Shown: piece after piece, positions 1 through 64,000 of the stretch
How positions within the stretch are numbered: the first letter of the stretch is position 1
How the letters are laid out: each line of letters opens with the position of its first letter
Notes under the pieces: generated by a model
Told to the model about the DNA's origin: nothing
What the model saw: only the letters and a program-made list of their open reading frames with translations
Database searches by the model: none
Translations under genes and position numbers: made by a program
From: Burkholderiales bacterium
GTDB taxonomy: Bacteria; Pseudomonadota; Gammaproteobacteria; Burkholderiales; Casimicrobiaceae
Direction of reading: 5' to 3'
DNA length: 64,000 bases
Assembly (NCBI GenBank): GCA_025354165.1
Contig: JANXNI010000029.1
Span: 62,001-126,000, forward strand

Positions 1-57
1 ATTAGATAAATTGGCCGCTAGCCCTTATGCAAATGTAATTACATGAAAAAGCTGTTG
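1..57 (+). repeat. Copy A (truncated) of the dispersed palindromic element
   Basis: Only the right arm is inside the window. TAGCCC begins at 19 and AAGCTG ends at 54, giving the same 36-nt arm length seen in the five complete copies near 21.5, 32.1, 43.4, 51.2 and 58.4 kb. The arm is recognisable by TAGCCCTTAT at its start and AAAAAGCTG at its end. The left arm would lie before the window. From here to the first gene at 344 I see no convincing gene. Confidence 0.7.
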
Positions 58-343
58 CTAGAAAACATCCAAAAAAAACTACCAAACCGAAATCCGACGC
101 TCATTGTGGTGCAGCGCGCAGACCGTTCGCGACGAAGAACAGAACCTACGTTCTTTGATGAATTTGTCCTACAGCGCGCACAAAAACGAGCGACATACTT
201 CACCGAGTTGACGCCAACTGTCCACTGAGATTTTTATTTACAAAAAACACAAAACCAGTTGCTTTGAACATTCGTATGTCATGCAACGAAACACCGCCCT
301 GTTTCCGTGCCCTGTCTCTATTTCGTTTCCTCAAGGAGCCTCC

Positions 344-1888
344 ATGAAGTCTGTCCACATTAAGAGTCTCAGCAAAACGGCGGTTACCGTCGCGCTGCTG
401 GGAGCCGCATTCGTCGCGTTACCTGCGCAGGCGTCCAGCCACCGCGAGGCGCCGACCATCACGCAATACCCAAAAATGGACGGCACCGACGTCTATGCAT
501 TCAAGAGCTACGAGCCAGGCCGTTCGGCGTTCGTTACGCTAATCGCCAACTACATTCCTTTGCAGGACGCATACGGTGGCCCAAACTACTTTACGATGGA
601 TCCGGACGGAATCTATGAGATTCACGTTGACAACAACGGCGACGCGGTCGAAGACCTGACGTTTCAGTTCAAATTCAAGCAAACGTCGAAGGATATTTCG
701 CTGATGATCGGCGGCAAGAGTATTGCCATTCCGCTGCGCTACGCTGGCGGTATCACCGACGTCAATCCTCCCACGCTTAACCAGAGCGAAAGCTTCACGG
801 TCACCCTCATTAAAGGCCCGCGTCGCCAGCCCTCCGGTGTTGCAGGCATGCTAACCAACGTCGCCGGCGGTTCGACCGAATTTCAGAAGCCAATCGATAA
901 CGTCGGCAACAAAACCATTCCCGATTACGCGGCCTATGCCAACAAGCATATGTACAGCGTGAATATCCCCGGCTGCGCGACACCAGGTAAAGTGTTCGTC
1001 GGCCAGCGTCGTGACGGCTTCGGCGTCAACCTCGGCGAAATCTTTGATCTGGTGAACATCCCAACGGCGAAAGTCATTGGCAGCCGCACCGGTTCGACCA
1101 ATACGCTCGAAGCTAAAAACGTCACCTCCATCGCCATGGAAGTGCCAATCGCTTGCCTGACGACAGCCAACGAACCCGTGATCGGTGTGTGGAGTACCGC
1201 CAGTCTGCCGAGATCGCGTATGGTCGGAGGCAAAGACACGCCCCTGCGCAACATCATTCTGGACAACAACCTGGTTCAAGTGTCGCGACTTGGCTCGCCT
1301 CTGGTGAACGAGCTGGTGATTGGTCTGAAAGACAAGGACGCCTTCAACGGAAGCCAGCCAAAAGACGACGGCCAGTTCGCTGATTACGTCACAAACCCGA
1401 CGCTGCCAGCGCTGCTTGAACTGCTCTACGGTGCCGATGGTGTCAAAGCGCCAAGCGTGTTTCCGCGCGGTGATCTGGTCGCAGCCTTCCTGACCGGTGT
1501 GCCCGGTGTGAACCAGCCAAAAAACGTGGTTGGCTCAGAAATGCTTCGTCTAAACACGGCGTTGCCAGCAACCGCCAAAGGTAGCCAGAACAGCCTCGGC
1601 GCTGCGGCCTGCTTCGTTAACGGCGCGCTGACGCTCGGCAACGCCGGTTGTGATCCAGCGGGCTTCCCGAATGGTCGTCGCCCCGGTGACGACGTGGTCG
1701 ATATCGCACTGCGCGTCGTCATGGGTTATTTGCTGCCACCCGGTGCTGGTAAACCTGCGAGCGCAACGCTGCCTTACACCGATGGCGTGCTCGTCGAAGA
1801 CAGCCAGTTTGACAACGCTTTCCCATATCTAAAGAACCCGATCCCAGGTTCGCCAAACGGAAAAAACGGAGAGCCGTCTAACCAGTAG
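344..1888 (+). CDS. DUF4331 family exported protein
   Basis: The product is 514 residues. I chose the ATG at 344 because AAGGAG lies a few bases before it and a signal peptide follows directly; an upstream in-frame start at 281 would add 21 non-signal residues. Residues 1-30 form a signal peptide ending ALPAQA, and the mature protein starts SSHREAP, the usual N-terminus of DUF4331 proteins. A DNNGDAVED stretch resembles a calcium-binding loop, and the C-terminal RRPGDDVVDIALR region also fits the family. Its biochemical role is not known. It is followed by TPR and HupE-like genes, suggesting a joint envelope function. Confidence 0.9.
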   Translation: MKSVHIKSLSKTAVTVALLGAAFVALPAQASSHREAPTITQYPKMDGTDVYAFKSYEPGRSAFVTLIANYIPLQDAYGGPNYFTMDPDGIYEIHVDNNGDAVEDLTFQFKFKQTSKDISLMIGGKSIAIPLRYAGGITDVNPPTLNQSESFTVTLIKGPRRQPSGVAGMLTNVAGGSTEFQKPIDNVGNKTIPDYAAYANKHMYSVNIPGCATPGKVFVGQRRDGFGVNLGEIFDLVNIPTAKVIGSRTGSTNTLEAKNVTSIAMEVPIACLTTANEPVIGVWSTASLPRSRMVGGKDTPLRNIILDNNLVQVSRLGSPLVNELVIGLKDKDAFNGSQPKDDGQFADYVTNPTLPALLELLYGADGVKAPSVFPRGDLVAAFLTGVPGVNQPKNVVGSEMLRLNTALPATAKGSQNSLGAAACFVNGALTLGNAGCDPAGFPNGRRPGDDVVDIALRVVMGYLLPPGAGKPASATLPYTDGVLVEDSQFDNAFPYLKNPIPGSPNGKNGEPSNQ

Positions 1889-1910
1889 TCGATCAAAGGT
1901 TGAAAGTTTT

Positions 1911-1946
1911 GCCACCGCGCTGAATCCTCCCCCCTTGCGCGGTGGC
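1911..1946 (+). terminator. Stem-loop after the DUF4331 gene
   Basis: A perfect 10-bp stem, GCCACCGCGC at 1911 pairing with GCGCGGTGGC ending at 1946, encloses a 16-nt loop and is followed by a pyrimidine-rich run without a pure T tract. It begins 22 bp after the DUF4331 stop. It could be a terminator or an attenuator separating this gene from the TPR gene. One candidate GTG start for the next gene (1942) falls inside the stem, which argues against that start. Confidence 0.6.
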
Positions 1947-1971
1947 ATCTTCCTCTTCAAAAGACACTCAC

Positions 1972-3216
1972 GTGAATTCACTACAACATAGATTCGGTCG
2001 GCAGTACAGCGCCCTTGTGGCGAAGCTCTGTCTGGCCGTTTTCAGTAGCGCCGCGCTCGCCGCGCCTTACGTGCCACCGAGTGATTTGACGCCGCTCGAA
2101 AAACTTGCGACGCGGATCAATGATTCTGTCCGCGCCAGTGGCGCTCCGGTCGCGACTGCATCGGGGCCGTCTAACCGCGCTATGCGAACCCTGCTCGCCC
2201 GAGACCCGAAAAATCTTGATCTTGCGCTCCGCGTCGCTCAGGTCTATATGGCTCGCGCCCGCAGTGAATCCGATCCCCGTTTTCTAGGACAAGCGCAGGC
2301 CGCGCTTGGAGCCTGGTGGTCGCAAAGCGAGCCGCCCATTCCAGTTCTTCTGATCCGGGCGACGATTCGCCAGAGCAATCATGATTTCAAAAGCTCCCGG
2401 CTTGACCTCGAGCAAGCTGTGAAGCGCGAGCCCAATAATGCACAGGCGTGGCTAACGCTAGCCACCGTACAACAGGTGACGGGTGACTTCAAAGGCTCGG
2501 CAGCTAGTTGCAGCCGACTACTACCGCTCACCGCGCGCCTGATTAGCACGACGTGCCTGGCCGCCGTAGACGGCGCACGCGGTCAAGCTGCGCAGGCGAT
2601 CGACGCCATCAAAACCGTCATGGCCGAGCCCGATGCCGCTCGCGGCGCGAACGTTGGCGTGCGCACGTGGGCGTTGACGTTACAAGCCGAATTGGCGGAG
2701 CGTCTTGGCCGCCCGGTCGAGGCCGAAAAATTGTACCGCGCGAGCCTTGCGCTCGATGCGACTGACGCTTATGCCATCGCCGCCTATTCTGATTTTCTGA
2801 TAGATATTGGGCGTGCCAAAGACGTGTTGTCGTTGATTCCTGCGACGTCTCGCGTCGACACGTTGCTGTTGCGCCGGGCGATTGCCGCCAAGGTCACAGG
2901 TTCGCCTGACGCCGCACAGGTCGCCGCAGATCTAGGCGAACGGTTTGCGGCATTACGAGCACGTGGCGACCGCGTCCACATGCGCGAAGAAGCGCGCTTC
3001 GAACTCGCCATCAAAAACTCACCTGATGAGTCCGTCACCCTCGCACGCGATAACTGGGACGTTCAAAAAGAACCGCTCGACGCACGCATCTTGCTGGAGG
3101 CGGCCGTCGCCGCACGACAACCCAAGGCCGCCCGCGACATTCTGTCGTGGGTCGCAGCCAATCAGTTGCAAAGCGAAAAATTGACTGAACTAGTCGCTCA
3201 GGCGCGCGCACTATGA
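1972..3216 (+). CDS. Exported tetratricopeptide-repeat protein
   Basis: The product is 414 residues from the GTG at 1972; an in-frame GTG at 1942 lies inside a hairpin and is less likely. No strong ribosome-binding site is visible for either. A signal peptide (LCLAVFSSAALAA) is followed by repeated helical pairs of TPR type, for example the segment around AWLTLATVQQVTGDFKGSAA and the later AEKLYRASLALDATDAYAIAAYSDFL. TPR proteins act as protein-interaction scaffolds. The stop codon overlaps the start of the HupE-like gene (ATGA), so the two are probably translationally coupled. Confidence 0.8.
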   Translation: MNSLQHRFGRQYSALVAKLCLAVFSSAALAAPYVPPSDLTPLEKLATRINDSVRASGAPVATASGPSNRAMRTLLARDPKNLDLALRVAQVYMARARSESDPRFLGQAQAALGAWWSQSEPPIPVLLIRATIRQSNHDFKSSRLDLEQAVKREPNNAQAWLTLATVQQVTGDFKGSAASCSRLLPLTARLISTTCLAAVDGARGQAAQAIDAIKTVMAEPDAARGANVGVRTWALTLQAELAERLGRPVEAEKLYRASLALDATDAYAIAAYSDFLIDIGRAKDVLSLIPATSRVDTLLLRRAIAAKVTGSPDAAQVAADLGERFAALRARGDRVHMREEARFELAIKNSPDESVTLARDNWDVQKEPLDARILLEAAVAARQPKAARDILSWVAANQLQSEKLTELVAQARAL

Positions 3217-4379
3217 TGCGCCGCTTCGTCATCGCGCTGCTGTGGATAGTTTCGTCGTCATCATTGTTTATGGCGACCGCCGCGCAAGCGCACAAAGCAA
3301 GCGACAGTTACCTGACTCTCGAAGTTGATGGCAACAAAATCAGCGGCCGATGGGACATCGCGCTGCGCGATCTCGATCTCGTGCTTGAACTCGATCGCAA
3401 CGGCGACTCGGTGATCGATTGGGGCGAAGTGCGCTCGCGTCACGATGAGATTTCGGCCTACGCGACGCAAAGTCTTGACTTGAAATCCGGCAGTAGCGCC
3501 TGCCCGATGATGATCGGCGATCAGCTCATCGACACCCATACCGATGGCGCGTACGTCGTACTAAAACTCGCTGCGACTTGCCCGAATTCGGTTGATGCGT
3601 TAACGGTGAGCTACCGACTTTTGTTTGAGGTGGACGCACTACATCGCGGATTGCTCAAACTAGAAACACCTGCCAAAGTCGAAGGCGGTGCTCCTCACGT
3701 CGTCAGCGCGGTTTTCCCCGCTGAAAATGCTACCCAATCGTTCACGCTCGACAGCGGTAGCACCCTCGCACAACTGGGCACCTATATCGTCGACGGAGTG
3801 CGGCACATCGCCGCAGGCTTTGACCACATTCTGTTCCTCGTTGCATTGTTGCTGCCCGCGGTTTTGGTGCGCGATGGTCGGCGCTGGGTTCCTGTAGCCG
3901 ACATGCGCACCGCCTTTTGGAGCGTGTTGAAGATCGTCACCGCGTTCACCATTGCGCACTCGATCACGTTGTCGCTAGCGTCACTCAATGTGGTTCGCTT
4001 GCCTTCAAGGCTCGTGGAGTCGTTGATCGCGGCATCAGTGCTTGCCACTGCGCTCGACAATATCTGGCCGTTCCTGCCACGCAAGCGCTGGCTGGTCGCA
4101 TTCTCGTTTGGCCTGATTCACGGCTTTGGTTTTGCCAGCGTTCTGGCTGATCTGAATCTGCCGAACTCCTCCCTCGTTCTTTCACTGTTTGGCTTCAACA
4201 TTGGCGTCGAAATCGGCCAATTGATTCTCGTCGCACTGGTCATACCGCTCGCGTACTTGAGCCGCAGTTCGGCCGCTTATCCGCGGTTTGCATTGCAGAC
4301 CGGTTCCGTTGTGATCGCCGCTGTTTCGCTAGGCTGGCTGTTGGAGCGCAGCCTCAATTTGCAGTTGATGCCGTTTTAA
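3213..4379 (+). CDS. HupE/UreJ-type membrane protein with periplasmic EF-hand-containing domain
   Basis: The product is 388 residues. A signal sequence is followed by a periplasmic domain of about 170 residues and then roughly six membrane helices. DRNGDSVIDWGE near residue 65 is a textbook EF-hand calcium loop, with Asp, Asn, Asp, Asp and Glu at positions 1, 3, 5, 9 and 12. GVRHIAAGFDHILFLVALLL and the later SFGLIHGFGFASVL match the HupE/UreJ core, a family that includes nickel/cobalt permeases. This long version with an extracytoplasmic domain is less well understood. The start overlaps the TPR stop by 4 nt; a second ATG follows at 3216. Confidence 0.85.
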   Translation: MMRRFVIALLWIVSSSSLFMATAAQAHKASDSYLTLEVDGNKISGRWDIALRDLDLVLELDRNGDSVIDWGEVRSRHDEISAYATQSLDLKSGSSACPMMIGDQLIDTHTDGAYVVLKLAATCPNSVDALTVSYRLLFEVDALHRGLLKLETPAKVEGGAPHVVSAVFPAENATQSFTLDSGSTLAQLGTYIVDGVRHIAAGFDHILFLVALLLPAVLVRDGRRWVPVADMRTAFWSVLKIVTAFTIAHSITLSLASLNVVRLPSRLVESLIAASVLATALDNIWPFLPRKRWLVAFSFGLIHGFGFASVLADLNLPNSSLVLSLFGFNIGVEIGQLILVALVIPLAYLSRSSAAYPRFALQTGSVVIAAVSLGWLLERSLNLQLMPF

Positions 4380-4439
4380 CCAATGCCACAATTTTGTAAC
4401 CCCACCGAGCCCACTTCATTTGAAACTCAAGGAAAAATC

Positions 4440-5087
4440 ATGAACAAAAAAATTACTCGAACTGTAGTGGCCGCGATGGCTGTCGTCGGCCTCGGCGCCG
4501 CTACCCCGTCGTATGCTCAGTGGTACGTCGGCGGTAGCGTCGGCAAGTCCGACATCAAGTTCGACAATGCCGCGCAATCGGATCAATTCCTCGATCTGGG
4601 TTTTACTAACCCGAGCACGGTCAGCAACACCAAAGACACCGGGTATCGTGTGTTTGGCGGCTATCAGTTGCATAAATACATCGCCATTGAAGGAGCTTAC
4701 GTTGACCTCGGTCGCTTCAGCTTTCGCACTGATGTCACTCCCAAAGGCTCACTGACGGGTTCAACGCGCATCGATGGTTTCGAATTGTCAGCGCTAGGTA
4801 CTTTGCCTATCGGCGATCGCTTCGGTTTGTTCGCACGCGTCGGCGCGTTTGCAGCACAAACAAAAACGTCCTACACCGGCGGCGGATCGATTGAAACGTT
4901 GATTGGTGGCGACAATCAAAAGAAGCGCAGCACCGAACTTGTTTACGGCGCTGGCGCGATGTACAACATCAACCAGAATCTCTCGGTTCGCGGCGAATGG
5001 TCACGCTACGAAAAGCTAGGTAATATTTACACGGGTGGTCGTACAGACGCGAATCTGTATTCACTGGGTTTGGTTTACCGGTTTTAG
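4440..5087 (+). CDS. Outer-membrane beta-barrel protein (OmpA-like barrel)
   Basis: The product is 215 residues from the ATG at 4440, which has AAGGA just upstream; an in-frame ATG at 4383 would give a non-signal extension. The signal peptide ends TPSYA before QWYVGG. The mature chain has alternating amphipathic strands, several glycines and a C-terminal YRF, the phenylalanine end recognised by the barrel assembly machinery. It lacks a peptidoglycan-binding OmpA domain. It lies 60 bp after the HupE-like gene on the same strand, consistent with co-expression. Confidence 0.85.
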   Translation: MNKKITRTVVAAMAVVGLGAATPSYAQWYVGGSVGKSDIKFDNAAQSDQFLDLGFTNPSTVSNTKDTGYRVFGGYQLHKYIAIEGAYVDLGRFSFRTDVTPKGSLTGSTRIDGFELSALGTLPIGDRFGLFARVGAFAAQTKTSYTGGGSIETLIGGDNQKKRSTELVYGAGAMYNINQNLSVRGEWSRYEKLGNIYTGGRTDANLYSLGLVYRF

Positions 5088-5157
5088 GACTATGCGCGAC
5101 TAGTTGCATAGTAGGCCGGGATTGGCGCAAATGCGGGACCGCTCCCCCTACGCAAAC

Positions 5158-5174
5158 GGCGGGACAGACCCGCC
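5158..5174 (+). terminator. Short GC hairpin between the barrel and TonB receptor genes
   Basis: GGCGGG and CCCGCC pair around a 5-nt loop, 70 bp after the barrel gene. There is no T tract, so termination is uncertain. Confidence 0.3.
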
Positions 5175-5239
5175 TTGCGATCCTGCCAGCATTTATTTGC
5201 CAATCTTTAGCATTATTTACAAATACGTAAGACGACTTC

Positions 5240-7339
5240 ATGCCCGCTGTAATAGCCGCAACAGCGCGCTTCTCCCGCAAATTGCCTTGCGGGTTTGCTC
5301 TGTGCCGCTCAGTCCAATTCGCAGCGACGTTCTTGTGTTCGACAGCAGTGTGGGCGGGTGGTGAGCAAACTCTTGAGAAAGTTGTAGTCCGTGGCACGGT
5401 CACGGCACTCGGGATTTCTGATGCGGCAAGCGTCGGTACGGTAACTCAAAAGCAGCTCGAAGCACGCACCGTATATCGCCCTGGGGAACTACTCGAATCG
5501 GTGCCCGGCCTGATAGTGAGCCAGCACAGCGGCGAGGGTAAAGCCAACCAGTTCTACCTGCGCGGATTCAATCTCGATCACGGTACCGATTTGCGAACGA
5601 CGGTCGACGGCATGATTGTTAACCAGCGCTCCCATGCGCACGGACAGGGCTGGACCGACGTGAATTTTCTGATTCCTGAACTTGCGAAAAGCCTCGAATA
5701 TCGCAAGGGGCCGTACTACGCGAGCGAAGGCGATTTTGCGTCGGCTGGTTCGGTGAGTCTTAAGTACGCCGATAGTGTGGCCCAAGGTATCGCCAGTATC
5801 GGTGTCGGTCAAAACGGGTTTCGCCGCCTCTTGCTGGCAGATTCGCCAACGTTCGCGGGTGGCAAATTCCTCTACGCGCTGGAGGGCCTCAACAACGATG
5901 GCCCTTTCGTCAATCCTGATCAGTTTCGCAAGCTGAACGGCGTGTTGCGCTACAGCCGGGGGGATGATGCCAATGGTTTCAATATCACCGGGATGGCCTA
6001 CAAGGCGAAATGGAATTCCACCGATCAAATTACTCAGCGCGCCATCGACATCGGGCTAATCAGAAATCGCTTCGACGCGATTGATCCTACCGATGGTGGC
6101 GCGTCGCATCGCTACAGTCTGTCGGGCGCGTGGCGAAAAACCGACGAAACGTCAAACACGCAAATCAACGCGTATGTAATCGACAACAAGCTGGAGCTGT
6201 TTTCAAACTTCACCTATTTTCTCGACAATCCGGTGGATGGTGATCAATTCGCGCAGCCAGATCATCGGCGCACCGCGGGGTTAAGTGCAACGCACACCCG
6301 GCGAGTGTCGGGCCTGGGACTTGATTCGGAAAACACCTTCGGTCTGCAACTGCAAACTGACAATATTTTCAACGGCCTGCTCAATACTAAGGCCCGGCAA
6401 ACAATTGGCGTGACGCGTCAGGATCACATCGTTGAGAGCAATTCGGGCGTGTTCATAGAGAACGCAACGAAGTGGACGCCGTGGTTTCGCGCTGTGGCCG
6501 GATTGCGCGGTGACAGCTATCGATTCAAGGTAATAGGCGACAACGTCTATAACGCCGGAACGGCCACAGCAACGATGGTCAATCCGAAGTTGAGTCTGGT
6601 GTTCGGTCCGTGGTCGAACACGGAGTTGTACGTAAATGCAGGCAGCGGATTTCACAGTAATGATGCACGTGGAACGACTATAAAATTTGACCCTAGGACT
6701 GGCGATACGGTAAATCGCGTGACACCACTCGTTCGCTCGAAAGGTGCAGAGTTAGGCATGCGCGGCAACTGGCTAACAGGACTGCAAACATCGCTGTCGG
6801 TTTATCAGCTTGACCTCGGGTCTGAACTGCTCTTTGTCGGTGACGCGGGTACGACCGAAGCCAGTCGCCCAAGCCGGCGTTTGGGCTTTGAGCTGGCGAA
6901 TTACTACAAGCTTTCGAACTGGCTCACCGTCGACGCAGACGTCGCGTTTGCGCGCGCACGATTCCGTGATTGCGACCTTTCGGGCAATCGCATCCCCGGC
7001 GCGGTTGAGGGCGTCGCGTCACTTGCGCTAGCCATTGACAATCAGGGCTCATGGTTTGGAGCCGCCCAGTTGCGCTACTTCGGCCCGCGTCCGCTGATCG
7101 AAGACAACAGTGTTCGATCAAACAGCACGACCGTTCTCAACGCGCGCATCGGTTATCGCTTCACACCGAAAGCTCGCATCGAACTGGAAGGCTTTAACCT
7201 GGGCAACCGTAAAGCTTCTGCGATTGACTATTACTACACGTCGCGCTTGCCGGGCGAGGCCGCATCGGGCGTTGATGCGATTCACTTTCACCCCATAGAG
7301 TCACGTTCGTTCAGGGTGTCGTACGTAATGAATTTTTAG
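5240..7339 (+). CDS. TonB-dependent outer-membrane receptor
   Basis: The product is 699 residues. A signal-like N-terminus is followed by a TonB-box-like stretch (LEKVVVRG), a plug domain (GELLESVPGLIVSQHSGEG, FYLRGFNLDHGTDL, YRKGPYYASEGDFASAGSV) and a 22-strand-type barrel ending FRVSYVMNF. Such receptors import scarce ligands such as iron chelates, cobalamin or other metals. Because a HupE/UreJ-type protein lies upstream on the same strand, a metal such as nickel or cobalt is a reasonable guess, but the sequence does not show the ligand. No clear Shine-Dalgarno motif precedes the ATG. It converges on kdpE with an 8-bp gap. Confidence 0.9.
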   Translation: MPAVIAATARFSRKLPCGFALCRSVQFAATFLCSTAVWAGGEQTLEKVVVRGTVTALGISDAASVGTVTQKQLEARTVYRPGELLESVPGLIVSQHSGEGKANQFYLRGFNLDHGTDLRTTVDGMIVNQRSHAHGQGWTDVNFLIPELAKSLEYRKGPYYASEGDFASAGSVSLKYADSVAQGIASIGVGQNGFRRLLLADSPTFAGGKFLYALEGLNNDGPFVNPDQFRKLNGVLRYSRGDDANGFNITGMAYKAKWNSTDQITQRAIDIGLIRNRFDAIDPTDGGASHRYSLSGAWRKTDETSNTQINAYVIDNKLELFSNFTYFLDNPVDGDQFAQPDHRRTAGLSATHTRRVSGLGLDSENTFGLQLQTDNIFNGLLNTKARQTIGVTRQDHIVESNSGVFIENATKWTPWFRAVAGLRGDSYRFKVIGDNVYNAGTATATMVNPKLSLVFGPWSNTELYVNAGSGFHSNDARGTTIKFDPRTGDTVNRVTPLVRSKGAELGMRGNWLTGLQTSLSVYQLDLGSELLFVGDAGTTEASRPSRRLGFELANYYKLSNWLTVDADVAFARARFRDCDLSGNRIPGAVEGVASLALAIDNQGSWFGAAQLRYFGPRPLIEDNSVRSNSTTVLNARIGYRFTPKARIELEGFNLGNRKASAIDYYYTSRLPGEAASGVDAIHFHPIESRSFRVSYVMNF

Positions 7340-7347
7340 CAGCGGCT

Positions 7348-8046
7348 CTAAGCGAGCAAACGGTAGCCAACTCCGAGCTCGGTTAACAAATGCCTGGGCT
7401 GCGCCGGATCAACTTCGAGTTTGTGCCGCAAGTGTCCCATGTGAATGCGAAGGTAATGGCTGCGATCCACGTAACCCGGCCCCCACACTTCGGTGAGTAG
7501 CTGTCGTTGCGTGACCACGCGTCCCGCGTTCGTAATGAGCGTTGTCAATAGTCGGTATTCAATTGGCGTCAGATGCACTGCCTCGCCAGAGCGGAGCACC
7601 GTGCGCGCACCAAGGTCGACCACGACATCCGCAAACGAATACTGCGCACCCGTGCCGCCATCGCTGTTGCAGGCACGTCGTACATGCGCCCGCACGCGAG
7701 CAAGCAGCTCCGCAACGCTGAATGGCTTGGTCAAATAATCATCTGCGCCCGCATCGAGCGCCTCAACTTTTTGCTGTTCGCCGGTGCGCGCCGACAGCAC
7801 CAGAACGGGCACGGATGACCACGCGCGCAGCTCGCGAATGAGGGTTACACCGTCGCCGTCTGGCAAACCCAAATCCGCAATCACCAGATTGGGCTTGGCC
7901 GAAGCGCAGGCGGCTAAACCCTGGCGCACGGTGGTCGCTTCAAACACCTGCCAGTGCTCATCCTCCAGCGCCATGCGCACGAAGCGCCGAATCTGCGGAT
8001 CGTCTTCGACTAGCACTGCGTTCAGTTCGGGCGGTGGTGAGTTCAC
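7348..8046 (-). CDS. kdpE: KdpE response regulator
   Basis: The product is 232 residues. It has an OmpR/PhoB layout: a receiver domain with the acidic pair ED near residue 15, phospho-acceptor Asp58 in IADLGLPDG and Lys in DDYLTKPF, then a winged-helix DNA-binding domain (LTPIEYRLLTTLITNAGRVV, HYLRIHMGHLRHKLE). KdpE activates the kdp operon when potassium is limiting or turgor falls. Its ATG overlaps the kdpD stop by 4 nt, which indicates coupling with its kinase. Confidence 0.96.
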   Translation of the reverse strand: MNSPPPELNAVLVEDDPQIRRFVRMALEDEHWQVFEATTVRQGLAACASAKPNLVIADLGLPDGDGVTLIRELRAWSSVPVLVLSARTGEQQKVEALDAGADDYLTKPFSVAELLARVRAHVRRACNSDGGTGAQYSFADVVVDLGARTVLRSGEAVHLTPIEYRLLTTLITNAGRVVTQRQLLTEVWGPGYVDRSHYLRIHMGHLRHKLEVDPAQPRHLLTELGVGYRLLA

Positions 8047-10856
8047 GTTAGTTTGACCGCAACGGTGTCGCCCAATTCGGCATCCTCCGAAATAGTGACC
8101 GGCAGCGGTAAGTCGAACGAAAACACAGCGCCTCCACCGGGTCGATTAGTGGCATAAATCTTACCTTTGTGCGCGGTCACGATGGCCTTGCAGATCGACA
8201 GGCCCAGACCTACGCCGGGCTTCGCGCTTTCCTGCTCGCCGCGCGTAAATTTGTCGAATAGGGTGTCCACATCCTGATCGGGCAGGCCGGGGCCCCGATC
8301 CGCGATGTTGACAGTTAGCATGCTTCCCGTGGTCGACGCGGTCACTTCAATGGGTGAGTTCGCGGGCGTGTATTTCAGCGAGTTCTCGATCAGATTGGCA
8401 AATACGCGCTCCATCAGCGCAGCATCGATTTGTACCAGCGGCAAGTCTTCCGGCAGGCTAACATCGATCACGCGCCCGTTCAACGTGGGTTGCAACGCCC
8501 GAAGCGTCACGCCAACTACTTCCTCAATTGACTGCCAGTCCTTGCGCAATCGCACTTCCCCGCTTTCAAGTCGCGCCATGTCGAGGAGGTTATTGACCAT
8601 CGTATGCATGCGCAACGCTGAGCTGAACACTTCGTTCGCGAGTTCTGCTTGTGAGGTCGATAACGGAGGTTTTGAATGCGCCAGTGATTCAGTCAAACCC
8701 ATCAAGGCCGTCAGAGGCGTGCGCAAATCGTGCGACAGCGCAGCCAGGAGCGAGTTACGCAACCGTTCTGATTCAACGTTTACCAGCATCGATTGTGCAA
8801 CCTGCACAAAGTGAACGCGCTCAAGCGCAATGGCAATCAGGCTGGCGAAGGTTTCAATGTAGCGGCGCTGCTCGGGAATGAGTAGCCAACGCGGATTATC
8901 GGGCCGAAGCGCGAGCACGCCACGCAAGCGCACGGGGGCCTTGAGAGGCATGTAACGATAGTGATTCGACGGCAACGTGTCGGTCGCAAATCCGGCTTCT
9001 TTTTCGTGATCAAAGGCCCACTGCGCCACGCTTAAATCGATTGCATGTTGCCCGGCAGCCAGCGCATGCGTCGGTGGTTGCAGCTGTTCGTTGGCATTTG
9101 GCAGAATCAGTGCGACTTCCTTGCCAATAGTGCGACTCAACACGGCGATGCTATCGTGAATGATCTGCTCATTTTGAAGTGCGCTGGCCAGATCACGAGC
9201 GAAGCCAAACAACGTTTGCGCGCGAGCTTCACGATGGCCTGCGATGCGCGCCTGAAAACGCAGGCCCGCCGTCAAGTGTCCGATGGTCAGACCGACAAAC
9301 AGCATCACAGCGAACGTGACCACATACTGTGTGTCCTCGACGGCGAAGGAAAAACGTGGCGGCACGAAGGCGAGATCAAACGCCAGCACGTTAACTACTG
9401 CCGCAAGTGCGGCGGGCGCGCGACCTAAACGCATGGCAACAAACACCACGCACAACAGGAACACCATCACAACATTGGCAAGCGCCAGACGCCCATGCAG
9501 CGGCAAACATAGCAGTGTTGTGCCTGCGCACGCTGCGAGCGTGATCGCATAGCGCCAACGGTGCAGTTTTGATCCCGTCGCAGAAGCGACCTTACGCTCG
9601 TCATCGGTCGCACCGGTTGAATGGCGACGGATGGAACTGGTGAGTGGACGAGTTGATGGGTCGGCGCTGCGGCCGACTTCAATACGATCAAGTTCGGGCG
9701 CGAGTCGCGCAATGTCGCGAGACAAACCGTTGCCGCGACGTTTCAACCAAAAGGTGAGCCCTTTAATGGCCGAATGCCGGCCGCCAACAGCGTCGGCAGA
9801 AGCGTTGCCGAGCACAATTTTGCTCAGGTTGTGTTCACTCGCGTAGTCGGCAATCGCCTTGGCGGGTGCGCTGGTGGCCAGCACCGCAGTGCGCGCCTGC
9901 AAGTCTTCAGCGAGTTTGAGCACGTTGAGAATGGCTTCGCGCTTTGAAGCGGGAAGACGTTGCAGTGCGGGTGTTTCGACATATACGGCATGCCATGAAA
10001 CGTTGAGTTGGTTGGCAAGCCGCGCTGTATTTCGCACGACCTGCTCAGCATTTGCGGTTGGCCCGACGCAGGCCAAAAGCCCGGCTTCAGTCTTCCAGAC
10101 GCGGTCAATATCCTCGGTGTCGCGATAGCTCTGAACATCGTCTTCAACGCGATCAGCGGTTCGACGCAGCGCGATTTCGCGCAGCGCCATCAAGTTTCCC
10201 TTGCGGAAAAATCCCTTTGCCGCACGCTCTGCCTGTTCGGGTAAATAGACCTTACCTGCCTTCAAGCGCTTCAACAGTTCATCTGCTGGAACGTCAACGA
10301 GCACGACCTCATTTGCGCTGTCAAAAACATGATCAGGTACCGTTTCCATGACGCGAACCTGCGTGATGCCACCGACGACATCGTTGAGACTTTCGAGGTG
10401 CTGCACGTTAAGTGCAGTCCATACATCGATACCTGCATGCAGCAATTCTTCGACGTCTTGCCAGCGCTTGGGGTGGCGTGAACCGTCAATGTTGCTATGC
10501 GCCAGCTCATCGACCAGTAGTAACTGAGGCTTGCGACCGAGGGCAGCGTCGAGATCGAATTCCTTCAATTCACGTCCGCGATAGTCCACACGACGCTGCG
10601 GCAGTTGCTCCAGACCATGCAGCAGCGCTGCCGTTTCGGCGCGACCATGTGTTTCGACAATGCCTATGACGACGTCTATATGCTCGCTCTTCGCCTTACG
10701 CGCTGCAGCAAGCATGGCGTAGGTCTTGCCAACACCAGCGGATGCACCGAAATAAATGCGCAGCTTTCCGCGCGCGGCGGAACTTGCCTCGCCCTTGATT
10801 TGCGCCAGCAGCGCATCAGGGTCAGGGCGGGAAGGTGGGGCGTTTGCGTCAGCCAT
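8043..10856 (-). CDS. kdpD: KdpD potassium/turgor sensor histidine kinase
   Basis: The product is 937 residues, close to the usual length. In order it has an N-terminal KdpD domain with a P-loop (GASAGVGKTYAM near residue 38), a universal-stress-like domain, a cluster of four membrane helices near residues 430-530, a GAF-like region, the phospho-accepting His in LSHDLRTPLTALMG, and an ATPase domain (NLIENSLKYTP, GVGLGLSICKAI). It phosphorylates KdpE. It sits 18 bp after kdpC in the same operon. Confidence 0.96.
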   Translation of the reverse strand: MADANAPPSRPDPDALLAQIKGEASSAARGKLRIYFGASAGVGKTYAMLAAARKAKSEHIDVVIGIVETHGRAETAALLHGLEQLPQRRVDYRGRELKEFDLDAALGRKPQLLLVDELAHSNIDGSRHPKRWQDVEELLHAGIDVWTALNVQHLESLNDVVGGITQVRVMETVPDHVFDSANEVVLVDVPADELLKRLKAGKVYLPEQAERAAKGFFRKGNLMALREIALRRTADRVEDDVQSYRDTEDIDRVWKTEAGLLACVGPTANAEQVVRNTARLANQLNVSWHAVYVETPALQRLPASKREAILNVLKLAEDLQARTAVLATSAPAKAIADYASEHNLSKIVLGNASADAVGGRHSAIKGLTFWLKRRGNGLSRDIARLAPELDRIEVGRSADPSTRPLTSSIRRHSTGATDDERKVASATGSKLHRWRYAITLAACAGTTLLCLPLHGRLALANVVMVFLLCVVFVAMRLGRAPAALAAVVNVLAFDLAFVPPRFSFAVEDTQYVVTFAVMLFVGLTIGHLTAGLRFQARIAGHREARAQTLFGFARDLASALQNEQIIHDSIAVLSRTIGKEVALILPNANEQLQPPTHALAAGQHAIDLSVAQWAFDHEKEAGFATDTLPSNHYRYMPLKAPVRLRGVLALRPDNPRWLLIPEQRRYIETFASLIAIALERVHFVQVAQSMLVNVESERLRNSLLAALSHDLRTPLTALMGLTESLAHSKPPLSTSQAELANEVFSSALRMHTMVNNLLDMARLESGEVRLRKDWQSIEEVVGVTLRALQPTLNGRVIDVSLPEDLPLVQIDAALMERVFANLIENSLKYTPANSPIEVTASTTGSMLTVNIADRGPGLPDQDVDTLFDKFTRGEQESAKPGVGLGLSICKAIVTAHKGKIYATNRPGGGAVFSFDLPLPVTISEDAELGDTVAVKLT

Positions 10857-10874
10857 GTGTGATGGTAGAGCGTT

Positions 10875-11450
10875 CTACAGCTTGATCGCATCGAGCGCCA
10901 GGTTGATCGCCAGCACATTGACTCGCGGTTCACCCAGAAAGCCGAGGACAGCGACTTCCTGCGTTTGCTCGATCAATGCGTTGACCTTCTCAACCGGGAT
11001 TTTGCGTGTGCTCGCGATACGACTCGCTTGATACTGCGCGGCCGCAATTGAGATATGCGGATCAAGCCCACTGGCCGAGGCCGTCACCAGATCGATCGGG
11101 ATCAGCTGCTTGTTGTCGGGGTCAGCCTTTTGCAGCGCGTCGATGCGACCCTGCACCGCGTCAACCAACGCAGTATTGGTTGGCCCGAGATTCGAGCCAC
11201 CGGATGAGCTGCCGTTATTCGGCATTGGCGAGGTCGCCGATGGTCGACTCCAGAAGTATTTGGGTGCCGAGAAGGCCTGACCGATGAGTGATGAGCCCAC
11301 CGGTTTGCCATCACGCTCAACGAGACTGCCGCTAGCCTGCGCCGGGAACAGGGCTTGCCCAAGTCCGGTGATGAGCAATGGATAAGCCACGCCCGTAATG
11401 AACGTGAGCAAAACGAAAAGAACCAGGGCGGGACGAAGATAAGTTTTCAC
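10875..11450 (-). CDS. kdpC: KdpC subunit of the K+-transporting ATPase
   Basis: The product is 191 residues with one N-terminal membrane helix (LVLFVLLTFITGVAYPLLIT) and a periplasmic body containing SASGLDPHISIAAAQYQASR, the most conserved KdpC stretch. KdpC joins KdpA and KdpB in the high-affinity potassium pump. It is separated by 8 bp from kdpB. Confidence 0.96.
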   Translation of the reverse strand: MKTYLRPALVLFVLLTFITGVAYPLLITGLGQALFPAQASGSLVERDGKPVGSSLIGQAFSAPKYFWSRPSATSPMPNNGSSSGGSNLGPTNTALVDAVQGRIDALQKADPDNKQLIPIDLVTASASGLDPHISIAAAQYQASRIASTRKIPVEKVNALIEQTQEVAVLGFLGEPRVNVLAINLALDAIKL

Positions 11451-11458
11451 GTGTGCTC

Positions 11459-13540
11459 CTAAACCAGTCCGAGTGCGGACAACAACAGGTCAATGACTTT
11501 GATGCCAATGAACGGCACGATCAGCCCGCCCACCCCGTAAATCAGAATGTTGCGACGCAGAAGTGCTGCCGCTCCTACCGCACGATAAGCGACTCCTTTG
11601 AGCGCCAGTGGAATCAACGCGACGATGATCAGCGCGTTAAAAATGACGGCGGACAAGATCGCCGAGGCAGGGCTCGTGAGATGCATCACGTCGAGCATGC
11701 CGAGCGCTGGATAAGTGGTGGCAAATGCCGCCGGGATGATCGCGAAATACTTGGCGATGTCGTTGGCGATTGAGAACGTTGAGAGCGCACCGCGCGTCAT
11801 CAACATTTGCTTGCCCACGGCAACGATTTCAATCAACTTGGTAGGATCAGAATCGAGATCCACCATATTGCCCGCCTCTTTGGCGGCTTGCGTGCCCGTG
11901 TTCATCGCGACGGCCACATCGGCCTGCGCCAGAGCAGGGGCGTCGTTCGTGCCGTCACCGGTCATGGCGACCAGACGACCTTCAGCCTGAGTATCACGAA
12001 TGAGTTTCAATTTGGCTTCCGGGGTCGCCTCGGCGAGGAAGTCATCGACACCGGCTTCCGCAGCAATTGCCGCCGCCGTCAGGCGATTGTCGCCCGTGAT
12101 CATCACTGTTCGAATTCCCATGTTGCGCAACTCGGTGAAGCGCTCTTTCATGCCGGGTTTCACGATGTCCTTAAGTTCTACGACGCCCAGCACTGTTACG
12201 CCGTCGACCACCACGAGCGGTGTACTGCCGCGACGGGCAACGACGTCGGCGGCTTGTGCCACATCAGCGGGCAGCTTTCCGCCCAACGCTTCAACGTATT
12301 TGCGAACGGCGTCCATCGCGCCTTTGCGCAGCGATTGCACGCTGCTGCCGACAGTAATGTCCACGCCGCTCATGCGCGTCTGCGCGGTGAATGGAATGTA
12401 GGAAGCGTTTGCCGCGACAGCGCTCAGGTCAGGAAAGCGCTGCTTCACAAGAGCCACGATGCTGCGGCCTTCGGGCGTTTCGTCGGCAGCAGAAGCGAGG
12501 CGCGCGATGTCTGCCAGACTGCGCTCGCTGACACCCTGAGTGGGCACCAATGTTGACGCCTGCCTGTTGCCGAGAGTGATGGTGCCAGTTTTGTCGAGCA
12601 ACAACACGTCGCAGTCGCCGGCCGCTTCAACTGCGCGACCCGACATCGCCACGACATTGGCCTGCATCATGCGACTCATGCCCGCTACGCCGATGGCGGA
12701 AAGTAACCCGCCAATCGTTGTCGGGATCAAGCAGACCAGAAGCGCAACCAGAACCGTGATGGTCACGGGCAAACCGGCCTTTGCTGCGTCAACGCTGAAG
12801 ATCGAAAATGGTAGCAGTGTGACCGTCGCCAACAGAAACACGATGGTGAGCGCCACGAGCAAGATGGTTAACGCAACTTCATTCGGTGTTTTCTGCCGCT
12901 TTGCGCCTTCGACCATTGAGATCATACGATCCAGAAACGCCTCACCAGGGTTCACGGAAATTCGAACGATGATCCAGTCCGACAGCACCCGCGTGCCGCC
13001 TGTGACCGACGAGAAATCGCCTCCGGATTCACGGATTACCGGTGCGGACTCGCCTGTAATTGCCGACTCGTCGACGGAGGCGACGCCCTCCACTACTTCG
13101 CCGTCGAGTGGCACCACGTCACCCGTTTCAATCAGTACAAAGTTACCTTGGCGCAGGTCGTCAGCCTGAGCCAATACCCACTTGCTGCCACGCTCAGGGC
13201 CAGTCATCTTTTTAGCCCAGGTTTTTTGCTTGAGGCCTCGCAGACTCGCTGCCTGCGCCTTGCTGCGACCTTCGGCCAGTGCTTCAGCGAAGTTGGCGAA
13301 AAGCACAGTGAACCATAGCCACAGGGAGACGGCCAGAATGAATCCTGCTGGCGCTTCGCCTTCGCCGCGAACGGCTTGAACGAAAAGCAGTGTCGTGAGC
13401 AGGCTACCGACATAGACGACAAACATCACCGGGTTCTTGAGCTGCACGCGTGGGTCGAGTTTTTTGAAAGCATCAACGATTGCCGGTTGAATGAGCGCTG
13501 GGTCGAACAACGATTGTTTGGTTTTAACTTGGGTGTTCAT
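11459..13540 (-). CDS. kdpB: KdpB catalytic P-type ATPase subunit
   Basis: The product is 693 residues from the ATG at 13540, which has AAGAGG upstream; a start at 13606 would extend it into the end of kdpA and is unlikely. The phosphorylated Asp is in [13 protein letters not shown], the TGES loop is present as AITGESAPV, and the hinge motif is [17 protein letters not shown]. KdpB hydrolyses ATP to power potassium uptake through KdpA. It lies 10 bp after kdpA. Confidence 0.97.
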
Positions 13541-13550
13541 GACATGCCTC

Positions 13551-15374
13551 TTACTGACCTGCTTTTGCAGAGGTGACGGTAGTACCGACGAGCTGCAAAT
13601 GTTCAACGACGGGGCCTAGCGCAAGGGCCGGGATGTAGGTCAATGCGCCGACAATCAACACAGTGCCGATTAACAGCACGATGAAGAGCGGTCCGTGCGT
13701 TGGCATCGTGCCAGCGGTGACCTCCAGACGCTTTTTCGCACTAAGAGAACCGGCAATCGCGAGCACCGGAATGATGATCGCGAAGCGACCAAACCACATC
13801 GCAATGCCGAGGAGCGTGTTGTAGAACGGCGTGTTCGCAGACAGGCCAGCGAACGCGCTGCCGTTGTTGTTGGCGGCCGACGAGAGCGCGTAAAGTACCT
13901 CGGAGAATCCGTGCGCCCCCGGATTGGCGATGCCAGCGCGACCGGCCTCAGTCATCAGCGCAATCGCAGTGCCGACCAGCACCAGGAGCGGCGTGACAAG
14001 AATGGCGATAGAGATCATCTTGATCTCGAAGCTCTCGATCTTCTTGCCGAGATATTCTGGTGTTCTCCCAATCATCAGACCTGCGATGAACACCGTCATG
14101 AGCGCGAAAATCAACATTCCGTAGAGCCCGGAACCGACACCGCCGAACACGACTTCACCTAGCTGCATCATCAGCATAGGGACGGCCCCACCGAGCGGCG
14201 TGAACGAATCATGCATTGCATTGACTGAGCCATTCGATGCAGCGGTCGTTACGACTGCCCAAAGTGCGGAGGTGTCGACGCCGAAGCGCACTTCTTTGCC
14301 CTCCATGTTGCCGCCCGTTTGCGCGGAGCTCGTAACCTGATCAACGTGGAGCGCAGCGATGCGCGGATTGCCCTGTTGCTCAAAGTGCATCGTCGCGAGC
14401 GATGCAGCGACAAAAATCGCAGTCATCGCAGCCAGCAGTGCGATGCCTTGCCGCTTGTCGCGCACCATGTCACCAAATGTGAAGCAGAGCGCCGCCGGGA
14501 TCAATAGGATTGCAAATAGCTCTGCGAAGTTCGACAGCGGCGTCGGGTTCTCGTAAGGATGCGCAGAGTTCACATTGAAGAAACCACCGCCGTTGGTTCC
14601 GAGTTGCTTGATCGCGATTTGCGAAGCAGCCGGGCCCATCGGCAAAGTTTGCGTTGCGGCTGTCGCTTCTTCCATTACGGACTCGCCCTTGGCGTCCTTC
14701 ATGGGTTGACCATCAGGGCCAATTTTTGGTTGCTGATAGACGACTTTTTCTATCGTCGAGACTTCCTTGTACGCGCTGAAGTTTTGCACCACGCCCTGGC
14801 TCACCAAAAACACGGCGAACACGATGGACATCGGAAGCAGCACATAAACGGTAACTCGGGTGAGATCAACCCAGAAGTTGCCGAGTGTCTTCGCCGAGCG
14901 CGCCACGAATGCCCGGATCAGCACAAACATCACCGCGATGCCGGTGGCGGCAGAGAAATAGTTCTGCACCGCTAGCGCCAGCATCTGAGTGAGATAGCTC
15001 ATCGTCGCTTCACCGCCATAGCCTTGCCAGTTGGTGTTGGTGACAAAGCTCACGGAGGTGTTGAACGCAGAATCAGCAGTCACTGCGGCCATGTTTTGTG
15101 GATTCAGCGGCAGCAGGTTTTGCAGCCGCTGAATGCCATAAACGAACACCGCGCCAATTAAATTGAAGACAAGCACTGAGATGGCGTAGGTCGACCACGA
15201 CATGCCCTCGCCGGCTTTCACGCCAGCAAGCCGGTACAGCGGTTTTTCAAGGACACTCGAAAGCGGCAGCGGTTTCGGGTCAGCCACGCGAGCGATCAAA
15301 CGCCCCAGCGGGTAAGCTAACGCGAGCAGCAACGCCAGGTAGACGATAAACAGGAGCCAGGAGGTAGGTGTCAT
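13551..15374 (-). CDS. kdpA: KdpA potassium-translocating subunit
   Basis: The product is 607 residues, longer than the roughly 557 of the E. coli protein because of an insertion rich in K, E and P between early membrane segments (near [20 protein letters not shown]). Selectivity-filter motifs are visible, including [17 protein letters not shown] and [19 protein letters not shown]. Ten or so membrane helices are expected. It starts directly after the kdpF stop codon. Confidence 0.97.
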
Positions 15375-15464
15375 TTAAAACTCCTCGGCGCGTAACAGCG
15401 CATAAACGAGGTAAACCAGCAGGCCCGCCACGACCACGCTGCCCGTGAAGTAGAGCCAGGTCAT
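15375..15464 (-). CDS. kdpF: KdpF small stabilising subunit
   Basis: A 29-residue single-helix peptide starts MTWLYFTG and ends LLRAEEF, matching KdpF in size, composition and position just before kdpA. KdpF stabilises the KdpABC complex in the membrane. Its ATG overlaps the stop of a further upstream small ORF (ATGA), and its own stop abuts the kdpA start. Confidence 0.92.
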   Translation of the reverse strand: MTWLYFTGSVVVAGLLVYLVYALLRAEEF

Positions 15465-15562
15465 TTCCGTGCTCCCTGTTTTGAGAGGTTTTTGCCGAGT
15501 GCAATAAGCCCGACCGACGCTCCGAAAAAGGCCACCAATAAGAGTAGAAAAACGATGTCCAT
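15461..15562 (-). CDS. 33-residue membrane ORF preceding kdpF
   Basis: A short ORF starts at ATG 15562 (MDIVFLLLLVAFFGASVGL, then a cationic tail ending KNLSKQGARK) and stops in an ATGA overlap with kdpF. It predicts one membrane helix with a positively charged C-terminus. Similar tiny ORFs occur before kdpF in other Proteobacteria as far as I recall, with no assigned function. Placement and coupling suggest a Kdp accessory peptide. No strong ribosome-binding site is visible, which lowers certainty. Confidence 0.7.
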   Translation of the reverse strand: MDIVFLLLLVAFFGASVGLIALGKNLSKQGARK

Positions 15563-15643
15563 AAGGTTTGCGCTTTACGCTTTGACGATGGAGTGAATCG
15601 TAGAAACCGGCGTGTAAAGTCAGTGCATAGGGTGGGAGCTGGC

Positions 15644-15665
15644 GCGTAAAGATTGCGTAAAGATT
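15644..15665 (-). promoter_or_regulatory. Tandem 11-bp repeat, candidate KdpE operator
   Basis: GCGTAAAGATT occurs twice back to back (15644-15654 and 15655-15665), one helical turn apart, about 80 bp upstream of the first ORF of the kdp operon. Related pieces with the core TAAAG occur at about 15612 and 15570. OmpR-family regulators bind tandem direct repeats at this spacing, so KdpE is the likely binder. This is inference from position and layout. Confidence 0.5.
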
Positions 15666-15691
15666 GGCCTTGCCACGTTTCCTGGCTCTGT

Positions 15692-15808
15692 CCCCTCTCC
15701 CCTTGCGGGAGAGGGCTAGGGTGAGAGGTATCGTAAAGTGGAGTTCAACCTTGGCTCTGCAATCCACCACCCCCTCACCCCAATCCTCTCCCGCAATAGG
15801 AGAGGGTG
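15692..15808. repeat. Inverted pair of CCCTCTCCC-type dispersed repeats
   Basis: Element one (15692-15728) and element two (about 15769-15808) are imperfect reverse complements. Each contains a small internal palindrome of CTCTCCC and GGGAGAG around TTGCG or a close variant. The same units occur at 22.9-24.7 kb, at 28.35-28.46 kb and inside feoB. Repeats of this kind are common between genes in Burkholderiales-like genomes. Confidence 0.75.
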
Positions 15809-15858
15809 TCGGACGTAGTCAGTCAAAATTGCACTAGCTGTTCTTTTGTCGAAACCTC

Positions 15859-16326
15859 GTGACTCCGACCCTCAACCGCGCCATCCTCTCCTTCAACTGC
15901 ATCGTCGTGCGCGGCCTCCCGGGCAGCGGCAAAAGCACGCTTGCGGCACATTTGGCGACGGAGCACGGGTATTTGCATCTAGAAGCCGATCAGCATTTCA
16001 TCGTCAACGGTATTTATCGATTCGATCCCACGCGAACCGCCGACGCCCACGCGGTGGTGGTCAGAGATGCCCTCGATGCCATGCAGGCAAGCCGACGAGT
16101 GGTCATCGCCAACACGCACGTCCGCTTGTGGGAAATGGCCGCAGTTGTCGGCGCGGCTCGGCTGGCAGGCAAGTCACTGTGTTTTGTCGAATGCACGGGC
16201 GCTTGGGGCAACATTCATGCCGTACCGGAGGACGCGATTGCCCGAATGAAGATGCGCTGGGAGCCGCTTCCGGCAGAATTCGGTGCGGTGAGTTTTCGCG
16301 AACCCGCTGAACCCCCGAAAGCTTGA
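15859..16326 (+). CDS. P-loop kinase-like ATPase (AAA_33 type)
   Basis: The product is 155 residues from a GTG at 15859. The P-loop is GLPGSGKSTLAAHLA near residue 20, followed by an acidic LEADQHF and a region typical of small nucleotide or zeta-toxin-like kinases (VVIANTHVRLWEM). The substrate is not evident. A second acidic or lid motif is hard to place. The stop codon overlaps the -35 element of the dnaJ promoter, so the two genes are close but dnaJ can be transcribed separately. Confidence 0.75.
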   Translation: MTPTLNRAILSFNCIVVRGLPGSGKSTLAAHLATEHGYLHLEADQHFIVNGIYRFDPTRTADAHAVVVRDALDAMQASRRVVIANTHVRLWEMAAVVGAARLAGKSLCFVECTGAWGNIHAVPEDAIARMKMRWEPLPAEFGAVSFREPAEPPKA

Positions 16327-16349
16327 AACTCGACTTTCGAGCCCCAAAT
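16322..16349 (+). promoter_or_regulatory. Sigma-32 heat-shock promoter of dnaJ
   Basis: CTTGAAA (16322-16328), a 13-bp spacer and CCCCAAAT (16342-16349) match the sigma-32 consensus CTTGAAA/CCCCATNT with one or two differences. The dnaJ ATG is about 65 bp downstream. The -35 overlaps the stop codon of the upstream kinase gene. Confidence 0.8.
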
Positions 16350-16413
16350 CCCCGCTAACTCAATGGTTTTATGACCTCGCAGCGCAGTCTGCCGGGGCTT
16401 TGTACGATAAAAA

Positions 16414-17541
16414 ATGGCAAAAAAAGACTTCTACAGCCTTCTCGGGGTCGAGAAATCAGCGTCTGACGACGATATTAAAAAGGCTTACCGCAAGCTCGCG
16501 ATGAAATATCACCCGGATCGCAATCCGGGCGACAAGGCGTCTGAGGAAAGTTTCAAAGAGGCGAAAGAAGCCTACGAAATGCTATCTGACCCCAAGAAGC
16601 GTGCGGCTTACGATCAATACGGTCATGCAGGGGTCGATCCGCAATCGGCGGCAGGAGCCGGTTTTGCGGGCGGCAATTTTGGTGACGCGTTCGGCGATAT
16701 TTTTGGTGAGATTTTTGGCGGCGGACGCGGCGGTCGCCAGCAGCGCGCGGATTCGCCGTTCCGTGGCTCAGACCTTCGCTACAACCTGGAAATTACGCTG
16801 GAAGAAGCTGCTCGCGGCACCACAACCAAGCTACGTATTCCGAGCACCGAGCAATGTGAAGTCTGTCACGGCAGCGGTGCAGAAAAGGGGCACGACCCAG
16901 AGACTTGCCCAACCTGCAAAGGCGCGGGTGTCGTTCGTGTTTCTCAGGGTTTTTTCTCGGTACAGCAAACCTGTCCGCAATGTCGTGGCACCGGAAAAAT
17001 CGTCAAGCATCCGTGCAAAGCGTGTAACGGCGCAGGATCCAAGAAAACCTCGAAGACCCTTGAAGTCAAAATCCCGGCGGGCGTTGATACCGATGACCGC
17101 ATTCGCCTTTCCGGTGAGGGCGAGGCAGGTACCAACGGTGGTCCTGCGGGTGATTTGTATGTGGTCGTACAGCTTAAGCCACATGCCGTTTTCCAGCGCG
17201 ACGCAGCTGATTTGCATTGCGAAATGCCGATCTCGTTTTCAACCGCTGCACTCGGTGGCGAACTCGAAATTCCGACGCTCGACGGTAAAGCGCTGCTCAA
17301 GATTCCTTCAGAAACCCAGTCCGGCCAAGTGTTCCGATTGAAGAACAAAGGTATCCGTCCGGTTCGCGGCAGCGTGACGGGCGATTTGTTCTGTCATGTG
17401 CAGATTGAAACACCGGTGAGTCTTACTTCGCGTCAAAAAGAACTGCTGCGAGAGTTTGAAGAAATTCGCGAGAAAAACGCTTCGAAACAGAGCCCCAAGC
17501 AAAAGGGTTTCTTCGACAAACTGCGCGAGTTCTGGGAATAA
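16414..17541 (+). CDS. dnaJ: Chaperone protein DnaJ
   Basis: The product is 375 residues, the normal length. The J domain carries the HPD motif at residues 33-35. A glycine/phenylalanine-rich linker follows, then four zinc-binding CXXCXGXG motifs ([32 protein letters not shown]), and the C-terminal substrate-binding domains. DnaJ delivers unfolded clients to DnaK and stimulates its ATPase. dnaK and grpE are not beside it here. A sigma-32-type promoter lies upstream. Confidence 0.98.
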
Positions 17542-17629
17542 TCTGATCCACATTGGTGGCACGCCGTTCGTCGCCGCCGGTGGTAAAACTGGTTCACACT
17601 TTTTAACTTTAATCTGAGTTGTGAGCTGC

Positions 17630-17657
17630 GGCGCTGACCGATCAGCCGATCAGCGCC
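17630..17657 (+). repeat. Hairpin abutting the histidine kinase start codon
   Basis: GGCGCTGA at 17630 pairs with TCAGCGCC ending at 17657, and the ATG at 17658 follows at once. GATCAGCC repeats inside the loop. The structure would cover any ribosome-binding site for that ATG, so it either controls initiation or shows that the true start is further in. Confidence 0.6.
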
Positions 17658-20600
17658 ATGCCGAAACCTTTCACACCAGAAGCGCTCACGAGCACCACCC
17701 ACGACGTGACAAACATGTCCGTCACGTCATCGCACAGCGCGATGCGCCTTCGCACGTTGCTGACTGTTCCCTTTGTATTACTGATTCTGATACCGGCCCT
17801 GATCATCGCGGGCACGTCGCTCTATACCGGCTTGCAAGCCGTGGATGTGTTGTCGCGACAGTTAATGGATGACATTTCTGCGCGGGTCGGTCAGATGGCC
17901 GTGCACCAGCTGGAGGAAGCGTCCGTCACCATGCGGGCGACCTTTCCCAACGCGGGCGACAGCTACGATGCTTCACTCGATGTGTTTGCCGATAAAGAAA
18001 AACTCGAACGCAAATTGTTCGAATTGACGGCGGGGACGCGCACCACGGGATACGTCTACTTCGCCGGTGAAAACGGCAGCTTTGTCGGCGTTGATCGTGG
18101 TCGACCTGGCGCTCGCGCAGCAGCGACTGTGCGCTTACAGGGGTCCAGTGGCAAGCCGCGCCAGAGCTTTACGGCCCGCAACCCCGGTGATCGCATGCAC
18201 TTGCTGGAGATTGAAGATCGTATTTATGACGCGCACGAACGCCCTTGGTACAAGCTCGCCAAATCCTCGCAGCATTTGATCTGGGCACCGGTGTACGTGT
18301 CTTTCGCGTCCCGCGCGCTGGTGACGACGGTCGCGCAACCGGTCATCACTTCATCCGGTTCGTTGTTTGGTGTGCTCGCTGCGGACGTCGAGCTGTCGGA
18401 ATTGAGCGCGTTCATGAAGAGCATTTCGGTGAGCGCCAACGGTGTGGCATTCATTGTGGATCGCGACGGCATGTTAGTCGCGGCGTCGACACCTGATCAG
18501 CCGTTTCGCAATGAGGGCGGTGTGCAGAAGCGGGTGGCCGCGCGCGATAGCCCGAACGAGTTGGTGCGCGCGGCGGCACAGTGGTGGCGCACGCCGGGAG
18601 GCGACAACAGCGTCGCGCCGGTGATCGCCATGATCACCTCGACGGGTGAAAACGTTGACGTCGCGGCCCGGCGGGTAACCGGCATTGATGGCATTGACTG
18701 GGACATCGTGGTGGCGATTCCGCGCAGCGATTTCACCGCCCCGATTGTGAAAAGCGCGATCAGCATGTTCATCGTGACGCTCACGGCATTGTTGGCGGCA
18801 CTGCTCCTCGGGTTGTGGTTGCTGCGCCGGGTGACACGTGATGTTGATCAACTGGTCAGTGTGACGCGCGAGATTTCTGCCGATGGCTTGCCGACGCATA
18901 TTCCGGCGACGACGTTGGCCGAGACCGGGGTGCTGGCGAAAGCGTTCGGTGAAATGGTGGAGCGTTTGCGCCAGTCGCTTGACACCATCCGTACACAGCA
19001 CGACAAATTTGTGGCGCTGAACACGACGCTTGAAGATCGTGTCGAGCGACGCACCTTGCAGCTCGACGAACAAAATCTGACACTGACCGAAGAGATCATT
19101 CGTCGGCAACGGCTGGAACGCGATTTGCGCACCACCTCGCAAGCCGCACAAAAAGCTGCCGAAGATAAAGCGCGCTTTCTGGCGATATTGAGTCATGAGC
19201 TGCGCACGCCCTTGCAGGCTGTGGTCGGCGCGAGTCATCTGCTGGCTGCGGGCGAGCTGGGGCACACGCGAACCGACGCCGTGGACACGCTTGATGCGGC
19301 GAGCAAATCACTGCTAGCGCTGATTGATGGCGTGCTGTCGTACTCACGACTGGAGGCTGGCGTCGTCACGCCCACACTGGATACATTTGCCTTGCGAAAT
19401 TGCATAGACGACGCGGTGCGCGTGGCGCGTGCCGCGCAGATCAAATCGGCGATATCGCTGTCGGTTCAGATTGATCGTGACGTGCCGCCCACGCTTCACA
19501 CCGATGAAGGCATGCTCCGCCAGGTGCTGATTAATCTACTGGTAAATGCGCTGAAATTCACTGTCGAAGGTGAAGTTCGCGTTGATGTTTGCGTCATAAG
19601 TGAGGCCCGCAATGGCGAGCCTTTGCGGCTTAATTTCGAGGTGACGGACACCGGGCCCGGCGTTGATTTAGCAACACAGTATCGCCTGTTTCAACCGTTC
19701 CAGCAGGGGCGAAATCCTGATGGACAGGAAGGCGTCGGCAGCGGCCTTGGCCTGGTGATTTGTGCGCTATTGATTCGAGCACTGGGCGGGGATATTGAGA
19801 TGCACAGCGAGCTGGGAAAAGGCACCCGTATGAGCTTTTCGATTCTGGCGCATACGGCGCACGACGCGGTGGCAGGGCCATTGTTGTTGGCCGATGGTGC
19901 CGCTTCATCGACACCCGAGCAAAGATCTGCGCTGGCGCAAGCGCAGCGCGTGATGGTGGTAGAGGACAACGACGTCAACCGTGAATTGCTCACCATCATG
20001 TTGGGCCAACTGGGGCACACGGTCGTCGGAGTAGCTGATGGAGAGGCCGCCATCGAAGCGGCAGCGGCGGGTTCCGCGAGCCCGTTTGATATCGTGCTGA
20101 TGGATCTGAATTTGCCGCGTATCGGCGGCATTGAGGCGACGCGACGCATTCTGCAAAGCTATGGCGGTCGTGGCGAGCCGCCCCGAATCATCGCGCTCAC
20201 AGCGAGCGTGAGTGACGCAGATCGTGCGCTCTGCGCGGCTGCGGGAATGAGCGGATTTTTGACCAAACCGGCGACCGTGTTTAGCCTCGACACCGCGCTG
20301 CGTAACGCCATTAAAAACCACGGGCCGAGCGTGACCGCAGACGCAGCGTATTTGCTCGATCAGGCAACGCTCAATTCGTTGGCGGAACTCGAAAAGCGTG
20401 CCGCCGAACCGTTCCTCGTTCGACTGATTGATCGTTTTTTGAAAAGCCTGCCGGAGGATGTGACGCGCGTGAAGATTGAATGGATGGCCGACAATCTCGA
20501 ACAAACCGAAGCAGCGGCCCATGCACTGGCCGGTGCAGCAGCGGCGGTAGGGGCTGGCGCGCTGTCGAGGGCGGCACGGCACATGTCTGACTCGCCGGAC

Positions 20601-20714
20601 GACTTGTGCATGGCTGAGCTAACGAGCCTGGCCGAGCGCACGAGAGCGGCATTAGTGATTTGGCGCAATGATCTGGTTGCGGCAACGGGTGTTTCCCCGC
20701 TTAGAAACACCTAA
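17658..20714 (+). CDS. Hybrid sensor histidine kinase (Cache, HAMP, HisKA, HATPase, REC, Hpt)
   Basis: The product is 1018 residues if started at 17658; ATGs at 17715 and 17742 are alternatives just before the first membrane helix (TLLTVPFVLLILIPALIIAG). A periplasmic Cache-type sensor region follows, then a second helix (MFIVTLTALLAALLLGLWLL), HAMP, the phosphorylated His513 in SHELRTPLQAVVGA, an ATPase domain with GVGSGLGLVICALL, a receiver with Asp816 in MDLNLPRIGG, and an Hpt domain with His955. This is a full phosphorelay in one protein. The output is probably the NarL-type regulator encoded 114 bp downstream. The ligand is unknown. Confidence 0.93.
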   Translation: MPKPFTPEALTSTTHDVTNMSVTSSHSAMRLRTLLTVPFVLLILIPALIIAGTSLYTGLQAVDVLSRQLMDDISARVGQMAVHQLEEASVTMRATFPNAGDSYDASLDVFADKEKLERKLFELTAGTRTTGYVYFAGENGSFVGVDRGRPGARAAATVRLQGSSGKPRQSFTARNPGDRMHLLEIEDRIYDAHERPWYKLAKSSQHLIWAPVYVSFASRALVTTVAQPVITSSGSLFGVLAADVELSELSAFMKSISVSANGVAFIVDRDGMLVAASTPDQPFRNEGGVQKRVAARDSPNELVRAAAQWWRTPGGDNSVAPVIAMITSTGENVDVAARRVTGIDGIDWDIVVAIPRSDFTAPIVKSAISMFIVTLTALLAALLLGLWLLRRVTRDVDQLVSVTREISADGLPTHIPATTLAETGVLAKAFGEMVERLRQSLDTIRTQHDKFVALNTTLEDRVERRTLQLDEQNLTLTEEIIRRQRLERDLRTTSQAAQKAAEDKARFLAILSHELRTPLQAVVGASHLLAAGELGHTRTDAVDTLDAASKSLLALIDGVLSYSRLEAGVVTPTLDTFALRNCIDDAVRVARAAQIKSAISLSVQIDRDVPPTLHTDEGMLRQVLINLLVNALKFTVEGEVRVDVCVISEARNGEPLRLNFEVTDTGPGVDLATQYRLFQPFQQGRNPDGQEGVGSGLGLVICALLIRALGGDIEMHSELGKGTRMSFSILAHTAHDAVAGPLLLADGAASSTPEQRSALAQAQRVMVVEDNDVNRELLTIMLGQLGHTVVGVADGEAAIEAAAAGSASPFDIVLMDLNLPRIGGIEATRRILQSYGGRGEPPRIIALTASVSDADRALCAAAGMSGFLTKPATVFSLDTALRNAIKNHGPSVTADAAYLLDQATLNSLAELEKRAAEPFLVRLIDRFLKSLPEDVTRVKIEWMADNLEQTEAAAHALAGAAAAVGAGALSRAARHMSDSPDDLCMAELTSLAERTRAALVIWRNDLVAATGVSPLRNT

Positions 20715-20828
20715 ATCCGCCGATACTCGCCCATCTGCTGGTATTTCGATTTAAGATACATCTGATATTCAGTGCAACAAGCGAGTTTCACCCGATAAAT
20801 CCGTTTTAACGCGAGAAAATTTAGGGTT

Positions 20829-21461
20829 ATGAATGCACATTCGCTCTCCCACCCCATTCGCGTTGTCGTCGCGGATGATCACCCCATTGTCCTCGCCGGC
20901 CTGGTCGGAATCCTCTCGTCGGATCGTGGCATACGCATTGTCGGCCAGGCCGAGGACGGGCAACAAGCCGTTGAGCTCATTCGCAAGGTTGGTGTCGATG
21001 TCCTGATGCTGGATCTCGCCATGCCTGGCCGTGCGGGGCTCTCGCTGCTGCGCCAACTGCTTGATGAGGGGCCTGAACTCCGCGTTATCGTGTTCACCGC
21101 CTACGACGCCGCCTCGCATAAAGATCGCTCGCTCGCACTCGGTGCCGCCGCGTATCTTGCCAAAGGCACCCCGCCGCAGCAAATCATCGCGACCGTGCAC
21201 GATGTCATGCTGCGCCCGGTGCCGAAGCGCACAGTGGGCGTCGATGAGGCCCCGCACACCCATCTTTCGTTGCGCCAATACGATATTTTTATTCGCCTTG
21301 TTCGCGGCGAATCAGTGACCGACATTGCGAAGGATTTACACCTGAGCGTGAAGACCGTCAGCACTCACAAAGTCACCGTGCAGAAGCGCCTTGGCGCAAA
21401 CTCGGTCGTTGATCTCGTGCGCTACTCGGCGCAGCATCATCTGGTGCCCGTGGACGGGTGA
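20829..21461 (+). CDS. NarL/FixJ-type response regulator
   Basis: The product is 210 residues. The receiver has Asp62 in LMLDLAMPG, a Thr in VFTAYD and the Lys in LAKGTPP. The C-terminal LuxR-type helix-turn-helix (LSLRQYDIFIRLVRGESVTDI and VKTVSTHKVTVQKRLG) binds DNA. It directly follows the hybrid kinase on the same strand, so the pair probably forms one signalling pathway. No target genes can be named from the window. Confidence 0.94.
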   Translation: MNAHSLSHPIRVVVADDHPIVLAGLVGILSSDRGIRIVGQAEDGQQAVELIRKVGVDVLMLDLAMPGRAGLSLLRQLLDEGPELRVIVFTAYDAASHKDRSLALGAAAYLAKGTPPQQIIATVHDVMLRPVPKRTVGVDEAPHTHLSLRQYDIFIRLVRGESVTDIAKDLHLSVKTVSTHKVTVQKRLGANSVVDLVRYSAQHHLVPVDG

Positions 21462-21483
21462 TTTCGCGCTTGCCAATGACCTT

Positions 21484-21599
21484 CAGCTTTTCGATGAAAA
21501 GACGATTGCACAGGGGTTAGATGGCGATTAGATCAATAGTCGACTTGGTCGGTTATATCCAATTAGCCCTTATTCAATGGCGCGTTCAGCCCAAAGCTG
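21484..21599. repeat. Copy B of the dispersed palindromic element
   Basis: Left arm 21484-21519 (CAGCTTTT to GGGTTA), middle 44 nt, right arm 21564-21599 (TAGCCC to AAGCTG). Both arms are exactly 36 nt. The right arm contains a local hairpin CAGC-CCAAA-GCTG. The middle contains the stem CGATT with AGTCG, including one T-G wobble. It lies between the response regulator and the MFS gene. Confidence 0.85.
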
Positions 21600-21714
21600 A
21601 TGACCTCAATGCAGGCTAGACTGAAGATTTCGCACGCTGATTTTCTCCGACGTCGCTAGCATCGCGACTTGCTTTGTTCCCTTTTCTTCTACGCGCCAAG
21701 CGGTGCGGCAACGA

Positions 21715-22947
21715 ATGACCTCCCTCGAATCCCGTCAACGTATGTTCCGCGCGCTCGTCGCGGTCGCCATCATTTTGGGTATCGCCATGGGCACGCGAAA
21801 CGCGTTCTCCGGCCTGTTCCTGCAACCGATTTCGGCCGACATGAAATGGGGCCGCGAGGTGTTTTCGTTAGCCGTCGCGCTGCAAAATCTAGTGTGGGGC
21901 ATTGCACAACCCTTCATCGGCTACATCGCAGATCGCTACGGCGCGAAACGTGTGTTTGTGGTCGGCGCCGTGCTCTACACCGTCGGTTTGACCTGGACGG
22001 CGTTCCTGTCGAACACCTTCACGTTGGCGCTCTCCGGTGGCATCCTCATGGGCGTCGCGATCGCCTGCACGACGTATTCGGTGGCGTACAGCGTGCTCGG
22101 CAAAATGGTGCCGCCCGAGCGCCGCGCCTGGGCGTTCGGCATCAGCGCCGCAGCGGGCTCGTTCGGCCAGTTCCTGCTGATTCCGGTCGGACAATGGTTC
22201 ATCAGCCACAACGGCTGGTCGTTCTCGCTGGTGGGCCTTGCGCTCATCACTGCCACCATCGCGCCGTTAGGTTGGTACTTCGCCAAGCTGGGCGAAGCAG
22301 GCAAGTTGCCGCAGCCGCTCAGCAATGCGCGGCAGGCAACGGCGGGTGAGGCGCTGCGCACTGCGTTCGCAGATCGCAGTTTTTCGCTGCTGACGCTGGG
22401 CTATTTCGTTTGTGGATTTCAGGTCGTCTTCATAGGCGCGCATCTCACGCCCTATTTGCTCGACAAAGGCATCGAAGCCCGCGTTGGCGTCACGGCACTC
22501 GCACTGATCGGTCTGTTCAATTGTTTCGGCACCTATCTCGCGGGCGTCGTCGCGGGCAAGATGCCCAAGCGCTACGTGCTCTCGTTCATTTACATCATGC
22601 GCTCGGTCGTGATTGTCGCGTTTCTCGCGCTGCCGATTTCGGAGTGGAGCGTGTATGCGTTCGCCGCAGCGATTGGTTTCTTGTGGCTCTCCACAGTGCC
22701 GCCGACCAACGCCATCATCGCGCAGGTGTACGGCGTTCGCTACCTCGGCATGCTGGGTGGCATCGTGTTTTTCTCGCACCAGATTGGTAGTTTTTTGGGG
22801 GCTTGGCTCGGTGGGAAAATTTATGACGCCACGGGAAACTACAACACGGTTTGGATGTTGACGATTGGGCTTGGCGTGTTTGCGGCGTTGGTGCATTTGC
22901 CGATAGATGAGCGGGCGTTAGATGGCCGTCAACCGGCGTTGGCGTAG
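21715..22947 (+). CDS. MFS transporter
   Basis: The product is 410 residues from the ATG at 21715; an in-frame GTG at 21703 would add four. Twelve membrane helices are expected. The cytoplasmic loop between helices 2 and 3 reads GYIADRYGAKRV, the signature of the major facilitator superfamily, and the second half has an equivalent near AGVVAGKMPKRYV. The overall look (QPISADMKWGREVFSLAVALQ) fits the monocarboxylate or oxalate/formate-like branch. The substrate cannot be set from sequence, and there are no linked catabolic genes. Confidence 0.88.
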   Translation: MTSLESRQRMFRALVAVAIILGIAMGTRNAFSGLFLQPISADMKWGREVFSLAVALQNLVWGIAQPFIGYIADRYGAKRVFVVGAVLYTVGLTWTAFLSNTFTLALSGGILMGVAIACTTYSVAYSVLGKMVPPERRAWAFGISAAAGSFGQFLLIPVGQWFISHNGWSFSLVGLALITATIAPLGWYFAKLGEAGKLPQPLSNARQATAGEALRTAFADRSFSLLTLGYFVCGFQVVFIGAHLTPYLLDKGIEARVGVTALALIGLFNCFGTYLAGVVAGKMPKRYVLSFIYIMRSVVIVAFLALPISEWSVYAFAAAIGFLWLSTVPPTNAIIAQVYGVRYLGMLGGIVFFSHQIGSFLGAWLGGKIYDATGNYNTVWMLTIGLGVFAALVHLPIDERALDGRQPALA

Positions 22948-22967
22948 CCCACCTCGCGCACACTGCC

Positions 22968-23376
22968 GTCATTCTCGGCGCAGCCGGGAATCCAGCTCGT
23001 AGTCCGCGCAAAGCGCAAATCAGTTCCCGCGCCCCTTGCGGGCGAGGGCTAGGGAGAGGGGGTGGTTGCACGCCATCCAAAGCTTCAACGAAGAACCCAC
23101 TCCCCGTTCGTGGTGAGCACGTCTAACCATGAACGCGGCGCCACCTATGCGCTCATGCCGCGCGGGCAGTCACTTTCTTCTGCTCCGCCAGAAGAGAGCA
23201 ACCAAAGAAGAGGCGGCCCCGACATTCGCCCTGATCCGAGATTTGAAGCGAAAACGTCGCGCGGTCCGAAACTCGCTGCGCTCAAACAACGGACCGCTTC
23301 ATCGACGTTTTCACTCCAAATCTCGGGTGCGAATGAACGGGGACCCCGTCGAACCGATATTTGATCGCTCCGCGAT
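22968..23376. repeat. Left arm of the long inverted repeat around the FRG gene
   Basis: This 409-bp stretch is the imperfect reverse complement of 24253-24654. It runs from GTCATTCTCG through a CCCTCTCCC-type unit (about 23030), a CCCCGTTCGTGGTGA unit (about 23102) and a palindromic unit with GAAGCGAAAACGTCG (about 23245) to GATCGCTCCGCGAT. Translated fragments such as RDLKRKRRAVRNSLRS belong to a dispersed repeat, not a gene. With its partner it brackets an 876-bp segment. Confidence 0.85.
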
Positions 23377-23473
23377 GAGGACGACAAGAGCTCGGATGCG
23401 AGCGTCTGGACCACCCACCTCTGGACTGACCGTTGAAAATCTTCAAAGGGAGGCTTGTCCATACAATTAGCTG

Positions 23474-24235
23474 ATGATTGAAGAGAAGACTTTCTTTAGC
23501 ATTGATCGCGCCTTGGTGTGGCTCCAAATGCAGGTCTCGCAGGGCTTTTGCTGGTATCGCGGCCACACCAACGCCGAGTACAAGTTAGTGCCAAAGGTCT
23601 TCCGGCCCGATTGCACAAAGACCGAGAACAATCTATATCGAGGGTTTATCCGAGAAGCGTACTCGTTGCTTGGAAATCATGCCCCTAACGATCTGTACTC
23701 GATTGATTGGTTACCTCTCATGCAGCACTACGGACTAGCAACGCGCGCGCTCGATTGGACTACCACCCCGTTGACGGCATTGTTCTTCTCCGTGAGCAAC
23801 GAAACTGACGATACCGTAGGCCATGAACAAGACGGCACAGTCTGGCTGTTGAATCCGACTCGCCTTAACGAACTTTGTTGGCCAAACGGTGGAGGAATCA
23901 TCCGTAATGATGCGCCGTTTATGCGTCTACATATGTTGCAAGCAATTTCGCAGGGTTGCTTACCTCCACCCAAGGCAGTGGCTTTTCAGTCGCTGCGTCG
24001 AACAGTGCGCGAACGGGCGCAACACGGCGCGTTCACAATTCACTCTGGATCGTTACCTCTGGAGCAGTTGGCAGAGTCTGAGACTTTTCTCAAGAAAATT
24101 CGAATTCCGAATCACAAGAAACTATTTTTCAAAGAGTTACTGTTTACATGCGGTATTGACGCGGCTTCAATGTTCGCGGAGTTGCCGCACGTTGCGCAAC
24201 GCTTGATGCTTAGAACGAAGAACTCCGCGCGCTGA
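23474..24235 (+). CDS. FRG-domain protein
   Basis: The product is 253 residues. The FRG domain is clear: FCWYRGHTNAEYKLVPKVFR near residues 25-45 and LMQHYGLATRALDWTTTPLT near residues 84-105, with conserved Arg, Gly, His and Asp. FRG proteins have been linked to phage defence and other accessory functions, but the activity is not settled. No partner gene or secretion signal is evident. It is flanked by inverted repeats of about 400 bp, and its codon and base use look more AT-rich than its neighbours, which suggests transfer as a one-gene unit. Confidence 0.85.
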   Translation: MIEEKTFFSIDRALVWLQMQVSQGFCWYRGHTNAEYKLVPKVFRPDCTKTENNLYRGFIREAYSLLGNHAPNDLYSIDWLPLMQHYGLATRALDWTTTPLTALFFSVSNETDDTVGHEQDGTVWLLNPTRLNELCWPNGGGIIRNDAPFMRLHMLQAISQGCLPPPKAVAFQSLRRTVRERAQHGAFTIHSGSLPLEQLAESETFLKKIRIPNHKKLFFKELLFTCGIDAASMFAELPHVAQRLMLRTKNSAR

Positions 24236-24252
24236 TCATTTGGAATGACGAA

Positions 24253-24654
24253 ATCGCGAAGCGATCAAATATTGGTTCGACGGGGCCCCCGTGTATTCGC
24301 CCCCGTGATTTGAAGCGAAAACGTCGATGAAGCGGTCCGTTGTTTGAGCGTAGCGAGTTTCGGACCGCGCGACGTTTTCGCTTCAAATCTCGGATCAGGG
24401 CGAATGTCGGGGTCGCCTTTTTTGGGTTACCTTTTTTGGCGAAGCAAAAAAGGTGACTGCCCTGCGGCATGAGCAGCTCGTGCAACCGCTTCCATGGTTC
24501 GACAAGTTCACCACGAACGGGGAGTTGGGTCTTCAAGCGCAAGGCGGCGCAACGCCACCAAACCCCTCACCCTAACCCTCTCCCGCAAGGGGCGAGGGCA
24601 CTGAAGTGCGCTTCGCGGGGACTATGGGCTGGATTCCCGCTTCGCGAGAATGAC
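24253..24654. repeat. Right arm of the long inverted repeat around the FRG gene
   Basis: Reverse complement partner of 22968-23376. It starts ATCGCGAAGCGATC, 17 bp after the FRG stop codon, contains an internal palindrome with GAAGCGAAAACGTCG near 24313 and its complement near 24371, then the GTTCGACAAGTTCACCACGA unit (24498) and a CCCTCTCCCGCAAGGGG unit (about 24575), and ends CGAGAATGAC at 24654. Confidence 0.85.
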
Positions 24655-24698
24655 GACTCTACGCCGAGGACGACGACTGCCTTGCGGCATGAGCGCTC

Positions 24699-27600
24699 CT
24701 ACTGCAATGTAGAAATCGGAGCCAACAGTGCATCCACATCCGCCACCGTCAACCCGGTCAACGCATTCCCTTCACCCTCCAGCAACGCCGAAGCCAACTC
24801 CCGTTTCCGCGCCAGCATATCCAGCATGCGCTCCTCCAGCGTCCCTTTGGCCACCAGCTTCGTCACGATCACGGGTTTGTCTTGGCCCATGCGATGCGCG
24901 CGCGCCGTGGCTTGCGCTTCTACTGCTGGATTCCACCAGGGGTCGTAGTGGATGATGGTGTCGGCGGCGGTTAGGTTGAGGCCTACGCCACCGGCTTTGA
25001 GGCTCAGCAAAAAAACGCGCGTTTTGCCTGCCTGAAAATCGGCAATTGGGGTATCACGATCCGTGGTGTCGCCGGTCAATAGCGAGAAGGCGATGCCCTG
25101 CGCGTTGAGCATTTCGGCGATGAGTGCGAGCATGCTGGTGAACTGCGAGAAGATGAGCATGCTGCGGCCTTCTTCGAGCAGTTCGGGAACGTGCGTGCCT
25201 AGCCATTCGAGCTTGGCTGAACCTGCAGTGGCGATGTGTTTCCTCGCGCCGGGCAGCTTGACGAGTCTTGGGTCGCAGCAGACTTGCCGAAGTTTCAACA
25301 GGGCGTCGAGGATATGAATCGTGCTGTTCTTCAGGCCCTTTTTGTCGATGACTTTGCGGATGTCTTCGTGAATCGCCGTGCGCAGCGATTCGTACATGTC
25401 GGCCTGCGCAGTTTCAAGCTCGATCCAGCGCGTGTACTCGGTTTTTGGCGGCAATTCAGTGAGCACCTGATCGCGACCGCGGCGCAGGATGAAGGCGCGG
25501 ATTCGCGCCTTCAATTTTTTCATCTGCTCGTTATCGGCGCGTTGCTCGATGGGGTGACGGAAGATGCGATTGAAGCCTTCGAGATCGCCTAGCAAACCGG
25601 GAATCAGCACGTTGTAGATCGCCCACAATTCGCCGAGATGATTCTCCATCGGCGTGCCAGTGAGCGCGATGCGTTGATGTGCTTTGAGGGATTGCGCGGA
25701 CTGGTAGGTTTTTGCTTTCGCGTTTTTAAGCGTCTGCGCTTCGTCAAAAACGACGACATCCCATTCGATGTCGGCGAGCATTTTTTCGTCGCGTTGTAGC
25801 AACGGGTAGCTGGTCAGAACAATGTCTGCGCCCGCGAAGGCCCTTGCGTCCGAACTGCGCTCTGCACCATGGTGGCGATGGATTTTTAGCGTGGGAGCGA
25901 AGCGTTCGGCTTCACGTTGCCAGTTGGAAAGGACTGAGGTGGGAGCAATGATCAGATTGGGTTTGCGTGCTACGAGCACTTCGACGGGCTCGGTGCCAAC
26001 GGGCAGCGGCAATTCTCGTAATCGATGCAAGTGCGCCAACGTCTGCACGGTTTTACCGAGACCCATATCGTCCGCCAGCACGCCGCCCATGCTCAGTTCA
26101 TGCAAATGCGCGAGCCACGCGAGGCCATGATTTTGATAGGGCCGCAGCGTCGCGCTAAACCCGTGGGCAATGGTCACCGGAACCAGCTCCGACCCGCTGC
26201 GCAGCCGCTCGCGCATCGACAGCCACGCGGGATGATCACGACCGAAATATTGAACGGTGTCATTGGGCAAATCCGGCATCAACGCAGCTTGCAGTAGGCT
26301 GATTTCGCCGACGCTGCCGCCTTGAAACCACTCGAACACTGGCGTCAAAATCGCCGCGATGCGATCACCGGGAATGCGCACGACTTGTGACGTCTTTACG
26401 CGATCCGGCACGGGTACGGAGAGCAATACATATTCCACCGATGGGAGTGCCTTGAGCCACTGCTCCGGATCACTTTGCGCTGCGATTAACTTGGCAAGCG
26501 CGGGTGCCATGTCGACGCGTTTGCCATCGACATCAACGCCTAACGACAAACGAAACCAGCCGTTTTCGTTGCCGGGAGACAACTCCAGCGATGGCTCGGG
26601 AATGTCTTCCATCGAGATCGGAAATCCCGTCTCGATTTCGATGGCGAAGCCTGCCATTTGCGCGTCAGCTAGAACCGCCGGGCCACGGCCTGACCAGTCA
26701 TGATCGGGTAGGCCCCAGAGCGATTCGCGCAAGGCCTTGATGTCGCGCGCATAGGCGAGCGACGGCTCGATGCGATCTGCGAGGTACAGCAGGCGCGGCA
26801 TGCGCATTTCCCAGCGCGATTCAACGCGTACATTGCGCAGACGTTGGCTTAGCACTTCGCGACCCACGCGCTCTTGTTCCACCGCATGTTCAAGGCCGTT
26901 CCTTTGATACTGCAACAGCTTGCCGTCGGGGTAGCGGAACAACAGTTGTACAGCGGGGAACACACGACTTTGAAGGCTTGAATTTCGCCCCCAGCCGACG
27001 GACACATCGAACTCAACGAGCGCGAAACGCAGTACCGGTGAAGGGACGGGAAGAGGGGCCTCAACATCGCTCACGGTCGGGCAACGTGGAATCGCGTGGA
27101 AGTCCGGCAGCTCGCGCAGCGCATCGGCGACGAACGCCCATGCGCTCGTATCGTCGGCTTTGAGCGGAGGCAGTGCGACGAGGCGAGCGAGCGTTGTTGC
27201 GCTGACTTTTGTTTGCAGGGGGCGCAAGACGTTGTGCGGCGTGTCGATCACTAGCGGCGGGTCTAGCGCGATGATCGGTAGTGTTGATTCTGGATCACGA
27301 CGCGTAGTCTTTGCTCGCAATGCGACGCGTGTGCCGAGCGGCGTTTCAATATCGTCCCACGCAAGCGTCATCGGTTCGGCATCGGCCTGCGTCAATGCCG
27401 CGGCCAGCGGTGGAACTTCGGCTGACTTGAGCGCTTTCGTCCGCGCCTCGGTGTCAGTGAAGCCAACGGGGGCGATCCACATGCGCTCTGTTTCGAGCGC
27501 CATCTTCAGCAGTTGCGTGCCGATCACGCCGTTCAATTGCAGAATCGGGCGTGACGACTGCAAGCCAATCGTCGCCGCGAGCATGCGCAAAATCGGCTCG

Positions 27601-28304
27601 TCCTCAGGCGCAACGTAACTTGGTGTCGCGTGGTTGTGATTGATCCAGCTGAGCGACGCCGCCTGCACGTTCAACTTGGTCTCGCCGCCCTTCATTTTGC
27701 GCGCTTTAGCGATGGTAATTTCGCCGCGCTCGGTCAGCAGGTATGCGACGAAATCAGTGGCGGGTTTGGCGTCTGTGGCCGCGCCTTTTTCACCGGGCAC
27801 CGGTTGGTCAAAACCAGCACGCAACCACAACGATAAGTCAGGCGAAAGGCCAGTGCGCATCGTTGTGGAGGCAGGGCCGTCTTGCACAACTGCGGTCGGC
27901 GGTGAGTACGACGACGCGCCCTCGCCGATTTCGTCTGCCTGCTCGCCGGTCAAAGTGCCGCTGCGTTGCGGCTGCATCGTTGTCCACAGGTAAGCGAGCC
28001 CCGCGCCGTGTTTGCAATTGAAGTGAACGGGGCAGGTGCATTCGGCGGCAAAAATATCGATGCCGAATTCGAAGAATTCCATCTCGACTGTGGTGGTGTA
28101 CGGCTCGCTCTCAGTGCCTTTGACCGTCGCGACGAGATGCCACACGCGCTCCTCGTCCATTTGCGCCGAGTTGATCTGAATGCGCTTGTCGGTGACGTAG
28201 CTGATTCCGCGACGAAAGCCCTGCTCGCCGAATTCTTTTTCGATATCGATGCGAGCGGACTGCAGGTCAAGCGCTTCGCGCTTGGCACGGGAGGGGGTGG
28301 TCAT
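24699..28304 (-). CDS. SNF2-family DEAD/DEAH helicase with SWIM zinc finger
   Basis: The product is 1201 residues. A SWIM zinc finger (Cys89, Cys91, Cys97, His99 in CTCPVHFNCKHG) is followed by a long middle region and a SNF2 motor: motif I DDMGLGKTVQTL near residue 746, motif II DEAQ near 852, LTGTPMENHLGELW, and the second RecA lobe with LSLKAGGVGLNLTAAD and ARAHRMGQ. Such proteins remodel DNA-bound complexes, but the target here is not known. Between motifs I and Ia an extra stretch LPVGTEPVEVLVARK (about 765-780) looks like an inserted repeat element read in frame. Confidence 0.93.
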   Translation of the reverse strand: MTTPSRAKREALDLQSARIDIEKEFGEQGFRRGISYVTDKRIQINSAQMDEERVWHLVATVKGTESEPYTTTVEMEFFEFGIDIFAAECTCPVHFNCKHGAGLAYLWTTMQPQRSGTLTGEQADEIGEGASSYSPPTAVVQDGPASTTMRTGLSPDLSLWLRAGFDQPVPGEKGAATDAKPATDFVAYLLTERGEITIAKARKMKGGETKLNVQAASLSWINHNHATPSYVAPEDEPILRMLAATIGLQSSRPILQLNGVIGTQLLKMALETERMWIAPVGFTDTEARTKALKSAEVPPLAAALTQADAEPMTLAWDDIETPLGTRVALRAKTTRRDPESTLPIIALDPPLVIDTPHNVLRPLQTKVSATTLARLVALPPLKADDTSAWAFVADALRELPDFHAIPRCPTVSDVEAPLPVPSPVLRFALVEFDVSVGWGRNSSLQSRVFPAVQLLFRYPDGKLLQYQRNGLEHAVEQERVGREVLSQRLRNVRVESRWEMRMPRLLYLADRIEPSLAYARDIKALRESLWGLPDHDWSGRGPAVLADAQMAGFAIEIETGFPISMEDIPEPSLELSPGNENGWFRLSLGVDVDGKRVDMAPALAKLIAAQSDPEQWLKALPSVEYVLLSVPVPDRVKTSQVVRIPGDRIAAILTPVFEWFQGGSVGEISLLQAALMPDLPNDTVQYFGRDHPAWLSMRERLRSGSELVPVTIAHGFSATLRPYQNHGLAWLAHLHELSMGGVLADDMGLGKTVQTLAHLHRLRELPLPVGTEPVEVLVARKPNLIIAPTSVLSNWQREAERFAPTLKIHRHHGAERSSDARAFAGADIVLTSYPLLQRDEKMLADIEWDVVVFDEAQTLKNAKAKTYQSAQSLKAHQRIALTGTPMENHLGELWAIYNVLIPGLLGDLEGFNRIFRHPIEQRADNEQMKKLKARIRAFILRRGRDQVLTELPPKTEYTRWIELETAQADMYESLRTAIHEDIRKVIDKKGLKNSTIHILDALLKLRQVCCDPRLVKLPGARKHIATAGSAKLEWLGTHVPELLEEGRSMLIFSQFTSMLALIAEMLNAQGIAFSLLTGDTTDRDTPIADFQAGKTRVFLLSLKAGGVGLNLTAADTIIHYDPWWNPAVEAQATARAHRMGQDKPVIVTKLVAKGTLEERMLDMLARKRELASALLEGEGNALTGLTVADVDALLAPISTLQ

Positions 28305-28350
28305 GCGTTACTTATTTACCGAATTCGAGTTGATTTGGCGGGATGGTGTC

Positions 28351-28463
28351 GCCTCGCCCCTCGTGGGAGAGGGCTAGGGTGAGGGGGCGGCCGAGGAGCA
28401 AAGCCAACTGAACTCTCCAATCCCGCCCCTCACCCCCACCCTCTCCCGCAAGGAGCGAGGGGG
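28351..28463. repeat. Inverted pair of CCCTCTCCC-type repeats before the helicase gene
   Basis: Units at about 28351-28387 and 28426-28463 are imperfect reverse complements, each with a GGGAGAGGG or CCCTCTCCC core and a GTGAGGGG or CCCCTCAC end. They fill most of the gap between polA and the helicase gene, both on the minus strand. Confidence 0.75.
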
Positions 28464-28479
28464 TCAAACCGAGCCTCAT

Positions 28480-31278
28480 CTAATGCGCCTCGTCCCAGTT
28501 CGCCCCAACCCCAACATCAGCAACCAACGGCACGCGAAGCTTCGCAACCGAAGTCATCTTTTCAGCCACTTCAACTCTCACCTGCGCCAACTCATCCTCC
28601 GGCACTTCCAGCACCAATTCGTCATGCACCTGCATAATGAGTTTGGAGCGCAACCCCGAAGTTGCAAGCCATTTGTCGACTGCAATCATTGCGAGTTTGA
28701 TGAGATCGGCCGCGGTACCCTGCATCGGCGCGTTGATCGCGGCGCGTTCGGCACCCGCTCGGCGCGGGCCGTTGCCACCGTTGATGTCGGTGAGCGTCAG
28801 GCGACGACCGAACACCGTTTCGACGTAACCGTTCGCGCGGGCCGATTCGCGTGTGGCCTGCATGTATTCCGCAACGCCGGGATAGCGTGCGAAATATTTG
28901 TCTATGAACTGCTGCGCCGCGTTGCGCTCGATGCCAAGTTGCGAGGCGAGACCGAACGCACCCATGCCGTAGATCAGACCGAAATTAACGGCTTTCGTAT
29001 AGCGGCGCTGCTCGCTGGTGATTTCCTCAATCGGGAGACTGAAGATGTCCGCAGCCGTGGCCTTGTGGATGTCGAGACCTTTGGCGAATGCATCGAGCAA
29101 TGAAGGATCTTGCGAAATGTGGGCCATGATGCGCAACTCGATTTGCGAATAGTCGGCCGACACGATCACGCTGCCCGGAGGCGCGATGAACGCCTTGCGA
29201 ATTTCGCGACCCTGCGGCGTGCGGACAGGAATGTTTTGCAGGTTCGGATCGTTGCTCGACAGACGGCCCGTAATCGCTGTGGCCTGACCGTAATTGGTGT
29301 GAACACGGCCCGTGTTTGGGTTCACCATCTTGGGTAATTTGTCGGTGTAGGTGCTCTTCAGTTTCGATAGCGAGCGGTGTTCGAGCAGCAGTTTCGGTAG
29401 CGGAAAATCTTCCGCTAGTTCGCTCAGAACTTCTTCGTCGGTCGACGGTTGTCCGGTCGCAGTCTTCCGTTTGACGGGCATGCCGAGTTTGGTGAAAAGA
29501 ATTTCTCCGAGTTGCTTGGGCGAACCGAGATTGAACGGTTGACCCGCAAGTTCGTAAGCTTTTTGTTCCAGCGCGTTGACCTGCAATCCGAGTTCATGCG
29601 ATTGCTTTTGCAGCAGCGCGCCGTCGACGAGAACACCGTTGCGCTCAATGCGTACGAGCACTTCGCGGGTCGGTAACTCTATTGATTCGTAGATGTACTT
29701 GAGCTTGTCGTCCTGCGCGACTTGCGGCCATATCTCGTTGTGCAGGCGCAGTGTGACGTCTGAGTCCTCAGCGCTGTACTCGCTGGCGCGCTCGATATCA
29801 ACTTCGTCGAAGCCAATCTGCTTGGCACCTTTGCCCGCGACGTCTTCAAACTTGATGGTTTTCTCATCAAGAAAGCGCATTGCCATCGAATCCATGTCGT
29901 GCGGCTTGTGGCTTTCCAGCACGTAGTCTTCTAGAAGCGTGTCGTGAACAATGCCGCGTACTTGGATATTGTGATTCAGCAGGATGTGCTCGTCGTATTT
30001 GGCGTTTTGTGCGAGCTTCAATTTGCTCGCATCTTCGAACCAAGGTTTGAGTTTTGCGAGCGTTGCGTCGAACGGCAATTGCTCTGGTACACCGGGGTAA
30101 CGGTGTGCGAGCGGAATGTAGACCGCTTCGAACGGCGTCCACGCGAACGAGAGGCCAACGATCTTTGCGAGGAGCGGTTCGAGTGAGGTGGTTTCGGTAT
30201 CGAAGCAGGTGAGGGTTGATGCGTTTAGCGCTGCGATGACTTCATCAAGATCGGCAGTTGTCAGGATGGTTTTATATACGCGAGACTTCTTTACTGAGGT
30301 ACTGGAACTTGCAGCGGAAGGCTGCGAAGTGGACGGCGTTGATTGCGATGAAAAATCGAACTCACCTGTTACTCCGCTGTCTTTTGGCTTGGCTCCAGCG
30401 GCGGCGCTGGCGGTCTGCGACGAAACTCGCACTTCATTCGCCATACCTTTGAACTCAAACCGTTCTAAGTAACCCAGCAGCGCAGTCTTATCCGCAGGCG
30501 TAAACGCAAGCGTTTCCGGCGCATACGGCAGCGCCAAATCGCACTTCACGGCGAGCAGTTGTTTACCCTTAGGCAACCATGCAAGCGCAGTGCGCAAGTT
30601 CTCGCCCACCACGCCCGTGATCTTGTCGGCGTTCGCGACAATCGCGTCGAGCGTGCCGTGTTCGGTGAGCCATTTCACGGCTGTCTTTGGCCCAACCTTG
30701 GGCACGCCAGGTACGTTGTCGACCGTGTCTCCGATGAGCGTCAGGTAGTCAAGAATCTGTGACGGCTTCACACCAAACTTCGCGACGACGCCCGCTTCGT
30801 CGAGGACTTCAGACGACATGGTGTTTTTGAGCGTGATGTGTGGACTCACGAGTTGCGCGAGATCTTTGTCGCCCGTTGAGACAACGCATTCGATGTTGGC
30901 CGCTTCCGCCTGACGTGCCAGGGTTCCGATCACGTCATCCGCTTCAACGCCGCTCTCGACAATCAGCGGCCAGCCCTGCGCTTTGATGATTTCGTAGAGC
31001 GGTGCGATTTGCGGGCGCATGTCGTCGGGCATCGGCGAACGGTTGGCTTTGTATTCGGGATACCAGTCGTCGCGAAACGTTTTGCCCGGCGCGTCAAAGA
31101 TCACGCCGAAATAATCCGGCTTCTCTTTATCGACCAGAAGCCGCAGCATCGAGAGCACGCCGCGTATCGCGCCGGTCGGCTCGCCCGCCTTGGTGCGCAG
31201 ATCCGGCAACGCGTGAAACGCGCGGTAGAGATATGATGAGCCGTCAACAAGAACGAGCTTTTTACGGGAATCAGACAT
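28480..31278 (-). CDS. polA: DNA polymerase I
   Basis: The product is 932 residues from the ATG at 31278; a GTG at 31299 would add seven residues. The N-terminal 5'-3' exonuclease begins LVLVDGSSYLYRAFHALPDL. The 3'-5' proofreading domain keeps its acidic residues (CFDTETTSLEP). The polymerase domain has SADYSQIELRIMAH, KAVNFGLIYGMGAFGLA and MQVHDELVLEVP. It fills gaps and removes RNA primers. The start codon overlaps that of the divergent LOG gene, so its promoter must lie inside the LOG coding region. Confidence 0.98.
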   Translation of the reverse strand: MSDSRKKLVLVDGSSYLYRAFHALPDLRTKAGEPTGAIRGVLSMLRLLVDKEKPDYFGVIFDAPGKTFRDDWYPEYKANRSPMPDDMRPQIAPLYEIIKAQGWPLIVESGVEADDVIGTLARQAEAANIECVVSTGDKDLAQLVSPHITLKNTMSSEVLDEAGVVAKFGVKPSQILDYLTLIGDTVDNVPGVPKVGPKTAVKWLTEHGTLDAIVANADKITGVVGENLRTALAWLPKGKQLLAVKCDLALPYAPETLAFTPADKTALLGYLERFEFKGMANEVRVSSQTASAAAGAKPKDSGVTGEFDFSSQSTPSTSQPSAASSSTSVKKSRVYKTILTTADLDEVIAALNASTLTCFDTETTSLEPLLAKIVGLSFAWTPFEAVYIPLAHRYPGVPEQLPFDATLAKLKPWFEDASKLKLAQNAKYDEHILLNHNIQVRGIVHDTLLEDYVLESHKPHDMDSMAMRFLDEKTIKFEDVAGKGAKQIGFDEVDIERASEYSAEDSDVTLRLHNEIWPQVAQDDKLKYIYESIELPTREVLVRIERNGVLVDGALLQKQSHELGLQVNALEQKAYELAGQPFNLGSPKQLGEILFTKLGMPVKRKTATGQPSTDEEVLSELAEDFPLPKLLLEHRSLSKLKSTYTDKLPKMVNPNTGRVHTNYGQATAITGRLSSNDPNLQNIPVRTPQGREIRKAFIAPPGSVIVSADYSQIELRIMAHISQDPSLLDAFAKGLDIHKATAADIFSLPIEEITSEQRRYTKAVNFGLIYGMGAFGLASQLGIERNAAQQFIDKYFARYPGVAEYMQATRESARANGYVETVFGRRLTLTDINGGNGPRRAGAERAAINAPMQGTAADLIKLAMIAVDKWLATSGLRSKLIMQVHDELVLEVPEDELAQVRVEVAEKMTSVAKLRVPLVADVGVGANWDEAH

Positions 31279-32020
31279 GGCGGCGAATTTTGAGAGCACT
31301 AAGGCAAAGATTGAGCAGCTAAAGAGCGCAGTGGGCGAGGCTGACTTGACGCCGGGGCAGGAGGCGTGGCGTGCGTTACAGATTATGTCGGAGTTCGTCT
31401 ACGCGACGGAGAAGCTGCGCCCGGTGCAGCCAGCGGTGTCGATCTTCGGTTCGGCGCGCATCAAGGCGGACAATCCGTGGTATCAGCGTTCCATCGCTAT
31501 CGCGCGGCTGTTGTCCGACTCCGGTTTTAGCGTGATTTCTGGCGGCGGGCCGGGCATTATGCAGGCAGCCAATGAGGGCGCGTTTGCGGGCAAGAGCCTC
31601 TCTATTGGGCTGAATATCCAGTTGCCCCACGAGCAGAGCGGCAATGCGTTTCAGGATATGGGGATTTCGTTCAAATATTTTTTCAATCGCAAGCTCGCAT
31701 TTGTGCGCACTTCGGCGGCGCTGATTTGCATGCCGGGCGGCTTTGGCACGCTCGATGAATTGACCGAGGCGCTGACGCTGATTCAGACAGGAAAGGCGCG
31801 GGCCATTCCGATCATTCTGGTGGGGCAGGAGTTCTGGGGTGGCCTGCACGCCTGGATGAGGGAGACATTGTTGCGTGACAAACTCATTTCGCCGGGCGAC
31901 ATCGAACTCATGCAGATCATGGAGGATCCTAAGGAAATCGTTGACGCGATTTTTGATGCGTATGAGCGCATGGGCTTACGACCAACGAAGGAAGAGCGGC
32001 AGCAGATTTTGGGGATTTAG
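31277..32020 (+). CDS. LOG family protein (cytokinin riboside 5'-monophosphate phosphoribohydrolase type)
   Basis: The product is 247 residues. Conserved motifs are SGGGPGIMQAANEGA and PGGFGTLDELTEALTLIQTG, the PGGxGTxxE signature of LOG proteins that cleave nucleoside monophosphates to free base and ribose phosphate. The conserved N-terminal stretch before MSEFVYATEKL supports a start well upstream of the ATG at 31385. The ATG at 31277 shares the CATG with the polA start; a GTG at 31331 preceded by AAAGAG is an alternative. Confidence 0.88.
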   Translation: MAANFESTKAKIEQLKSAVGEADLTPGQEAWRALQIMSEFVYATEKLRPVQPAVSIFGSARIKADNPWYQRSIAIARLLSDSGFSVISGGGPGIMQAANEGAFAGKSLSIGLNIQLPHEQSGNAFQDMGISFKYFFNRKLAFVRTSAALICMPGGFGTLDELTEALTLIQTGKARAIPIILVGQEFWGGLHAWMRETLLRDKLISPGDIELMQIMEDPKEIVDAIFDAYERMGLRPTKEERQQILGI

Positions 32021-32038
32021 GTGAGGTATTGTGGGAAT

Positions 32039-32156
32039 CAGCTTTTTTGTGAAAGCTTTATTGCATATGGGCTAGATGGTGATTTTTACCGACAGTCGAT
32101 CTATGATGGTATTGAGCCCATAGCCCTTATTAAATGGTCGTTTCAGCGAAAAGCTG
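32039..32156. repeat. Copy C of the dispersed palindromic element
   Basis: Left arm 32039-32074 (CAGCTTTT to GGGCTA), middle 46 nt, right arm 32121-32156 (TAGCCC to AAGCTG). The arms match each other at about 24 of 36 positions. The middle keeps the stem TGATT with AGTCG using G-T wobbles. The right arm has the hairpin CAGC-GAAAA-GCTG. It ends only 13 bp before the GTG start of the CysQ-like gene. Confidence 0.85.
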
Positions 32157-32169
32157 TAAACCTTAAGTC

Positions 32170-32892
32170 GTGCTAAATAGTGACGTAAAACTTGCGACGC
32201 GACTGGCGCTGGAAACGGGCGCACTGCTTGCCTCGTTGCGGCTTACGTCCGGCCTTGAGGGGTATCCGCTGGGCGATGCGGGTGATAGGCAGGCCAACGA
32301 ATTTTTGCTGCGTGAACTGGCCACGCATCGCCCGCTTGACGCCGTGCTTTCTGAGGAGTCGCACGATGATCGCGAGCGTCTGAATGCAAACCGTTTGTGG
32401 GTCATTGATCCACTCGACGGCACCCGTGAATATCGCGAGCAACGCGGCGATTGGGCCGTGCATGTGGCGCTGGTTGACCGAGGTAGGGTCATTGCCGCTG
32501 CGGTTTCGCAGCCCTCACGCGATGAAGTTTTTTCTTCCATGACCACGCCAACGCCTGCAGTGTCGAAACGCGTTATCGTGATCAGTCGTTCACGCCCACC
32601 CGCAAAGGCGCAGGCGATCGCCAACGCGCTTGACGCAACGCTGGAGCCGATGGGTTCAGCGGGTGTCAAGGCGCTGGCGGTGGTGCGAGGCGAGGCGCTG
32701 GCCTATGTGCACGAAGGTGGCCTCAACGAATGGGATGCGGCGGCACCGATTGGCGTGGCGCTGGCGCATGGGCTGCATGTGTCCGATTTGCAGGGCCGCG
32801 CGATTGTTTTCAATCAGCACGATGTGGTGCTGCACGGCGGGCTGATTATTTGTCGGGCGGAGTGCGCAGCAACGATTTTGCGGTCCTTGTAA
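32170..32892 (+). CDS. Inositol-monophosphatase family phosphatase (CysQ-like)
   Basis: The product is 240 residues from a GTG at 32170. Metal-binding motifs are SEESHDD (Glu62, Glu63), DPLDGTREY (Asp80, Asp83) and the late LNEWDAAAP. These define the lithium-sensitive phosphatase family; the short length and EES form resemble CysQ, which recycles 3'-phosphoadenosine 5'-phosphate. A related sugar-phosphate substrate cannot be excluded. The start sits just after repeat copy C, so the end of the element forms its 5' leader. Confidence 0.85.
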   Translation: MLNSDVKLATRLALETGALLASLRLTSGLEGYPLGDAGDRQANEFLLRELATHRPLDAVLSEESHDDRERLNANRLWVIDPLDGTREYREQRGDWAVHVALVDRGRVIAAAVSQPSRDEVFSSMTTPTPAVSKRVIVISRSRPPAKAQAIANALDATLEPMGSAGVKALAVVRGEALAYVHEGGLNEWDAAAPIGVALAHGLHVSDLQGRAIVFNQHDVVLHGGLIICRAECAATILRSL

Positions 32893-32970
32893 GAGCGGCT
32901 TGCCGCGACCCATCCAGCGCTAGCAAAAATCGTTCTTGAATCGCCACCTTGGGTCGCGGCAGGCCGCTCC
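32892..32970. terminator. Long inverted repeat between convergent genes
   Basis: GAGCGGCTTGCCGCGACCCA and its near complement ending at 32970 form a stem of about 21 bp with two mismatches, around a 37-nt loop. It lies between the CysQ-like gene (plus) and the ferredoxin gene (minus), converging on it, so it may end transcription from both sides. It also resembles a dispersed extragenic palindrome. Confidence 0.6.
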
Positions 32971-32987
32971 TACAACGGCGCTAAAAG

Positions 32988-33296
32988 CTAAATCCGCAAC
33001 CGCTCCACCACGCGCCCGGCTTGCAAGTGCTCTTTGACGATTTCATCTACGTCAGCCTCAGTTTCGTAGTGATACCAAACTTCTTCCGGGTAGACCACGA
33101 TCACCGGGCCTTCCTCGCAGCGATCAAGGCAGCCCGCGTTATTCACACGCACTTTGCCTTGCCCTGACAAACCGAGCGATTTGCACTTTTTCTTCGCGTA
33201 GTCGCGCAGATCACTCGCGCAGCGCTCACCGCACGACGGGCGTCCGTCGTCGCGCTCGTTGGTGCAGAAAAAAACGTGGTGTTTGTAGTAACTCAT
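32988..33296 (-). CDS. Thioredoxin-like [2Fe-2S] ferredoxin
   Basis: The product is 102 residues. Likely cluster ligands are Cys11, Cys22 (or Cys26), Cys56 and Cys60, in the CTNERDDGRPSCG and NNAGCLDRCEEGP motifs that define thioredoxin-fold ferredoxins. It would carry electrons in the cytoplasm; the partner is not evident. It is divergent from the CoA-transferase gene, with 31 bp between the starts. Confidence 0.93.
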   Translation of the reverse strand: MSYYKHHVFFCTNERDDGRPSCGERCASDLRDYAKKKCKSLGLSGQGKVRVNNAGCLDRCEEGPVIVVYPEEVWYHYETEADVDEIVKEHLQAGRVVERLRI

Positions 33297-33327
33297 AATT
33301 GCGCTGTTGCTTTAACTTGACTCAATT

Positions 33328-34569
33328 ATGGCTGGCCCGCTTGCTCACCTCCGTGTTCTCGATCTCACCCGCGTACTTGCAGGGCCGTGGTGCACGCAAA
33401 CGCTGGGCGATCTTGGCGCCGATGTCATCAAGGTAGAGCGTCCCGATACGGGTGACGATACGCGCGCGTGGGGGCCTTCCTGGCTTACTGATGCCGACGG
33501 TAAAGACACCAACGATTCAGCCTACTTCTCTAGTTGCAATCGCAACAAGCGCTCGCTCACAGTTGACATTTCGAAGCCCGAAGGTCAAGCGCTATTGCGT
33601 GAACTCGCGGCGAAGTGCGACATCCTGGTCGAGAACTACAAACTGGGCGATTTGAAGCGCTACGGCCTCGACTATGCGTCGTTGTCGAAAGCCAATCCCA
33701 CGCTCGTCTATTGTTCAATCACTGCGTACGGGCAGGACGGCCCGTATGCGCAGCGGCCCGGCTACGATTTGCTGTGTCAGGCTGAAGGTGGACTCATGGC
33801 AATCAACGGTCATGCCGACGTTGAAGACGGTGGCCCCGGTGGTGGGCCCGTTAAGGTGGTCATAGCGGTCACCGACGTGCTCTCCGGCCTTAACGCGACC
33901 ATCGCCATCCTCGCCGCCATTGAAGCGCGGCACACGACCGGAAAAGGCCAGCACATCGACATCGCACTCCTGGACTCCATCGTGCAATTCGGCGCGAACC
34001 AGATCGCAACCTATTTCATCACCGGCAAAGTGCCGAAACGCGTCGGCAACGCGCACGTCAATCTTGCGCCGTATCAATCGTTCAAAACGGGCGACGGCTA
34101 CATGATTGTCGGTGCCGGCAATGACGGGCAGTGGCGCAAGCTTTGTGATGCGATGGGCGCGGCCGACATGGCCTTCCGTCCAGAGTATCTCGAGATGAAG
34201 GATCGCAATGCCAATCGTGGGCAACTGGTGCGCGACATGGAAGCAATCCTAACCCTGCATCCTACGCAGCATTGGCTAGACACCTTCGCCAGCTTGGGCA
34301 TCCCGCACGCACCGATCAACACCTACGATCAGGTCTTCGCGCATCCACAAGTTCAACATCGCGGCTTGCGTATGAATATGGAGCGACCGGCCGAGCAGGG
34401 AGGCGGCACTATTGCAATGGTGAAGAGTCCGATTCGCATGAGCGACACGCCGGTCACCTACCGGCATGCACCGCCGGTGAAGGGTTCCAGCACGGAGGCG
34501 GTGTTGCGTGACGTACTTGGGAAGACCGACGAAGATGTTGCCGCGCTCACTGCCAAAGGCGTTGTTTAG
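33328..34569 (+). CDS. CaiB/BaiF family (family III) CoA-transferase
   Basis: The product is 413 residues, the usual length. The N-terminus LRVLDLTRVLAGPWCTQTLG and later GADVIKVERP, GYDLLCQAEGGLMAINGH and LALDSIVQFGANQ-like stretches mark the family, which swaps CoA between organic acids through an aspartyl thioester. The acid substrate is not evident, since no catabolic partner is adjacent. Its stop overlaps the stop of the convergent acyltransferase gene by 4 nt. Confidence 0.93.
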   Translation: MAGPLAHLRVLDLTRVLAGPWCTQTLGDLGADVIKVERPDTGDDTRAWGPSWLTDADGKDTNDSAYFSSCNRNKRSLTVDISKPEGQALLRELAAKCDILVENYKLGDLKRYGLDYASLSKANPTLVYCSITAYGQDGPYAQRPGYDLLCQAEGGLMAINGHADVEDGGPGGGPVKVVIAVTDVLSGLNATIAILAAIEARHTTGKGQHIDIALLDSIVQFGANQIATYFITGKVPKRVGNAHVNLAPYQSFKTGDGYMIVGAGNDGQWRKLCDAMGAADMAFRPEYLEMKDRNANRGQLVRDMEAILTLHPTQHWLDTFASLGIPHAPINTYDQVFAHPQVQHRGLRMNMERPAEQGGGTIAMVKSPIRMSDTPVTYRHAPPVKGSSTEAVLRDVLGKTDEDVAALTAKGVV

Positions 34570-36647
34570 CGTCGCAGCAACGCCTCGCGAAACGCCGGAT
34601 ACAACGCCATATTTCCATGGGCACTCAGGTGATCGCCGTCAAAAAATAGCGGCTTGCCGTCGACGACTGCGCTACAGGATTCACCGGGACAAAGCAGCGG
34701 GAACGGATCCCAAATGGTGATCGCCGGATTGGCCGCTGCCAGCTCGCGCATGCTTGCGAGCATCGGTTCGCGCAGCGCTTCCAGATCGGCGCGCGGCTGA
34801 ACGATGCCGCCGCGACAAATCGGATTGCCCGCATTGAACCAGTCCGCACATCGGAACGTTGGGCTTTTGAAAATGGGTTTGGGCGCTTCAAACACAATCC
34901 GCACGCCCGGCACGGACAGTGGTGTCAACCACTCCGGCGCTTCAACTCGGGCTTGTTGCGCCCACGCTTTCGCGGTGTCGCTTTTCGCGGTCGCGAGGAC
35001 TTCTTTTTCGTCGAAAGCCGCCCATTGGTCGGCGTATCGCCATTGCCGAAGCGATGCCAGAAACACCACGTCGCCGGGCTTCGCGAGGCCGTGCACATCA
35101 GCCACGGCTGCGCGTGCAAACTCAATACAGCCCGGAGGGCGACCCACTGTCATAGGCATTTTGAGATCAAGCAATCCACAGCCTGCGGAGGTGTAGACGC
35201 TGACGGCGACGCCTGTCTCGGTGCTCAGGCGATCAAACATCGGCAGATAGGCTGTAGCGTGCGAATCACCAATCGCAAAAAGTCTTTCTGGCCCCACCGC
35301 GACGGCGCAACCCGACGGCACGTACGAGATCACTTGCCCGCCAGCCAAAGGGCGATAGGCCATGTCCACTTTGCACAATGGCTTTAGCCCGGCGACGGGT
35401 GGCATGCGATTAGTGACGTACCAATCGGTTGCGTTGCGCGACACCGTCGATAAGCCCAGTACCGGCTGCGATGCGAACAGCCCCTTCATCAATCCCCAAC
35501 CAGCAACCAATGCAAGCAGGAACACGGCAACGCGGAGCACCGGCGTGCGTCGTTGCAGCCCAGAATGATGGCGAATCGGCAATTCAATCCAGCGGTATGA
35601 AGCGGTGGCAAGTGCGAATGTCGTGATGATTGCTATGACCTGTGTGAGCCAATGGTCAATGCCCGTCGTCCATCGCAGCAACACGTAAACCGGCCAATGC
35701 CAGAGATACAGCGAATAGGAGCGCTTGCCGATCCACACCAACGCTGGATGCGCGAAGATACGACGCAGAGGATGCGTCACGTCGGCCTGCACGCCGCCAA
35801 TTAACAGCGCGGCACCAACCACAGGCGGCACTGCCCAGAACCAGGGAAACGCCGCTGCGTTCGCGTAAGCGAAGGTCGCGGAAATCGCTGCGATGCCAAG
35901 CCACGGCGCGAGGTTGGCGAACAAGCCGCGCGCCGGACTTGCTTCGCGGTTTCCAGCCGTTAGCTGAAACAGCGCTACACCGGTCGCCAGCTCCCAAAAC
36001 CGAAACACGATCCCGTAAAACGCGGAAGTGGGTGCGTGCTTCATCGCCCAAATGCAGCCGACGAGCGACGCCACCCCCAACCCAATCAGACTGGCCGTAG
36101 CAATGCGCCGGATCAGCGTCCGCCGCGCCGCGACCCACAGAAAAAACAGGAACGGAAACACCACATAAAACTGCTCCTCGACGCCGAGCGACCAGGTATG
36201 CGTGTATGGATTGAATTCGGCGCGCGGCGCGAAATACGTATCAACGTTGGTTTGCAGCACCCAGTTGCTGAGGCCGTAGAACGCATACAAACCGGTGCGT
36301 TCATTGAATTCACTGAGCCAGGCGCGCGGCACAAATAGCGTCGCAAACAAGGCCGTCGTGAGCAGCACCAGGATCAACGCAGGTGCGATGCGGGCAAGAC
36401 GGCGTGCGTAAAAAAATGCGACGAAGCGATCAAACCGCAGCAGATGACCATCACGCTCGGCGGCAATATTCGCCAGCGATGCGCTCACCACGAAACCGGA
36501 AATCACGAAGAAAATATCGACCCCGACGAAACCACCTGGCAGGATTGAACCACTGAGGTGATAGAGCATCACCGAGACAACAGCAAGCGCGCGCAGGCCG
36601 TCAATGTCGTTGCGGTAGCCGGTACTTGAAGTCAGGTTGTTACTCAT
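34566..36647 (-). CDS. Membrane acyltransferase with SGNH domain (OafA/YrhL-like)
   Basis: The product is 693 residues. The N-terminal half is a membrane acyltransferase-3 domain (DIDGLRALAVVSVMLYHL, GGFVGVDIFFVISGFVV) with about ten helices. The C-terminal SGNH esterase-like domain has FAIGDSHATAY near residue 460 and FFDGDHLSAHG near residue 670, supplying Ser, Asp and His. Such enzymes add acetyl groups to surface glycans such as O-antigen or peptidoglycan. No glycan cluster adjoins it, so the target is unknown. Confidence 0.93.
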   Translation of the reverse strand: MSNNLTSSTGYRNDIDGLRALAVVSVMLYHLSGSILPGGFVGVDIFFVISGFVVSASLANIAAERDGHLLRFDRFVAFFYARRLARIAPALILVLLTTALFATLFVPRAWLSEFNERTGLYAFYGLSNWVLQTNVDTYFAPRAEFNPYTHTWSLGVEEQFYVVFPFLFFLWVAARRTLIRRIATASLIGLGVASLVGCIWAMKHAPTSAFYGIVFRFWELATGVALFQLTAGNREASPARGLFANLAPWLGIAAISATFAYANAAAFPWFWAVPPVVGAALLIGGVQADVTHPLRRIFAHPALVWIGKRSYSLYLWHWPVYVLLRWTTGIDHWLTQVIAIITTFALATASYRWIELPIRHHSGLQRRTPVLRVAVFLLALVAGWGLMKGLFASQPVLGLSTVSRNATDWYVTNRMPPVAGLKPLCKVDMAYRPLAGGQVISYVPSGCAVAVGPERLFAIGDSHATAYLPMFDRLSTETGVAVSVYTSAGCGLLDLKMPMTVGRPPGCIEFARAAVADVHGLAKPGDVVFLASLRQWRYADQWAAFDEKEVLATAKSDTAKAWAQQARVEAPEWLTPLSVPGVRIVFEAPKPIFKSPTFRCADWFNAGNPICRGGIVQPRADLEALREPMLASMRELAAANPAITIWDPFPLLCPGESCSAVVDGKPLFFDGDHLSAHGNMALYPAFREALLRR

Positions 36648-36651
36648 CGCT

Positions 36652-37593
36652 TCATACGGATTTCAACAATCCCGCATCGGCGCGCACCACGAACCGGCGT
36701 TCGACCTCCTGCCATTCGGCGCCCCATGCTTCAAGTCGTGCATACATGCGCGGCATCGCAGGGTCAACCGGCCAATTGCTTTCGTCGGCAGCGCCACGAT
36801 ACTGACCCAACCACTCGCGGCTGGACAGATTTCGCCACTCGGTTACGCCATCGTCAGGTAAGGCCATCGCATCGGTTTGCCACAAACCCCGCTCGTGCGC
36901 AGGTGACAACTCCGACGGAATCGCCGCATCAATCGATGGATGAAACACATAGCCTCGCGCCAGCGCATAATTTTCTACGATCAGCTGATCGGGAGAACAG
37001 GTTTCACCGCACGAATTTTCAAGCCAGCGAGCAATCGCGACACGGCCGAATTCAGTGTGCCCAAGATCAGTCTGCCGCGTGGTCATCTTGCCGAATTTGT
37101 CGCTCATGCGATCAAATGCGCGCGGGCCGATGCAGCCATCGATACCCAGATCAGGCCGCAGATTGAGGTAATACTTGACCGTGACTTCGAGCGTTTCGAT
37201 CACGCCGTCGTGACGCAGCAGCACGATGTCAAATTCGCCCAGCGTGCGACCGCCGCTCCTCACCATCAGGCCACGCGTTGACGCGCGCACATCGGGGCGT
37301 GTGGCCTGCCAGAACAGCACTAATTTCTCGAAAGTATGACCGAGCGGCGTATTGACCCGTGGGTCGCCCAGCGCAAGCTTCAACGCCCCGGGCGCACGAT
37401 CCTGCAAGTGCAGCCAGTCGGCGCATCGAGTCAACTCACCGGCCGACCACTGGTCGCTGCGAAGACGACCCTGCCATGCGGCATTCTCCGGTTCGAACAA
37501 CGACGGCGAGCCAATGGCCCAAGCCAGTCGACGCACGTCTCCATCCTGCAATGAACGCATCAAGCGCAACGAGTCATCGAGCGATGTCGGCAC
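36652..37593 (-). CDS. DUF1853 family protein
   Basis: The product is 313 residues. Motifs such as LGHTFEKLVLFWQ, LGEFDIVLLRHDG, HEV-like ETLEVTVKYYL and CIGPRAFDRMSDKF agree with DUF1853. The pattern of acidic residues in GEFD and EVTVKYYL resembles nuclease-fold cores of the PD-(D/E)XK type, but no activity is known. It ends 5 bp before the acyltransferase start and follows the esterase gene by 17 bp, so the three genes may be transcribed together. Confidence 0.8.
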   Translation of the reverse strand: MPTSLDDSLRLMRSLQDGDVRRLAWAIGSPSLFEPENAAWQGRLRSDQWSAGELTRCADWLHLQDRAPGALKLALGDPRVNTPLGHTFEKLVLFWQATRPDVRASTRGLMVRSGGRTLGEFDIVLLRHDGVIETLEVTVKYYLNLRPDLGIDGCIGPRAFDRMSDKFGKMTTRQTDLGHTEFGRVAIARWLENSCGETCSPDQLIVENYALARGYVFHPSIDAAIPSELSPAHERGLWQTDAMALPDDGVTEWRNLSSREWLGQYRGAADESNWPVDPAMPRMYARLEAWGAEWQEVERRFVVRADAGLLKSV

Positions 37594-37609
37594 GAATTCG
37601 ACGGACGAA

Positions 37610-38281
37610 TCAGAGCTTCAGAACGCGCGTCAGGAACGCGCCAATCGCTTCAATTTCCTCTGCACAGACTGAATGTGGCATTCCGTATTCGTGCCATTCG
37701 ATTTTGTAGCCATGTGTTTCCAAGCGCGCTTTCGAAAGCTTCGCCAGAGCAATCGGAATCACCGGATCCATCGAGCCATGCGCCATGAATATCGGGATAT
37801 CACGATTTGTCGGTGACGCCTCAGTGCCTACTGATTCAACGCAAGCCAGATACGTCGACAATGCCATGATGCCGCCGAGTTTTTCGCTGTGGCGTAACCC
37901 TGTTTGCAGCGCAATTACACCGCCCTGCGAGAAGCCGGCGAGCACGATGCGCTCGGACGCGATTCCTTTGGCGCGTTGGTCGGCGATCAGCTCGGTGATC
38001 GCAGACTGACTTTTGCGAACGCCCGCTTCATCGGCGCGTTTGTCGATTTCGGCCGAAGCGATGTCGTACCACGCCGGCATGACGTAACCACCGTTGATGG
38101 TGACCGGCATGGACGGCGCGTTCGGAAATACAAAGCGCACGCTGTGGTCGCGTGGCAAACCCAGCTCAGGGACAACGGGAACAAAGTCATTGCCGTCGGC
38201 ACCAAGGCCGTGCATCCAGAGAACGCAGGCGGTGGCGGTAGCGGGCGGATTGAGGGTGATGCAGTCGAGCATTGGGGGCAA
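37610..38281 (-). CDS. Phospholipase/carboxylesterase family alpha/beta hydrolase
   Basis: The product is 223 residues. The oxyanion region is WMHGLGADGNDFVP, the nucleophile Ser118 is in LAGFSQGGVIAL, the Asp is in AHGSMDPVIP and the His in EYGMPHSVC. This matches the carboxylesterase group related to EstB and acyl-protein thioesterases. It is predicted to be cytoplasmic and the substrate is unknown. Confidence 0.93.
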   Translation of the reverse strand: MPPMLDCITLNPPATATACVLWMHGLGADGNDFVPVVPELGLPRDHSVRFVFPNAPSMPVTINGGYVMPAWYDIASAEIDKRADEAGVRKSQSAITELIADQRAKGIASERIVLAGFSQGGVIALQTGLRHSEKLGGIMALSTYLACVESVGTEASPTNRDIPIFMAHGSMDPVIPIALAKLSKARLETHGYKIEWHEYGMPHSVCAEEIEAIGAFLTRVLKL

Positions 38282-38380
38282 CGGAGGAAGAATTTCAATC
38301 CGATTTTAGGGCCCACCGCTCACCTCGCGCCAATCGCGCGCTCACAGCGCATCACTGATCCGTCAACGGGGGAGTTACGA

Positions 38381-39532
38381 TCAGCGCACGAGCGCCCCAG
38401 CGCGATCGATGGTTACGAAGTCGACGTAGCCGCTTCCGCCGCGCTTTAGATCCGAGAAGTCCACGCTGTAACCGCCCAAGTCCATCGCGCGCAGATTCCG
38501 CAAAGCCAGAGACAGCGTCTCTGGTGTTCCGGCGCCTTTCGAACGCTGCATGCCAGCAATCAGGACGCGTGCGGTCACATAGCCCTCAAATGACCGTGCG
38601 CCATAATCTGGCGACGGGCGACCGGCTTTCAGCTTGAGGTATTCGCGGATCACCGGCAGTGAAGTGCGCGTATCAATCGGCCCGACGGTCGAGGCGACGT
38701 AGCCGCGTACTTGCTCCTTGCTGAGTTGCTTCTGCAAATAGGCTACGTCGACGGGGGATGGGCCGACCAACATAGCGTTCCCCCCGCGCTTCTTGTAAAG
38801 CTTTATGAACTCAGCCGCCGGAGCAGATATTGCGGCCAGAAAGATCGCTTGGGCGTCGGCTTTGAGCAGCGCAGTCACGGCCGGTTCAACGTTCGCCGTA
38901 ATTCGGTCGTACGGGCTACGTGCGATGAGATCGACCTTGTATTTTGGGGCCAGCAGCGTCGCGCTTGCCAGCAGATCGCGGCCATAACCGTCGTCCTGAT
39001 AGAGGATGGCGATTCGGGTTAAACCCATGCTGCTCAATTGGGCAAATAGTTGATTCACCTCGTCGGCGTAGCTCGCTTTGGTCAAGTAAATTCCGGGATG
39101 ACCAATGACGCTGTTCGCACCAGAACTCGGACCGACAAGCGAGAGCCCAGTTTCGGACAGCACGCCCGATTTGATGAGCGCTTCGGCGTTCGCGGTGCCC
39201 ACAGTCGCAGCTAGTGCGACCGGATTTTCTTTGGCGATGACTTCTTTGGCGAGGCGAACTGTTTCGTCGGGCTTGTAGCCGTCGTCTAGCGTCACCAGAC
39301 GAATGAGGGAGCCATTGACCCCGCCGGACGCGTTGATCGAGTCAAATCCCAAGCGTAGGCCCGCCGTGTAGGCCTTACCCGAACTCGCCTGAACGCCAGT
39401 CTGCGGTGCAATCTGGGCGACTACGATGTCCTTTGCACAGGCTGTGCCGACGACCGCCATTGCGAAAACGGCGACTACTGTGGCTAAAGGTCGGCGTGTA
39501 CGCAGTGTTCCGACATTGAATTTAGGAAGCAT
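38381..39532 (-). CDS. Branched-chain amino acid-type ABC transporter substrate-binding protein
   Basis: The product is 383 residues from the ATG at 39532; the upstream in-frame ATG at 39592 lies in an AT-rich promoter region and is unlikely. A signal peptide (TVVAVFAMAVVGTACA) precedes IVVAQIAPQTGVQASSGKAY, the start of a LivK-like periplasmic-binding fold. No permease or ATPase gene is nearby, so it is an orphan whose ligand is unknown. The Cys at the end of the signal peptide is a weak lipobox candidate. Confidence 0.88.
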   Translation of the reverse strand: MLPKFNVGTLRTRRPLATVVAVFAMAVVGTACAKDIVVAQIAPQTGVQASSGKAYTAGLRLGFDSINASGGVNGSLIRLVTLDDGYKPDETVRLAKEVIAKENPVALAATVGTANAEALIKSGVLSETGLSLVGPSSGANSVIGHPGIYLTKASYADEVNQLFAQLSSMGLTRIAILYQDDGYGRDLLASATLLAPKYKVDLIARSPYDRITANVEPAVTALLKADAQAIFLAAISAPAAEFIKLYKKRGGNAMLVGPSPVDVAYLQKQLSKEQVRGYVASTVGPIDTRTSLPVIREYLKLKAGRPSPDYGARSFEGYVTARVLIAGMQRSKGAGTPETLSLALRNLRAMDLGGYSVDFSDLKRGGSGYVDFVTIDRAGALVR

Positions 39533-39546
39533 GGCGACATCTTTAT

Positions 39547-39580
39547 AAATATGACATCGGTATAGTACATCGTCATATTT
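39547..39580. promoter_or_regulatory. Palindromic operator candidate upstream of the substrate-binding protein gene
   Basis: AAATATGAC (39547-39555) and GTCATATTT (39572-39580) are perfect 9-bp arms around 16 bp. The motif ends 15 bp upstream of the start codon, in an AT-rich promoter region, where a repressor would act. No regulator gene adjoins. Confidence 0.5.
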
Positions 39581-39643
39581 ATTTTTATGCATCTAAATAG
39601 CGCAAAAATTCGCTATTTCGGAACCGCAGTCAGTCAGTAGTAG

Positions 39644-40681
39644 CTAAAAAATCAGATGCACTTTCATGCTTTGTGACCGGTCTGCCGCCATCGCAAACGC
39701 ATCGCTTGCCGCAGTCATTTTGTAGGTGTGAGTTAACAGCGACGACACATCGATCAATCCGTGCGCCAACTCATGCACCGCAGCACCGTACTCGCCGTCA
39801 AAACGGAATGCGCCAAGCAGATCGACTTCACGCGACACGAAGCGATTCACCGGAATATCGGCTGTCGGTCCGCCCAGCATGCCGACCTGAACGACGCAGC
39901 CACCGGACGCGGTGGCCTGAATCGCAGAGGTGATTGCCGCCGAGTTGCCCGAGCATTCGAAAGTCACGTCGAACGTGCCCTTGTTGGCGTACCAGCTCTC
40001 CACTTTTTCAGCGCCCGAAACAGCATTCACGGCCTCGTCAATGCCCAGCACTTCGGCTCGCCTGAGCGCAGCGTCTGCCACGTCGGTCACCGCAATATGC
40101 GCCGCTCCAGCCCGCCTTGCAGCCAATACGCACAGACTGCCAATTGGCCCAACGCCGGTCACCAGAACGCTCTTGCCGACGAGCGATCCCGCGCGTCGTA
40201 CCGCGTGCAGGGCCACCGCCAGCGGTTCCGCCATCGCCGCCGTGCGAAAGTCACAGCGTTGCGGCACCACAAAGCACTGCGCCTCGGTCGCCACAATCAC
40301 TTCACGAAACACACCCTGAATGTGCGGAAAAACGGCCGCACTACCGTAGAAATTCATCTTCAGGCAAAGGTGCCCTTTGCCCGCGATGCAGGTTCGGCAA
40401 ACGCGGCACGGTTGATTGGGGTTGATGGCGACGCGATCTCCTTTTTTGACACGTGACACGCCAGTGCCGATCTCGACAACTTCGCCGGAGACTTCGTGAC
40501 CAAGGCAGAGTGGCTGCATCACCGCAAAATCGCCGACCCGACCCTTGCCGAAGTACGACAAATCGCTGCCACAAATGCCACCCGCACCGAAGCGTACTTT
40601 CACTTGTCCTGCGCCCACTGCCGGGTCGTCACCACGTTCGAGGCGCAAGTCTTTTGCGCCGTAAAGCATTGCCATCAACAT
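39644..40681 (-). CDS. idnD: Zinc-dependent dehydrogenase, probably L-idonate 5-dehydrogenase
   Basis: The product is 345 residues, with GAAGGAG upstream of the first ATG. Catalytic zinc ligands are in GICGSDL and LGHEVSGEVVEIG, structural zinc cysteines in NPNQPCRVCRTCIAGKGHLC, and the cofactor site in VTGVGPIGSLCVLAARRAG. The closest match I recognise is L-idonate 5-dehydrogenase, which makes 5-ketogluconate. It is divergent from a gluconate 5-dehydrogenase-like gene, which strengthens the assignment. Other polyol dehydrogenases remain possible. Confidence 0.78.
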   Translation of the reverse strand: MLMAMLYGAKDLRLERGDDPAVGAGQVKVRFGAGGICGSDLSYFGKGRVGDFAVMQPLCLGHEVSGEVVEIGTGVSRVKKGDRVAINPNQPCRVCRTCIAGKGHLCLKMNFYGSAAVFPHIQGVFREVIVATEAQCFVVPQRCDFRTAAMAEPLAVALHAVRRAGSLVGKSVLVTGVGPIGSLCVLAARRAGAAHIAVTDVADAALRRAEVLGIDEAVNAVSGAEKVESWYANKGTFDVTFECSGNSAAITSAIQATASGGCVVQVGMLGGPTADIPVNRFVSREVDLLGAFRFDGEYGAAVHELAHGLIDVSSLLTHTYKMTAASDAFAMAADRSQSMKVHLIF

Positions 40682-40793
40682 CGTTGAATCTCCTTCGCGT
40701 GCGAGTTTAGCCGCACATGCTGCCGCGCTCGCCGTTGCGCCGCTGTTTCGAAGTGCGTCGATAACGCTCCCAAATCGCGGCTACATTTACGCT

Positions 40794-41567
40794 ATGAACA
40801 CACCTCATCCCCTATTCGATCTGATCGGCAAACGCGCGCTGGTGACCGGCTCGTCGCAAGGTATTGGCCTTGCACTGGCGCAAGCGCTCGCCAACTCTGG
40901 CGCGCACGTCATCATCAACGGTCGCGACGCAGCCAAATGCGAGCGCGTTGCGAAAGAATTTGCGGCTCGCGGCGAAGCGGTCAGCGTTCGCGCTTTTGAT
41001 GTGACTGATGCGGCGGCAGTGCTTGAAAATGTCGAAGGCATCGAGCGCGACATCGGCCCCATTGACATTCTGGTTAACAACACCGGTATCCAGATTCGCA
41101 ACGCCTTCACCGATTTCCCGCTGGCGGATTTTCAGCGGTTGATGGACACCAATGTCACGAGTGCGTTTATTGTGAGTCAAGCCGTCGTGCGCCACATGGT
41201 GTCGCGCGGGCGTGGAAAAATCATCAATGTCTGTTCAGTGAACTCGGAGCTGGGTCGCGCCAACATCGTGCCCTACGTCACCACCAAAGGCGCGCTCAAA
41301 ATGATGACCAAGAGTATGTGCGTCGAGCTGGCCAAATATGGCATTCAGGTGAATGGTCTGGGACCGGGTTACTTCGATACCGAACTGACGCAGGCGCTGG
41401 TGCAGGACGCGGCGTTCACGACATGGCTAAAACAGCGTACGCCCGCTGGCCGCTGGGGAAATGTCGATGAACTGAAGGGGGCAATCATCTTCCTCGCCGC
41501 ACCAGCGAGTGACTTTGTCAACGGGCACATTTTGTACGTCGACGGCGGGATGACTGCGGGGGTTTGA
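40794..41567 (+). CDS. idnO: Short-chain dehydrogenase, probably gluconate 5-dehydrogenase
   Basis: The product is 257 residues. It has the cofactor motif TGSSQGIGLALA, the NNTGIQ motif (usually NNAG), catalytic Ser in CSVNSELGRANI and the YVTTK catalytic Tyr and Lys. The CSVNSELGR and MTKSMCVELAKYGIQVNG stretches resemble IdnO, which reduces 5-ketogluconate to gluconate. It is divergent from idnD; the 112-bp gap should hold promoters for both. Confidence 0.8.
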   Translation: MNTPHPLFDLIGKRALVTGSSQGIGLALAQALANSGAHVIINGRDAAKCERVAKEFAARGEAVSVRAFDVTDAAAVLENVEGIERDIGPIDILVNNTGIQIRNAFTDFPLADFQRLMDTNVTSAFIVSQAVVRHMVSRGRGKIINVCSVNSELGRANIVPYVTTKGALKMMTKSMCVELAKYGIQVNGLGPGYFDTELTQALVQDAAFTTWLKQRTPAGRWGNVDELKGAIIFLAAPASDFVNGHILYVDGGMTAGV

Positions 41568-41575
41568 TAACCACG

Positions 41576-42664
41576 TCATGGCCCAAAACGCATGCCGCAG
41601 TTGGCGTTCATATGAGCGCGAATGTCGCTCCAGGTTGAGCGCGGGGGCGTGGGCGTGGGTAACGCGCCGCCGGTGACGGCGGTGCCAGTTAATCCGAGCA
41701 GCGCTCGCAACAGCATCAGACCGTCGGTGAGCGGTAGCGCCAAGCCGTCGCCGTCGAGATCCAGACAGGTAGGAAGCCCAGGCGCGATCGCGAGGCCATC
41801 GATGAGAGCGCCGGTTCCAATAAGCCCGACAAGCGTGGCCGATCCAGTGGTTAGGTTTATGGTGTAGAGACTGGACAGGCTTGTGCTAAGCACGAAAACA
41901 CTGCTCAGTGACGCGTACGCCGTGCCGGTTCCGGCCTCGATATCGAAACCACCTAACAGCGTCGAAGGGTGTAGCCCGAGCGGTCCGACGGTGATCAATT
42001 CGCCACTATTGGGCGAGGTCGGCACCCCGTCAAGTCCGCCAATACGCACCAGAACATTCCACGCAGAATCAATGCCATAGACGGTGGTCTGCTTGGCACC
42101 GAAGAAACTGTTGGTGTTGGCAATATGTGCAACCGTCGTAGCCGAAGCCGCACTGGGGTCATCCGGCGGATAGGCGAGACTCGTATCGTATGCGGCCACT
42201 GCGCCGGTATCCGGGTTGATACGCCAGTTGTTGCGGGTGCTGGACACGACGCGAATGCGATCAGACACCGCACTGAAGCTGACGCCATAGCTTGCGACGT
42301 TATCCATGACAAACGGGGAGGCTCCTACCTGCGTGAGCGCTCCGGTTAGTGTGTTGATGGTCACCAGTCGCGCGAAACCCGACGTGTCGTAGGCAATGCC
42401 ATAAAGCTCGCCCGTAGCCGGACGAAAATCGATCCCTCCAAGATGCTCGCTGGCGGCCATTCCCGTGATGGGAATATCCGTTAACAGCACGCCAGGCGCA
42501 TTCGCCCTGAAGCTGACCAGATGTCTGGTAGCGGAGCCATAAGCGTAGATAAGCGGTGCCTCCGCCAGCGCTGAACCGGCTGCACCGATCAGGCTCAGCG
42601 CAATCAGGAGCTGCGTCCCGAGGCGCGCTATTTTTGAAACCAAAGTGCCTTGAAGCGAGGGCAT
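41576..42664 (-). CDS. DUF4394 exported protein with dockerin-like C-terminus
   Basis: The product is 362 residues from the ATG at 42664, preceded by GGAGGAT. A signal peptide (LIALSLIGAAGSALA) is followed by a beta-propeller-like DUF4394 domain (HLGGIDFRPATGELYGIAYD, YGVSFSAVSDRIRVVSS, RINPDTGAVAAYD). The C-terminus CLDLDGDGLALPLTDGLMLL is a dockerin or EF-hand-like calcium motif, repeated in a different secreted protein at 47.6 kb. The role is unknown; a cell-surface or secreted location is likely. Confidence 0.85.
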   Translation of the reverse strand: MPSLQGTLVSKIARLGTQLLIALSLIGAAGSALAEAPLIYAYGSATRHLVSFRANAPGVLLTDIPITGMAASEHLGGIDFRPATGELYGIAYDTSGFARLVTINTLTGALTQVGASPFVMDNVASYGVSFSAVSDRIRVVSSTRNNWRINPDTGAVAAYDTSLAYPPDDPSAASATTVAHIANTNSFFGAKQTTVYGIDSAWNVLVRIGGLDGVPTSPNSGELITVGPLGLHPSTLLGGFDIEAGTGTAYASLSSVFVLSTSLSSLYTINLTTGSATLVGLIGTGALIDGLAIAPGLPTCLDLDGDGLALPLTDGLMLLRALLGLTGTAVTGGALPTPTPPRSTWSDIRAHMNANCGMRFGP

Positions 42665-42812
42665 GAAATGATCCTCCGGAGCATTGGGATTGTCAGTCCC
42701 ACAATGCCTTGCCAGCATTGGCGCGAAATTGCGGAGCTAAAGCTCGTTCACTATAGGCCTAATTCCCGGTTCTGACTAGCTTTCCCTGTTGAGGCCACAG
42801 GCTGAACCGTTT

Positions 42813-43253
42813 CTACCGGCCGGAGGGGGCCAATTTTTCCAGTTGTCCGATGCGCGCCCTCCACGTATCCGGAATCGCCACCGATTTCTTCTCGTGGGCG
42901 TTGGCATAAACGTAGATGAGTTCGCCATCGATCAGATGCTCGTCACTACGAAAAATTGCGATGGTAATGGTCATGCTGCTGCGGCCGAGTTTCGCGCAGC
43001 GGACACCGATGTCCAGCTCGTCATCAAACCCCGCCGAGCCGTGATATTCAAGCTGCGCCTTGCGCACAAATAGCTCGACGCCTTCCTTCTGCTGACCGAG
43101 CGGATCACGGAGCCCAGTCGCACGCCAATACTCGGTGAATGCCACGTCGAAATAGAGCAGGTAATTGCCGTTGAACACCACGCGCTGCAAGTCCACTTCG
43201 GCCCAGCGAACCCGCAGGCGGTGAAAGAAAGCGAAATCAGTTTTTTGCGTCAT
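42813..43253 (-). CDS. YbgC/4-hydroxybenzoyl-CoA thioesterase-type hot-dog protein
   Basis: The product is 146 residues. The signature VRWAEVDLQRVVFNGNYLLY carries the conserved Asp of this hot-dog family of acyl-CoA thioesterases. A short C-terminal tail follows. The substrate is not evident from neighbours. Confidence 0.88.
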   Translation of the reverse strand: MTQKTDFAFFHRLRVRWAEVDLQRVVFNGNYLLYFDVAFTEYWRATGLRDPLGQQKEGVELFVRKAQLEYHGSAGFDDELDIGVRCAKLGRSSMTITIAIFRSDEHLIDGELIYVYANAHEKKSVAIPDTWRARIGQLEKLAPSGR

Positions 43254-43320
43254 GCGGCAATGCTAATACCGCGTTCCGAAGCCCTACATTCCTGAAGATA
43301 ATCTCCATTAATAACACATA

Positions 43321-43436
43321 CAACTTTTTGCAGTAATCTCTTCTGAATAGGGACTACGACTCACAAATAGCTAAAGTCGAGAATTGCCAATTTGAGCTTC
43401 TAGCTCTTATAAAATAGTCGATTCAACAAAAAGCTG
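43321..43436. repeat. Copy D of the dispersed palindromic element
   Basis: Left arm 43321-43356 (CAACTTTT to GGACTA), middle 44 nt, right arm 43401-43436 (TAGCTC to AAGCTG). The arms are less alike than in other copies, but arm lengths and spacing are the same. The central stem is CGACT with AGTCG, which differs from CGATT/AATCG of copies E and F by a paired change. It lies between two divergent genes. Confidence 0.8.
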
Positions 43437-43643
43437 ATGACCTACTTCACGGCAGCAAAATGGAGTGTGCATCCGCGCCATAGCGGCGGAAAGGCTGACC
43501 AAGATCAATCGAGCGAAGTCAGTCTTTTGAGTTCCGGGTTCCGTGTCAGTCGCAGTTTGCGTTTTGGCTCATTCGTCTTGGCAAAACGTAATCTGCACGA
43601 GACAAACGCTCCAAAAACGAGTAAATTTCGGGTATTGCAAAAA

Positions 43644-43662
43644 AGGTCAACATAATTGACCT
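43644..43662. promoter_or_regulatory. Palindromic operator candidate upstream of the indolepyruvate oxidoreductase gene
   Basis: AGGTCAA and TTGACCT form perfect 7-bp arms around CATAA, 74 bp before the start codon. This size and layout suits an Lrp/AsnC-type or other dimeric regulator. Regulators of that type often control this gene in related bacteria as far as I know, but none is encoded nearby. Confidence 0.4.
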
Positions 43663-43735
43663 AATAGCCCAATTTTCAGCATGCAGCGGCGATCCCGTGC
43701 GCCATGTCTGAGGTTCAAATTCAGGAGTGCCACCG

Positions 43736-46700
43736 ATGTCCCAAGCCCCACTTCCCGTCTCGTCGCTACCGGAGGCCGTGCAGAAGGCCATCACTGGCGT
43801 AGCTCTTGACGACCGATTCACGCTGCCTTCGGGCCGCATGTACATGAACGGTTCGCACGCGCTGTTGCGGCTGATGATGCTGCAAAGGCAGATCGACGAA
43901 CGGGCCGGACTCAATACCGGTGGCTTCCTTTCCGGATATCGCGGTTCGCCGCTTGGCGCGATTGATCAGAACGCGTGGAAGGCGAAAAAGCATCTCGCCA
44001 AATCGCACATTACGTTCGTTCCGGGGGTGAATGAAGAACTTGCGGCCACTGCGGTTTGGGGTACGCAGCAACTGAATTTGTATCCGCAAGCCAAGTACGA
44101 CGGCGTGTTCGCTATGTGGTACGGCAAAGGCCCTGGCGTGGATCGTTGCGGCGACGTGTTCAAGCACGCGAATCACGCGGGGACTTCGAAGCACGGTGGC
44201 GTTTTGCTGATTGCGGGCGATGATCACGGCGCAAAATCTTCGACTCTGCCGCATCAATCCGATCACGAATTTATCAGCGCCGTGATCCCGGTTTTGTACC
44301 CGGCGGGCGTGCAGGAATACCTTGATCTCGGTGTGCATGGCTATGCGATGAGCCGATACTCCGGCTGCTACGTCGGTATGAAGGCGGTGACCGATACGGT
44401 GGAATCCACGGCGAGTGTGATCGTTGATCCGGATCGCATCAAGCCGATCATTCCGACTGATTTTCCTTTGCCTGAAGGCGGCGTGAATATCCGCTGGCCG
44501 CACACGCCGCTTGAGCAGGAAAAGCTCATGCACGATTACAAGATTTACATGGCGATTCACTACGCCCGTGTGAACAAGCTGAACTACATCGCGATTGATT
44601 CGCCGCGTCCGCGTCTGGGCATCATGGCGGCGGGCAAGGCGTACCTTGACGTCCGTCAGGCGCTCGAAGATTTGGGCATCGATGATGATCTCGCGAAGGC
44701 CATCGGCCTGCGCGTTTACAAGGTCGGCATGGTGTGGCCGCTGGAGCCGGAAGGTGTGCATGAGTTCGCTTCCGGACTTGAGGAAATTCTCGTCGTCGAA
44801 GAGAAGCGCCAGGTGCTCGAATATCAGCTGAAAGAGCAACTCTACAACTGGAAAGAAAACGTGCGTCCGCAGGTCGTCGGCAAATTCGACGCCAAAGGCG
44901 AATGGGTTCGTCCTCATGGCGACTGGCTGTTGCCCGCGCCGTCGGAACTGACGCCAGCGATGATCGCGCGCGTGATCGCTGGGCGAATCGCGAAGTTCTA
45001 CGTGAGCGACCGCGTGAAGCAACGCGTCGAGTGGATTAATGAGAAAGAGCGTGTGCTAGCGAAGAAGGTGATCGACATCGCGCGTGCGCCATATTTCTGC
45101 TCAGGCTGCCCGCACAATACTTCGACAAACGTGCCCGAAGGCTCACGCGCCGTCGCGGGTATCGGCTGTCACTACATGGCCGTGTGGATGGACCGCGCGA
45201 GCACGTTCACGCAGATGGGGGGTGAGGGCGTGCCGTGGATTGGTCAAGCACCCTTCACTAACGAGAAGCACATTTTTGCGAACCTGGGTGACGGGACCTA
45301 CTACCACTCCGGACTGTTGGCGATCCGCGCGAGCGTCGCTGCGGGCGTCAACATCACCTACAAAATTCTCTACAACGACGCCGTCGCGATGACCGGTGGC
45401 CAGCCTCATGACGGGCCGCTGTCGCCGCTTACGATCCTCCAGCAAGTGGTCGCTGAGGGCGTAAAAAAAGTGTGCGTGATTACGGACGAACCAGAGAAAT
45501 ACGAAGGCGTCGCGCTACCCGCGAATTGCCCGGTCTATCACCGCGAACGCCTCGACGAAATTCAGCGCGAATTCCGTGATGCGCCCGGCTGTACGATCAT
45601 CGTGTACGATCAGACTTGCGCCGCTGAAAAACGCCGCCGCCGCAAAATCGGCAAGTTCCCTGATCCAGCAAAACGCGTTGTCATCAACGAAGCCGTTTGC
45701 GAAGGTTGCGGCGATTGCGGCGTGAAATCTAACTGCGTTTCTGTGATGCCACTGGAGACAGAATTCGGTCGCAAGCGCACGATTGACCAGAGCAATTGCA
45801 ACAAGGATTTCTCGTGTGTGAACGGGTTCTGCCCGAGCTTTGTCACCGTCGAAGGCGGTGCGCTCAAGAAGCCCGCGAAAGTCGGTGCCGTTGAGTTCGG
45901 CGACATCCCGGAGCCCGCAATTCCAGCGCTCGACAAGCCTTACAACATCCTTGCGACTGGCATCGGTGGTACGGGCGTGTTGACCGTTGGTCAAGTGCTC
46001 GGCATGGCCGCCTTCCTCGAAGGCAAGGGAATGACGATCCTCGACATGTCCGGCCTCGCGCAGAAGAACGGCTCCGTAATGAGCCACATTCGTATTGCGC
46101 CGAGTCAGGAAATGCTGCATGCTACGCGCGTCGCGGCGGGCGAGGCGCAACTCGTTTTGGGTTGCGACGTGCTCACTACAACCGCTGAAGATTCGCTCGC
46201 GAAGATGGCGGTCGGCGTCACCAAAGCGATCATCAATTCGGCTGTCGTGATGCCTGCAACATTCACGCACAGCGCCGATCTGAAATTCCCGCTCGGTAGC
46301 ATGGAGCGCGAAATCACCGAAGCCTGTGGCGCTGATTCCGCGTGGTTCATGGACGCAACCAAAGTCGCAACGCGCCTCATGGGCGACTCGATCGCGACAA
46401 ATCTGTTTGTGCTTGGTTACGCGTGGCAGAAGGGCTTCATCCCGCTGCTCGAAGCCACGATCCTGCGTGCGATTGAACTCAATGGCGCTGCGGTTCCGAT
46501 GAACAAAAACGCGTTTTTGTGGGGCCGTCGTGCCGCAGTTGACTTGAAGCGTGTCGAAGAAATCGCTACGCCAAAAATCGCCGCACCTATATCGATGAAG
46601 CTCAGCGAGTCTCTGGACGAAATGATCGCGCGTCGCACCGCGTTCCTCACTGATTATCAGGACGCAAGCTACGCCAAAACGTACAGCGATTTCGTAGCGT

Positions 46701-47290
46701 TCGTGCGGCAAGCCGAAACCGCAAAGCTTCCGGGAAAAACAGCGCTGACGGAAGCGGTCGCTCGCTATTACTTCAAGCTGCTCGCCGTGAAAGACGAGTT
46801 CGAAGTGGCCCGCCTGCATAGCAATGGTGATTTCGAGAAGCGCATCGCTGGCCAATTTGAGGGTGATTACAAACTTAATTTCCATCTCGCGCCACCGCTG
46901 TTCGCAAAGAAAGATCCGATCACGGGCGAACTTAAAAAGCGTCAGTACGGCCCGTGGATGATGAGCGCGTTCCGCTTCCTTGCTTCACGCAAAGGGCTGC
47001 GTGGCACGGCCCTCGATATCTTCAAAAATACCGATGAACGCCGCATGGAGCAGCAGCTCAAAGTGGACTATCGACGTTTGATAGAAGAGGTCGTTGCCAA
47101 ACTCGCGCCGCACAATCAAACGCTCGCCGTGCAGCTTGCGCAAATCCCGGAAGACATACGTGGTTATGGGCATGTGAAAGAGCGGCACTTCAAGGCGGCG
47201 AAAACGAAAGAGGCTGGTCTCAAGTCGGAGTTTGACGCCGCGAAGGTTGTGATTGCGATTGCTTCACAAACCGTAGGTAAAGCGGCATGA
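43736..47290 (+). CDS. Fused indolepyruvate ferredoxin oxidoreductase
   Basis: The product is 1184 residues from the ATG at 43736, with CAGGAG upstream. The N-terminal pyrimidine-binding part (GFLSGYRGSPLGAID) is followed by the thiamine diphosphate part (YFCSGCPHNTSTNVPEGS, LYNDAVAMTGGQPHDG), a cysteine-rich iron-sulfur region near residues 655-710 (VCEGCGDCGVKSNCVSV, CVNGFCPSF) and a C-terminal gamma-type domain (GIGGTGVLTVGQVLGMAA). It oxidises aryl 2-oxoacids such as indolepyruvate to acyl-CoA, using ferredoxin. Single-chain versions of this size are typical of Proteobacteria. Confidence 0.95.
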   Translation: MSQAPLPVSSLPEAVQKAITGVALDDRFTLPSGRMYMNGSHALLRLMMLQRQIDERAGLNTGGFLSGYRGSPLGAIDQNAWKAKKHLAKSHITFVPGVNEELAATAVWGTQQLNLYPQAKYDGVFAMWYGKGPGVDRCGDVFKHANHAGTSKHGGVLLIAGDDHGAKSSTLPHQSDHEFISAVIPVLYPAGVQEYLDLGVHGYAMSRYSGCYVGMKAVTDTVESTASVIVDPDRIKPIIPTDFPLPEGGVNIRWPHTPLEQEKLMHDYKIYMAIHYARVNKLNYIAIDSPRPRLGIMAAGKAYLDVRQALEDLGIDDDLAKAIGLRVYKVGMVWPLEPEGVHEFASGLEEILVVEEKRQVLEYQLKEQLYNWKENVRPQVVGKFDAKGEWVRPHGDWLLPAPSELTPAMIARVIAGRIAKFYVSDRVKQRVEWINEKERVLAKKVIDIARAPYFCSGCPHNTSTNVPEGSRAVAGIGCHYMAVWMDRASTFTQMGGEGVPWIGQAPFTNEKHIFANLGDGTYYHSGLLAIRASVAAGVNITYKILYNDAVAMTGGQPHDGPLSPLTILQQVVAEGVKKVCVITDEPEKYEGVALPANCPVYHRERLDEIQREFRDAPGCTIIVYDQTCAAEKRRRRKIGKFPDPAKRVVINEAVCEGCGDCGVKSNCVSVMPLETEFGRKRTIDQSNCNKDFSCVNGFCPSFVTVEGGALKKPAKVGAVEFGDIPEPAIPALDKPYNILATGIGGTGVLTVGQVLGMAAFLEGKGMTILDMSGLAQKNGSVMSHIRIAPSQEMLHATRVAAGEAQLVLGCDVLTTTAEDSLAKMAVGVTKAIINSAVVMPATFTHSADLKFPLGSMEREITEACGADSAWFMDATKVATRLMGDSIATNLFVLGYAWQKGFIPLLEATILRAIELNGAAVPMNKNAFLWGRRAAVDLKRVEEIATPKIAAPISMKLSESLDEMIARRTAFLTDYQDASYAKTYSDFVAFVRQAETAKLPGKTALTEAVARYYFKLLAVKDEFEVARLHSNGDFEKRIAGQFEGDYKLNFHLAPPLFAKKDPITGELKKRQYGPWMMSAFRFLASRKGLRGTALDIFKNTDERRMEQQLKVDYRRLIEEVVAKLAPHNQTLAVQLAQIPEDIRGYGHVKERHFKAAKTKEAGLKSEFDAAKVVIAIASQTVGKAA

Positions 47291-47632
47291 GGGGTAACGA
47301 TGCCCGCATCGCAACGTAATTTGTAAGTGCAACTTCGTTTGTTTTGCTATTTTGAAGGACGTGGCCCTATTGCATATCCCAAGTGCAAGTGTGGCTCAAG
47401 GGGCGTTGTGACATGGCGTGATCGGCGCGTGGAAACATCGGCGATATCGTCAGGAAATCGGCGGCTCAGCGCTGTTTTTTAGCCGGTTTTGGCGAGCTTT
47501 TTACGGGCGGATGCAACAGTACGTGAAATGTTGCATACTCAAGCTGGCTGACAGCCAAGCATGTACCGGCGGCTTGTCAAAAGTGATGTTTGAAATTCCC
47601 ATGCCTACACAACGGATTCGGGGAGGTTGTAA
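47291..47632. other. Intergenic stretch of 342 bp
   Basis: Between the oxidoreductase and phosphoesterase genes I see no credible coding region; a 72-codon frame at 47418-47636 has no family features. GGGGAGG at 47620-47626 is the ribosome-binding site of the next gene. Confidence 0.5.
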
Positions 47633-49138
47633 GTGATCTCAAACACATTGCGCAGAGCAATGCTCATGTTGACGCTCACTAGTGCTTTGGTGGCGTTCAC
47701 GGTCTGTGCGGATACATTATCGGTGGCGAAAGCTGGAAACGGTTCTGGGACCGTCACCGGCAGTCCCGGCGCGATCGATTGCGGTTCATCCTGCTCAGAC
47801 ACGTACAACAGCGGCACGCTGATAACCCTGACTGCATCCCCGAGTTTGGGGAGCCAATTCACAGGCTGGCTGGGTCCGTGCACTGGAACCGATACCTGCC
47901 AATTCAACATCAATGGTGACACCACCGTCTCCGCAACCTTCGCGCCGGTAATCGTCGGTGCACCAAGGCTAGATATCGATGGCACGAGCCGTTGCGACGC
48001 GTTGACAGATGGCCTGTTGTCGCTGCGCTATCTCCTCGGACTTTCGGGCGCGTCGTTAGCCAATGGCGCCGTAGGACAAGGTGCGTCGAGAATGACTCCA
48101 ACGCAGATCGATGGCTACTTTGCCAATATCAGGCCAGTGCTCGACATCGACGGCAACGGTCATGTCGATGCGTTGACCGATGGCCTGCTCATCGTTCGCT
48201 ACATGTTCGGCTTTCGAGGCACCGCATTGATCGCTGGCGCGGTCGGTTCCGGCGCGACGCGCACCACCGCCGATATCGAATCGCGCATCGCGAGCTTGTG
48301 CATTCCCCTGCCGCCCATCTACGCCTACACCATCGTTATGGCCAATCACGACTACGCCGAGATTGTCGGCTCACCGAATGCGCCGTATATCAATTCCCTG
48401 ATAGCGAGCTACGGGCTGGCGACGAATTACTCGGACTCGGGAACCCATCCAGACCTTCCCAACTATCTCTACCTGATCAGCGGTGCCACGCAGTACCCAG
48501 GGGTTGTCAATCTCGGCCCGACGTCGGGACCGTACTTTCCGAGCAACGGTGACAACCTCGGGCATCAGCTCCAGGCGGCTGGCATTTCGTGGCGCGCTTA
48601 TGAAGAGAGCATGGGAACGCCGTGCAAACTGACGGGCAGTGGCAGCTACGCGAACCAGCATAACCCCTTCCTCTATTTCAGTAATATCCAGACCGCTGGC
48701 GGCGGGACGCTGTGTGTGGCGACTAACCGCGACTACAACGAGTTTGCAGGCGATCTCGCTGCCGGGACTTACCGTTACAACTGGATTTCACCGAATCTGG
48801 TGAATGACGGGCATGATCCGAGTACAAATCCGGTCGCCACTTTGGGCGCGAGCGATACCTGGCTCGCGACTGAAATCCCGAAGATTCTGGCGAGTGCCGC
48901 ATATCAGGCAGGTGGTGTCATCTTCCTGACCTGGGATCAGGCGGAAGGCCGCAACGGCAACTCTGCTGATCAGGTACCGATGATAATCATCTCGAAGAAG
49001 ATCAAGTCGGCGGGATACAAGTCTGGCATCGCATACAGCCACGCCAACTATCTCGCGACGATAGAGGATATCTTTGGGCTTCCGCGGCTGGGTGCAGCGC
49101 AGGGGATCAGCAACATGCTGGAGTTCCTCGCGCCCTGA
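47633..49138 (+). CDS. Secreted phosphoesterase-family protein with dockerin-like repeats
   Basis: The product is 501 residues from a GTG at 47633 behind GGGGAGG. After a signal peptide (MLTLTSALVAFTVCA) comes a small beta domain with KAGNGSGTVTGSPGAIDCG and FTGWLGPCTGTDTCQF, then two dockerin or EF-hand-like units (DIDGTSRCDALTDGLLSLRY and DIDGNGHVDALTDGLLIVRY), then a phosphoesterase domain (MANHDYAEIVGSPNAPYINS, SGATQYPG, WISPNLVNDGHD, VIFLTWDQAEGRN). The last part resembles acid phosphatase or phospholipase C-type enzymes. It is probably secreted and calcium-binding. Confidence 0.85.
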   Translation: MISNTLRRAMLMLTLTSALVAFTVCADTLSVAKAGNGSGTVTGSPGAIDCGSSCSDTYNSGTLITLTASPSLGSQFTGWLGPCTGTDTCQFNINGDTTVSATFAPVIVGAPRLDIDGTSRCDALTDGLLSLRYLLGLSGASLANGAVGQGASRMTPTQIDGYFANIRPVLDIDGNGHVDALTDGLLIVRYMFGFRGTALIAGAVGSGATRTTADIESRIASLCIPLPPIYAYTIVMANHDYAEIVGSPNAPYINSLIASYGLATNYSDSGTHPDLPNYLYLISGATQYPGVVNLGPTSGPYFPSNGDNLGHQLQAAGISWRAYEESMGTPCKLTGSGSYANQHNPFLYFSNIQTAGGGTLCVATNRDYNEFAGDLAAGTYRYNWISPNLVNDGHDPSTNPVATLGASDTWLATEIPKILASAAYQAGGVIFLTWDQAEGRNGNSADQVPMIIISKKIKSAGYKSGIAYSHANYLATIEDIFGLPRLGAAQGISNMLEFLAP

Positions 49139-49399
49139 GGCCGGATACTGTCAATCGGAGCCTCGGAACGGGACGTGGGCCCAGTCTTGCAAATTTCAAA
49201 CTCAAAGCCGGGTTAATCCCACGTCATGGCCACTCGGCCTGACATTTTCCGGTGAGCTGGATCAGGTCAGCTCGCGTGACCTTGGGCGCGTAGACATCTC
49301 TACGACGACAACGGTAGCGCGCTTTGGCTAGCCGCGTCGGCGCAGTGTTGCGAACTGTTTGAGTGAGTGATCGTCGAGCGGTTCTTGATGTCAATGAAT

Positions 49400-50290
49400 T
49401 CACGCGCGTCCGCATTCTCTGCTGCGCTCGCCAGACCTCGACATCGATTGCAAATCCTTCATCGCAGCGCTCCACTGCGCCGTGTAGCGCGTCGGAATAT
49501 CGACATGACGCGCGCCCTCCACAAGCAGCCAGCGCTTGGGTTCAGGCGCAGCAGCGAAGAGTTTTTTTGCGACGTCAATCGGGATACGGTAGTCGTTACT
49601 GCCGTGCATGAAAAGCGTTGGCATGCAGAGCTTGGGGGCTTTCGCCAGCGAGTCGAAATATTGCGTCTGCACGACGGCCAGCGGGATCCATTTGTAGGAC
49701 GTGAATTGCTGCATTTCGCTGACGCTGGTGAACGCGCTTTCCATCACCAGTCCTGCGGCGTCTTTGGCATCGGGCGAGCTCGCCAGCTCCATTGCCATTG
49801 CGCCACCGAGCGAGTGCCCGTAGATGTAGCGCTTGTTGGTCGGCGCGCGTCGCACAAGCTCGGCCCACGCGGCGTGCGAGTCCTCGTAGGCCGTTTCTTC
49901 CGATGGCAATTCGCCATCACTTTTGCCGAAACCGCGGTAGTCAATCGCGAGCACCGAGAAGCCTTCGTCGTGCAGCTTCATGATGCGCGGCAGATTGGCC
50001 GAAATGCCGAACCCTGCGCCGTGCAGATACAGTGCAGCAGGCGCGTTGATTGCGTCCTTATTCGCGGGAATCCACCACGCGTGCAGCTTGCCCTGTGCGT
50101 GTCCGGACCGGCCCGCGTTGAGCCAGACGTCTTCAAACGGCGTCTGATATTCGGCGGGCGTTCGGCTCGCCTCTTTGCTCGGTCGGAAAATGACCTGGCG
50201 CTGAAAGTCGTCGAGCGAAGTGCAGGCGGCGAGAATGCCGCTGGCAAGGATGACGGCGGCGATGGTGGAGAGGAGGGTACGACGGGACAT
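49400..50290 (-). CDS. Lipoprotein alpha/beta hydrolase
   Basis: The product is 296 residues. The N-terminus ends in a lipobox, GILAAC, so it is probably a lipid-anchored envelope protein. The fold shows LYLHGAGFGISAN, the IDYRGFGKSDG turn, nucleophile Ser in IYGHSLGGAMAME, an Asp in MHGSNDYRIP and a His in VEGARHVDIP. It resembles serine hydrolases of the BEM46 group. The substrate is unknown. The 260 bp between it and the convergent phosphoesterase gene hold nothing clear. Confidence 0.9.
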   Translation of the reverse strand: MSRRTLLSTIAAVILASGILAACTSLDDFQRQVIFRPSKEASRTPAEYQTPFEDVWLNAGRSGHAQGKLHAWWIPANKDAINAPAALYLHGAGFGISANLPRIMKLHDEGFSVLAIDYRGFGKSDGELPSEETAYEDSHAAWAELVRRAPTNKRYIYGHSLGGAMAMELASSPDAKDAAGLVMESAFTSVSEMQQFTSYKWIPLAVVQTQYFDSLAKAPKLCMPTLFMHGSNDYRIPIDVAKKLFAAAPEPKRWLLVEGARHVDIPTRYTAQWSAAMKDLQSMSRSGERSRECGRA

Positions 50291-50397
50291 TAGGAATCGA
50301 TTAGGGAATCTGGAGCGCGTTCAGAGCGATTGCGCGACTACTGTTGGTGGTGATTCTGCCGCCAAAGTTCCGCAAGACGCCCGTGCTAACCGACAAT

Positions 50398-50423
50398 AAA
50401 AAAGAGCAGACCGAAGCCTGCTC
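50398..50423 (-). terminator. Intrinsic terminator of bfr
   Basis: On the minus strand GAGCAG pairs with CTGCTC around an 8-nt loop that contains TTCG, followed by six T residues. It is 26 bp past the bfr stop codon, a textbook Rho-independent terminator. Confidence 0.85.
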
Positions 50424-50449
50424 CATTTTTCAGCGTGGACAGAGGCGGC

Positions 50450-50932
50450 TCAGGAGCCGGATTTCACGTCCATCTGGCTTTGCTGGTAGTTCTGGATGCC
50501 GACGCGCTCGATGAGCTGCAACTGCGTTTCCAGCCAGTCGATGTGCTCTTCTTCGCTCTCGAGAATTTCCTTGAGCAAATCGCGCGTGACGTAGTCTTTT
50601 GCTTCTTCGCAGTAGGTGATCGCAACCTTTAAATCCGGGTGCGCGATCATTTCGAGCTTGAGGTCGCAAGCGATGCACTCAGCGACGTCTTCGCCGATCA
50701 TCAGCTTGCCGAGGTCCTGCAAATTAGGCAGACCGTCGAGGAACAAAATGCGCTCGATCAGGCGATCTGCATGCTTCATCTCGTCGATGGATTCATGCAT
50801 TTCGTGCGCGCCCAACTTGTCCAGCCCCCAGTTTTTGTACATCCGCGCGTGCAAGAAATACTGGTTGATGGCGACCAGTTCGTTGTAGAGAATTTTGTTT
50901 AAGTGCTGAATGACTTGTTTGTCGCCCTTCAT
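50450..50932 (-). CDS. bfr: Bacterioferritin
   Basis: The product is 160 residues from the ATG at 50932. The diiron ferroxidase ligands Glu18, Glu51 and His54 and the haem ligand Met52 are all present. It stores iron as a 24-subunit shell. Bfd, which helps release the iron, is encoded upstream, separated by 366 bp that contain repeat copy E, so the two genes may be transcribed apart. Confidence 0.97.
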
Positions 50933-51167
50933 GTTTTGCTCCAAGGGTTTGCGACAAGAGGCCTAAATTCGCGGCATATCTGAACCGGGTCCAGCATGCG
51001 CGTTTCAGAGCCTTGGTCTCTAGCGGGGCTCGCTGCGAATTATCTGCTTCGCGCTGTAAAAAATCAAATAAATCAATGACTTAATCCACGAAGGCACGAG
51101 TGAGAACGCGAACTAATCGCGCTTGAATCCGTGACTTTCGCGAAGCCTTGGCAATGTTGTGGTGATA

Positions 51168-51283
51168 CAACTTTTCGCTGAAATGACGTCTAATCACGGG
51201 CTGACGTCGATTAATGACTTTAATCGACTTGCAACGAATTGCGAGCTTAGCGCCTATGAAAAGGCGCTTCCACGTAAAAGCTG
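51168..51283. repeat. Copy E of the dispersed palindromic element
   Basis: Left arm 51168-51203 (CAACTTTTCGCTGAAA to GGGCTG), middle 44 nt, right arm 51248-51283 (TAGCGC to AAGCTG). The central stem is GTCGATTA with TAATCGAC. The right arm also has GCGCC and GGCGC, able to pair locally. It lies between bfd and bfr, both read from the other strand; the rest of the 366-bp gap holds nothing I recognise. Confidence 0.85.
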
Positions 51284-51298
51284 ATAGTCCGAGTTGGG

Positions 51299-51484
51299 CT
51301 ACGCGGCCTGTGCGAAAGTCGCGCCCAGCGCGTCGTCCAGCACCGATTTCGCGCAATCCGTGCACTTGCCGCAGCAGGTGCCAACGCCGGTCTGACAGGC
51401 GAGGTCGCTCATAGTGCACGCGCCGTCCGCCACCGCCTGGTGGATCGCTTTGTCGTTAATGCCGTGGCAGATACAGACGATCAT
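51299..51484 (-). CDS. bfd: Bacterioferritin-associated ferredoxin
   Basis: The product is 61 residues. Four cysteines, in CICHG (Cys4, Cys6) and TCCGKC, bind a [2Fe-2S] cluster in the usual Bfd pattern. It passes electrons to bacterioferritin so that stored iron is released as ferrous ion. A Fur-type palindrome lies 36-50 bp upstream of the start, consistent with derepression in iron starvation. Confidence 0.95.
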   Translation of the reverse strand: MIVCICHGINDKAIHQAVADGACTMSDLACQTGVGTCCGKCTDCAKSVLDDALGATFAQAA

Positions 51485-51519
51485 GGATGAAATTAACTAT
51501 CGTTGAAGATGTTTGTTAA

Positions 51520-51534
51520 TGCGAACTATTCGTA
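51520..51534 (-). promoter_or_regulatory. Fur-type box 1 upstream of bfd
   Basis: TGCGAA-CTA-TTCGTA, an imperfect palindrome with the 15-bp 7-1-7 size of a Fur box. Read toward bfd, its 22-bp context matches box 3 (upstream of hemP) at 21 of 22 positions. It lies in the 91-bp gap between feoB and bfd. Confidence 0.7.
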
Positions 51535-51575
51535 ATATTGTAGCGACTTGCGGAAAGTCAAGCAAGCGGATTTCT

Positions 51576-53660
51576 CTAAGCCGTTAGCGCCAGCGTTACT
51601 CGATAAGTGACAAACGAAGCCAGATAGGCGAGGCCAAACAAGTAGCACGCCATGAGAATCGGCATTTTCCAGCCGCCGGTTTCGCGCTTCACCGTGGCAA
51701 GTGTGGACAAACATTGCGGCGCAAACACGAACCACGCCAAAAGCGAAAACGCCGTCGCTAGGCTCCACGACTTGGCAATGATCGGCGACAGCGCCTGCGC
51801 GGTGTCCGCACCCGTCGCGGCCAGCGCATACACGGTGCCGAGCGCGCCCACCGCGACCTCGCGTGCCGCGAGGCCGGGCACCAGCGCGATGCTGATTTGC
51901 CAGTTAAATCCAATCGGCTGAAACACCACAGCCAGTGCACGACCCAACACGCCCGCGACGCTGTATTCAATCGCGGCACCAGTTGCTCCGGGCGGTGGCC
52001 CTGGAAAGCTGGCCAGAAACCACAGCGCCAGCGTGAGCACAAACACAATGGTGCCGACTCGGCGCAAAAAAATCAGCGCACGCTGCCATAGTCCGAGCGC
52101 CAGATTACGCACGGTTGGCCAGTGATAGGCGGGCAACTCCATCATCAGCGGGCGCACCTGACGACCGCTCGCCGTGAACGTCTTGAGCACCCACGCCACC
52201 GCCATTGCCCCGAGAATTCCCGCTCCATAAAGTGCGAGCAAAACGAGTCCCTGCAACTCGACGCCACCCCACATTTTTCGCGCGGGAACGAATGCGCCGA
52301 TCAACAACGCATACACCGGCAGCCGCGCGGAGCAGGTCATCAGCGGCGCGATCATGATGGTCACCCAACGGTCGCGCGCGTTGCTGATTGAGCGCGCCGC
52401 CATGATGCCCGGAATCGCGCAGGCGAAGCTCGACAACAGCGGAATGAACGAGCGGCCCGAGAGCCCGACCGATGCCATCACGCGATCCAGCAGAAACGCG
52501 GCGCGCGGCAAATAGCCCGATTCTTCAAGGATCAAAATGAAGAAAAAGAGAATCAGGATTTGCGGAAGGAACACGACCACGCCACCGAGGCCCGCGATAA
52601 TTCCATCGACGACCAGACTGCGAATCCAGCCTTCGGGCAACAGCGCCCCGAGCGACGTACCGAGCCACGCGGTCGCCTCTTTGATCGCGTCCATCGGCAC
52701 CGTCGCCCAGGCAAACACCGCCTGAAACATTAGGAACAGCACGATGACCAAAAGTATCGGGCCGAGCACTGGATGCAACACCACGCGGTCAATGCGATCA
52801 CTCTGCGCATGGGGAAATTGATCGTCAATGCCCAGCGTTTGCAGAATGCGACGAACGGTTTCGTGATCGCCTGCGGTTTCGTGGGCGCGCGTGTTCAGCG
52901 TCGAGTTGATTTGTCCGGTTGACGCCGCGCCGCTCTGTCCCCGCTCCCCTTGCGGGAGAGCGGGCAAAGCTTGGGCCTCGTTAGGGCCGGGGTGAGGGGT
53001 AAGGTTGCTTGAGGAGTCAGGTCGGTTATGAGCGCCACCGTCACCCGCCCCTCTCAAGGGAACGGGTGACGAATTCTCTTCGTGCTGGACATGCTTCGCT
53101 TCCGCCACAGCTTTCCGCCAAACCTCTTTATCCTCAATCAAAACGCGCAGCGCCTCATCCCCGCCCGCCTTGACGCCAATCGTCTCAACCACCGGTATGC
53201 CTAACGCTTGCGACAATGCGTCAGCATCTACATGTACCCCGCGCGCCCGCGCAATGTCGGCCATATTGAGCGCCACAATCATTGGCAAACCGAGCCGCTT
53301 CACAGCGAGCACCAACCGCAAATTGCGCCGCAAATTAGTCGCATCGACAACACAAACAACCAGATCCGGCTGCTTCTCGCCGCGTGCGCGCCCGTTCAAC
53401 ACGTCAATGGTCACTCGCTCATCGGGGGAGCGAGGATACAAGCTGTAAGCGCCCGGCAAATCGAGCACGCGGACAGTCTTCCCGCCGTCGGTCCGCAGTC
53501 GTCCCTCTTTGCGCTCGACCGTTACGCCTGCGTAATTGGCCACTTTTTGCCGACTACCGGTAAGCAGATTAAACAGTGCCGTCTTGCCGCAATTCGGATT
53601 TCCAACCAGCGCGACAAGTGTTCCTGCGGGAAAAAAGTGAACCGTTGATTGGCTCATCAT
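51576..53660 (-). CDS. feoB: FeoB ferrous iron transporter
   Basis: The product is 694 residues. The N-terminal GTPase domain has GNPNCGKTALFN, DLPGAYSL and NMADIA. The membrane part has gate-like repeats (FLPQILILFFFILILEESGYL, SFACAIPGIMAARSI). FeoB moves ferrous iron across the inner membrane. Between the GTPase and membrane parts, about residues 190-250, lies a low-complexity stretch (SSPVPLRGAGDGG, then LTPHPGPNEAQALPALPQGERG) that encodes dispersed repeat units. The start overlaps the feoA stop by 4 nt. Confidence 0.97.
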   Translation of the reverse strand: MMSQSTVHFFPAGTLVALVGNPNCGKTALFNLLTGSRQKVANYAGVTVERKEGRLRTDGGKTVRVLDLPGAYSLYPRSPDERVTIDVLNGRARGEKQPDLVVCVVDATNLRRNLRLVLAVKRLGLPMIVALNMADIARARGVHVDADALSQALGIPVVETIGVKAGGDEALRVLIEDKEVWRKAVAEAKHVQHEENSSPVPLRGAGDGGAHNRPDSSSNLTPHPGPNEAQALPALPQGERGQSGAASTGQINSTLNTRAHETAGDHETVRRILQTLGIDDQFPHAQSDRIDRVVLHPVLGPILLVIVLFLMFQAVFAWATVPMDAIKEATAWLGTSLGALLPEGWIRSLVVDGIIAGLGGVVVFLPQILILFFFILILEESGYLPRAAFLLDRVMASVGLSGRSFIPLLSSFACAIPGIMAARSISNARDRWVTIMIAPLMTCSARLPVYALLIGAFVPARKMWGGVELQGLVLLALYGAGILGAMAVAWVLKTFTASGRQVRPLMMELPAYHWPTVRNLALGLWQRALIFLRRVGTIVFVLTLALWFLASFPGPPPGATGAAIEYSVAGVLGRALAVVFQPIGFNWQISIALVPGLAAREVAVGALGTVYALAATGADTAQALSPIIAKSWSLATAFSLLAWFVFAPQCLSTLATVKRETGGWKMPILMACYLFGLAYLASFVTYRVTLALTA
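52937..53080. repeat. Dispersed repeat units inside feoB
   Basis: CCGCTCCCCTTGCGGGAGAG (about 52941) and GGCCGGGGTGAGGGGT (about 52985) match the intergenic CCCTCTCCC-type repeats at 15.7, 23.0, 24.6 and 28.4 kb. A further palindromic piece around 53039-53069 has TCACCCG and CGGGTGA around CCCCTCTCAAGGGA. They stay in frame and encode a linker in FeoB. Confidence 0.75.
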
Positions 53661-53932
53661 TCAGCCGACAGCACCCGAATGCAGCGTGCCTCGGCACGCT
53701 TGAGCGCAAAGGTGGAAGCGCCAACACGCACGACGAGCGGGTCACCGCCCACCGCGCTGCGCCCGGTAACGGTCACCGTTTCGCCCGCCAGGAAGCCAAT
53801 ATCTTCCAGCCAATGTGACCACTCCGGCACATCAACCGGCGGATGCAAGGCCGTGACCACGTAGCGTCGACCCACAACGGCCTGATCCAGGCCGAAGCTC
53901 AACGCGCTTTGTTCTGCGACCGATTGTTTCAT
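53657..53932 (-). CDS. feoA: FeoA iron transport accessory protein
   Basis: The product is 91 residues with an SH3-like FeoA fold (WLEDIGFLAGETVTVTGRS, DPLVVRVGASTFALKRAEA). FeoA assists FeoB. It is the first gene of a feoAB operon. The start is about 205 bp from Fur-type box 2, giving a long leader with no recognised element. Confidence 0.93.
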   Translation of the reverse strand: MKQSVAEQSALSFGLDQAVVGRRYVVTALHPPVDVPEWSHWLEDIGFLAGETVTVTGRSAVGGDPLVVRVGASTFALKRAEARCIRVLSAE

Positions 53933-54136
53933 CTAGTAAATGCGCTGGCGCGCGCGAACTTCCCATATTCGCCGATCACAAAACCAGCGAGGCGAGAGGG
54001 AAGGTCCCGTGCGTGCGAAGCGCCCGGCATCGAGGCCGAGCTGCCCAGCGTGGGTTCGTCTTGTGACGCTAACGGATTAGATAGAAAGGGGTGCAATTTG
54101 AAACCAGCGTTCCTAGATTGGGGATCATAACCGATA

Positions 54137-54151
54137 TGCGAACAATTCGTA
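54137..54151. promoter_or_regulatory. Fur-type box 2 between feoA and hemP
   Basis: TGCGAA-CAA-TTCGTA shares both half-sites with boxes 1 and 3. It is the closest such site to feoA, so it probably controls feoAB. Confidence 0.65.
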
Positions 54152-54167
54152 TTTATATAGTTGCTTA

Positions 54168-54195
54168 ATGCTACATGCTAGATGCCAGATGCAAA
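54168..54195 (+). repeat. Seven-base tandem repeat between the two Fur-type boxes
   Basis: ATGCTAC, ATGCTAG, ATGCCAG and ATGCAAA follow one another, four units sharing ATGC at 7-bp spacing. It has no obvious function. The rest of 53933-54412 holds only the two Fur-type boxes. Confidence 0.5.
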
Positions 54196-54331
54196 CGAAT
54201 CAATGGGACACCGACCTGTGACCACAGCGTGGTTTGCGCGGCGAATGATCGAGGTCATTGACGGGCGCGACTGGTATTTTTTTTGAAGAGCCCCAAAGTT
54301 CGCGGCGTTCCAAAATATTTTTTATAAGTAT

Positions 54332-54346
54332 TGCGAATAGTTCGCA
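54332..54346 (+). promoter_or_regulatory. Fur-type box 3 upstream of hemP
   Basis: TGCGAA-TAG-TTCGCA is a perfect 6-3-6 palindrome 67 bp before the hemP ATG. TTGCGA inside it could also serve as a -35 element, with TAAAGT at 54354-54359 as a weak -10. Confidence 0.75.
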
Positions 54347-54412
54347 TTAACTGTAAAGTTACCACATCGAAAAGCGAATCGCCACTCCACCACGAAGCGC
54401 CATACGTAAAAA

Positions 54413-54745
54413 ATGCCAGCCATTCCCGACATCATCGCCGCCGAAACGCACGTTGAAAAAAGAGTCACCCGATCGCGCGAGACGCTCTCGGTGCGAGCGG
54501 TCTCGGTGTCGCGCCCAGAGGTTACTTCCAGCCCGGCACGTCGTGTCAATGTCGATCATGCGAACAGTGGAAACGCCGCATCAGGCACGCAAAACGGCGT
54601 TGTCCCGTTGAAGCGCCTGACAGCAGGTCGGAAGGAACTGAAGATTGGACATGATGGCGCGACGTACTTGCTGCGCATCACCAAATCAAACAAACTTATT
54701 TTGACGAAAACTGACGACGCAACGCAGGGCGTGTCAACTTCGTAA
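54413..54745 (+). CDS. hemP: HemP family hemin uptake protein
   Basis: The product is 110 residues. The conserved HemP core is C-terminal (LKRLTAGRKELKIGHDG and YLLRITKSNKLILTK). HemP proteins are small factors of the hemin uptake regulon; members in Burkholderiales can act as regulators of the haem receptor. The N-terminal 60 residues are polar and longer than in most relatives, which may mean a later true start or an added tail. No haem receptor adjoins. A Fur-type box lies upstream. Confidence 0.82.
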   Translation: MPAIPDIIAAETHVEKRVTRSRETLSVRAVSVSRPEVTSSPARRVNVDHANSGNAASGTQNGVVPLKRLTAGRKELKIGHDGATYLLRITKSNKLILTKTDDATQGVSTS

Positions 54746-54819
54746 CTGTTTACCGCCGATTAGCCAAGCCGGACTCGCACTCCCTGGCACTAGCCACATC
54801 GGCCCCTTCTAAACGAACC

Positions 54820-56007
54820 TTACAACGCATCGCCACAAGCGGCACCGCTCGCCCAGGCCCACTGAAAGTTGTAACCGCCCAACCAGCCAGTGACGTCCAT
54901 CACTTCGCCAATGAAATGCAATCCAGCGACGGCTTTTGCTTCCATCGTCTGCTGCGACAACGCCCTTGTATCAACGCCACCCAACGTGACTTCCGCCTTC
55001 TTGTAACCCAGCGTTCCTGACGGTTTCAACGGCCACGCTTTGAGCAGAGTTGCAACGTGATTCAGCTCAGTCCTGGTCCACTCAGCGAGTGGTTTTACAG
55101 GCGCATGCGCGGCCGCCCACGAGTCACTCAAACGCTGCGGCACATGCTCGGCCAGCGCCTTCGCGAACGACGTGGGAACCGGACGGCGCGCGCGAAGTTC
55201 GTTGAGCCAGGTCACCCCATCAATGCCCGGCAGCAAATCAAACAATACGTCGCCACCTGGTTGCCAATAGTTCGATATCTGCAACACCGCCGGGCCAGAG
55301 AGCCCACGGTGCGTCATCAGCGCCGCCTCACGAAACTCAGCCTCCGAATCGTCGCAACGCGCGACGGTATCGAACGCTACGCCCGACAACATACCGTAGC
55401 GCTCCATCGCGGGCGCGTCGAGCGCCAGCGGAACCAGACCCGCGCGAAGCGGCGTAACCGGCACGCCAAATTGCTTTGCGACTTCATAACCGAACGCCGT
55501 CGCGCCGGTTGCAGGAATCGACAGACCGCCCGTCGCGATCACGAGCTTCGCCGCGTTCATCGTTCCACGTGAAGTGTCCACAACGAAACCGTCACCGTGA
55601 TGAATCTGCTGCACCGTCACCGGATGCATCAACGTCACCCGGCCTTTGGCGCATTCATCGAGCAGCATGTCGATGATCTGCTGTGAAGACTCGTCGCAGA
55701 ACAATTGCCCCAACGTTTTCTCGTGATACGAAATGCGATGTTTCGTCACCAGACGGACAAAATCCTGCGGCGTAAAACGTGCGAGCGCAGAGCGGCAAAA
55801 ATGCGGATTTTGCGAAAGAAAATTTGCCGGACTCGTACCGATATTCGTGAAGTTGCAGCGCCCGCCGCCCGAGATTCGAATCTTCTCGCCAATGGTTTCC
55901 GCATGATCAATCAGCGCCACTCGACGACCGCGCTGCCCTGCGCGCGCCGCACAAAAAAGCCCCGCCGCACCGGCTCCGATAATGATCGCGTCAAAGTTTT
56001 GTTGCAT
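54820..56007 (-). CDS. HI0933/YhiN-type flavoprotein
   Basis: The product is 395 residues. The N-terminal dinucleotide-binding motif is IIIGAGAAGLFCAARAG, followed by EKIRISGGGRCNFTN, and the end has GEVMDVTGWLGGYNFQWAWASG, both typical of this FAD- or NAD-binding family. The reaction is not established. It converges on hemP. Confidence 0.92.
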   Translation of the reverse strand: MQQNFDAIIIGAGAAGLFCAARAGQRGRRVALIDHAETIGEKIRISGGGRCNFTNIGTSPANFLSQNPHFCRSALARFTPQDFVRLVTKHRISYHEKTLGQLFCDESSQQIIDMLLDECAKGRVTLMHPVTVQQIHHGDGFVVDTSRGTMNAAKLVIATGGLSIPATGATAFGYEVAKQFGVPVTPLRAGLVPLALDAPAMERYGMLSGVAFDTVARCDDSEAEFREAALMTHRGLSGPAVLQISNYWQPGGDVLFDLLPGIDGVTWLNELRARRPVPTSFAKALAEHVPQRLSDSWAAAHAPVKPLAEWTRTELNHVATLLKAWPLKPSGTLGYKKAEVTLGGVDTRALSQQTMEAKAVAGLHFIGEVMDVTGWLGGYNFQWAWASGAACGDAL

Positions 56008-56103
56008 GCTGCAAATGTAGCGGTCGCGCAGGGATTTCTCCCGGAATCACGTGACTAAGCTCGCGCTGCGTAACGCTTGCAGTTTCGCTTCAGCGACAGC
56101 AAC

Positions 56104-56412
56104 TCACACCATTTTGGTGTCGCCCATCATGACGTCGACGCCCGCACTGGCAAAGTTGCCGAGATCGGCGGCAGTGGCCTGACCTTGAGGCGATGCCATC
56201 GCCACAGCGACGGCAGCCATTGATTCAAACTCAAGAATGGCGATCAGATAAATGCCGTGTTTACCCGCCATCCCCATCACGTCACCTCGCGTCACTTCAT
56301 AGCTGATCAAGCCAGGAATGCTCTTGGCGAGCGGTAAATGCGTGTTGAAGTAGTAGTGGTCAAACGCGGCGGGATCTTTCGGCTGCTGATAGATCGCGAA
56401 TAACTTTGCCAT
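56104..56412 (-). CDS. EthD family small protein
   Basis: The product is 102 residues. HYYFNTHLPLAKSIPGLISYEVT is the EthD or ferredoxin-like dimeric fold signature, and the late FASAGVDVMMGD also fits. Members are often linked to degradation pathways, but none is adjacent here. Confidence 0.85.
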   Translation of the reverse strand: MAKLFAIYQQPKDPAAFDHYYFNTHLPLAKSIPGLISYEVTRGDVMGMAGKHGIYLIAILEFESMAAVAVAMASPQGQATAADLGNFASAGVDVMMGDTKMV

Positions 56413-56441
56413 GACGTTTCTCCTTGGGTTGTCGTGAGCGT

Positions 56442-56861
56442 CTATTGTGCGCCAATGCGGGTGGTCGATTTGATGAATTCCACGCGCCGAAACCGCAGCG
56501 CCGACCAGTCCTCATCGATGGCTACCGCACGCACCGTGTCGAAGCCAGCGCTCTTTAGAACGCTCCAGCCGGTGTCGCGGTTGAAGTCGCACTGGTACTT
56601 TTTCGACGTTCCCTTGGGATAGGCGAACCACAGCAGCGCGTCGCCTTCTGTCTTGGCCGACAGCAGCTTCGCCAGACGATCCACTTCGGCTTGATTGGCC
56701 GCGAACGCAAGTGCAAAGCGAATAGTCTTCACTTTGCCCGGATCGCGATTCACGATGACCCCAGCGAGCGCCGCTAGCTCGGATTCAAACGAAGCGGGCG
56801 CATTGACCACGAGGATTTCGCGATGGTCTTTGAGATTTAGTTTTTCGAAGAGTGTGGGCAT
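56442..56861 (-). CDS. DUF3052-like protein
   Basis: The product is 139 residues. The pattern DALLWFAYPKGTSKKYQCDF and VRAVAIDEDWSALRFRRVEF resembles the DUF3052 family. A possible Rossmann-like alternating beta/alpha pattern is seen. No function is known. It lies 29 bp upstream of the EthD gene on the same strand. Confidence 0.7.
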   Translation of the reverse strand: MPTLFEKLNLKDHREILVVNAPASFESELAALAGVIVNRDPGKVKTIRFALAFAANQAEVDRLAKLLSAKTEGDALLWFAYPKGTSKKYQCDFNRDTGWSVLKSAGFDTVRAVAIDEDWSALRFRRVEFIKSTTRIGAQ

Positions 56862-56900
56862 ATTTGCCTCTCTTAATTGAAGTAATTGCCGGTTGCCAAT

Positions 56901-57473
56901 TTAAGCGATTGGCGGTTCCTTGCTCCTAAATCTGCGCCAGACATGCATAAAAGCCGGGCGAACGCAAAGATGTACGAGTGTGGACAATGCTGCGACGACA
57001 AACGCAACGACAGTAGGCAGGATTGCACCAAACGTAAACGTCATACCCAGCACGAACCCAAGCACGTATTCCGCCCGGTAAACCGGAAACAGCAGCGCCA
57101 GCAACAAGATGCCCATGAACAAATACTCAGTAACGGTTTCATGGCCGCTCGTGAATGAGGCGGACAGCAAGATGCCGACGAGCAGGGTGCCGAGGAATCC
57201 GACGACGACGCTCTTCGGTAGTTTTTGTGATGAGTCTTTCGCGCCTGCATTCTGCGCAATTCGCTTCTGCATAAACGCCGAAAGGAACCACGTCAACAGC
57301 GGAAGCAGGAGTAAGCCCCACGCGTTGGAAATGGCGGGCATATCTGCACTGTTCAGGAAGTGATGGCTGCGGATGCCGCCGTGGAAATGCTCCCATGCCA
57401 GGTGAGCCAGTTCGGCAAGCGTGACCGCTGCGGTCAGGTACCGACGCGTCTGTGCGGATGCCAGTTGAATCAT
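56901..57473 (-). CDS. Unrecognised inner-membrane protein
   Basis: The product is 190 residues from the ATG at 57473; a TTG at 57506 would add 11. Five or so membrane helices are visible (AWGLLLLPLLTWFLSAFM, VVGFLGTLLVGILLSASF, YLFMGILLLALLFPVY, ILPTVVAFVVAALSTLV). A His-rich WEHFHGGIRSHHF precedes helix two. I do not recognise the family. It follows an attC-like site in the same orientation, so it may be the next cassette of a former integron array, though no second attC is seen after it. Confidence 0.65.
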   Translation of the reverse strand: MIQLASAQTRRYLTAAVTLAELAHLAWEHFHGGIRSHHFLNSADMPAISNAWGLLLLPLLTWFLSAFMQKRIAQNAGAKDSSQKLPKSVVVGFLGTLLVGILLSASFTSGHETVTEYLFMGILLLALLFPVYRAEYVLGFVLGMTFTFGAILPTVVAFVVAALSTLVHLCVRPAFMHVWRRFRSKEPPIA

Positions 57474-57525
57474 GCAGTTTTCATATGTAGCCACTGCGGG
57501 TAACAAACGCTGAGTTTGCCTTGAG

Positions 57526-57585
57526 GTTTAACGTTTGAGTTAAGCGGCTGGCCGAAGGCTAGTCCACGTCAAGGGAGGGTTAGGC
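57526..57585 (-). other. Integron attC-like recombination site
   Basis: Read on the minus strand, the 60-bp stretch starts GCCTAAC (R'' type, RYYYAAC) and ends GTTAAAC (R' type, GTTRRRY). Between them GTGG, CTAGCC, the loop TTC, GGCCAG and CCGC can pair, with TTGA pairing with TCAA further out. Size, boundary motifs and folded shape all fit an attC site. It lies about 60 bp after the stop of the DUF4019 gene on the same strand, the correct place for a cassette gene. Confidence 0.7.
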
Positions 57586-57643
57586 GTTGCCACAGGAAAC
57601 GAGGCGCCTACGGTCTCGGCCACTTGCTTGCGTGCGGGTCGAT

Positions 57644-58063
57644 TCACTTGATGAAGTACCCTGAAACTTTCCAAGAACCGTCCTTCTCCCGCATTGGCGT
57701 TACGGTTTCTATCGCAGCTTCCTTGTTCTCGAATCTGCTCTCGTATTGGATGACGACGTATTCTCCGTCCGGGGCACCGGGAAGTGATCGCGTGAACGTG
57801 GCTGACTTGATCGTGCGTGACTTCAGACTTCCAAAAGGCGCTCTAACACCCTGGATAGCACTTTGCCAACTTGGCTTCGATACCGCAGCCTGAAATACGC
57901 CTGCGGCTTGTTCCCAAGTTTGCGAGTATTCGCCCATATCCGCTAGTTCAAGCCAAGACTTCGCAGCAACCCGTGCGCTTGCGATTTTCTCGGCGTCTTG
58001 CGCACGAACTGGAGCGACGAATAGAGTGAGTGTGACGAGGATGATGCTAAAGATATTCTTCAT
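57644..58063 (-). CDS. DUF4019 exported protein, probably a gene cassette
   Basis: The product is 139 residues from the ATG at 58063; a longer frame to 58312 has no family features. A signal peptide (IILVTLTLFVAPVRA) precedes AKSWLELADMGEYSQTWEQA and VVIQYESRFENKEAAIETVT, typical of DUF4019. The function is unknown. An attC-like site follows the stop, so it looks like an integron cassette. A matching attC upstream was not found. Confidence 0.82.
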   Translation of the reverse strand: MKNIFSIILVTLTLFVAPVRAQDAEKIASARVAAKSWLELADMGEYSQTWEQAAGVFQAAVSKPSWQSAIQGVRAPFGSLKSRTIKSATFTRSLPGAPDGEYVVIQYESRFENKEAAIETVTPMREKDGSWKVSGYFIK

Positions 58064-58258
58064 AGGAACCCCCATATTGTTTGGCGATGTTACGGCGAAA
58101 AGACGTCTACGTAATATCAACGCGTAACGCATCGTGAATATGCCAATTCGAGTGTTGTGCGCACCATTGAAAAATAACAGCGAACGGACGCATAAAGTCA
58201 TGTTTTCTCGGAGTAATTTGCCCGTCTGCAGTTTAGCGCCGCTGTCATCATGAGTCTC

Positions 58259-58330
58259 GCGAAGGATCAGGTGGCACACAACGTCCGTTCGCCTGTGCAG
58301 ACGTTTCCGCAAAACAACCTGATCCTTCGC
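58259..58330. repeat. Inverted repeat upstream of the DUF4019 gene
   Basis: GCGAAGGATCAGGT (58259-58272) and ACCTGATCCTTCGC (58317-58330) are perfect 14-bp arms around 44 bp. The right arm continues as TGTGGCTCAGGATG, like a commonly dispersed repeat. Confidence 0.7.
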
Positions 58331-58357
58331 TGTGGCTCAGGATGGCAGAAACAGCAA

Positions 58358-58473
58358 CAGCATTTCGCAGAAATGACCATTGAATGGGGGCTAAATGTCG
58401 ATTTAAGTACTAATCGACTATTGCCAATAATGCCAATTAGCCCCAATGAAATAAGCATTTCAGCCAAAAGCTG
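58358..58473. repeat. Copy F of the dispersed palindromic element
   Basis: Left arm 58358-58393 (CAGCATTT to GGGCTA), middle 44 nt, right arm 58438-58473 (TAGCCC to AAGCTG). GGGGCTAA and TTAGCCCC next to the middle pair perfectly. The central stem is GTCGATT with AATCGAC. It ends 27 bp before the DUF2970 start codon. Confidence 0.85.
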
Positions 58474-58500
58474 TAACCGCAGCCACTACACTTGCAACCC

Positions 58501-58731
58501 ATGCAAACCAACCCCGAAACCCCTGCACGAACCAACCACTTGCGCTGTATTGGCTACGCCATCCGCACAATTTTTCGCGTGTTGCCCGCCCTGGGCCGCG
58601 AGACCGATCATGTCAATCCGCCACCGGGGCTTTCGTTCAAACACTTCGCCATCGGCGGCGTGATTTGCGCCGTGCTGCTGGTGGGGACGATCATCACGAT
58701 TGTTCGTCTGGTGATCAGCGCGGTGGTGTGA
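58501..58731 (+). CDS. DUF2970 small membrane protein
   Basis: The product is 76 residues from the ATG at 58501. A cytoplasmic stretch (FRVLPALGRETDH) is followed by one membrane helix (FAIGGVICAVLLVGTIITIV). It matches the DUF2970 family found in Betaproteobacteria. The function is unknown. It lies 15 bp upstream of the DUF1275 gene on the same strand. Confidence 0.75.
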   Translation: MQTNPETPARTNHLRCIGYAIRTIFRVLPALGRETDHVNPPPGLSFKHFAIGGVICAVLLVGTIITIVRLVISAVV

Positions 58732-58746
58732 CACACTCGTCTCGCC

Positions 58747-59493
58747 GTGCCAGTCAATTACCTCTCGAATCTCACCGCGTCCGTCCGTACGCAGCGGGCG
58801 AATTTGCATCTGGGTGTCGCGCTTTCGTTTGTTGCCGGCGCGTTGAATGCGGGCGGTTTTCTGGCGATTGGGCAATACACCTCGCACATGACGGGCATCG
58901 TTTCGGCGGCGGCGGATGATCTGGTGCTGGGCAAGACGGCGCACGTTATTGCGGGCCTCTTGTCGCTGGCGGCGTTCGTGGTCGGCGCGATGACGACCGC
59001 GCTGATGGTGAGTTTCGCCAAGCGCAAGGCGTCGAGCATGACCTACACCGCGCCGCTCTTGCTGGAAGCGGTGCTGCTGCTCGTGTTCGGGCTGGTCGGC
59101 GCGACGTTGCAGTTGCAGACGCTGGTGAGCGTGTCGCTGACCGCGATCCTGCTGTGCTTCGTGATGGGTTTGCAGAATGCGCTGGTGACCAAAATCTCGA
59201 ACGCGGAAATTCGAACTACACACATCACGGGGCTGGTCACCGATATTGGCATCGAGCTGGGCCGCCTGGTTTACTGGAACCGCACGCAGGAGGCAACCGC
59301 GCCGTTGGTACTTGCGAACCGAACGAAGCTGCGCGTGCTTGGCTCGCTGATCGTTTCGTTCACGCTGGGAGCGGTGCTGGGCGCGCTGGGCTTCAAGTAT
59401 GTGGGCTATTCGTCGACCGTGCCGCTGGCTGTTTTGCTGGTGGTGGTGTCGGCCGCTCCGTTTTTTCGGCGGGTACCGAACCCTCGCAGTTAG
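58747..59493 (+). CDS. DUF1275 (YoaK) family membrane protein
   Basis: The product is 248 residues from a GTG at 58747. Six or so membrane helices are seen, with the conserved FVAGALNAGGFLAIGQYTSH near the start and FVMGLQNALVTKISNAEIRT in the middle. The family is widespread and its transport or other role is unproven. Confidence 0.9.
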   Translation: MPVNYLSNLTASVRTQRANLHLGVALSFVAGALNAGGFLAIGQYTSHMTGIVSAAADDLVLGKTAHVIAGLLSLAAFVVGAMTTALMVSFAKRKASSMTYTAPLLLEAVLLLVFGLVGATLQLQTLVSVSLTAILLCFVMGLQNALVTKISNAEIRTTHITGLVTDIGIELGRLVYWNRTQEATAPLVLANRTKLRVLGSLIVSFTLGAVLGALGFKYVGYSSTVPLAVLLVVVSAAPFFRRVPNPRS

Positions 59494-59861
59494 CGCGGCG
59501 AGCCGATGTTGAGCAATCGCTCGACAAGAGTTTTCGTCAAAGGGCTATCTTTTTGCACTGCAACATGCCAAAATTGATGGTTGCTTGAAAAAGCATCGTA
59601 CGTTCGCTGATTAGTGCATCGCCCCGCATAACTTCCCAAACTCACACCGAAAGGTGCTGCAAGTTTGGTGATTGACCTTAAAAAGCTTTAGCCCCGACTC
59701 TGGTCAAAGGCTCATCAAGCTTCTCAAGTTCCGAGTGTTGGTCGACGCGTTTCTCTTCGGTCTTCTACAACATTCGTCCTAAATTTTAAGAAGGTTGCGC
59801 CGCACGGTGCTTGTGTTTGCTTTTCCGCAAACGCTTGATGCATTGTGTCGCGCAAGAGCAT
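59494..59861 (+). other. Long leader of the RNA helicase gene
   Basis: These 368 bp have no credible gene. GTTTGC at 59815 pairs with GCAAAC ending at 59832, 30 bp before the helicase start. TTGACC near 59671 and GGTCAA near 59702 could also pair. A long structured leader is common upstream of cold-induced helicase genes, but no known riboswitch is recognised. Confidence 0.5.
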
Positions 59862-62021
59862 ATGAGTTTGCATACTGATAATCAAAATAACGACGCGACT
59901 TTTGAGTCGCATTCAGAGAATGATTCCGCTGCGTCTTTTGACGACGTAGTAGATATGGCTGCCGACGCTGAAGTCGAAGCCAATGGTTTCGTCGCCCTCA
60001 ACCTCAACCCCGCACTTCTGCAAGCCGTAGAAGCGCTCGGCTACACGCAGCCCACGGGCGTGCAGGCCGAAACCATTCCCGCAGCTCTGGCTGGCGGTGA
60101 CTGGATGGTCTCCGCACAAACTGGTAGCGGCAAAACCGCCGCCTTCCTGTTGCCCGCGATTCACGCGTTGCTGGAAACGCCGCCGATGTCGAAAGGTGAG
60201 CAAGTTGCACGCAATCGTCGCGCCGGTGCCAGCCCGCGTGTTCTGATTCTTTGCCCAACACGCGAACTCGCGCAACAAGTCGGCGCGGAAGCGATCAGCC
60301 TCGTGCGTTTTTGCCGTGGCATTCGCATCGCGAACGTCGTTGGCGGCACGCCATTTGGCAAGCAGCTGATGGATCTGCGCGGCGCGAACCTCGTCGTCGC
60401 AACGCCCGGCCGTTTGCTTGACTTGAACCGCAACGGCCAGATCGATCTCGAAGCCGTGCAAACGCTCGTCGTTGACGAAGCGGACCGCATGCTGGATCTT
60501 GGTTTCTCGGAAGATCTCGAAGCCATTCACGTCGCTACCATCAAACGTGACCGCACGCTCATGTTCAGCGCCACCTTCGCGCCGCGCATCATGCAGCTCG
60601 CGTCGAACGTGATGCGCAGCCCGAAGAAAATCGAGCTCGCCAGCGCGCAAGACATGCATCAAAACATCGAGCAACGTCTGCATTGGTACGACGACATGTC
60701 GCACAAAAATGCGATTCTCGAACACTATCTGCAGGACGAGTCGATGGGTCAAGCCGTCGTGTTCACCGCGACACAAATCGAGACTGATGAGCTGGCCGAT
60801 GAGCTGCGCCAATCGGGCTACGCCGCTGCTGGTTTGCACGGCGCAATGCCACAAGTCGTGCGCAACCGTCGTCTGCAATCGCTGCGTGATGGTTCGACCA
60901 AAATATTGATCGCCACCGACGTCGCTGCTCGCGGCATCGACGTCCCCGGCATCACGCACGTCATCAACTATGGCCTGCCAATGAAACCGGAGGATTACAT
61001 CCATCGTATCGGCCGCACCGGTCGCGCTGGCAAGCAAGGTTTGGCTATTACGCTCGCGGGTTTCCGTGATCGTTTCAAGATTCGCAACATCGAGCGCTTC
61101 ACCGAAAATCGCATCAACGAGGCCGTAGTCGAAGGCCACGAGCCAAAGACGCAACATAGCCGTCCGCAGGGTGGCGGTTACGGTGGTGGCGGCTACGCAG
61201 GTAACGGCGGTGGCGGATACGGCGGAAACGGTGGCGGCGGTCGTTTTGATCGCGGTGCACCGCGTCAGTCTTATGGTGACCGCGCTCCGCGTCCATCGTA
61301 CGGTGACTCGCCCCGCGCTGAAACGAATTTACGCGCCGAAACGGCACCACGCGCTGACTTCGCGCCAAGCCCGTACGGCGGTCGCTCAGAGCAACCGTCA
61401 CGTCCATCCTATGGTCGCGACAACGGCGGCTACAACAATGATCGCGCACCGCGCACCGGTGGTTACGCCGGTAACGGTGGCAACTTTGGCGGCGGTGAAG
61501 ATCGTCGTCCAGCGTTTGCTGATCGTGGTCGTTCGGATTCACGCTTCGGTGCTCCACGTGCTGATGCAGCTCCGCGCTCGTACGAAGGTCGTGAAGAGCG
61601 TCGTCCCTTTGGCGGTGACCGTGCGCACGCTGGCGCTTCCGCTGGTTATGGTGATCGCAATGATCGCCCAGCGCGCTCTTTCGGCGATCGCGATTCACGT
61701 CCGTTCGCTGATCGTGCACCGCGTGCCTACCCGGATCGCGGTGATCGTGAGCAACGTTCGTTTGGCGCACCCGCGTCGCGCGGCGAATACGCACCACGTC
61801 CACGCACCGAGCGCTCGGAGCCATTCGAGCGCACAGAGCGTTCGGAATACGCGCCGCGTCCAGCGCGTGCGTTCGAGCACGAAGCTCGCGCGCCGCGTCA
61901 CATGGAACGCGCAGCGGGCCCTGCTACAACGGCACCTGCCGACGGTGGCAATCGCGCTGCACGTCGCGCGGCCAAGCAGGCTGAGTATGCTGCGACAGTA
62001 GCGGCACAGGGCGGCGAATAG
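59862..62021 (+). CDS. rhlE: RhlE-type DEAD-box RNA helicase
   Basis: The product is 719 residues from the ATG at 59862, with AAGAG upstream; an in-frame start at 59811 would add 17. Motifs are QTGSGKTAAF (I), PTRELAQQV (Ia), ATPGRLLDL (Ib), VVDEADRMLD (II), FSATF (III), and HRIGRTGRAG (VI). The C-terminal third, about 280 residues, is a low-complexity tail rich in Gly, Arg, Asp, Tyr and Pro, with repeats such as GGGYGGGGYAGN and DRAPRPSYGD. It unwinds RNA duplexes in ribosome assembly and decay. Confidence 0.93.
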   Translation: MSLHTDNQNNDATFESHSENDSAASFDDVVDMAADAEVEANGFVALNLNPALLQAVEALGYTQPTGVQAETIPAALAGGDWMVSAQTGSGKTAAFLLPAIHALLETPPMSKGEQVARNRRAGASPRVLILCPTRELAQQVGAEAISLVRFCRGIRIANVVGGTPFGKQLMDLRGANLVVATPGRLLDLNRNGQIDLEAVQTLVVDEADRMLDLGFSEDLEAIHVATIKRDRTLMFSATFAPRIMQLASNVMRSPKKIELASAQDMHQNIEQRLHWYDDMSHKNAILEHYLQDESMGQAVVFTATQIETDELADELRQSGYAAAGLHGAMPQVVRNRRLQSLRDGSTKILIATDVAARGIDVPGITHVINYGLPMKPEDYIHRIGRTGRAGKQGLAITLAGFRDRFKIRNIERFTENRINEAVVEGHEPKTQHSRPQGGGYGGGGYAGNGGGGYGGNGGGGRFDRGAPRQSYGDRAPRPSYGDSPRAETNLRAETAPRADFAPSPYGGRSEQPSRPSYGRDNGGYNNDRAPRTGGYAGNGGNFGGGEDRRPAFADRGRSDSRFGAPRADAAPRSYEGREERRPFGGDRAHAGASAGYGDRNDRPARSFGDRDSRPFADRAPRAYPDRGDREQRSFGAPASRGEYAPRPRTERSEPFERTERSEYAPRPARAFEHEARAPRHMERAAGPATTAPADGGNRAARRAAKQAEYAATVAAQGGE

Positions 62022-62028
62022 TCGTTCA

Positions 62029-62050
62029 GCAAACACCTTCGGGTGTTTGC
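62029..62050 (+). terminator. Terminator hairpin after the helicase gene
   Basis: GCAAACACC, the stable loop TTCG and GGTGTTTGC form a perfect 9-bp stem 8 bp after the stop codon. A weak T-rich tail follows. Confidence 0.75.
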
Positions 62051-62203
62051 ATTGTTAGTCCGATTAAACGGGACGTCTGCTGAGCATTCTTTGTTTGGCC
62101 ACGTTCCGTTTTTCTTTTTCGCGTCAGCATGACTCTGCGCGACAATAACGACTTGTTCAATGATTCGACGCCGTTGAAATAAACGGCATCGAGAACTCGT
62201 CGT

Positions 62204-63190
62204 ATGCGCATCTCCTTGCTTCGTTCAGCTGCTTGTGTAGGCCTCAGTGTTGCGGCGTTTGCGTTAACCTCCGCAGCAATCGCACAAACCTTCCCCAGTA
62301 AACCCATCCGCCTCATCGTGCCAAACGCGGCTGGTGGCGCGGCCGACATCACGGCACGCACGGTCGGGCAGAAGCTCGCCGAAGCGTTGGGCCAACCCGT
62401 CATCATCGAAAACAAGCCCAGCGCGGGTGGGATCATCGCGGCCGAGCAGGTCGCAAAATCCGACCCCGATGGTCATACAATTCTGCTCATCTCCAGCGGC
62501 ACCGCAGTCAGCGCTGCGCTGTTCAAATCGCTAACGTTTGATACGCGCAAAGACTTTGCACCCGTGTCAAAACTTGCATCGTTCGATCTCGTGATCGCGG
62601 TGGCGGACAACAGTCGCTTCAAAACTTTGACCGAGCTGCTGGCATTCGCAAAGGCCAATCCCGGCAAGTTAAACATCGGCACGCCGCAAGTCGGCACCAC
62701 GCAAAATCTGGCCGCAGAATATTTCAAGAGCGCGGCAGGCGTGGATATACAGGTCGTTCCGTTCAACGGCACACCGCCCGTGATTGCTGCGCTTCGTGGC
62801 GGCAATCTCGATGCGATGGTCGATATTCTTGGGCCTTTGATGCCGCAGATTGCGTCAAAAGCTTTGCGTCCGCTGACACTCCTGGGCGATGGTCAGGCCG
62901 CACAATTGCCCGGTATTCCCGCCGCTCACGAGGCAGGCGGAGCGCTCGCAAAATTCAGCGCAGCCTCGTGGAATGGCGTGGCCGTTCCTGCGAAAACGCC
63001 CAAAGAAATCATCGCCAAACTCAATCGCGAAATCACTCGAATCCTCGCGTTGCCCGATGTCAAACAGCGGCTCGCCGATCTCACGCTGGTCGCGCAAAGC
63101 AGCACGCCAGAGCAACTCACAGCGCTTCTCGACAGCGACATCAAACGCTGGGCCGAGGTGATCGAGCGCGCGAAAATCCCGAAGCAATAG
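62204..63190 (+). CDS. TctC/Bug family solute-binding protein
   Basis: The product is 328 residues. A signal peptide (LSVAAFALTSAAIA) precedes FPSKPIRLIVPNAAGGAADI, VIIENKPSAGGIIAAEQVAK and GVAVPAKTPKEIIAKLN, all typical of Bug proteins, which bind carboxylates in the periplasm, often for tripartite carriers. No membrane partner is nearby. The dehydrogenase gene downstream starts 28 bp later, suggesting one operon for a carboxylate pathway. Confidence 0.93.
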   Translation: MRISLLRSAACVGLSVAAFALTSAAIAQTFPSKPIRLIVPNAAGGAADITARTVGQKLAEALGQPVIIENKPSAGGIIAAEQVAKSDPDGHTILLISSGTAVSAALFKSLTFDTRKDFAPVSKLASFDLVIAVADNSRFKTLTELLAFAKANPGKLNIGTPQVGTTQNLAAEYFKSAAGVDIQVVPFNGTPPVIAALRGGNLDAMVDILGPLMPQIASKALRPLTLLGDGQAAQLPGIPAAHEAGGALAKFSAASWNGVAVPAKTPKEIIAKLNREITRILALPDVKQRLADLTLVAQSSTPEQLTALLDSDIKRWAEVIERAKIPKQ

Positions 63191-63218
63191 TCAACAAACG
63201 TATACAGGAGCGCCCATC

Positions 63219-64000
63219 ATGAATCTCAGTGTCGGCCTGATTGGCTATGGCGAAGTCGGCAAGATTTTCTCGAACGGGCTAAAGGCAAAGGGCTTGTCGT
63301 GGGTCGGCGCGTGGGACATCGTTTTTGGTGACGCATTGCTCGGCGGCGCGCAACGATTGCACGCTACCGCGCACGGTGTGGAGGCCTGCGAATCGGCGAG
63401 CGCCGTGTGTGCAAAAGCAACCCTCATCATGTCTGCCGTCACCGCATCAAACACGCTGGCCGTCGCGCAGGAAATTGCCCGCTCGATCCGTCCGGGCACG
63501 GTGTTTCTCGACCTCAATTCCGCCTCACCCGGCACCAAACAAAAGGCCGCAGCGCTGATTGAGGCGGCAGGAGGCAAGTACGTTGAGGCGGGCGTGATGA
63601 CCTCGGTGCCGCCCTATGGCCTCGCGGTGCCCATGTTGGTCGGTGGTCGCCACGCGGTGGCGCTGGCAGATCGCTTGCGCACATTCGGTTTTCAGATCAC
63701 TCCCGTGTCAGAAAAAATCGGTGTTGCCTCCGCCACCAAAATGTCGCGCAGCATCATGATCAAAGGGTTAGAGGCGCTCGTGATCGAGAGCTTCAGCACG
63801 GCGCGCAAATACGGCGTCGAAGACGCGATGATTGCGACCCTTCAGGAGACTTTTCCCGGCATCGACTGGCAGAAACAGGGTGCGTACTTTTTCAGCAGAG
63901 TTGCGCAACACGGCAAGCGCCGCGCCGAGGAAATGCGCGAATCTGCAAACACCGTGCAAGAGGCGGGTTTCGCCCCGACGATGACTGCCGCGATTGCCGA
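63219..64000 (+). CDS. NAD(P)-dependent dehydrogenase with DUF1932 domain (partial)
   Basis: The gene starts at ATG 63219, with CAGGAG upstream, and runs off the end of the window after 260 codons. The N-terminal cofactor motif is GLIGYGEVGKIF. FLDLNSASPGTKQK, EAGVMTSVPPYGLAVPML and the KMSRSIMIKGLEALVIES segment resemble 6-phosphogluconate dehydrogenase-like enzymes with DUF1932. It probably acts on a hydroxy acid. It adjoins the Bug gene, so their substrates may be linked. Confidence 0.9.
   Translation, partial: MNLSVGLIGYGEVGKIFSNGLKAKGLSWVGAWDIVFGDALLGGAQRLHATAHGVEACESASAVCAKATLIMSAVTASNTLAVAQEIARSIRPGTVFLDLNSASPGTKQKAAALIEAAGGKYVEAGVMTSVPPYGLAVPMLVGGRHAVALADRLRTFGFQITPVSEKIGVASATKMSRSIMIKGLEALVIESFSTARKYGVEDAMIATLQETFPGIDWQKQGAYFFSRVAQHGKRRAEEMRESANTVQEAGFAPTMTAAIA

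Follow-up and report, generated by a model that had tools for sequence, protein, structure and literature searches.

Dyad elements in the 64-kb window

The window analysed here, the whole stretch of 64 kb, carries five full copies and one edge-cut copy of a long palindromic element (Table 1). The 21484 copy is flanked by a response-regulator gene and an MFS gene; the 43321 copy lies inside a divergent gene pair encoding a thioesterase and an indolepyruvate-ferredoxin-oxidoreductase-like protein; and the 51168 copy is flanked by a ferritin-like gene and feoB, with a small predicted ORF also at 51299-51484. A DUF4019 gene adjoins the 58358 copy, a real gene that was missed by our home-made gene caller. 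The missing half of the edge copy lies immediately upstream of position 1 of the window, and the whole site was called as one element with its centre at contig C4:61996.

Table 1. Positions of the dyad elements in the window and of the sequence blocks within the 58358 copy.
Feature	Positions	Dyad or mirrored block	Support
Edge-cut element	1-57		Model positions 66-116 at 4-54; E 3.5e-6 and 3.7e-6 (two strands)
Full 116-bp dyad element	21484-21599	Dyad TCGA 21540-21543	E 6.8e-22
Full element, 118 bp, middle longer by 2 nt	32039-32156	Dyad TCGA 32096-32099	E 5.7e-19
Full 116-bp dyad element	43321-43436	Dyad TCGA 43377-43380	E 1.7e-19
Full 116-bp dyad element	51168-51283	Dyad TCGA 51224-51227	E 9e-18
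Full 116-bp dyad element, top score among window copies	58358-58473	Dyad TCGA 58414-58417	E 4.1e-25
Outer block, consensus CAGCTTTT, one change in this copy	58358-58365	Mirrored 58466-58473	Column frequencies
G block GGGGCTA (columns 30-36)	58387-58393	Mirrored as TAGCCCC 58438-58444	
A/T-only columns 44-47	58401-58404	Mirrored 58427-58430	A and T about equally frequent in columns 45-47

The initial annotation had described five full copies in which two 36-nt arms are separated by 44 nt, or by 46 nt in the 32039 copy, and our analysis confirmed both their coordinates and this build in all five, with lengths of 116, 118, 116, 116 and 116 nt. Chance is excluded for these copies, the weakest of which reached E values of 9e-18 and 1.4e-17 on its two strands, and the motif-free dyad scan of G000 described below also argues against it. 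Two further statements hold for the window but not beyond it. The terminal bases AAGCTG are invariant among the window copies, but genome-wide each of them is 80-96% conserved (107 copies from genome G000, to which the window belongs). Likewise, the five window copies are all intergenic, but in a wider set 8 of 44 elements overlap a predicted gene, 3 of them over more than 20 bp, according to a gene caller that missed at least one real gene.

A family of several hundred copies in one genus

The search beyond the window found many further copies, which supports the idea of a dispersed and unnamed family. Samples of 400 kb each yielded 40 sites in G000 and 37 in its relative G005, while contiguous stretches held 53 sites in 550 kb and 30 sites in 400 kb, respectively. 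Extrapolation gives about 455-470 copies per genome in G000 and 335-415 in G005, so the predicted hundreds of copies per genome (about 335-470) were borne out. The consensus is a perfect palindrome, CAGCTTTT..CTGAAA....ATTGCAT.GGGGCTA....WWW......WAGTC followed across the dyad by GACTW..., and the element comprises 116 nt plus A/T-rich outer bases, the two extra bases on each side being 94% and 83% A/T. Its length is nearly fixed: 72 of 80 and 65 of 72 near-full matches in G000 and 42 of 52 in G005 measured exactly 116 nt, near-full matches being counted separately as the ends of partial matches are extended to full length by construction. Copies of 114-115 nt made up 10 of the 52 near-full matches in G005, and 12 of 30 with a re-trained model. 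The information content is about 84-87 bits in G000 and 65 bits in G005.

A motif-free dyad scan, with a threshold of at least 30 of 58 pairs and shifted arms as the control, found 44 non-coding sites in 550 kb of G000 against 0.8 in the control, 33 against 0.5 in G001 and 15 against 0.5 in G005. It found few sites in G002 (2 against 0.2) and 68 against 7.5 in named outgroup contigs, where they are probably ordinary hairpins; the scan is thus no guide to unrecognised dialects in other genera.

Of the 17 genomes of one uncultured Burkholderiales-like genus, 16 carried the element, and none of the other genera searched gave a convincing match (both by R1 and R2). The exception within the genus, G016, yielded no element, which implies that the element is not essential there. 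In a DnaJ search that covered the genus without G015 and G016, the most distant member was G009, at 80% identity. The sequence comes in species dialects, and a model built from G002 alone still recovered G000 sites, including the copy at 58358; its seeds were chosen by eye, with 15 of 17 full-length sites used and three weak hits left out. Phages and plasmids gave no match to the one element copy used as query, and viral contigs contained no exact instance of a pattern that captures 48 of 107 G000 copies and 0 of 49 G005 copies and hence represents a G000-like dialect only.

Orthologous sites are often kept between species while the variable bases are randomised. All five orthologous sites compared between G000 and G001 were filled in both genomes, and in these five pairs the high-information columns differed at 17 of 150 positions against 109 of 180 for low-information columns. 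In the more distant G005, 10 of 18 gene flanks occupied in G000 were also occupied and 8 of 18 were empty, whereas only 6 of 152 flanks empty in G000 were occupied. In the region of the 43321 copy, the element was seen by eye in 6 of 8 named relatives, with profile support at L053, L054, L056, L058 and L060.

Arm symmetry, A/T-only columns and spacing

The two arms mirror each other in the consensus and do not covary. Paired positions numbered 30.29 of 58 in 75 copies, against 30.42 ± 0.35 after shuffling, and the same absence was observed in 29 copies (31.1 vs. 31.9, sd 0.54), 32 G005 copies (26.09 vs. 25.80, sd 0.69), 72 near-full G000 copies (30.92 vs. 30.94, sd 0.35), 65 near-full copies from unselected G000 stretches (30.46 vs. 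30.09, sd 0.37) and 42 near-full G005 copies (27.00 vs. 27.15, sd 0.60). The column statistics rest on 75 of 84 sites, the other 9 not being 116 nt long, and the set of 29 came from 35 places minus those of other lengths and two partial ones. In some columns A or T accounts for 93-99% of the bases, in nearly equal shares. Columns 45, 46, 47 and 54 are of this A/T-only kind in 107 G000 copies, and columns 45-46 are so again in 49 G005 copies. The A/T signal has a period of about 9.5 bp, the best in the tested range of 9.5-11 (P 0.019 and 0.010, block permutation), while the conservation profile peaks at 13.5 bp, which is not a helical repeat. Both strands score alike against the profile. Absent arm covariation, together with A/T-only columns in which A and T are about equal, is the pattern of a protein-bound, two-fold symmetric DNA site and not of a stem.

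Elements occur at about one site per 10 kb, and their spacing is more even than chance. Coefficients of variation were 0.63, 0.50 and 0.67 against 0.94, 0.85 and 0.92 for random intergenic positions (P 0.0065, 0.0015 and 0.0195; combined P 2.6e-5), and the best 75 sites of G005 gave 0.79 against 0.98 for uniform placement (P 0.02). The evenness is only moderate, with gaps of 2-46 kb. No clear replication bias was found in G005, where 39 of the 75 best sites fall in 0.3-2.4 Mb. Counts were higher on one side in 20 sampled stretches, and the 75-site G005 list does not bear that out. Among 44 elements, 19 lay between tandem, 14 between divergent and 11 between convergent genes.

A candidate chromosome-organising site and its alternatives

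We propose, with a probability of roughly 55%, that the elements are sites of a candidate multimeric chromosome-organising protein; protein binding, multimerism of the binder and a role in chromosome architecture are all inferred from sequence. Each element would be a double-stranded DNA binding site of about 120 bp whose consensus is exactly two-fold symmetric, and its reader would be either a single multimeric protein with two-fold symmetry or a small number of dimers acting cooperatively. Blocks of specific bases (CAGCTTTT, TGAAA, CAT.GGGGCTA and the dyad TCGA) would alternate with A/T-only positions serving minor-groove contact or bending, and insertions and deletions would be rare because a change in length would move blocks off their fixed helix faces. 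The bound complexes may act on the chromosome, as loop or domain anchors or in topology control, rather than on single promoters; chromosome-level action is suggested by the density, the even placement and the lack of a tie to promoters. By simple arithmetic, singling out some 470 positions in 4.7 Mb takes about 13 bits. The information content in both genomes is far above this, so the sites probably spread first by copying and were later kept for function. More tentatively, and at rather less than even odds, this would be a dedicated, genus-specific nucleoprotein system, in which 120-bp sites every 10 kb or so form evenly placed domain or loop anchors whose recognition code shifts from species to species in step across hundreds of sites, that is, a chromosome ruler without known counterpart.

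Familiar binders were considered across 64 genomes of the family. HU/IHF proteins number 2-4 per genome in carriers, 1-6 in non-carriers and 3 in G016; ParB matches occur in 59 of the 64 genomes, 5 carriers and 3 non-carriers having additional ones; and H-NS was found in 5 of 16 carriers and in two non-carriers, one of them G016. These counts do not separate carriers from non-carriers, and no binder was found.

Among other explanations, an old MITE or ERIC-like element, consisting of two joined inverted terminal repeats that were once moved by a transposase and now decay passively, is unlikely. Intergenic location, a length of about 116 bp, hundreds of copies and an information content beyond what point mutation could produce all agree with it. 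In a half-element scan, moreover, 7 of 127 matches were partial, two of them ending at the dyad, and TA is the commonest outer dinucleotide, although at only 40 of 144 ends (AT 35, AA 28). Against it, target-site duplications showed no notable excess over shuffled flanks for k = 2-9 in 72 copies (0.181 vs. 0.161 at k = 2), and there were no subfamilies, the mean identity over 24 low-information columns being 0.336 in 2775 pairs against a null of 0.337. Column conservation is also very uneven, arm pairing does not exceed that expected from the consensus, and orthologous places are frequently retained. Passive decay is therefore disfavoured. Transposon ends with an autonomous parent were rejected given that partial copies are few, duplications are missing and no transposase was recognised at L014 or L023, the two loci at which reading frames were inspected. 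Neither mobile-element candidate of the initial annotation is thus favoured: the lack of duplications and subfamilies and the retention of orthologous sites speak against a MITE, and a REP-like element is at odds with the unit length and the missing covariation.

Alternatively, the element might serve as an operator through which a global transcription regulator controls hundreds of promoters, which we regard as unlikely. An intergenic dyad site, often kept beside the same gene and in 14 of 44 cases between divergent genes, would suit an operator. However, convergent placement (11 of 44) exceeds the approximately 6.8 expected from intergenic length, tandem cases favour the upstream stop (11 of 19 within 30 bp) over the downstream start (3 of 19 within 30 bp), and an operator role would not predict the even spacing.

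That the elements are strong sites of DNA gyrase or topoisomerase IV is improbable, even though several features resemble such sites. The E. coli gyrase motif and the Mu strong gyrase site are described as roughly 130 bp long, with A/T and G/C in phase on either side of a 4-bp cut. Gyrase is two-fold symmetric, its cut with a 4-base stagger at the dyad would fall on TCGA in the element, and the reported 47+36+47 bp layout of its motif (PMC6379681, PMC12393610) resembles the element in length and arrangement. In addition, BIME-2 elements are reported to be gyrase sites (PMC6379681), and the 400-500 supercoiled domains given for E. coli (PMC3820752) resemble the element copy number. The dyad and phased A/T blocks are indeed present, but the period of the A/T blocks is short for B-DNA. 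The gyrase motif, with thousands of sites in E. coli, is described as beyond the reach of standard motif finders because of its degeneracy (PMC6379681), whereas the element has strict base blocks; and gyrase is reported as essential in nearly all bacteria (PMC12324340), whereas the element was found in one genus only.

A structured RNA, terminator or mRNA-stability hairpin is very improbable. Folding favours it in part, as 4 of 8 folded strands (five copies, three also as the reverse strand) gave z-scores of -3.5 or below, within a range of -0.9 to -5.5. Nevertheless, absent covariation refutes an RNA stem as the main constraint: the arms show no compensatory change in any set tested, the strands score equally, A/T-only columns are present and divergent intergenic regions are also occupied. 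This candidate of the initial annotation is accordingly not favoured, and the Rfam comparison it had called for matched no curated model at gathering score across the window; at E up to 1, the region 58300-58530 gave only the sub-threshold plant miRNA MIR828 (21.2 bits against a cut-off of 69).

DNA uptake sequences, which mark self DNA for competence, are evenly spread, have dialects and also lie within genes, and high copy number and dialects would agree with them. Such a role is highly improbable, however, as known uptake sequences are described as short (PMC7811141), whereas the element is about 120 bp and almost only intergenic.

Returning to a candidate chromosome-organising site, the broader question is what determines the topological domains of bacteria and whether sequence encodes their borders. 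With its even spacing, its frequent retention at orthologous places and its concerted change between species, a long dyad site of this kind would be a rare, directly testable candidate for such a code. It also offers a clear case of a palindromic repeat that, by its own statistics, is neither a hairpin nor a fresh mobile element, and the tests of arm covariation, A/T-only columns and spacing can be applied to other orphan repeats.

Among known systems, parS, matS and Noc sites are dispersed palindromic protein sites with a chromosomal role, about 13-16 bp long, far fewer and regionally placed. The element is likewise dispersed and palindromic, but it is long and numerous, and no extra ParB-family protein tracks it. 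ERIC or IRU (127 bp), YPAL and other bacterial MITE-like repeats share with it a length of about 100-170 bp, palindromic structure, largely intergenic location and many copies; most are described as ending in inverted repeats, duplicating their target and forming stable stems, and for some there is evidence of insertion (PMC2229807). The element, in contrast, lacks duplications, arm covariation and subfamilies, its orthologous sites are often kept and its spacing is even. REPs are short units, and REP/BIME sequences often form alternating arrays, whereas the element occurs as single dyads of 116-120 bp about 10 kb apart. What the two have in common is that both are intergenic palindromes in many copies, those of REP/BIME being reported as often more than 100 and protein-binding (PMC2817692).

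Anatomy, copy number and distribution of the element

The palindrome dispersed between genes is best read as a putative target of a multimeric DNA-binding complex that would have two-fold symmetry and a role in the chromosome. The initial annotation reported five full copies and one cut at the edge; all were confirmed, as was their build: 36-nt arms, a middle of 44 nt (46 nt for the copy starting at 32039) and AAGCTG as the last bases. A profile based on sequence only (R1) drew on 29 copies, each entered in both orientations. They came from 35 places, of which two partial ones and any with a length other than 116 nt were removed; the edge-cut copy had been omitted earlier. R1 matched each full copy in the window on both strands with nearly equal scores (E 1.4e-17 to 4.1e-25); for the edge copy E was 3.5e-6.

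Features of the window discussed in this part
Feature	Coordinates	Strand	Remarks
Dispersed element, full copies	21484-21599, 32039-32156, 43321-43436, 51168-51283, 58358-58473
Dispersed element, edge copy	1-57
FRG-domain gene	23474-24235		Within nested inverted repeats (22985-24639): 169-nt arms 93% complementary (23208-23376 / 24253-24421), with outer pairs of 49 nt and 84 nt
Second dispersed palindromic family, CCCTCTCCC...GGGAGAGGG type	15687-15806, 28352-28460, 23020-23061, 24563-24602		Two of the places have arms of 35-36 nt, 83% complementary, separated by 39-42 nt
Single inverted repeat	32876-32986		37-nt arms 81% complementary, 37 nt between; end of inositol-phosphatase-like gene
Palindrome AGGTCAACATAATTGACCT	43644-43662		Upstream of indolepyruvate-oxidoreductase-like gene

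In G000, the 4.72-Mb genome to which the window belongs, R1 found at least 75 sites among the matches listed (150 scored matches, both strands per site), all with E ≤1.1e-16. Sampling of 20 stretches of 20 kb per genome gave 40 sites per 400 kb in G000 and 37 (36 on repeat) in G005, a relative assembled in one contig. Contiguous stretches contained 53 sites per 550 kb of G000 and 30 per 400 kb of G005; a more extensive sample of G005 comprised 63 sites in 760 kb. Extrapolation yields about 455-470 copies in G000 and 335-415 in G005, in agreement with the hundreds per genome initially predicted.

The G000 consensus is a perfect palindrome about TCGA (left half CAGCTTTTnnCTGAAAnnnCnATTGCATnGGGGCTAnnnnnnnAWWWnnnnnnWAGTC, then GACTW and the rest of the mirror). 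Both strands of each copy were pooled, which builds in the symmetry of the pooled columns; the independent evidence for symmetry is the equal two-strand R1 scores and a dyad scan. Among 84 distinct G000 sites, a set that takes in loci added for matching well and in which partial matches were lengthened to full size by construction, 75 were 116 nt long, and the others 115 (one), 117 (six), 118 (one) and 128 nt (one). Whole-model matches were exactly 116 nt in 72 of 80 cases in G000 (65 of 72 in stretches chosen regardless of matches) and 42 of 52 in G005 (nine of 115 nt, one of 114), and only 17 of 30 sites had this length with a re-trained G005 model. The two bases beyond each end were A or T in 94% and 83% of 72 copies, therefore the site spans about 120 bp.

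Information per column ranged from 0.0 to 1.8 bits. The whole site carries about 84 bits as estimated from the 400 kb of G000 sampled, 87 from the larger set of G000 copies and 65 from the G005 sample. In 107 G000 copies, columns 45, 46, 47 and 54 contained A or T 93-99% of the time, the two bases being about equally frequent; columns 45 and 46 behaved likewise in 49 G005 copies. A and T are poorly distinguishable in the minor groove, so these columns point to duplex DNA read by its shape or through that groove. The A/T blocks show a periodicity near 9.5 bp (tested range 9.5-11; permuting columns gave P 0.002 and 0.0004, permuting blocks 0.019 and 0.010), but the strongest period of the information profile was 13.5 bp, and helical phasing is thus only partly supported.

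R1 matched 16 of 64 family genomes, all in the window's genus (17 genomes), the exception being G016, where four profiles gave no match in 58 kb with E up to 1. Under stricter filters, with 9-10 candidates scored per genome, matches were obtained in 6 of 399 genomes of the order, all of the same genus, and in 1 of 369 of the class, G000 itself. A second profile (R2), built solely from G002, a genus member, and one contig of that genome, matched 15 of 64 family genomes; 14 belonged to the genus, with G000 sites at known coordinates included, and no match occurred in the genus members G009, G013 and G016. Its single match outside the genus (G063, E 0.008) was taken as chance. The G002 dialect keeps the geometry with a changed code (A.CT outer, TAGCCC..ATTnAATnGGGGCTA half, ATCGAT dyad).

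R1 matches were few in G009 (2.5 Mb), the most distant genus member in a DnaJ search (80% identity), and in G010 (18 and 15, respectively, of 61 scored, E up to 0.01); G010 fitted R2 better (53 of 58 scored). Named relatives of one window protein at 82-97% identity came from metagenome genomes labelled "Burkholderiales", "Betaproteobacteria" or "Pseudomonadota"; R1 matched 7 of these 8 loci and, at E up to 1, none of the remaining 72. Phage and plasmid records contained no match to one copy, and viral contigs no exact match to a pattern that covers 48 of the 107 G000 copies and none from G005.

Spacing and retention

The elements are spaced more evenly than expected at random. Counts per 20 kb were under-dispersed (mean 2.0, variance 0.95; mean 1.85, variance 0.87), and in three contiguous stretches the gap CV was 0.63, 0.50 and 0.67, compared with 0.94, 0.85 and 0.92 under random intergenic placement (P for even spacing 0.0065, 0.0015 and 0.0195; Fisher combination 2.6e-5); gaps below 5 kb numbered 3, 5 and 4 against 10.1, 10.2 and 8.7 expected. 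Across the whole G005 chromosome, the best 75 sites showed no clear trend between ori and ter, and their CV of 0.79 lay below the 0.98 that uniform placement gives (P 0.02).

Positions are often retained. Using 88 reciprocal-best protein pairs (median identity 80%), 10 of 18 gene flanks occupied in G000 were also occupied in G005, against 6 of 152 empty ones; the ten represent eight distinct elements, at distances from the gene that were near in the two genomes (4 and 4 bp; 7 and 8 bp) or far apart (128 and 21; 12 and 60). In seven comparisons, one element being entered from both sides, the similarity of retained elements did not exceed that of G000 x G005 pairs drawn at random (0.56 vs 0.58 in high-information columns, 0.29 vs 0.29 in low-information ones). 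In G001, a nearer relative with about 82% identity to G000 in alignments exceeding 1 kb, 5 of 42 elements in 322 kb lay within DNA alignable to the compared G000 sequence. No alignment spanned the other 37, most likely since the corresponding G000 stretches lay outside the sequence compared; all five were present in G000, and the reverse count was 5 of 5 distinct. These pairs differed at 17 of 150 high-information and 109 of 180 low-information positions, and alignable 40-bp flanks at 90 of 370, below the low-information rate.

Upstream of the indolepyruvate-oxidoreductase-like gene, where flanks are very different among relatives, inspection by eye found the element in six of eight named relatives (L053, L054, L056, L057, L058, L060) and none in L055 and L059. 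The GGTCAA...TTGACC palindrome there, represented in the window by AGGTCAACATAATTGACCT, is common to all eight and is probably an ordinary operator.

Probable origin and alternative explanations

Copying likely accounts for how the element first spread. By arithmetic, about 13 bits would be enough to single out some 470 positions within 4.7 Mb, whereas the element carries 65-87, and sites this large could hardly come by point mutation. Today's sequences retain no trace of copying, and passive repeats were rejected on the uneven columns, the lack of relatedness among copies (24 variable columns, 2775 pairs: pairwise identity averaged 0.336 and peaked at 0.667, with null values of 0.337 and 0.667), the absence of target-site duplications and the few partial copies (7 of 127 matches). 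At other loci, a half-element ending at the dyad stands immediately ahead of a gene start (L023, 1501-1560), and a partial copy lies about 190 bp from a full one (L014, 1228-1306).

The initial annotation had also offered a structured RNA. Single-strand folds gave z-scores of -0.9 to -5.5 (five copies on one strand, three on the other), which the palindromic consensus may explain. Arms of a functional stem would covary, and covariation was absent: pairing in 75 G000 copies was 30.29 of 58 against 30.42 +/- 0.35 with right arms dealt to other copies, and in 32 G005 copies 26.09 against 25.80 +/- 0.69. Near-full matches behaved alike (G000, 30.92 vs 30.94 in 72 copies and 30.46 vs 30.09 +/- 0.37 in 65; G005, 27.00 vs 27.15 in 42). 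Rfam gave no match in the window at gathering score, the sole match over 58300-58530 at E up to 1 being a sub-threshold plant miRNA. The hairpin and RNA readings are disfavoured.

The gene context does not look like promoter control, given the orientation and tandem-position counts: 44 elements with both neighbours were 19 tandem, 14 divergent and 11 convergent (junctions ≥116 bp: 92, 41 and 25), and of the 19 tandem ones 11 start ≤30 bp past the upstream stop, while 3 are found ≤30 bp from the downstream start. Overlap with predicted genes exceeded 20 bp in three elements and occurred at all in eight, by a home-made caller that missed at least a DUF4019 gene.

Comparison with known systems

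No description of such an element was found among the papers listed from the open-licence PMC literature, which is weak evidence of absence, and counts of HU/IHF, ParB and H-NS do not track it. As an analogy and not a test, the closest published geometry found is the gyrase motif of 47+36+47 bp, as given in PMC6379681 and PMC12393610, and the copy number of the element resembles the "400-500 supercoiled domains" that PMC3820752 gives for E. coli.
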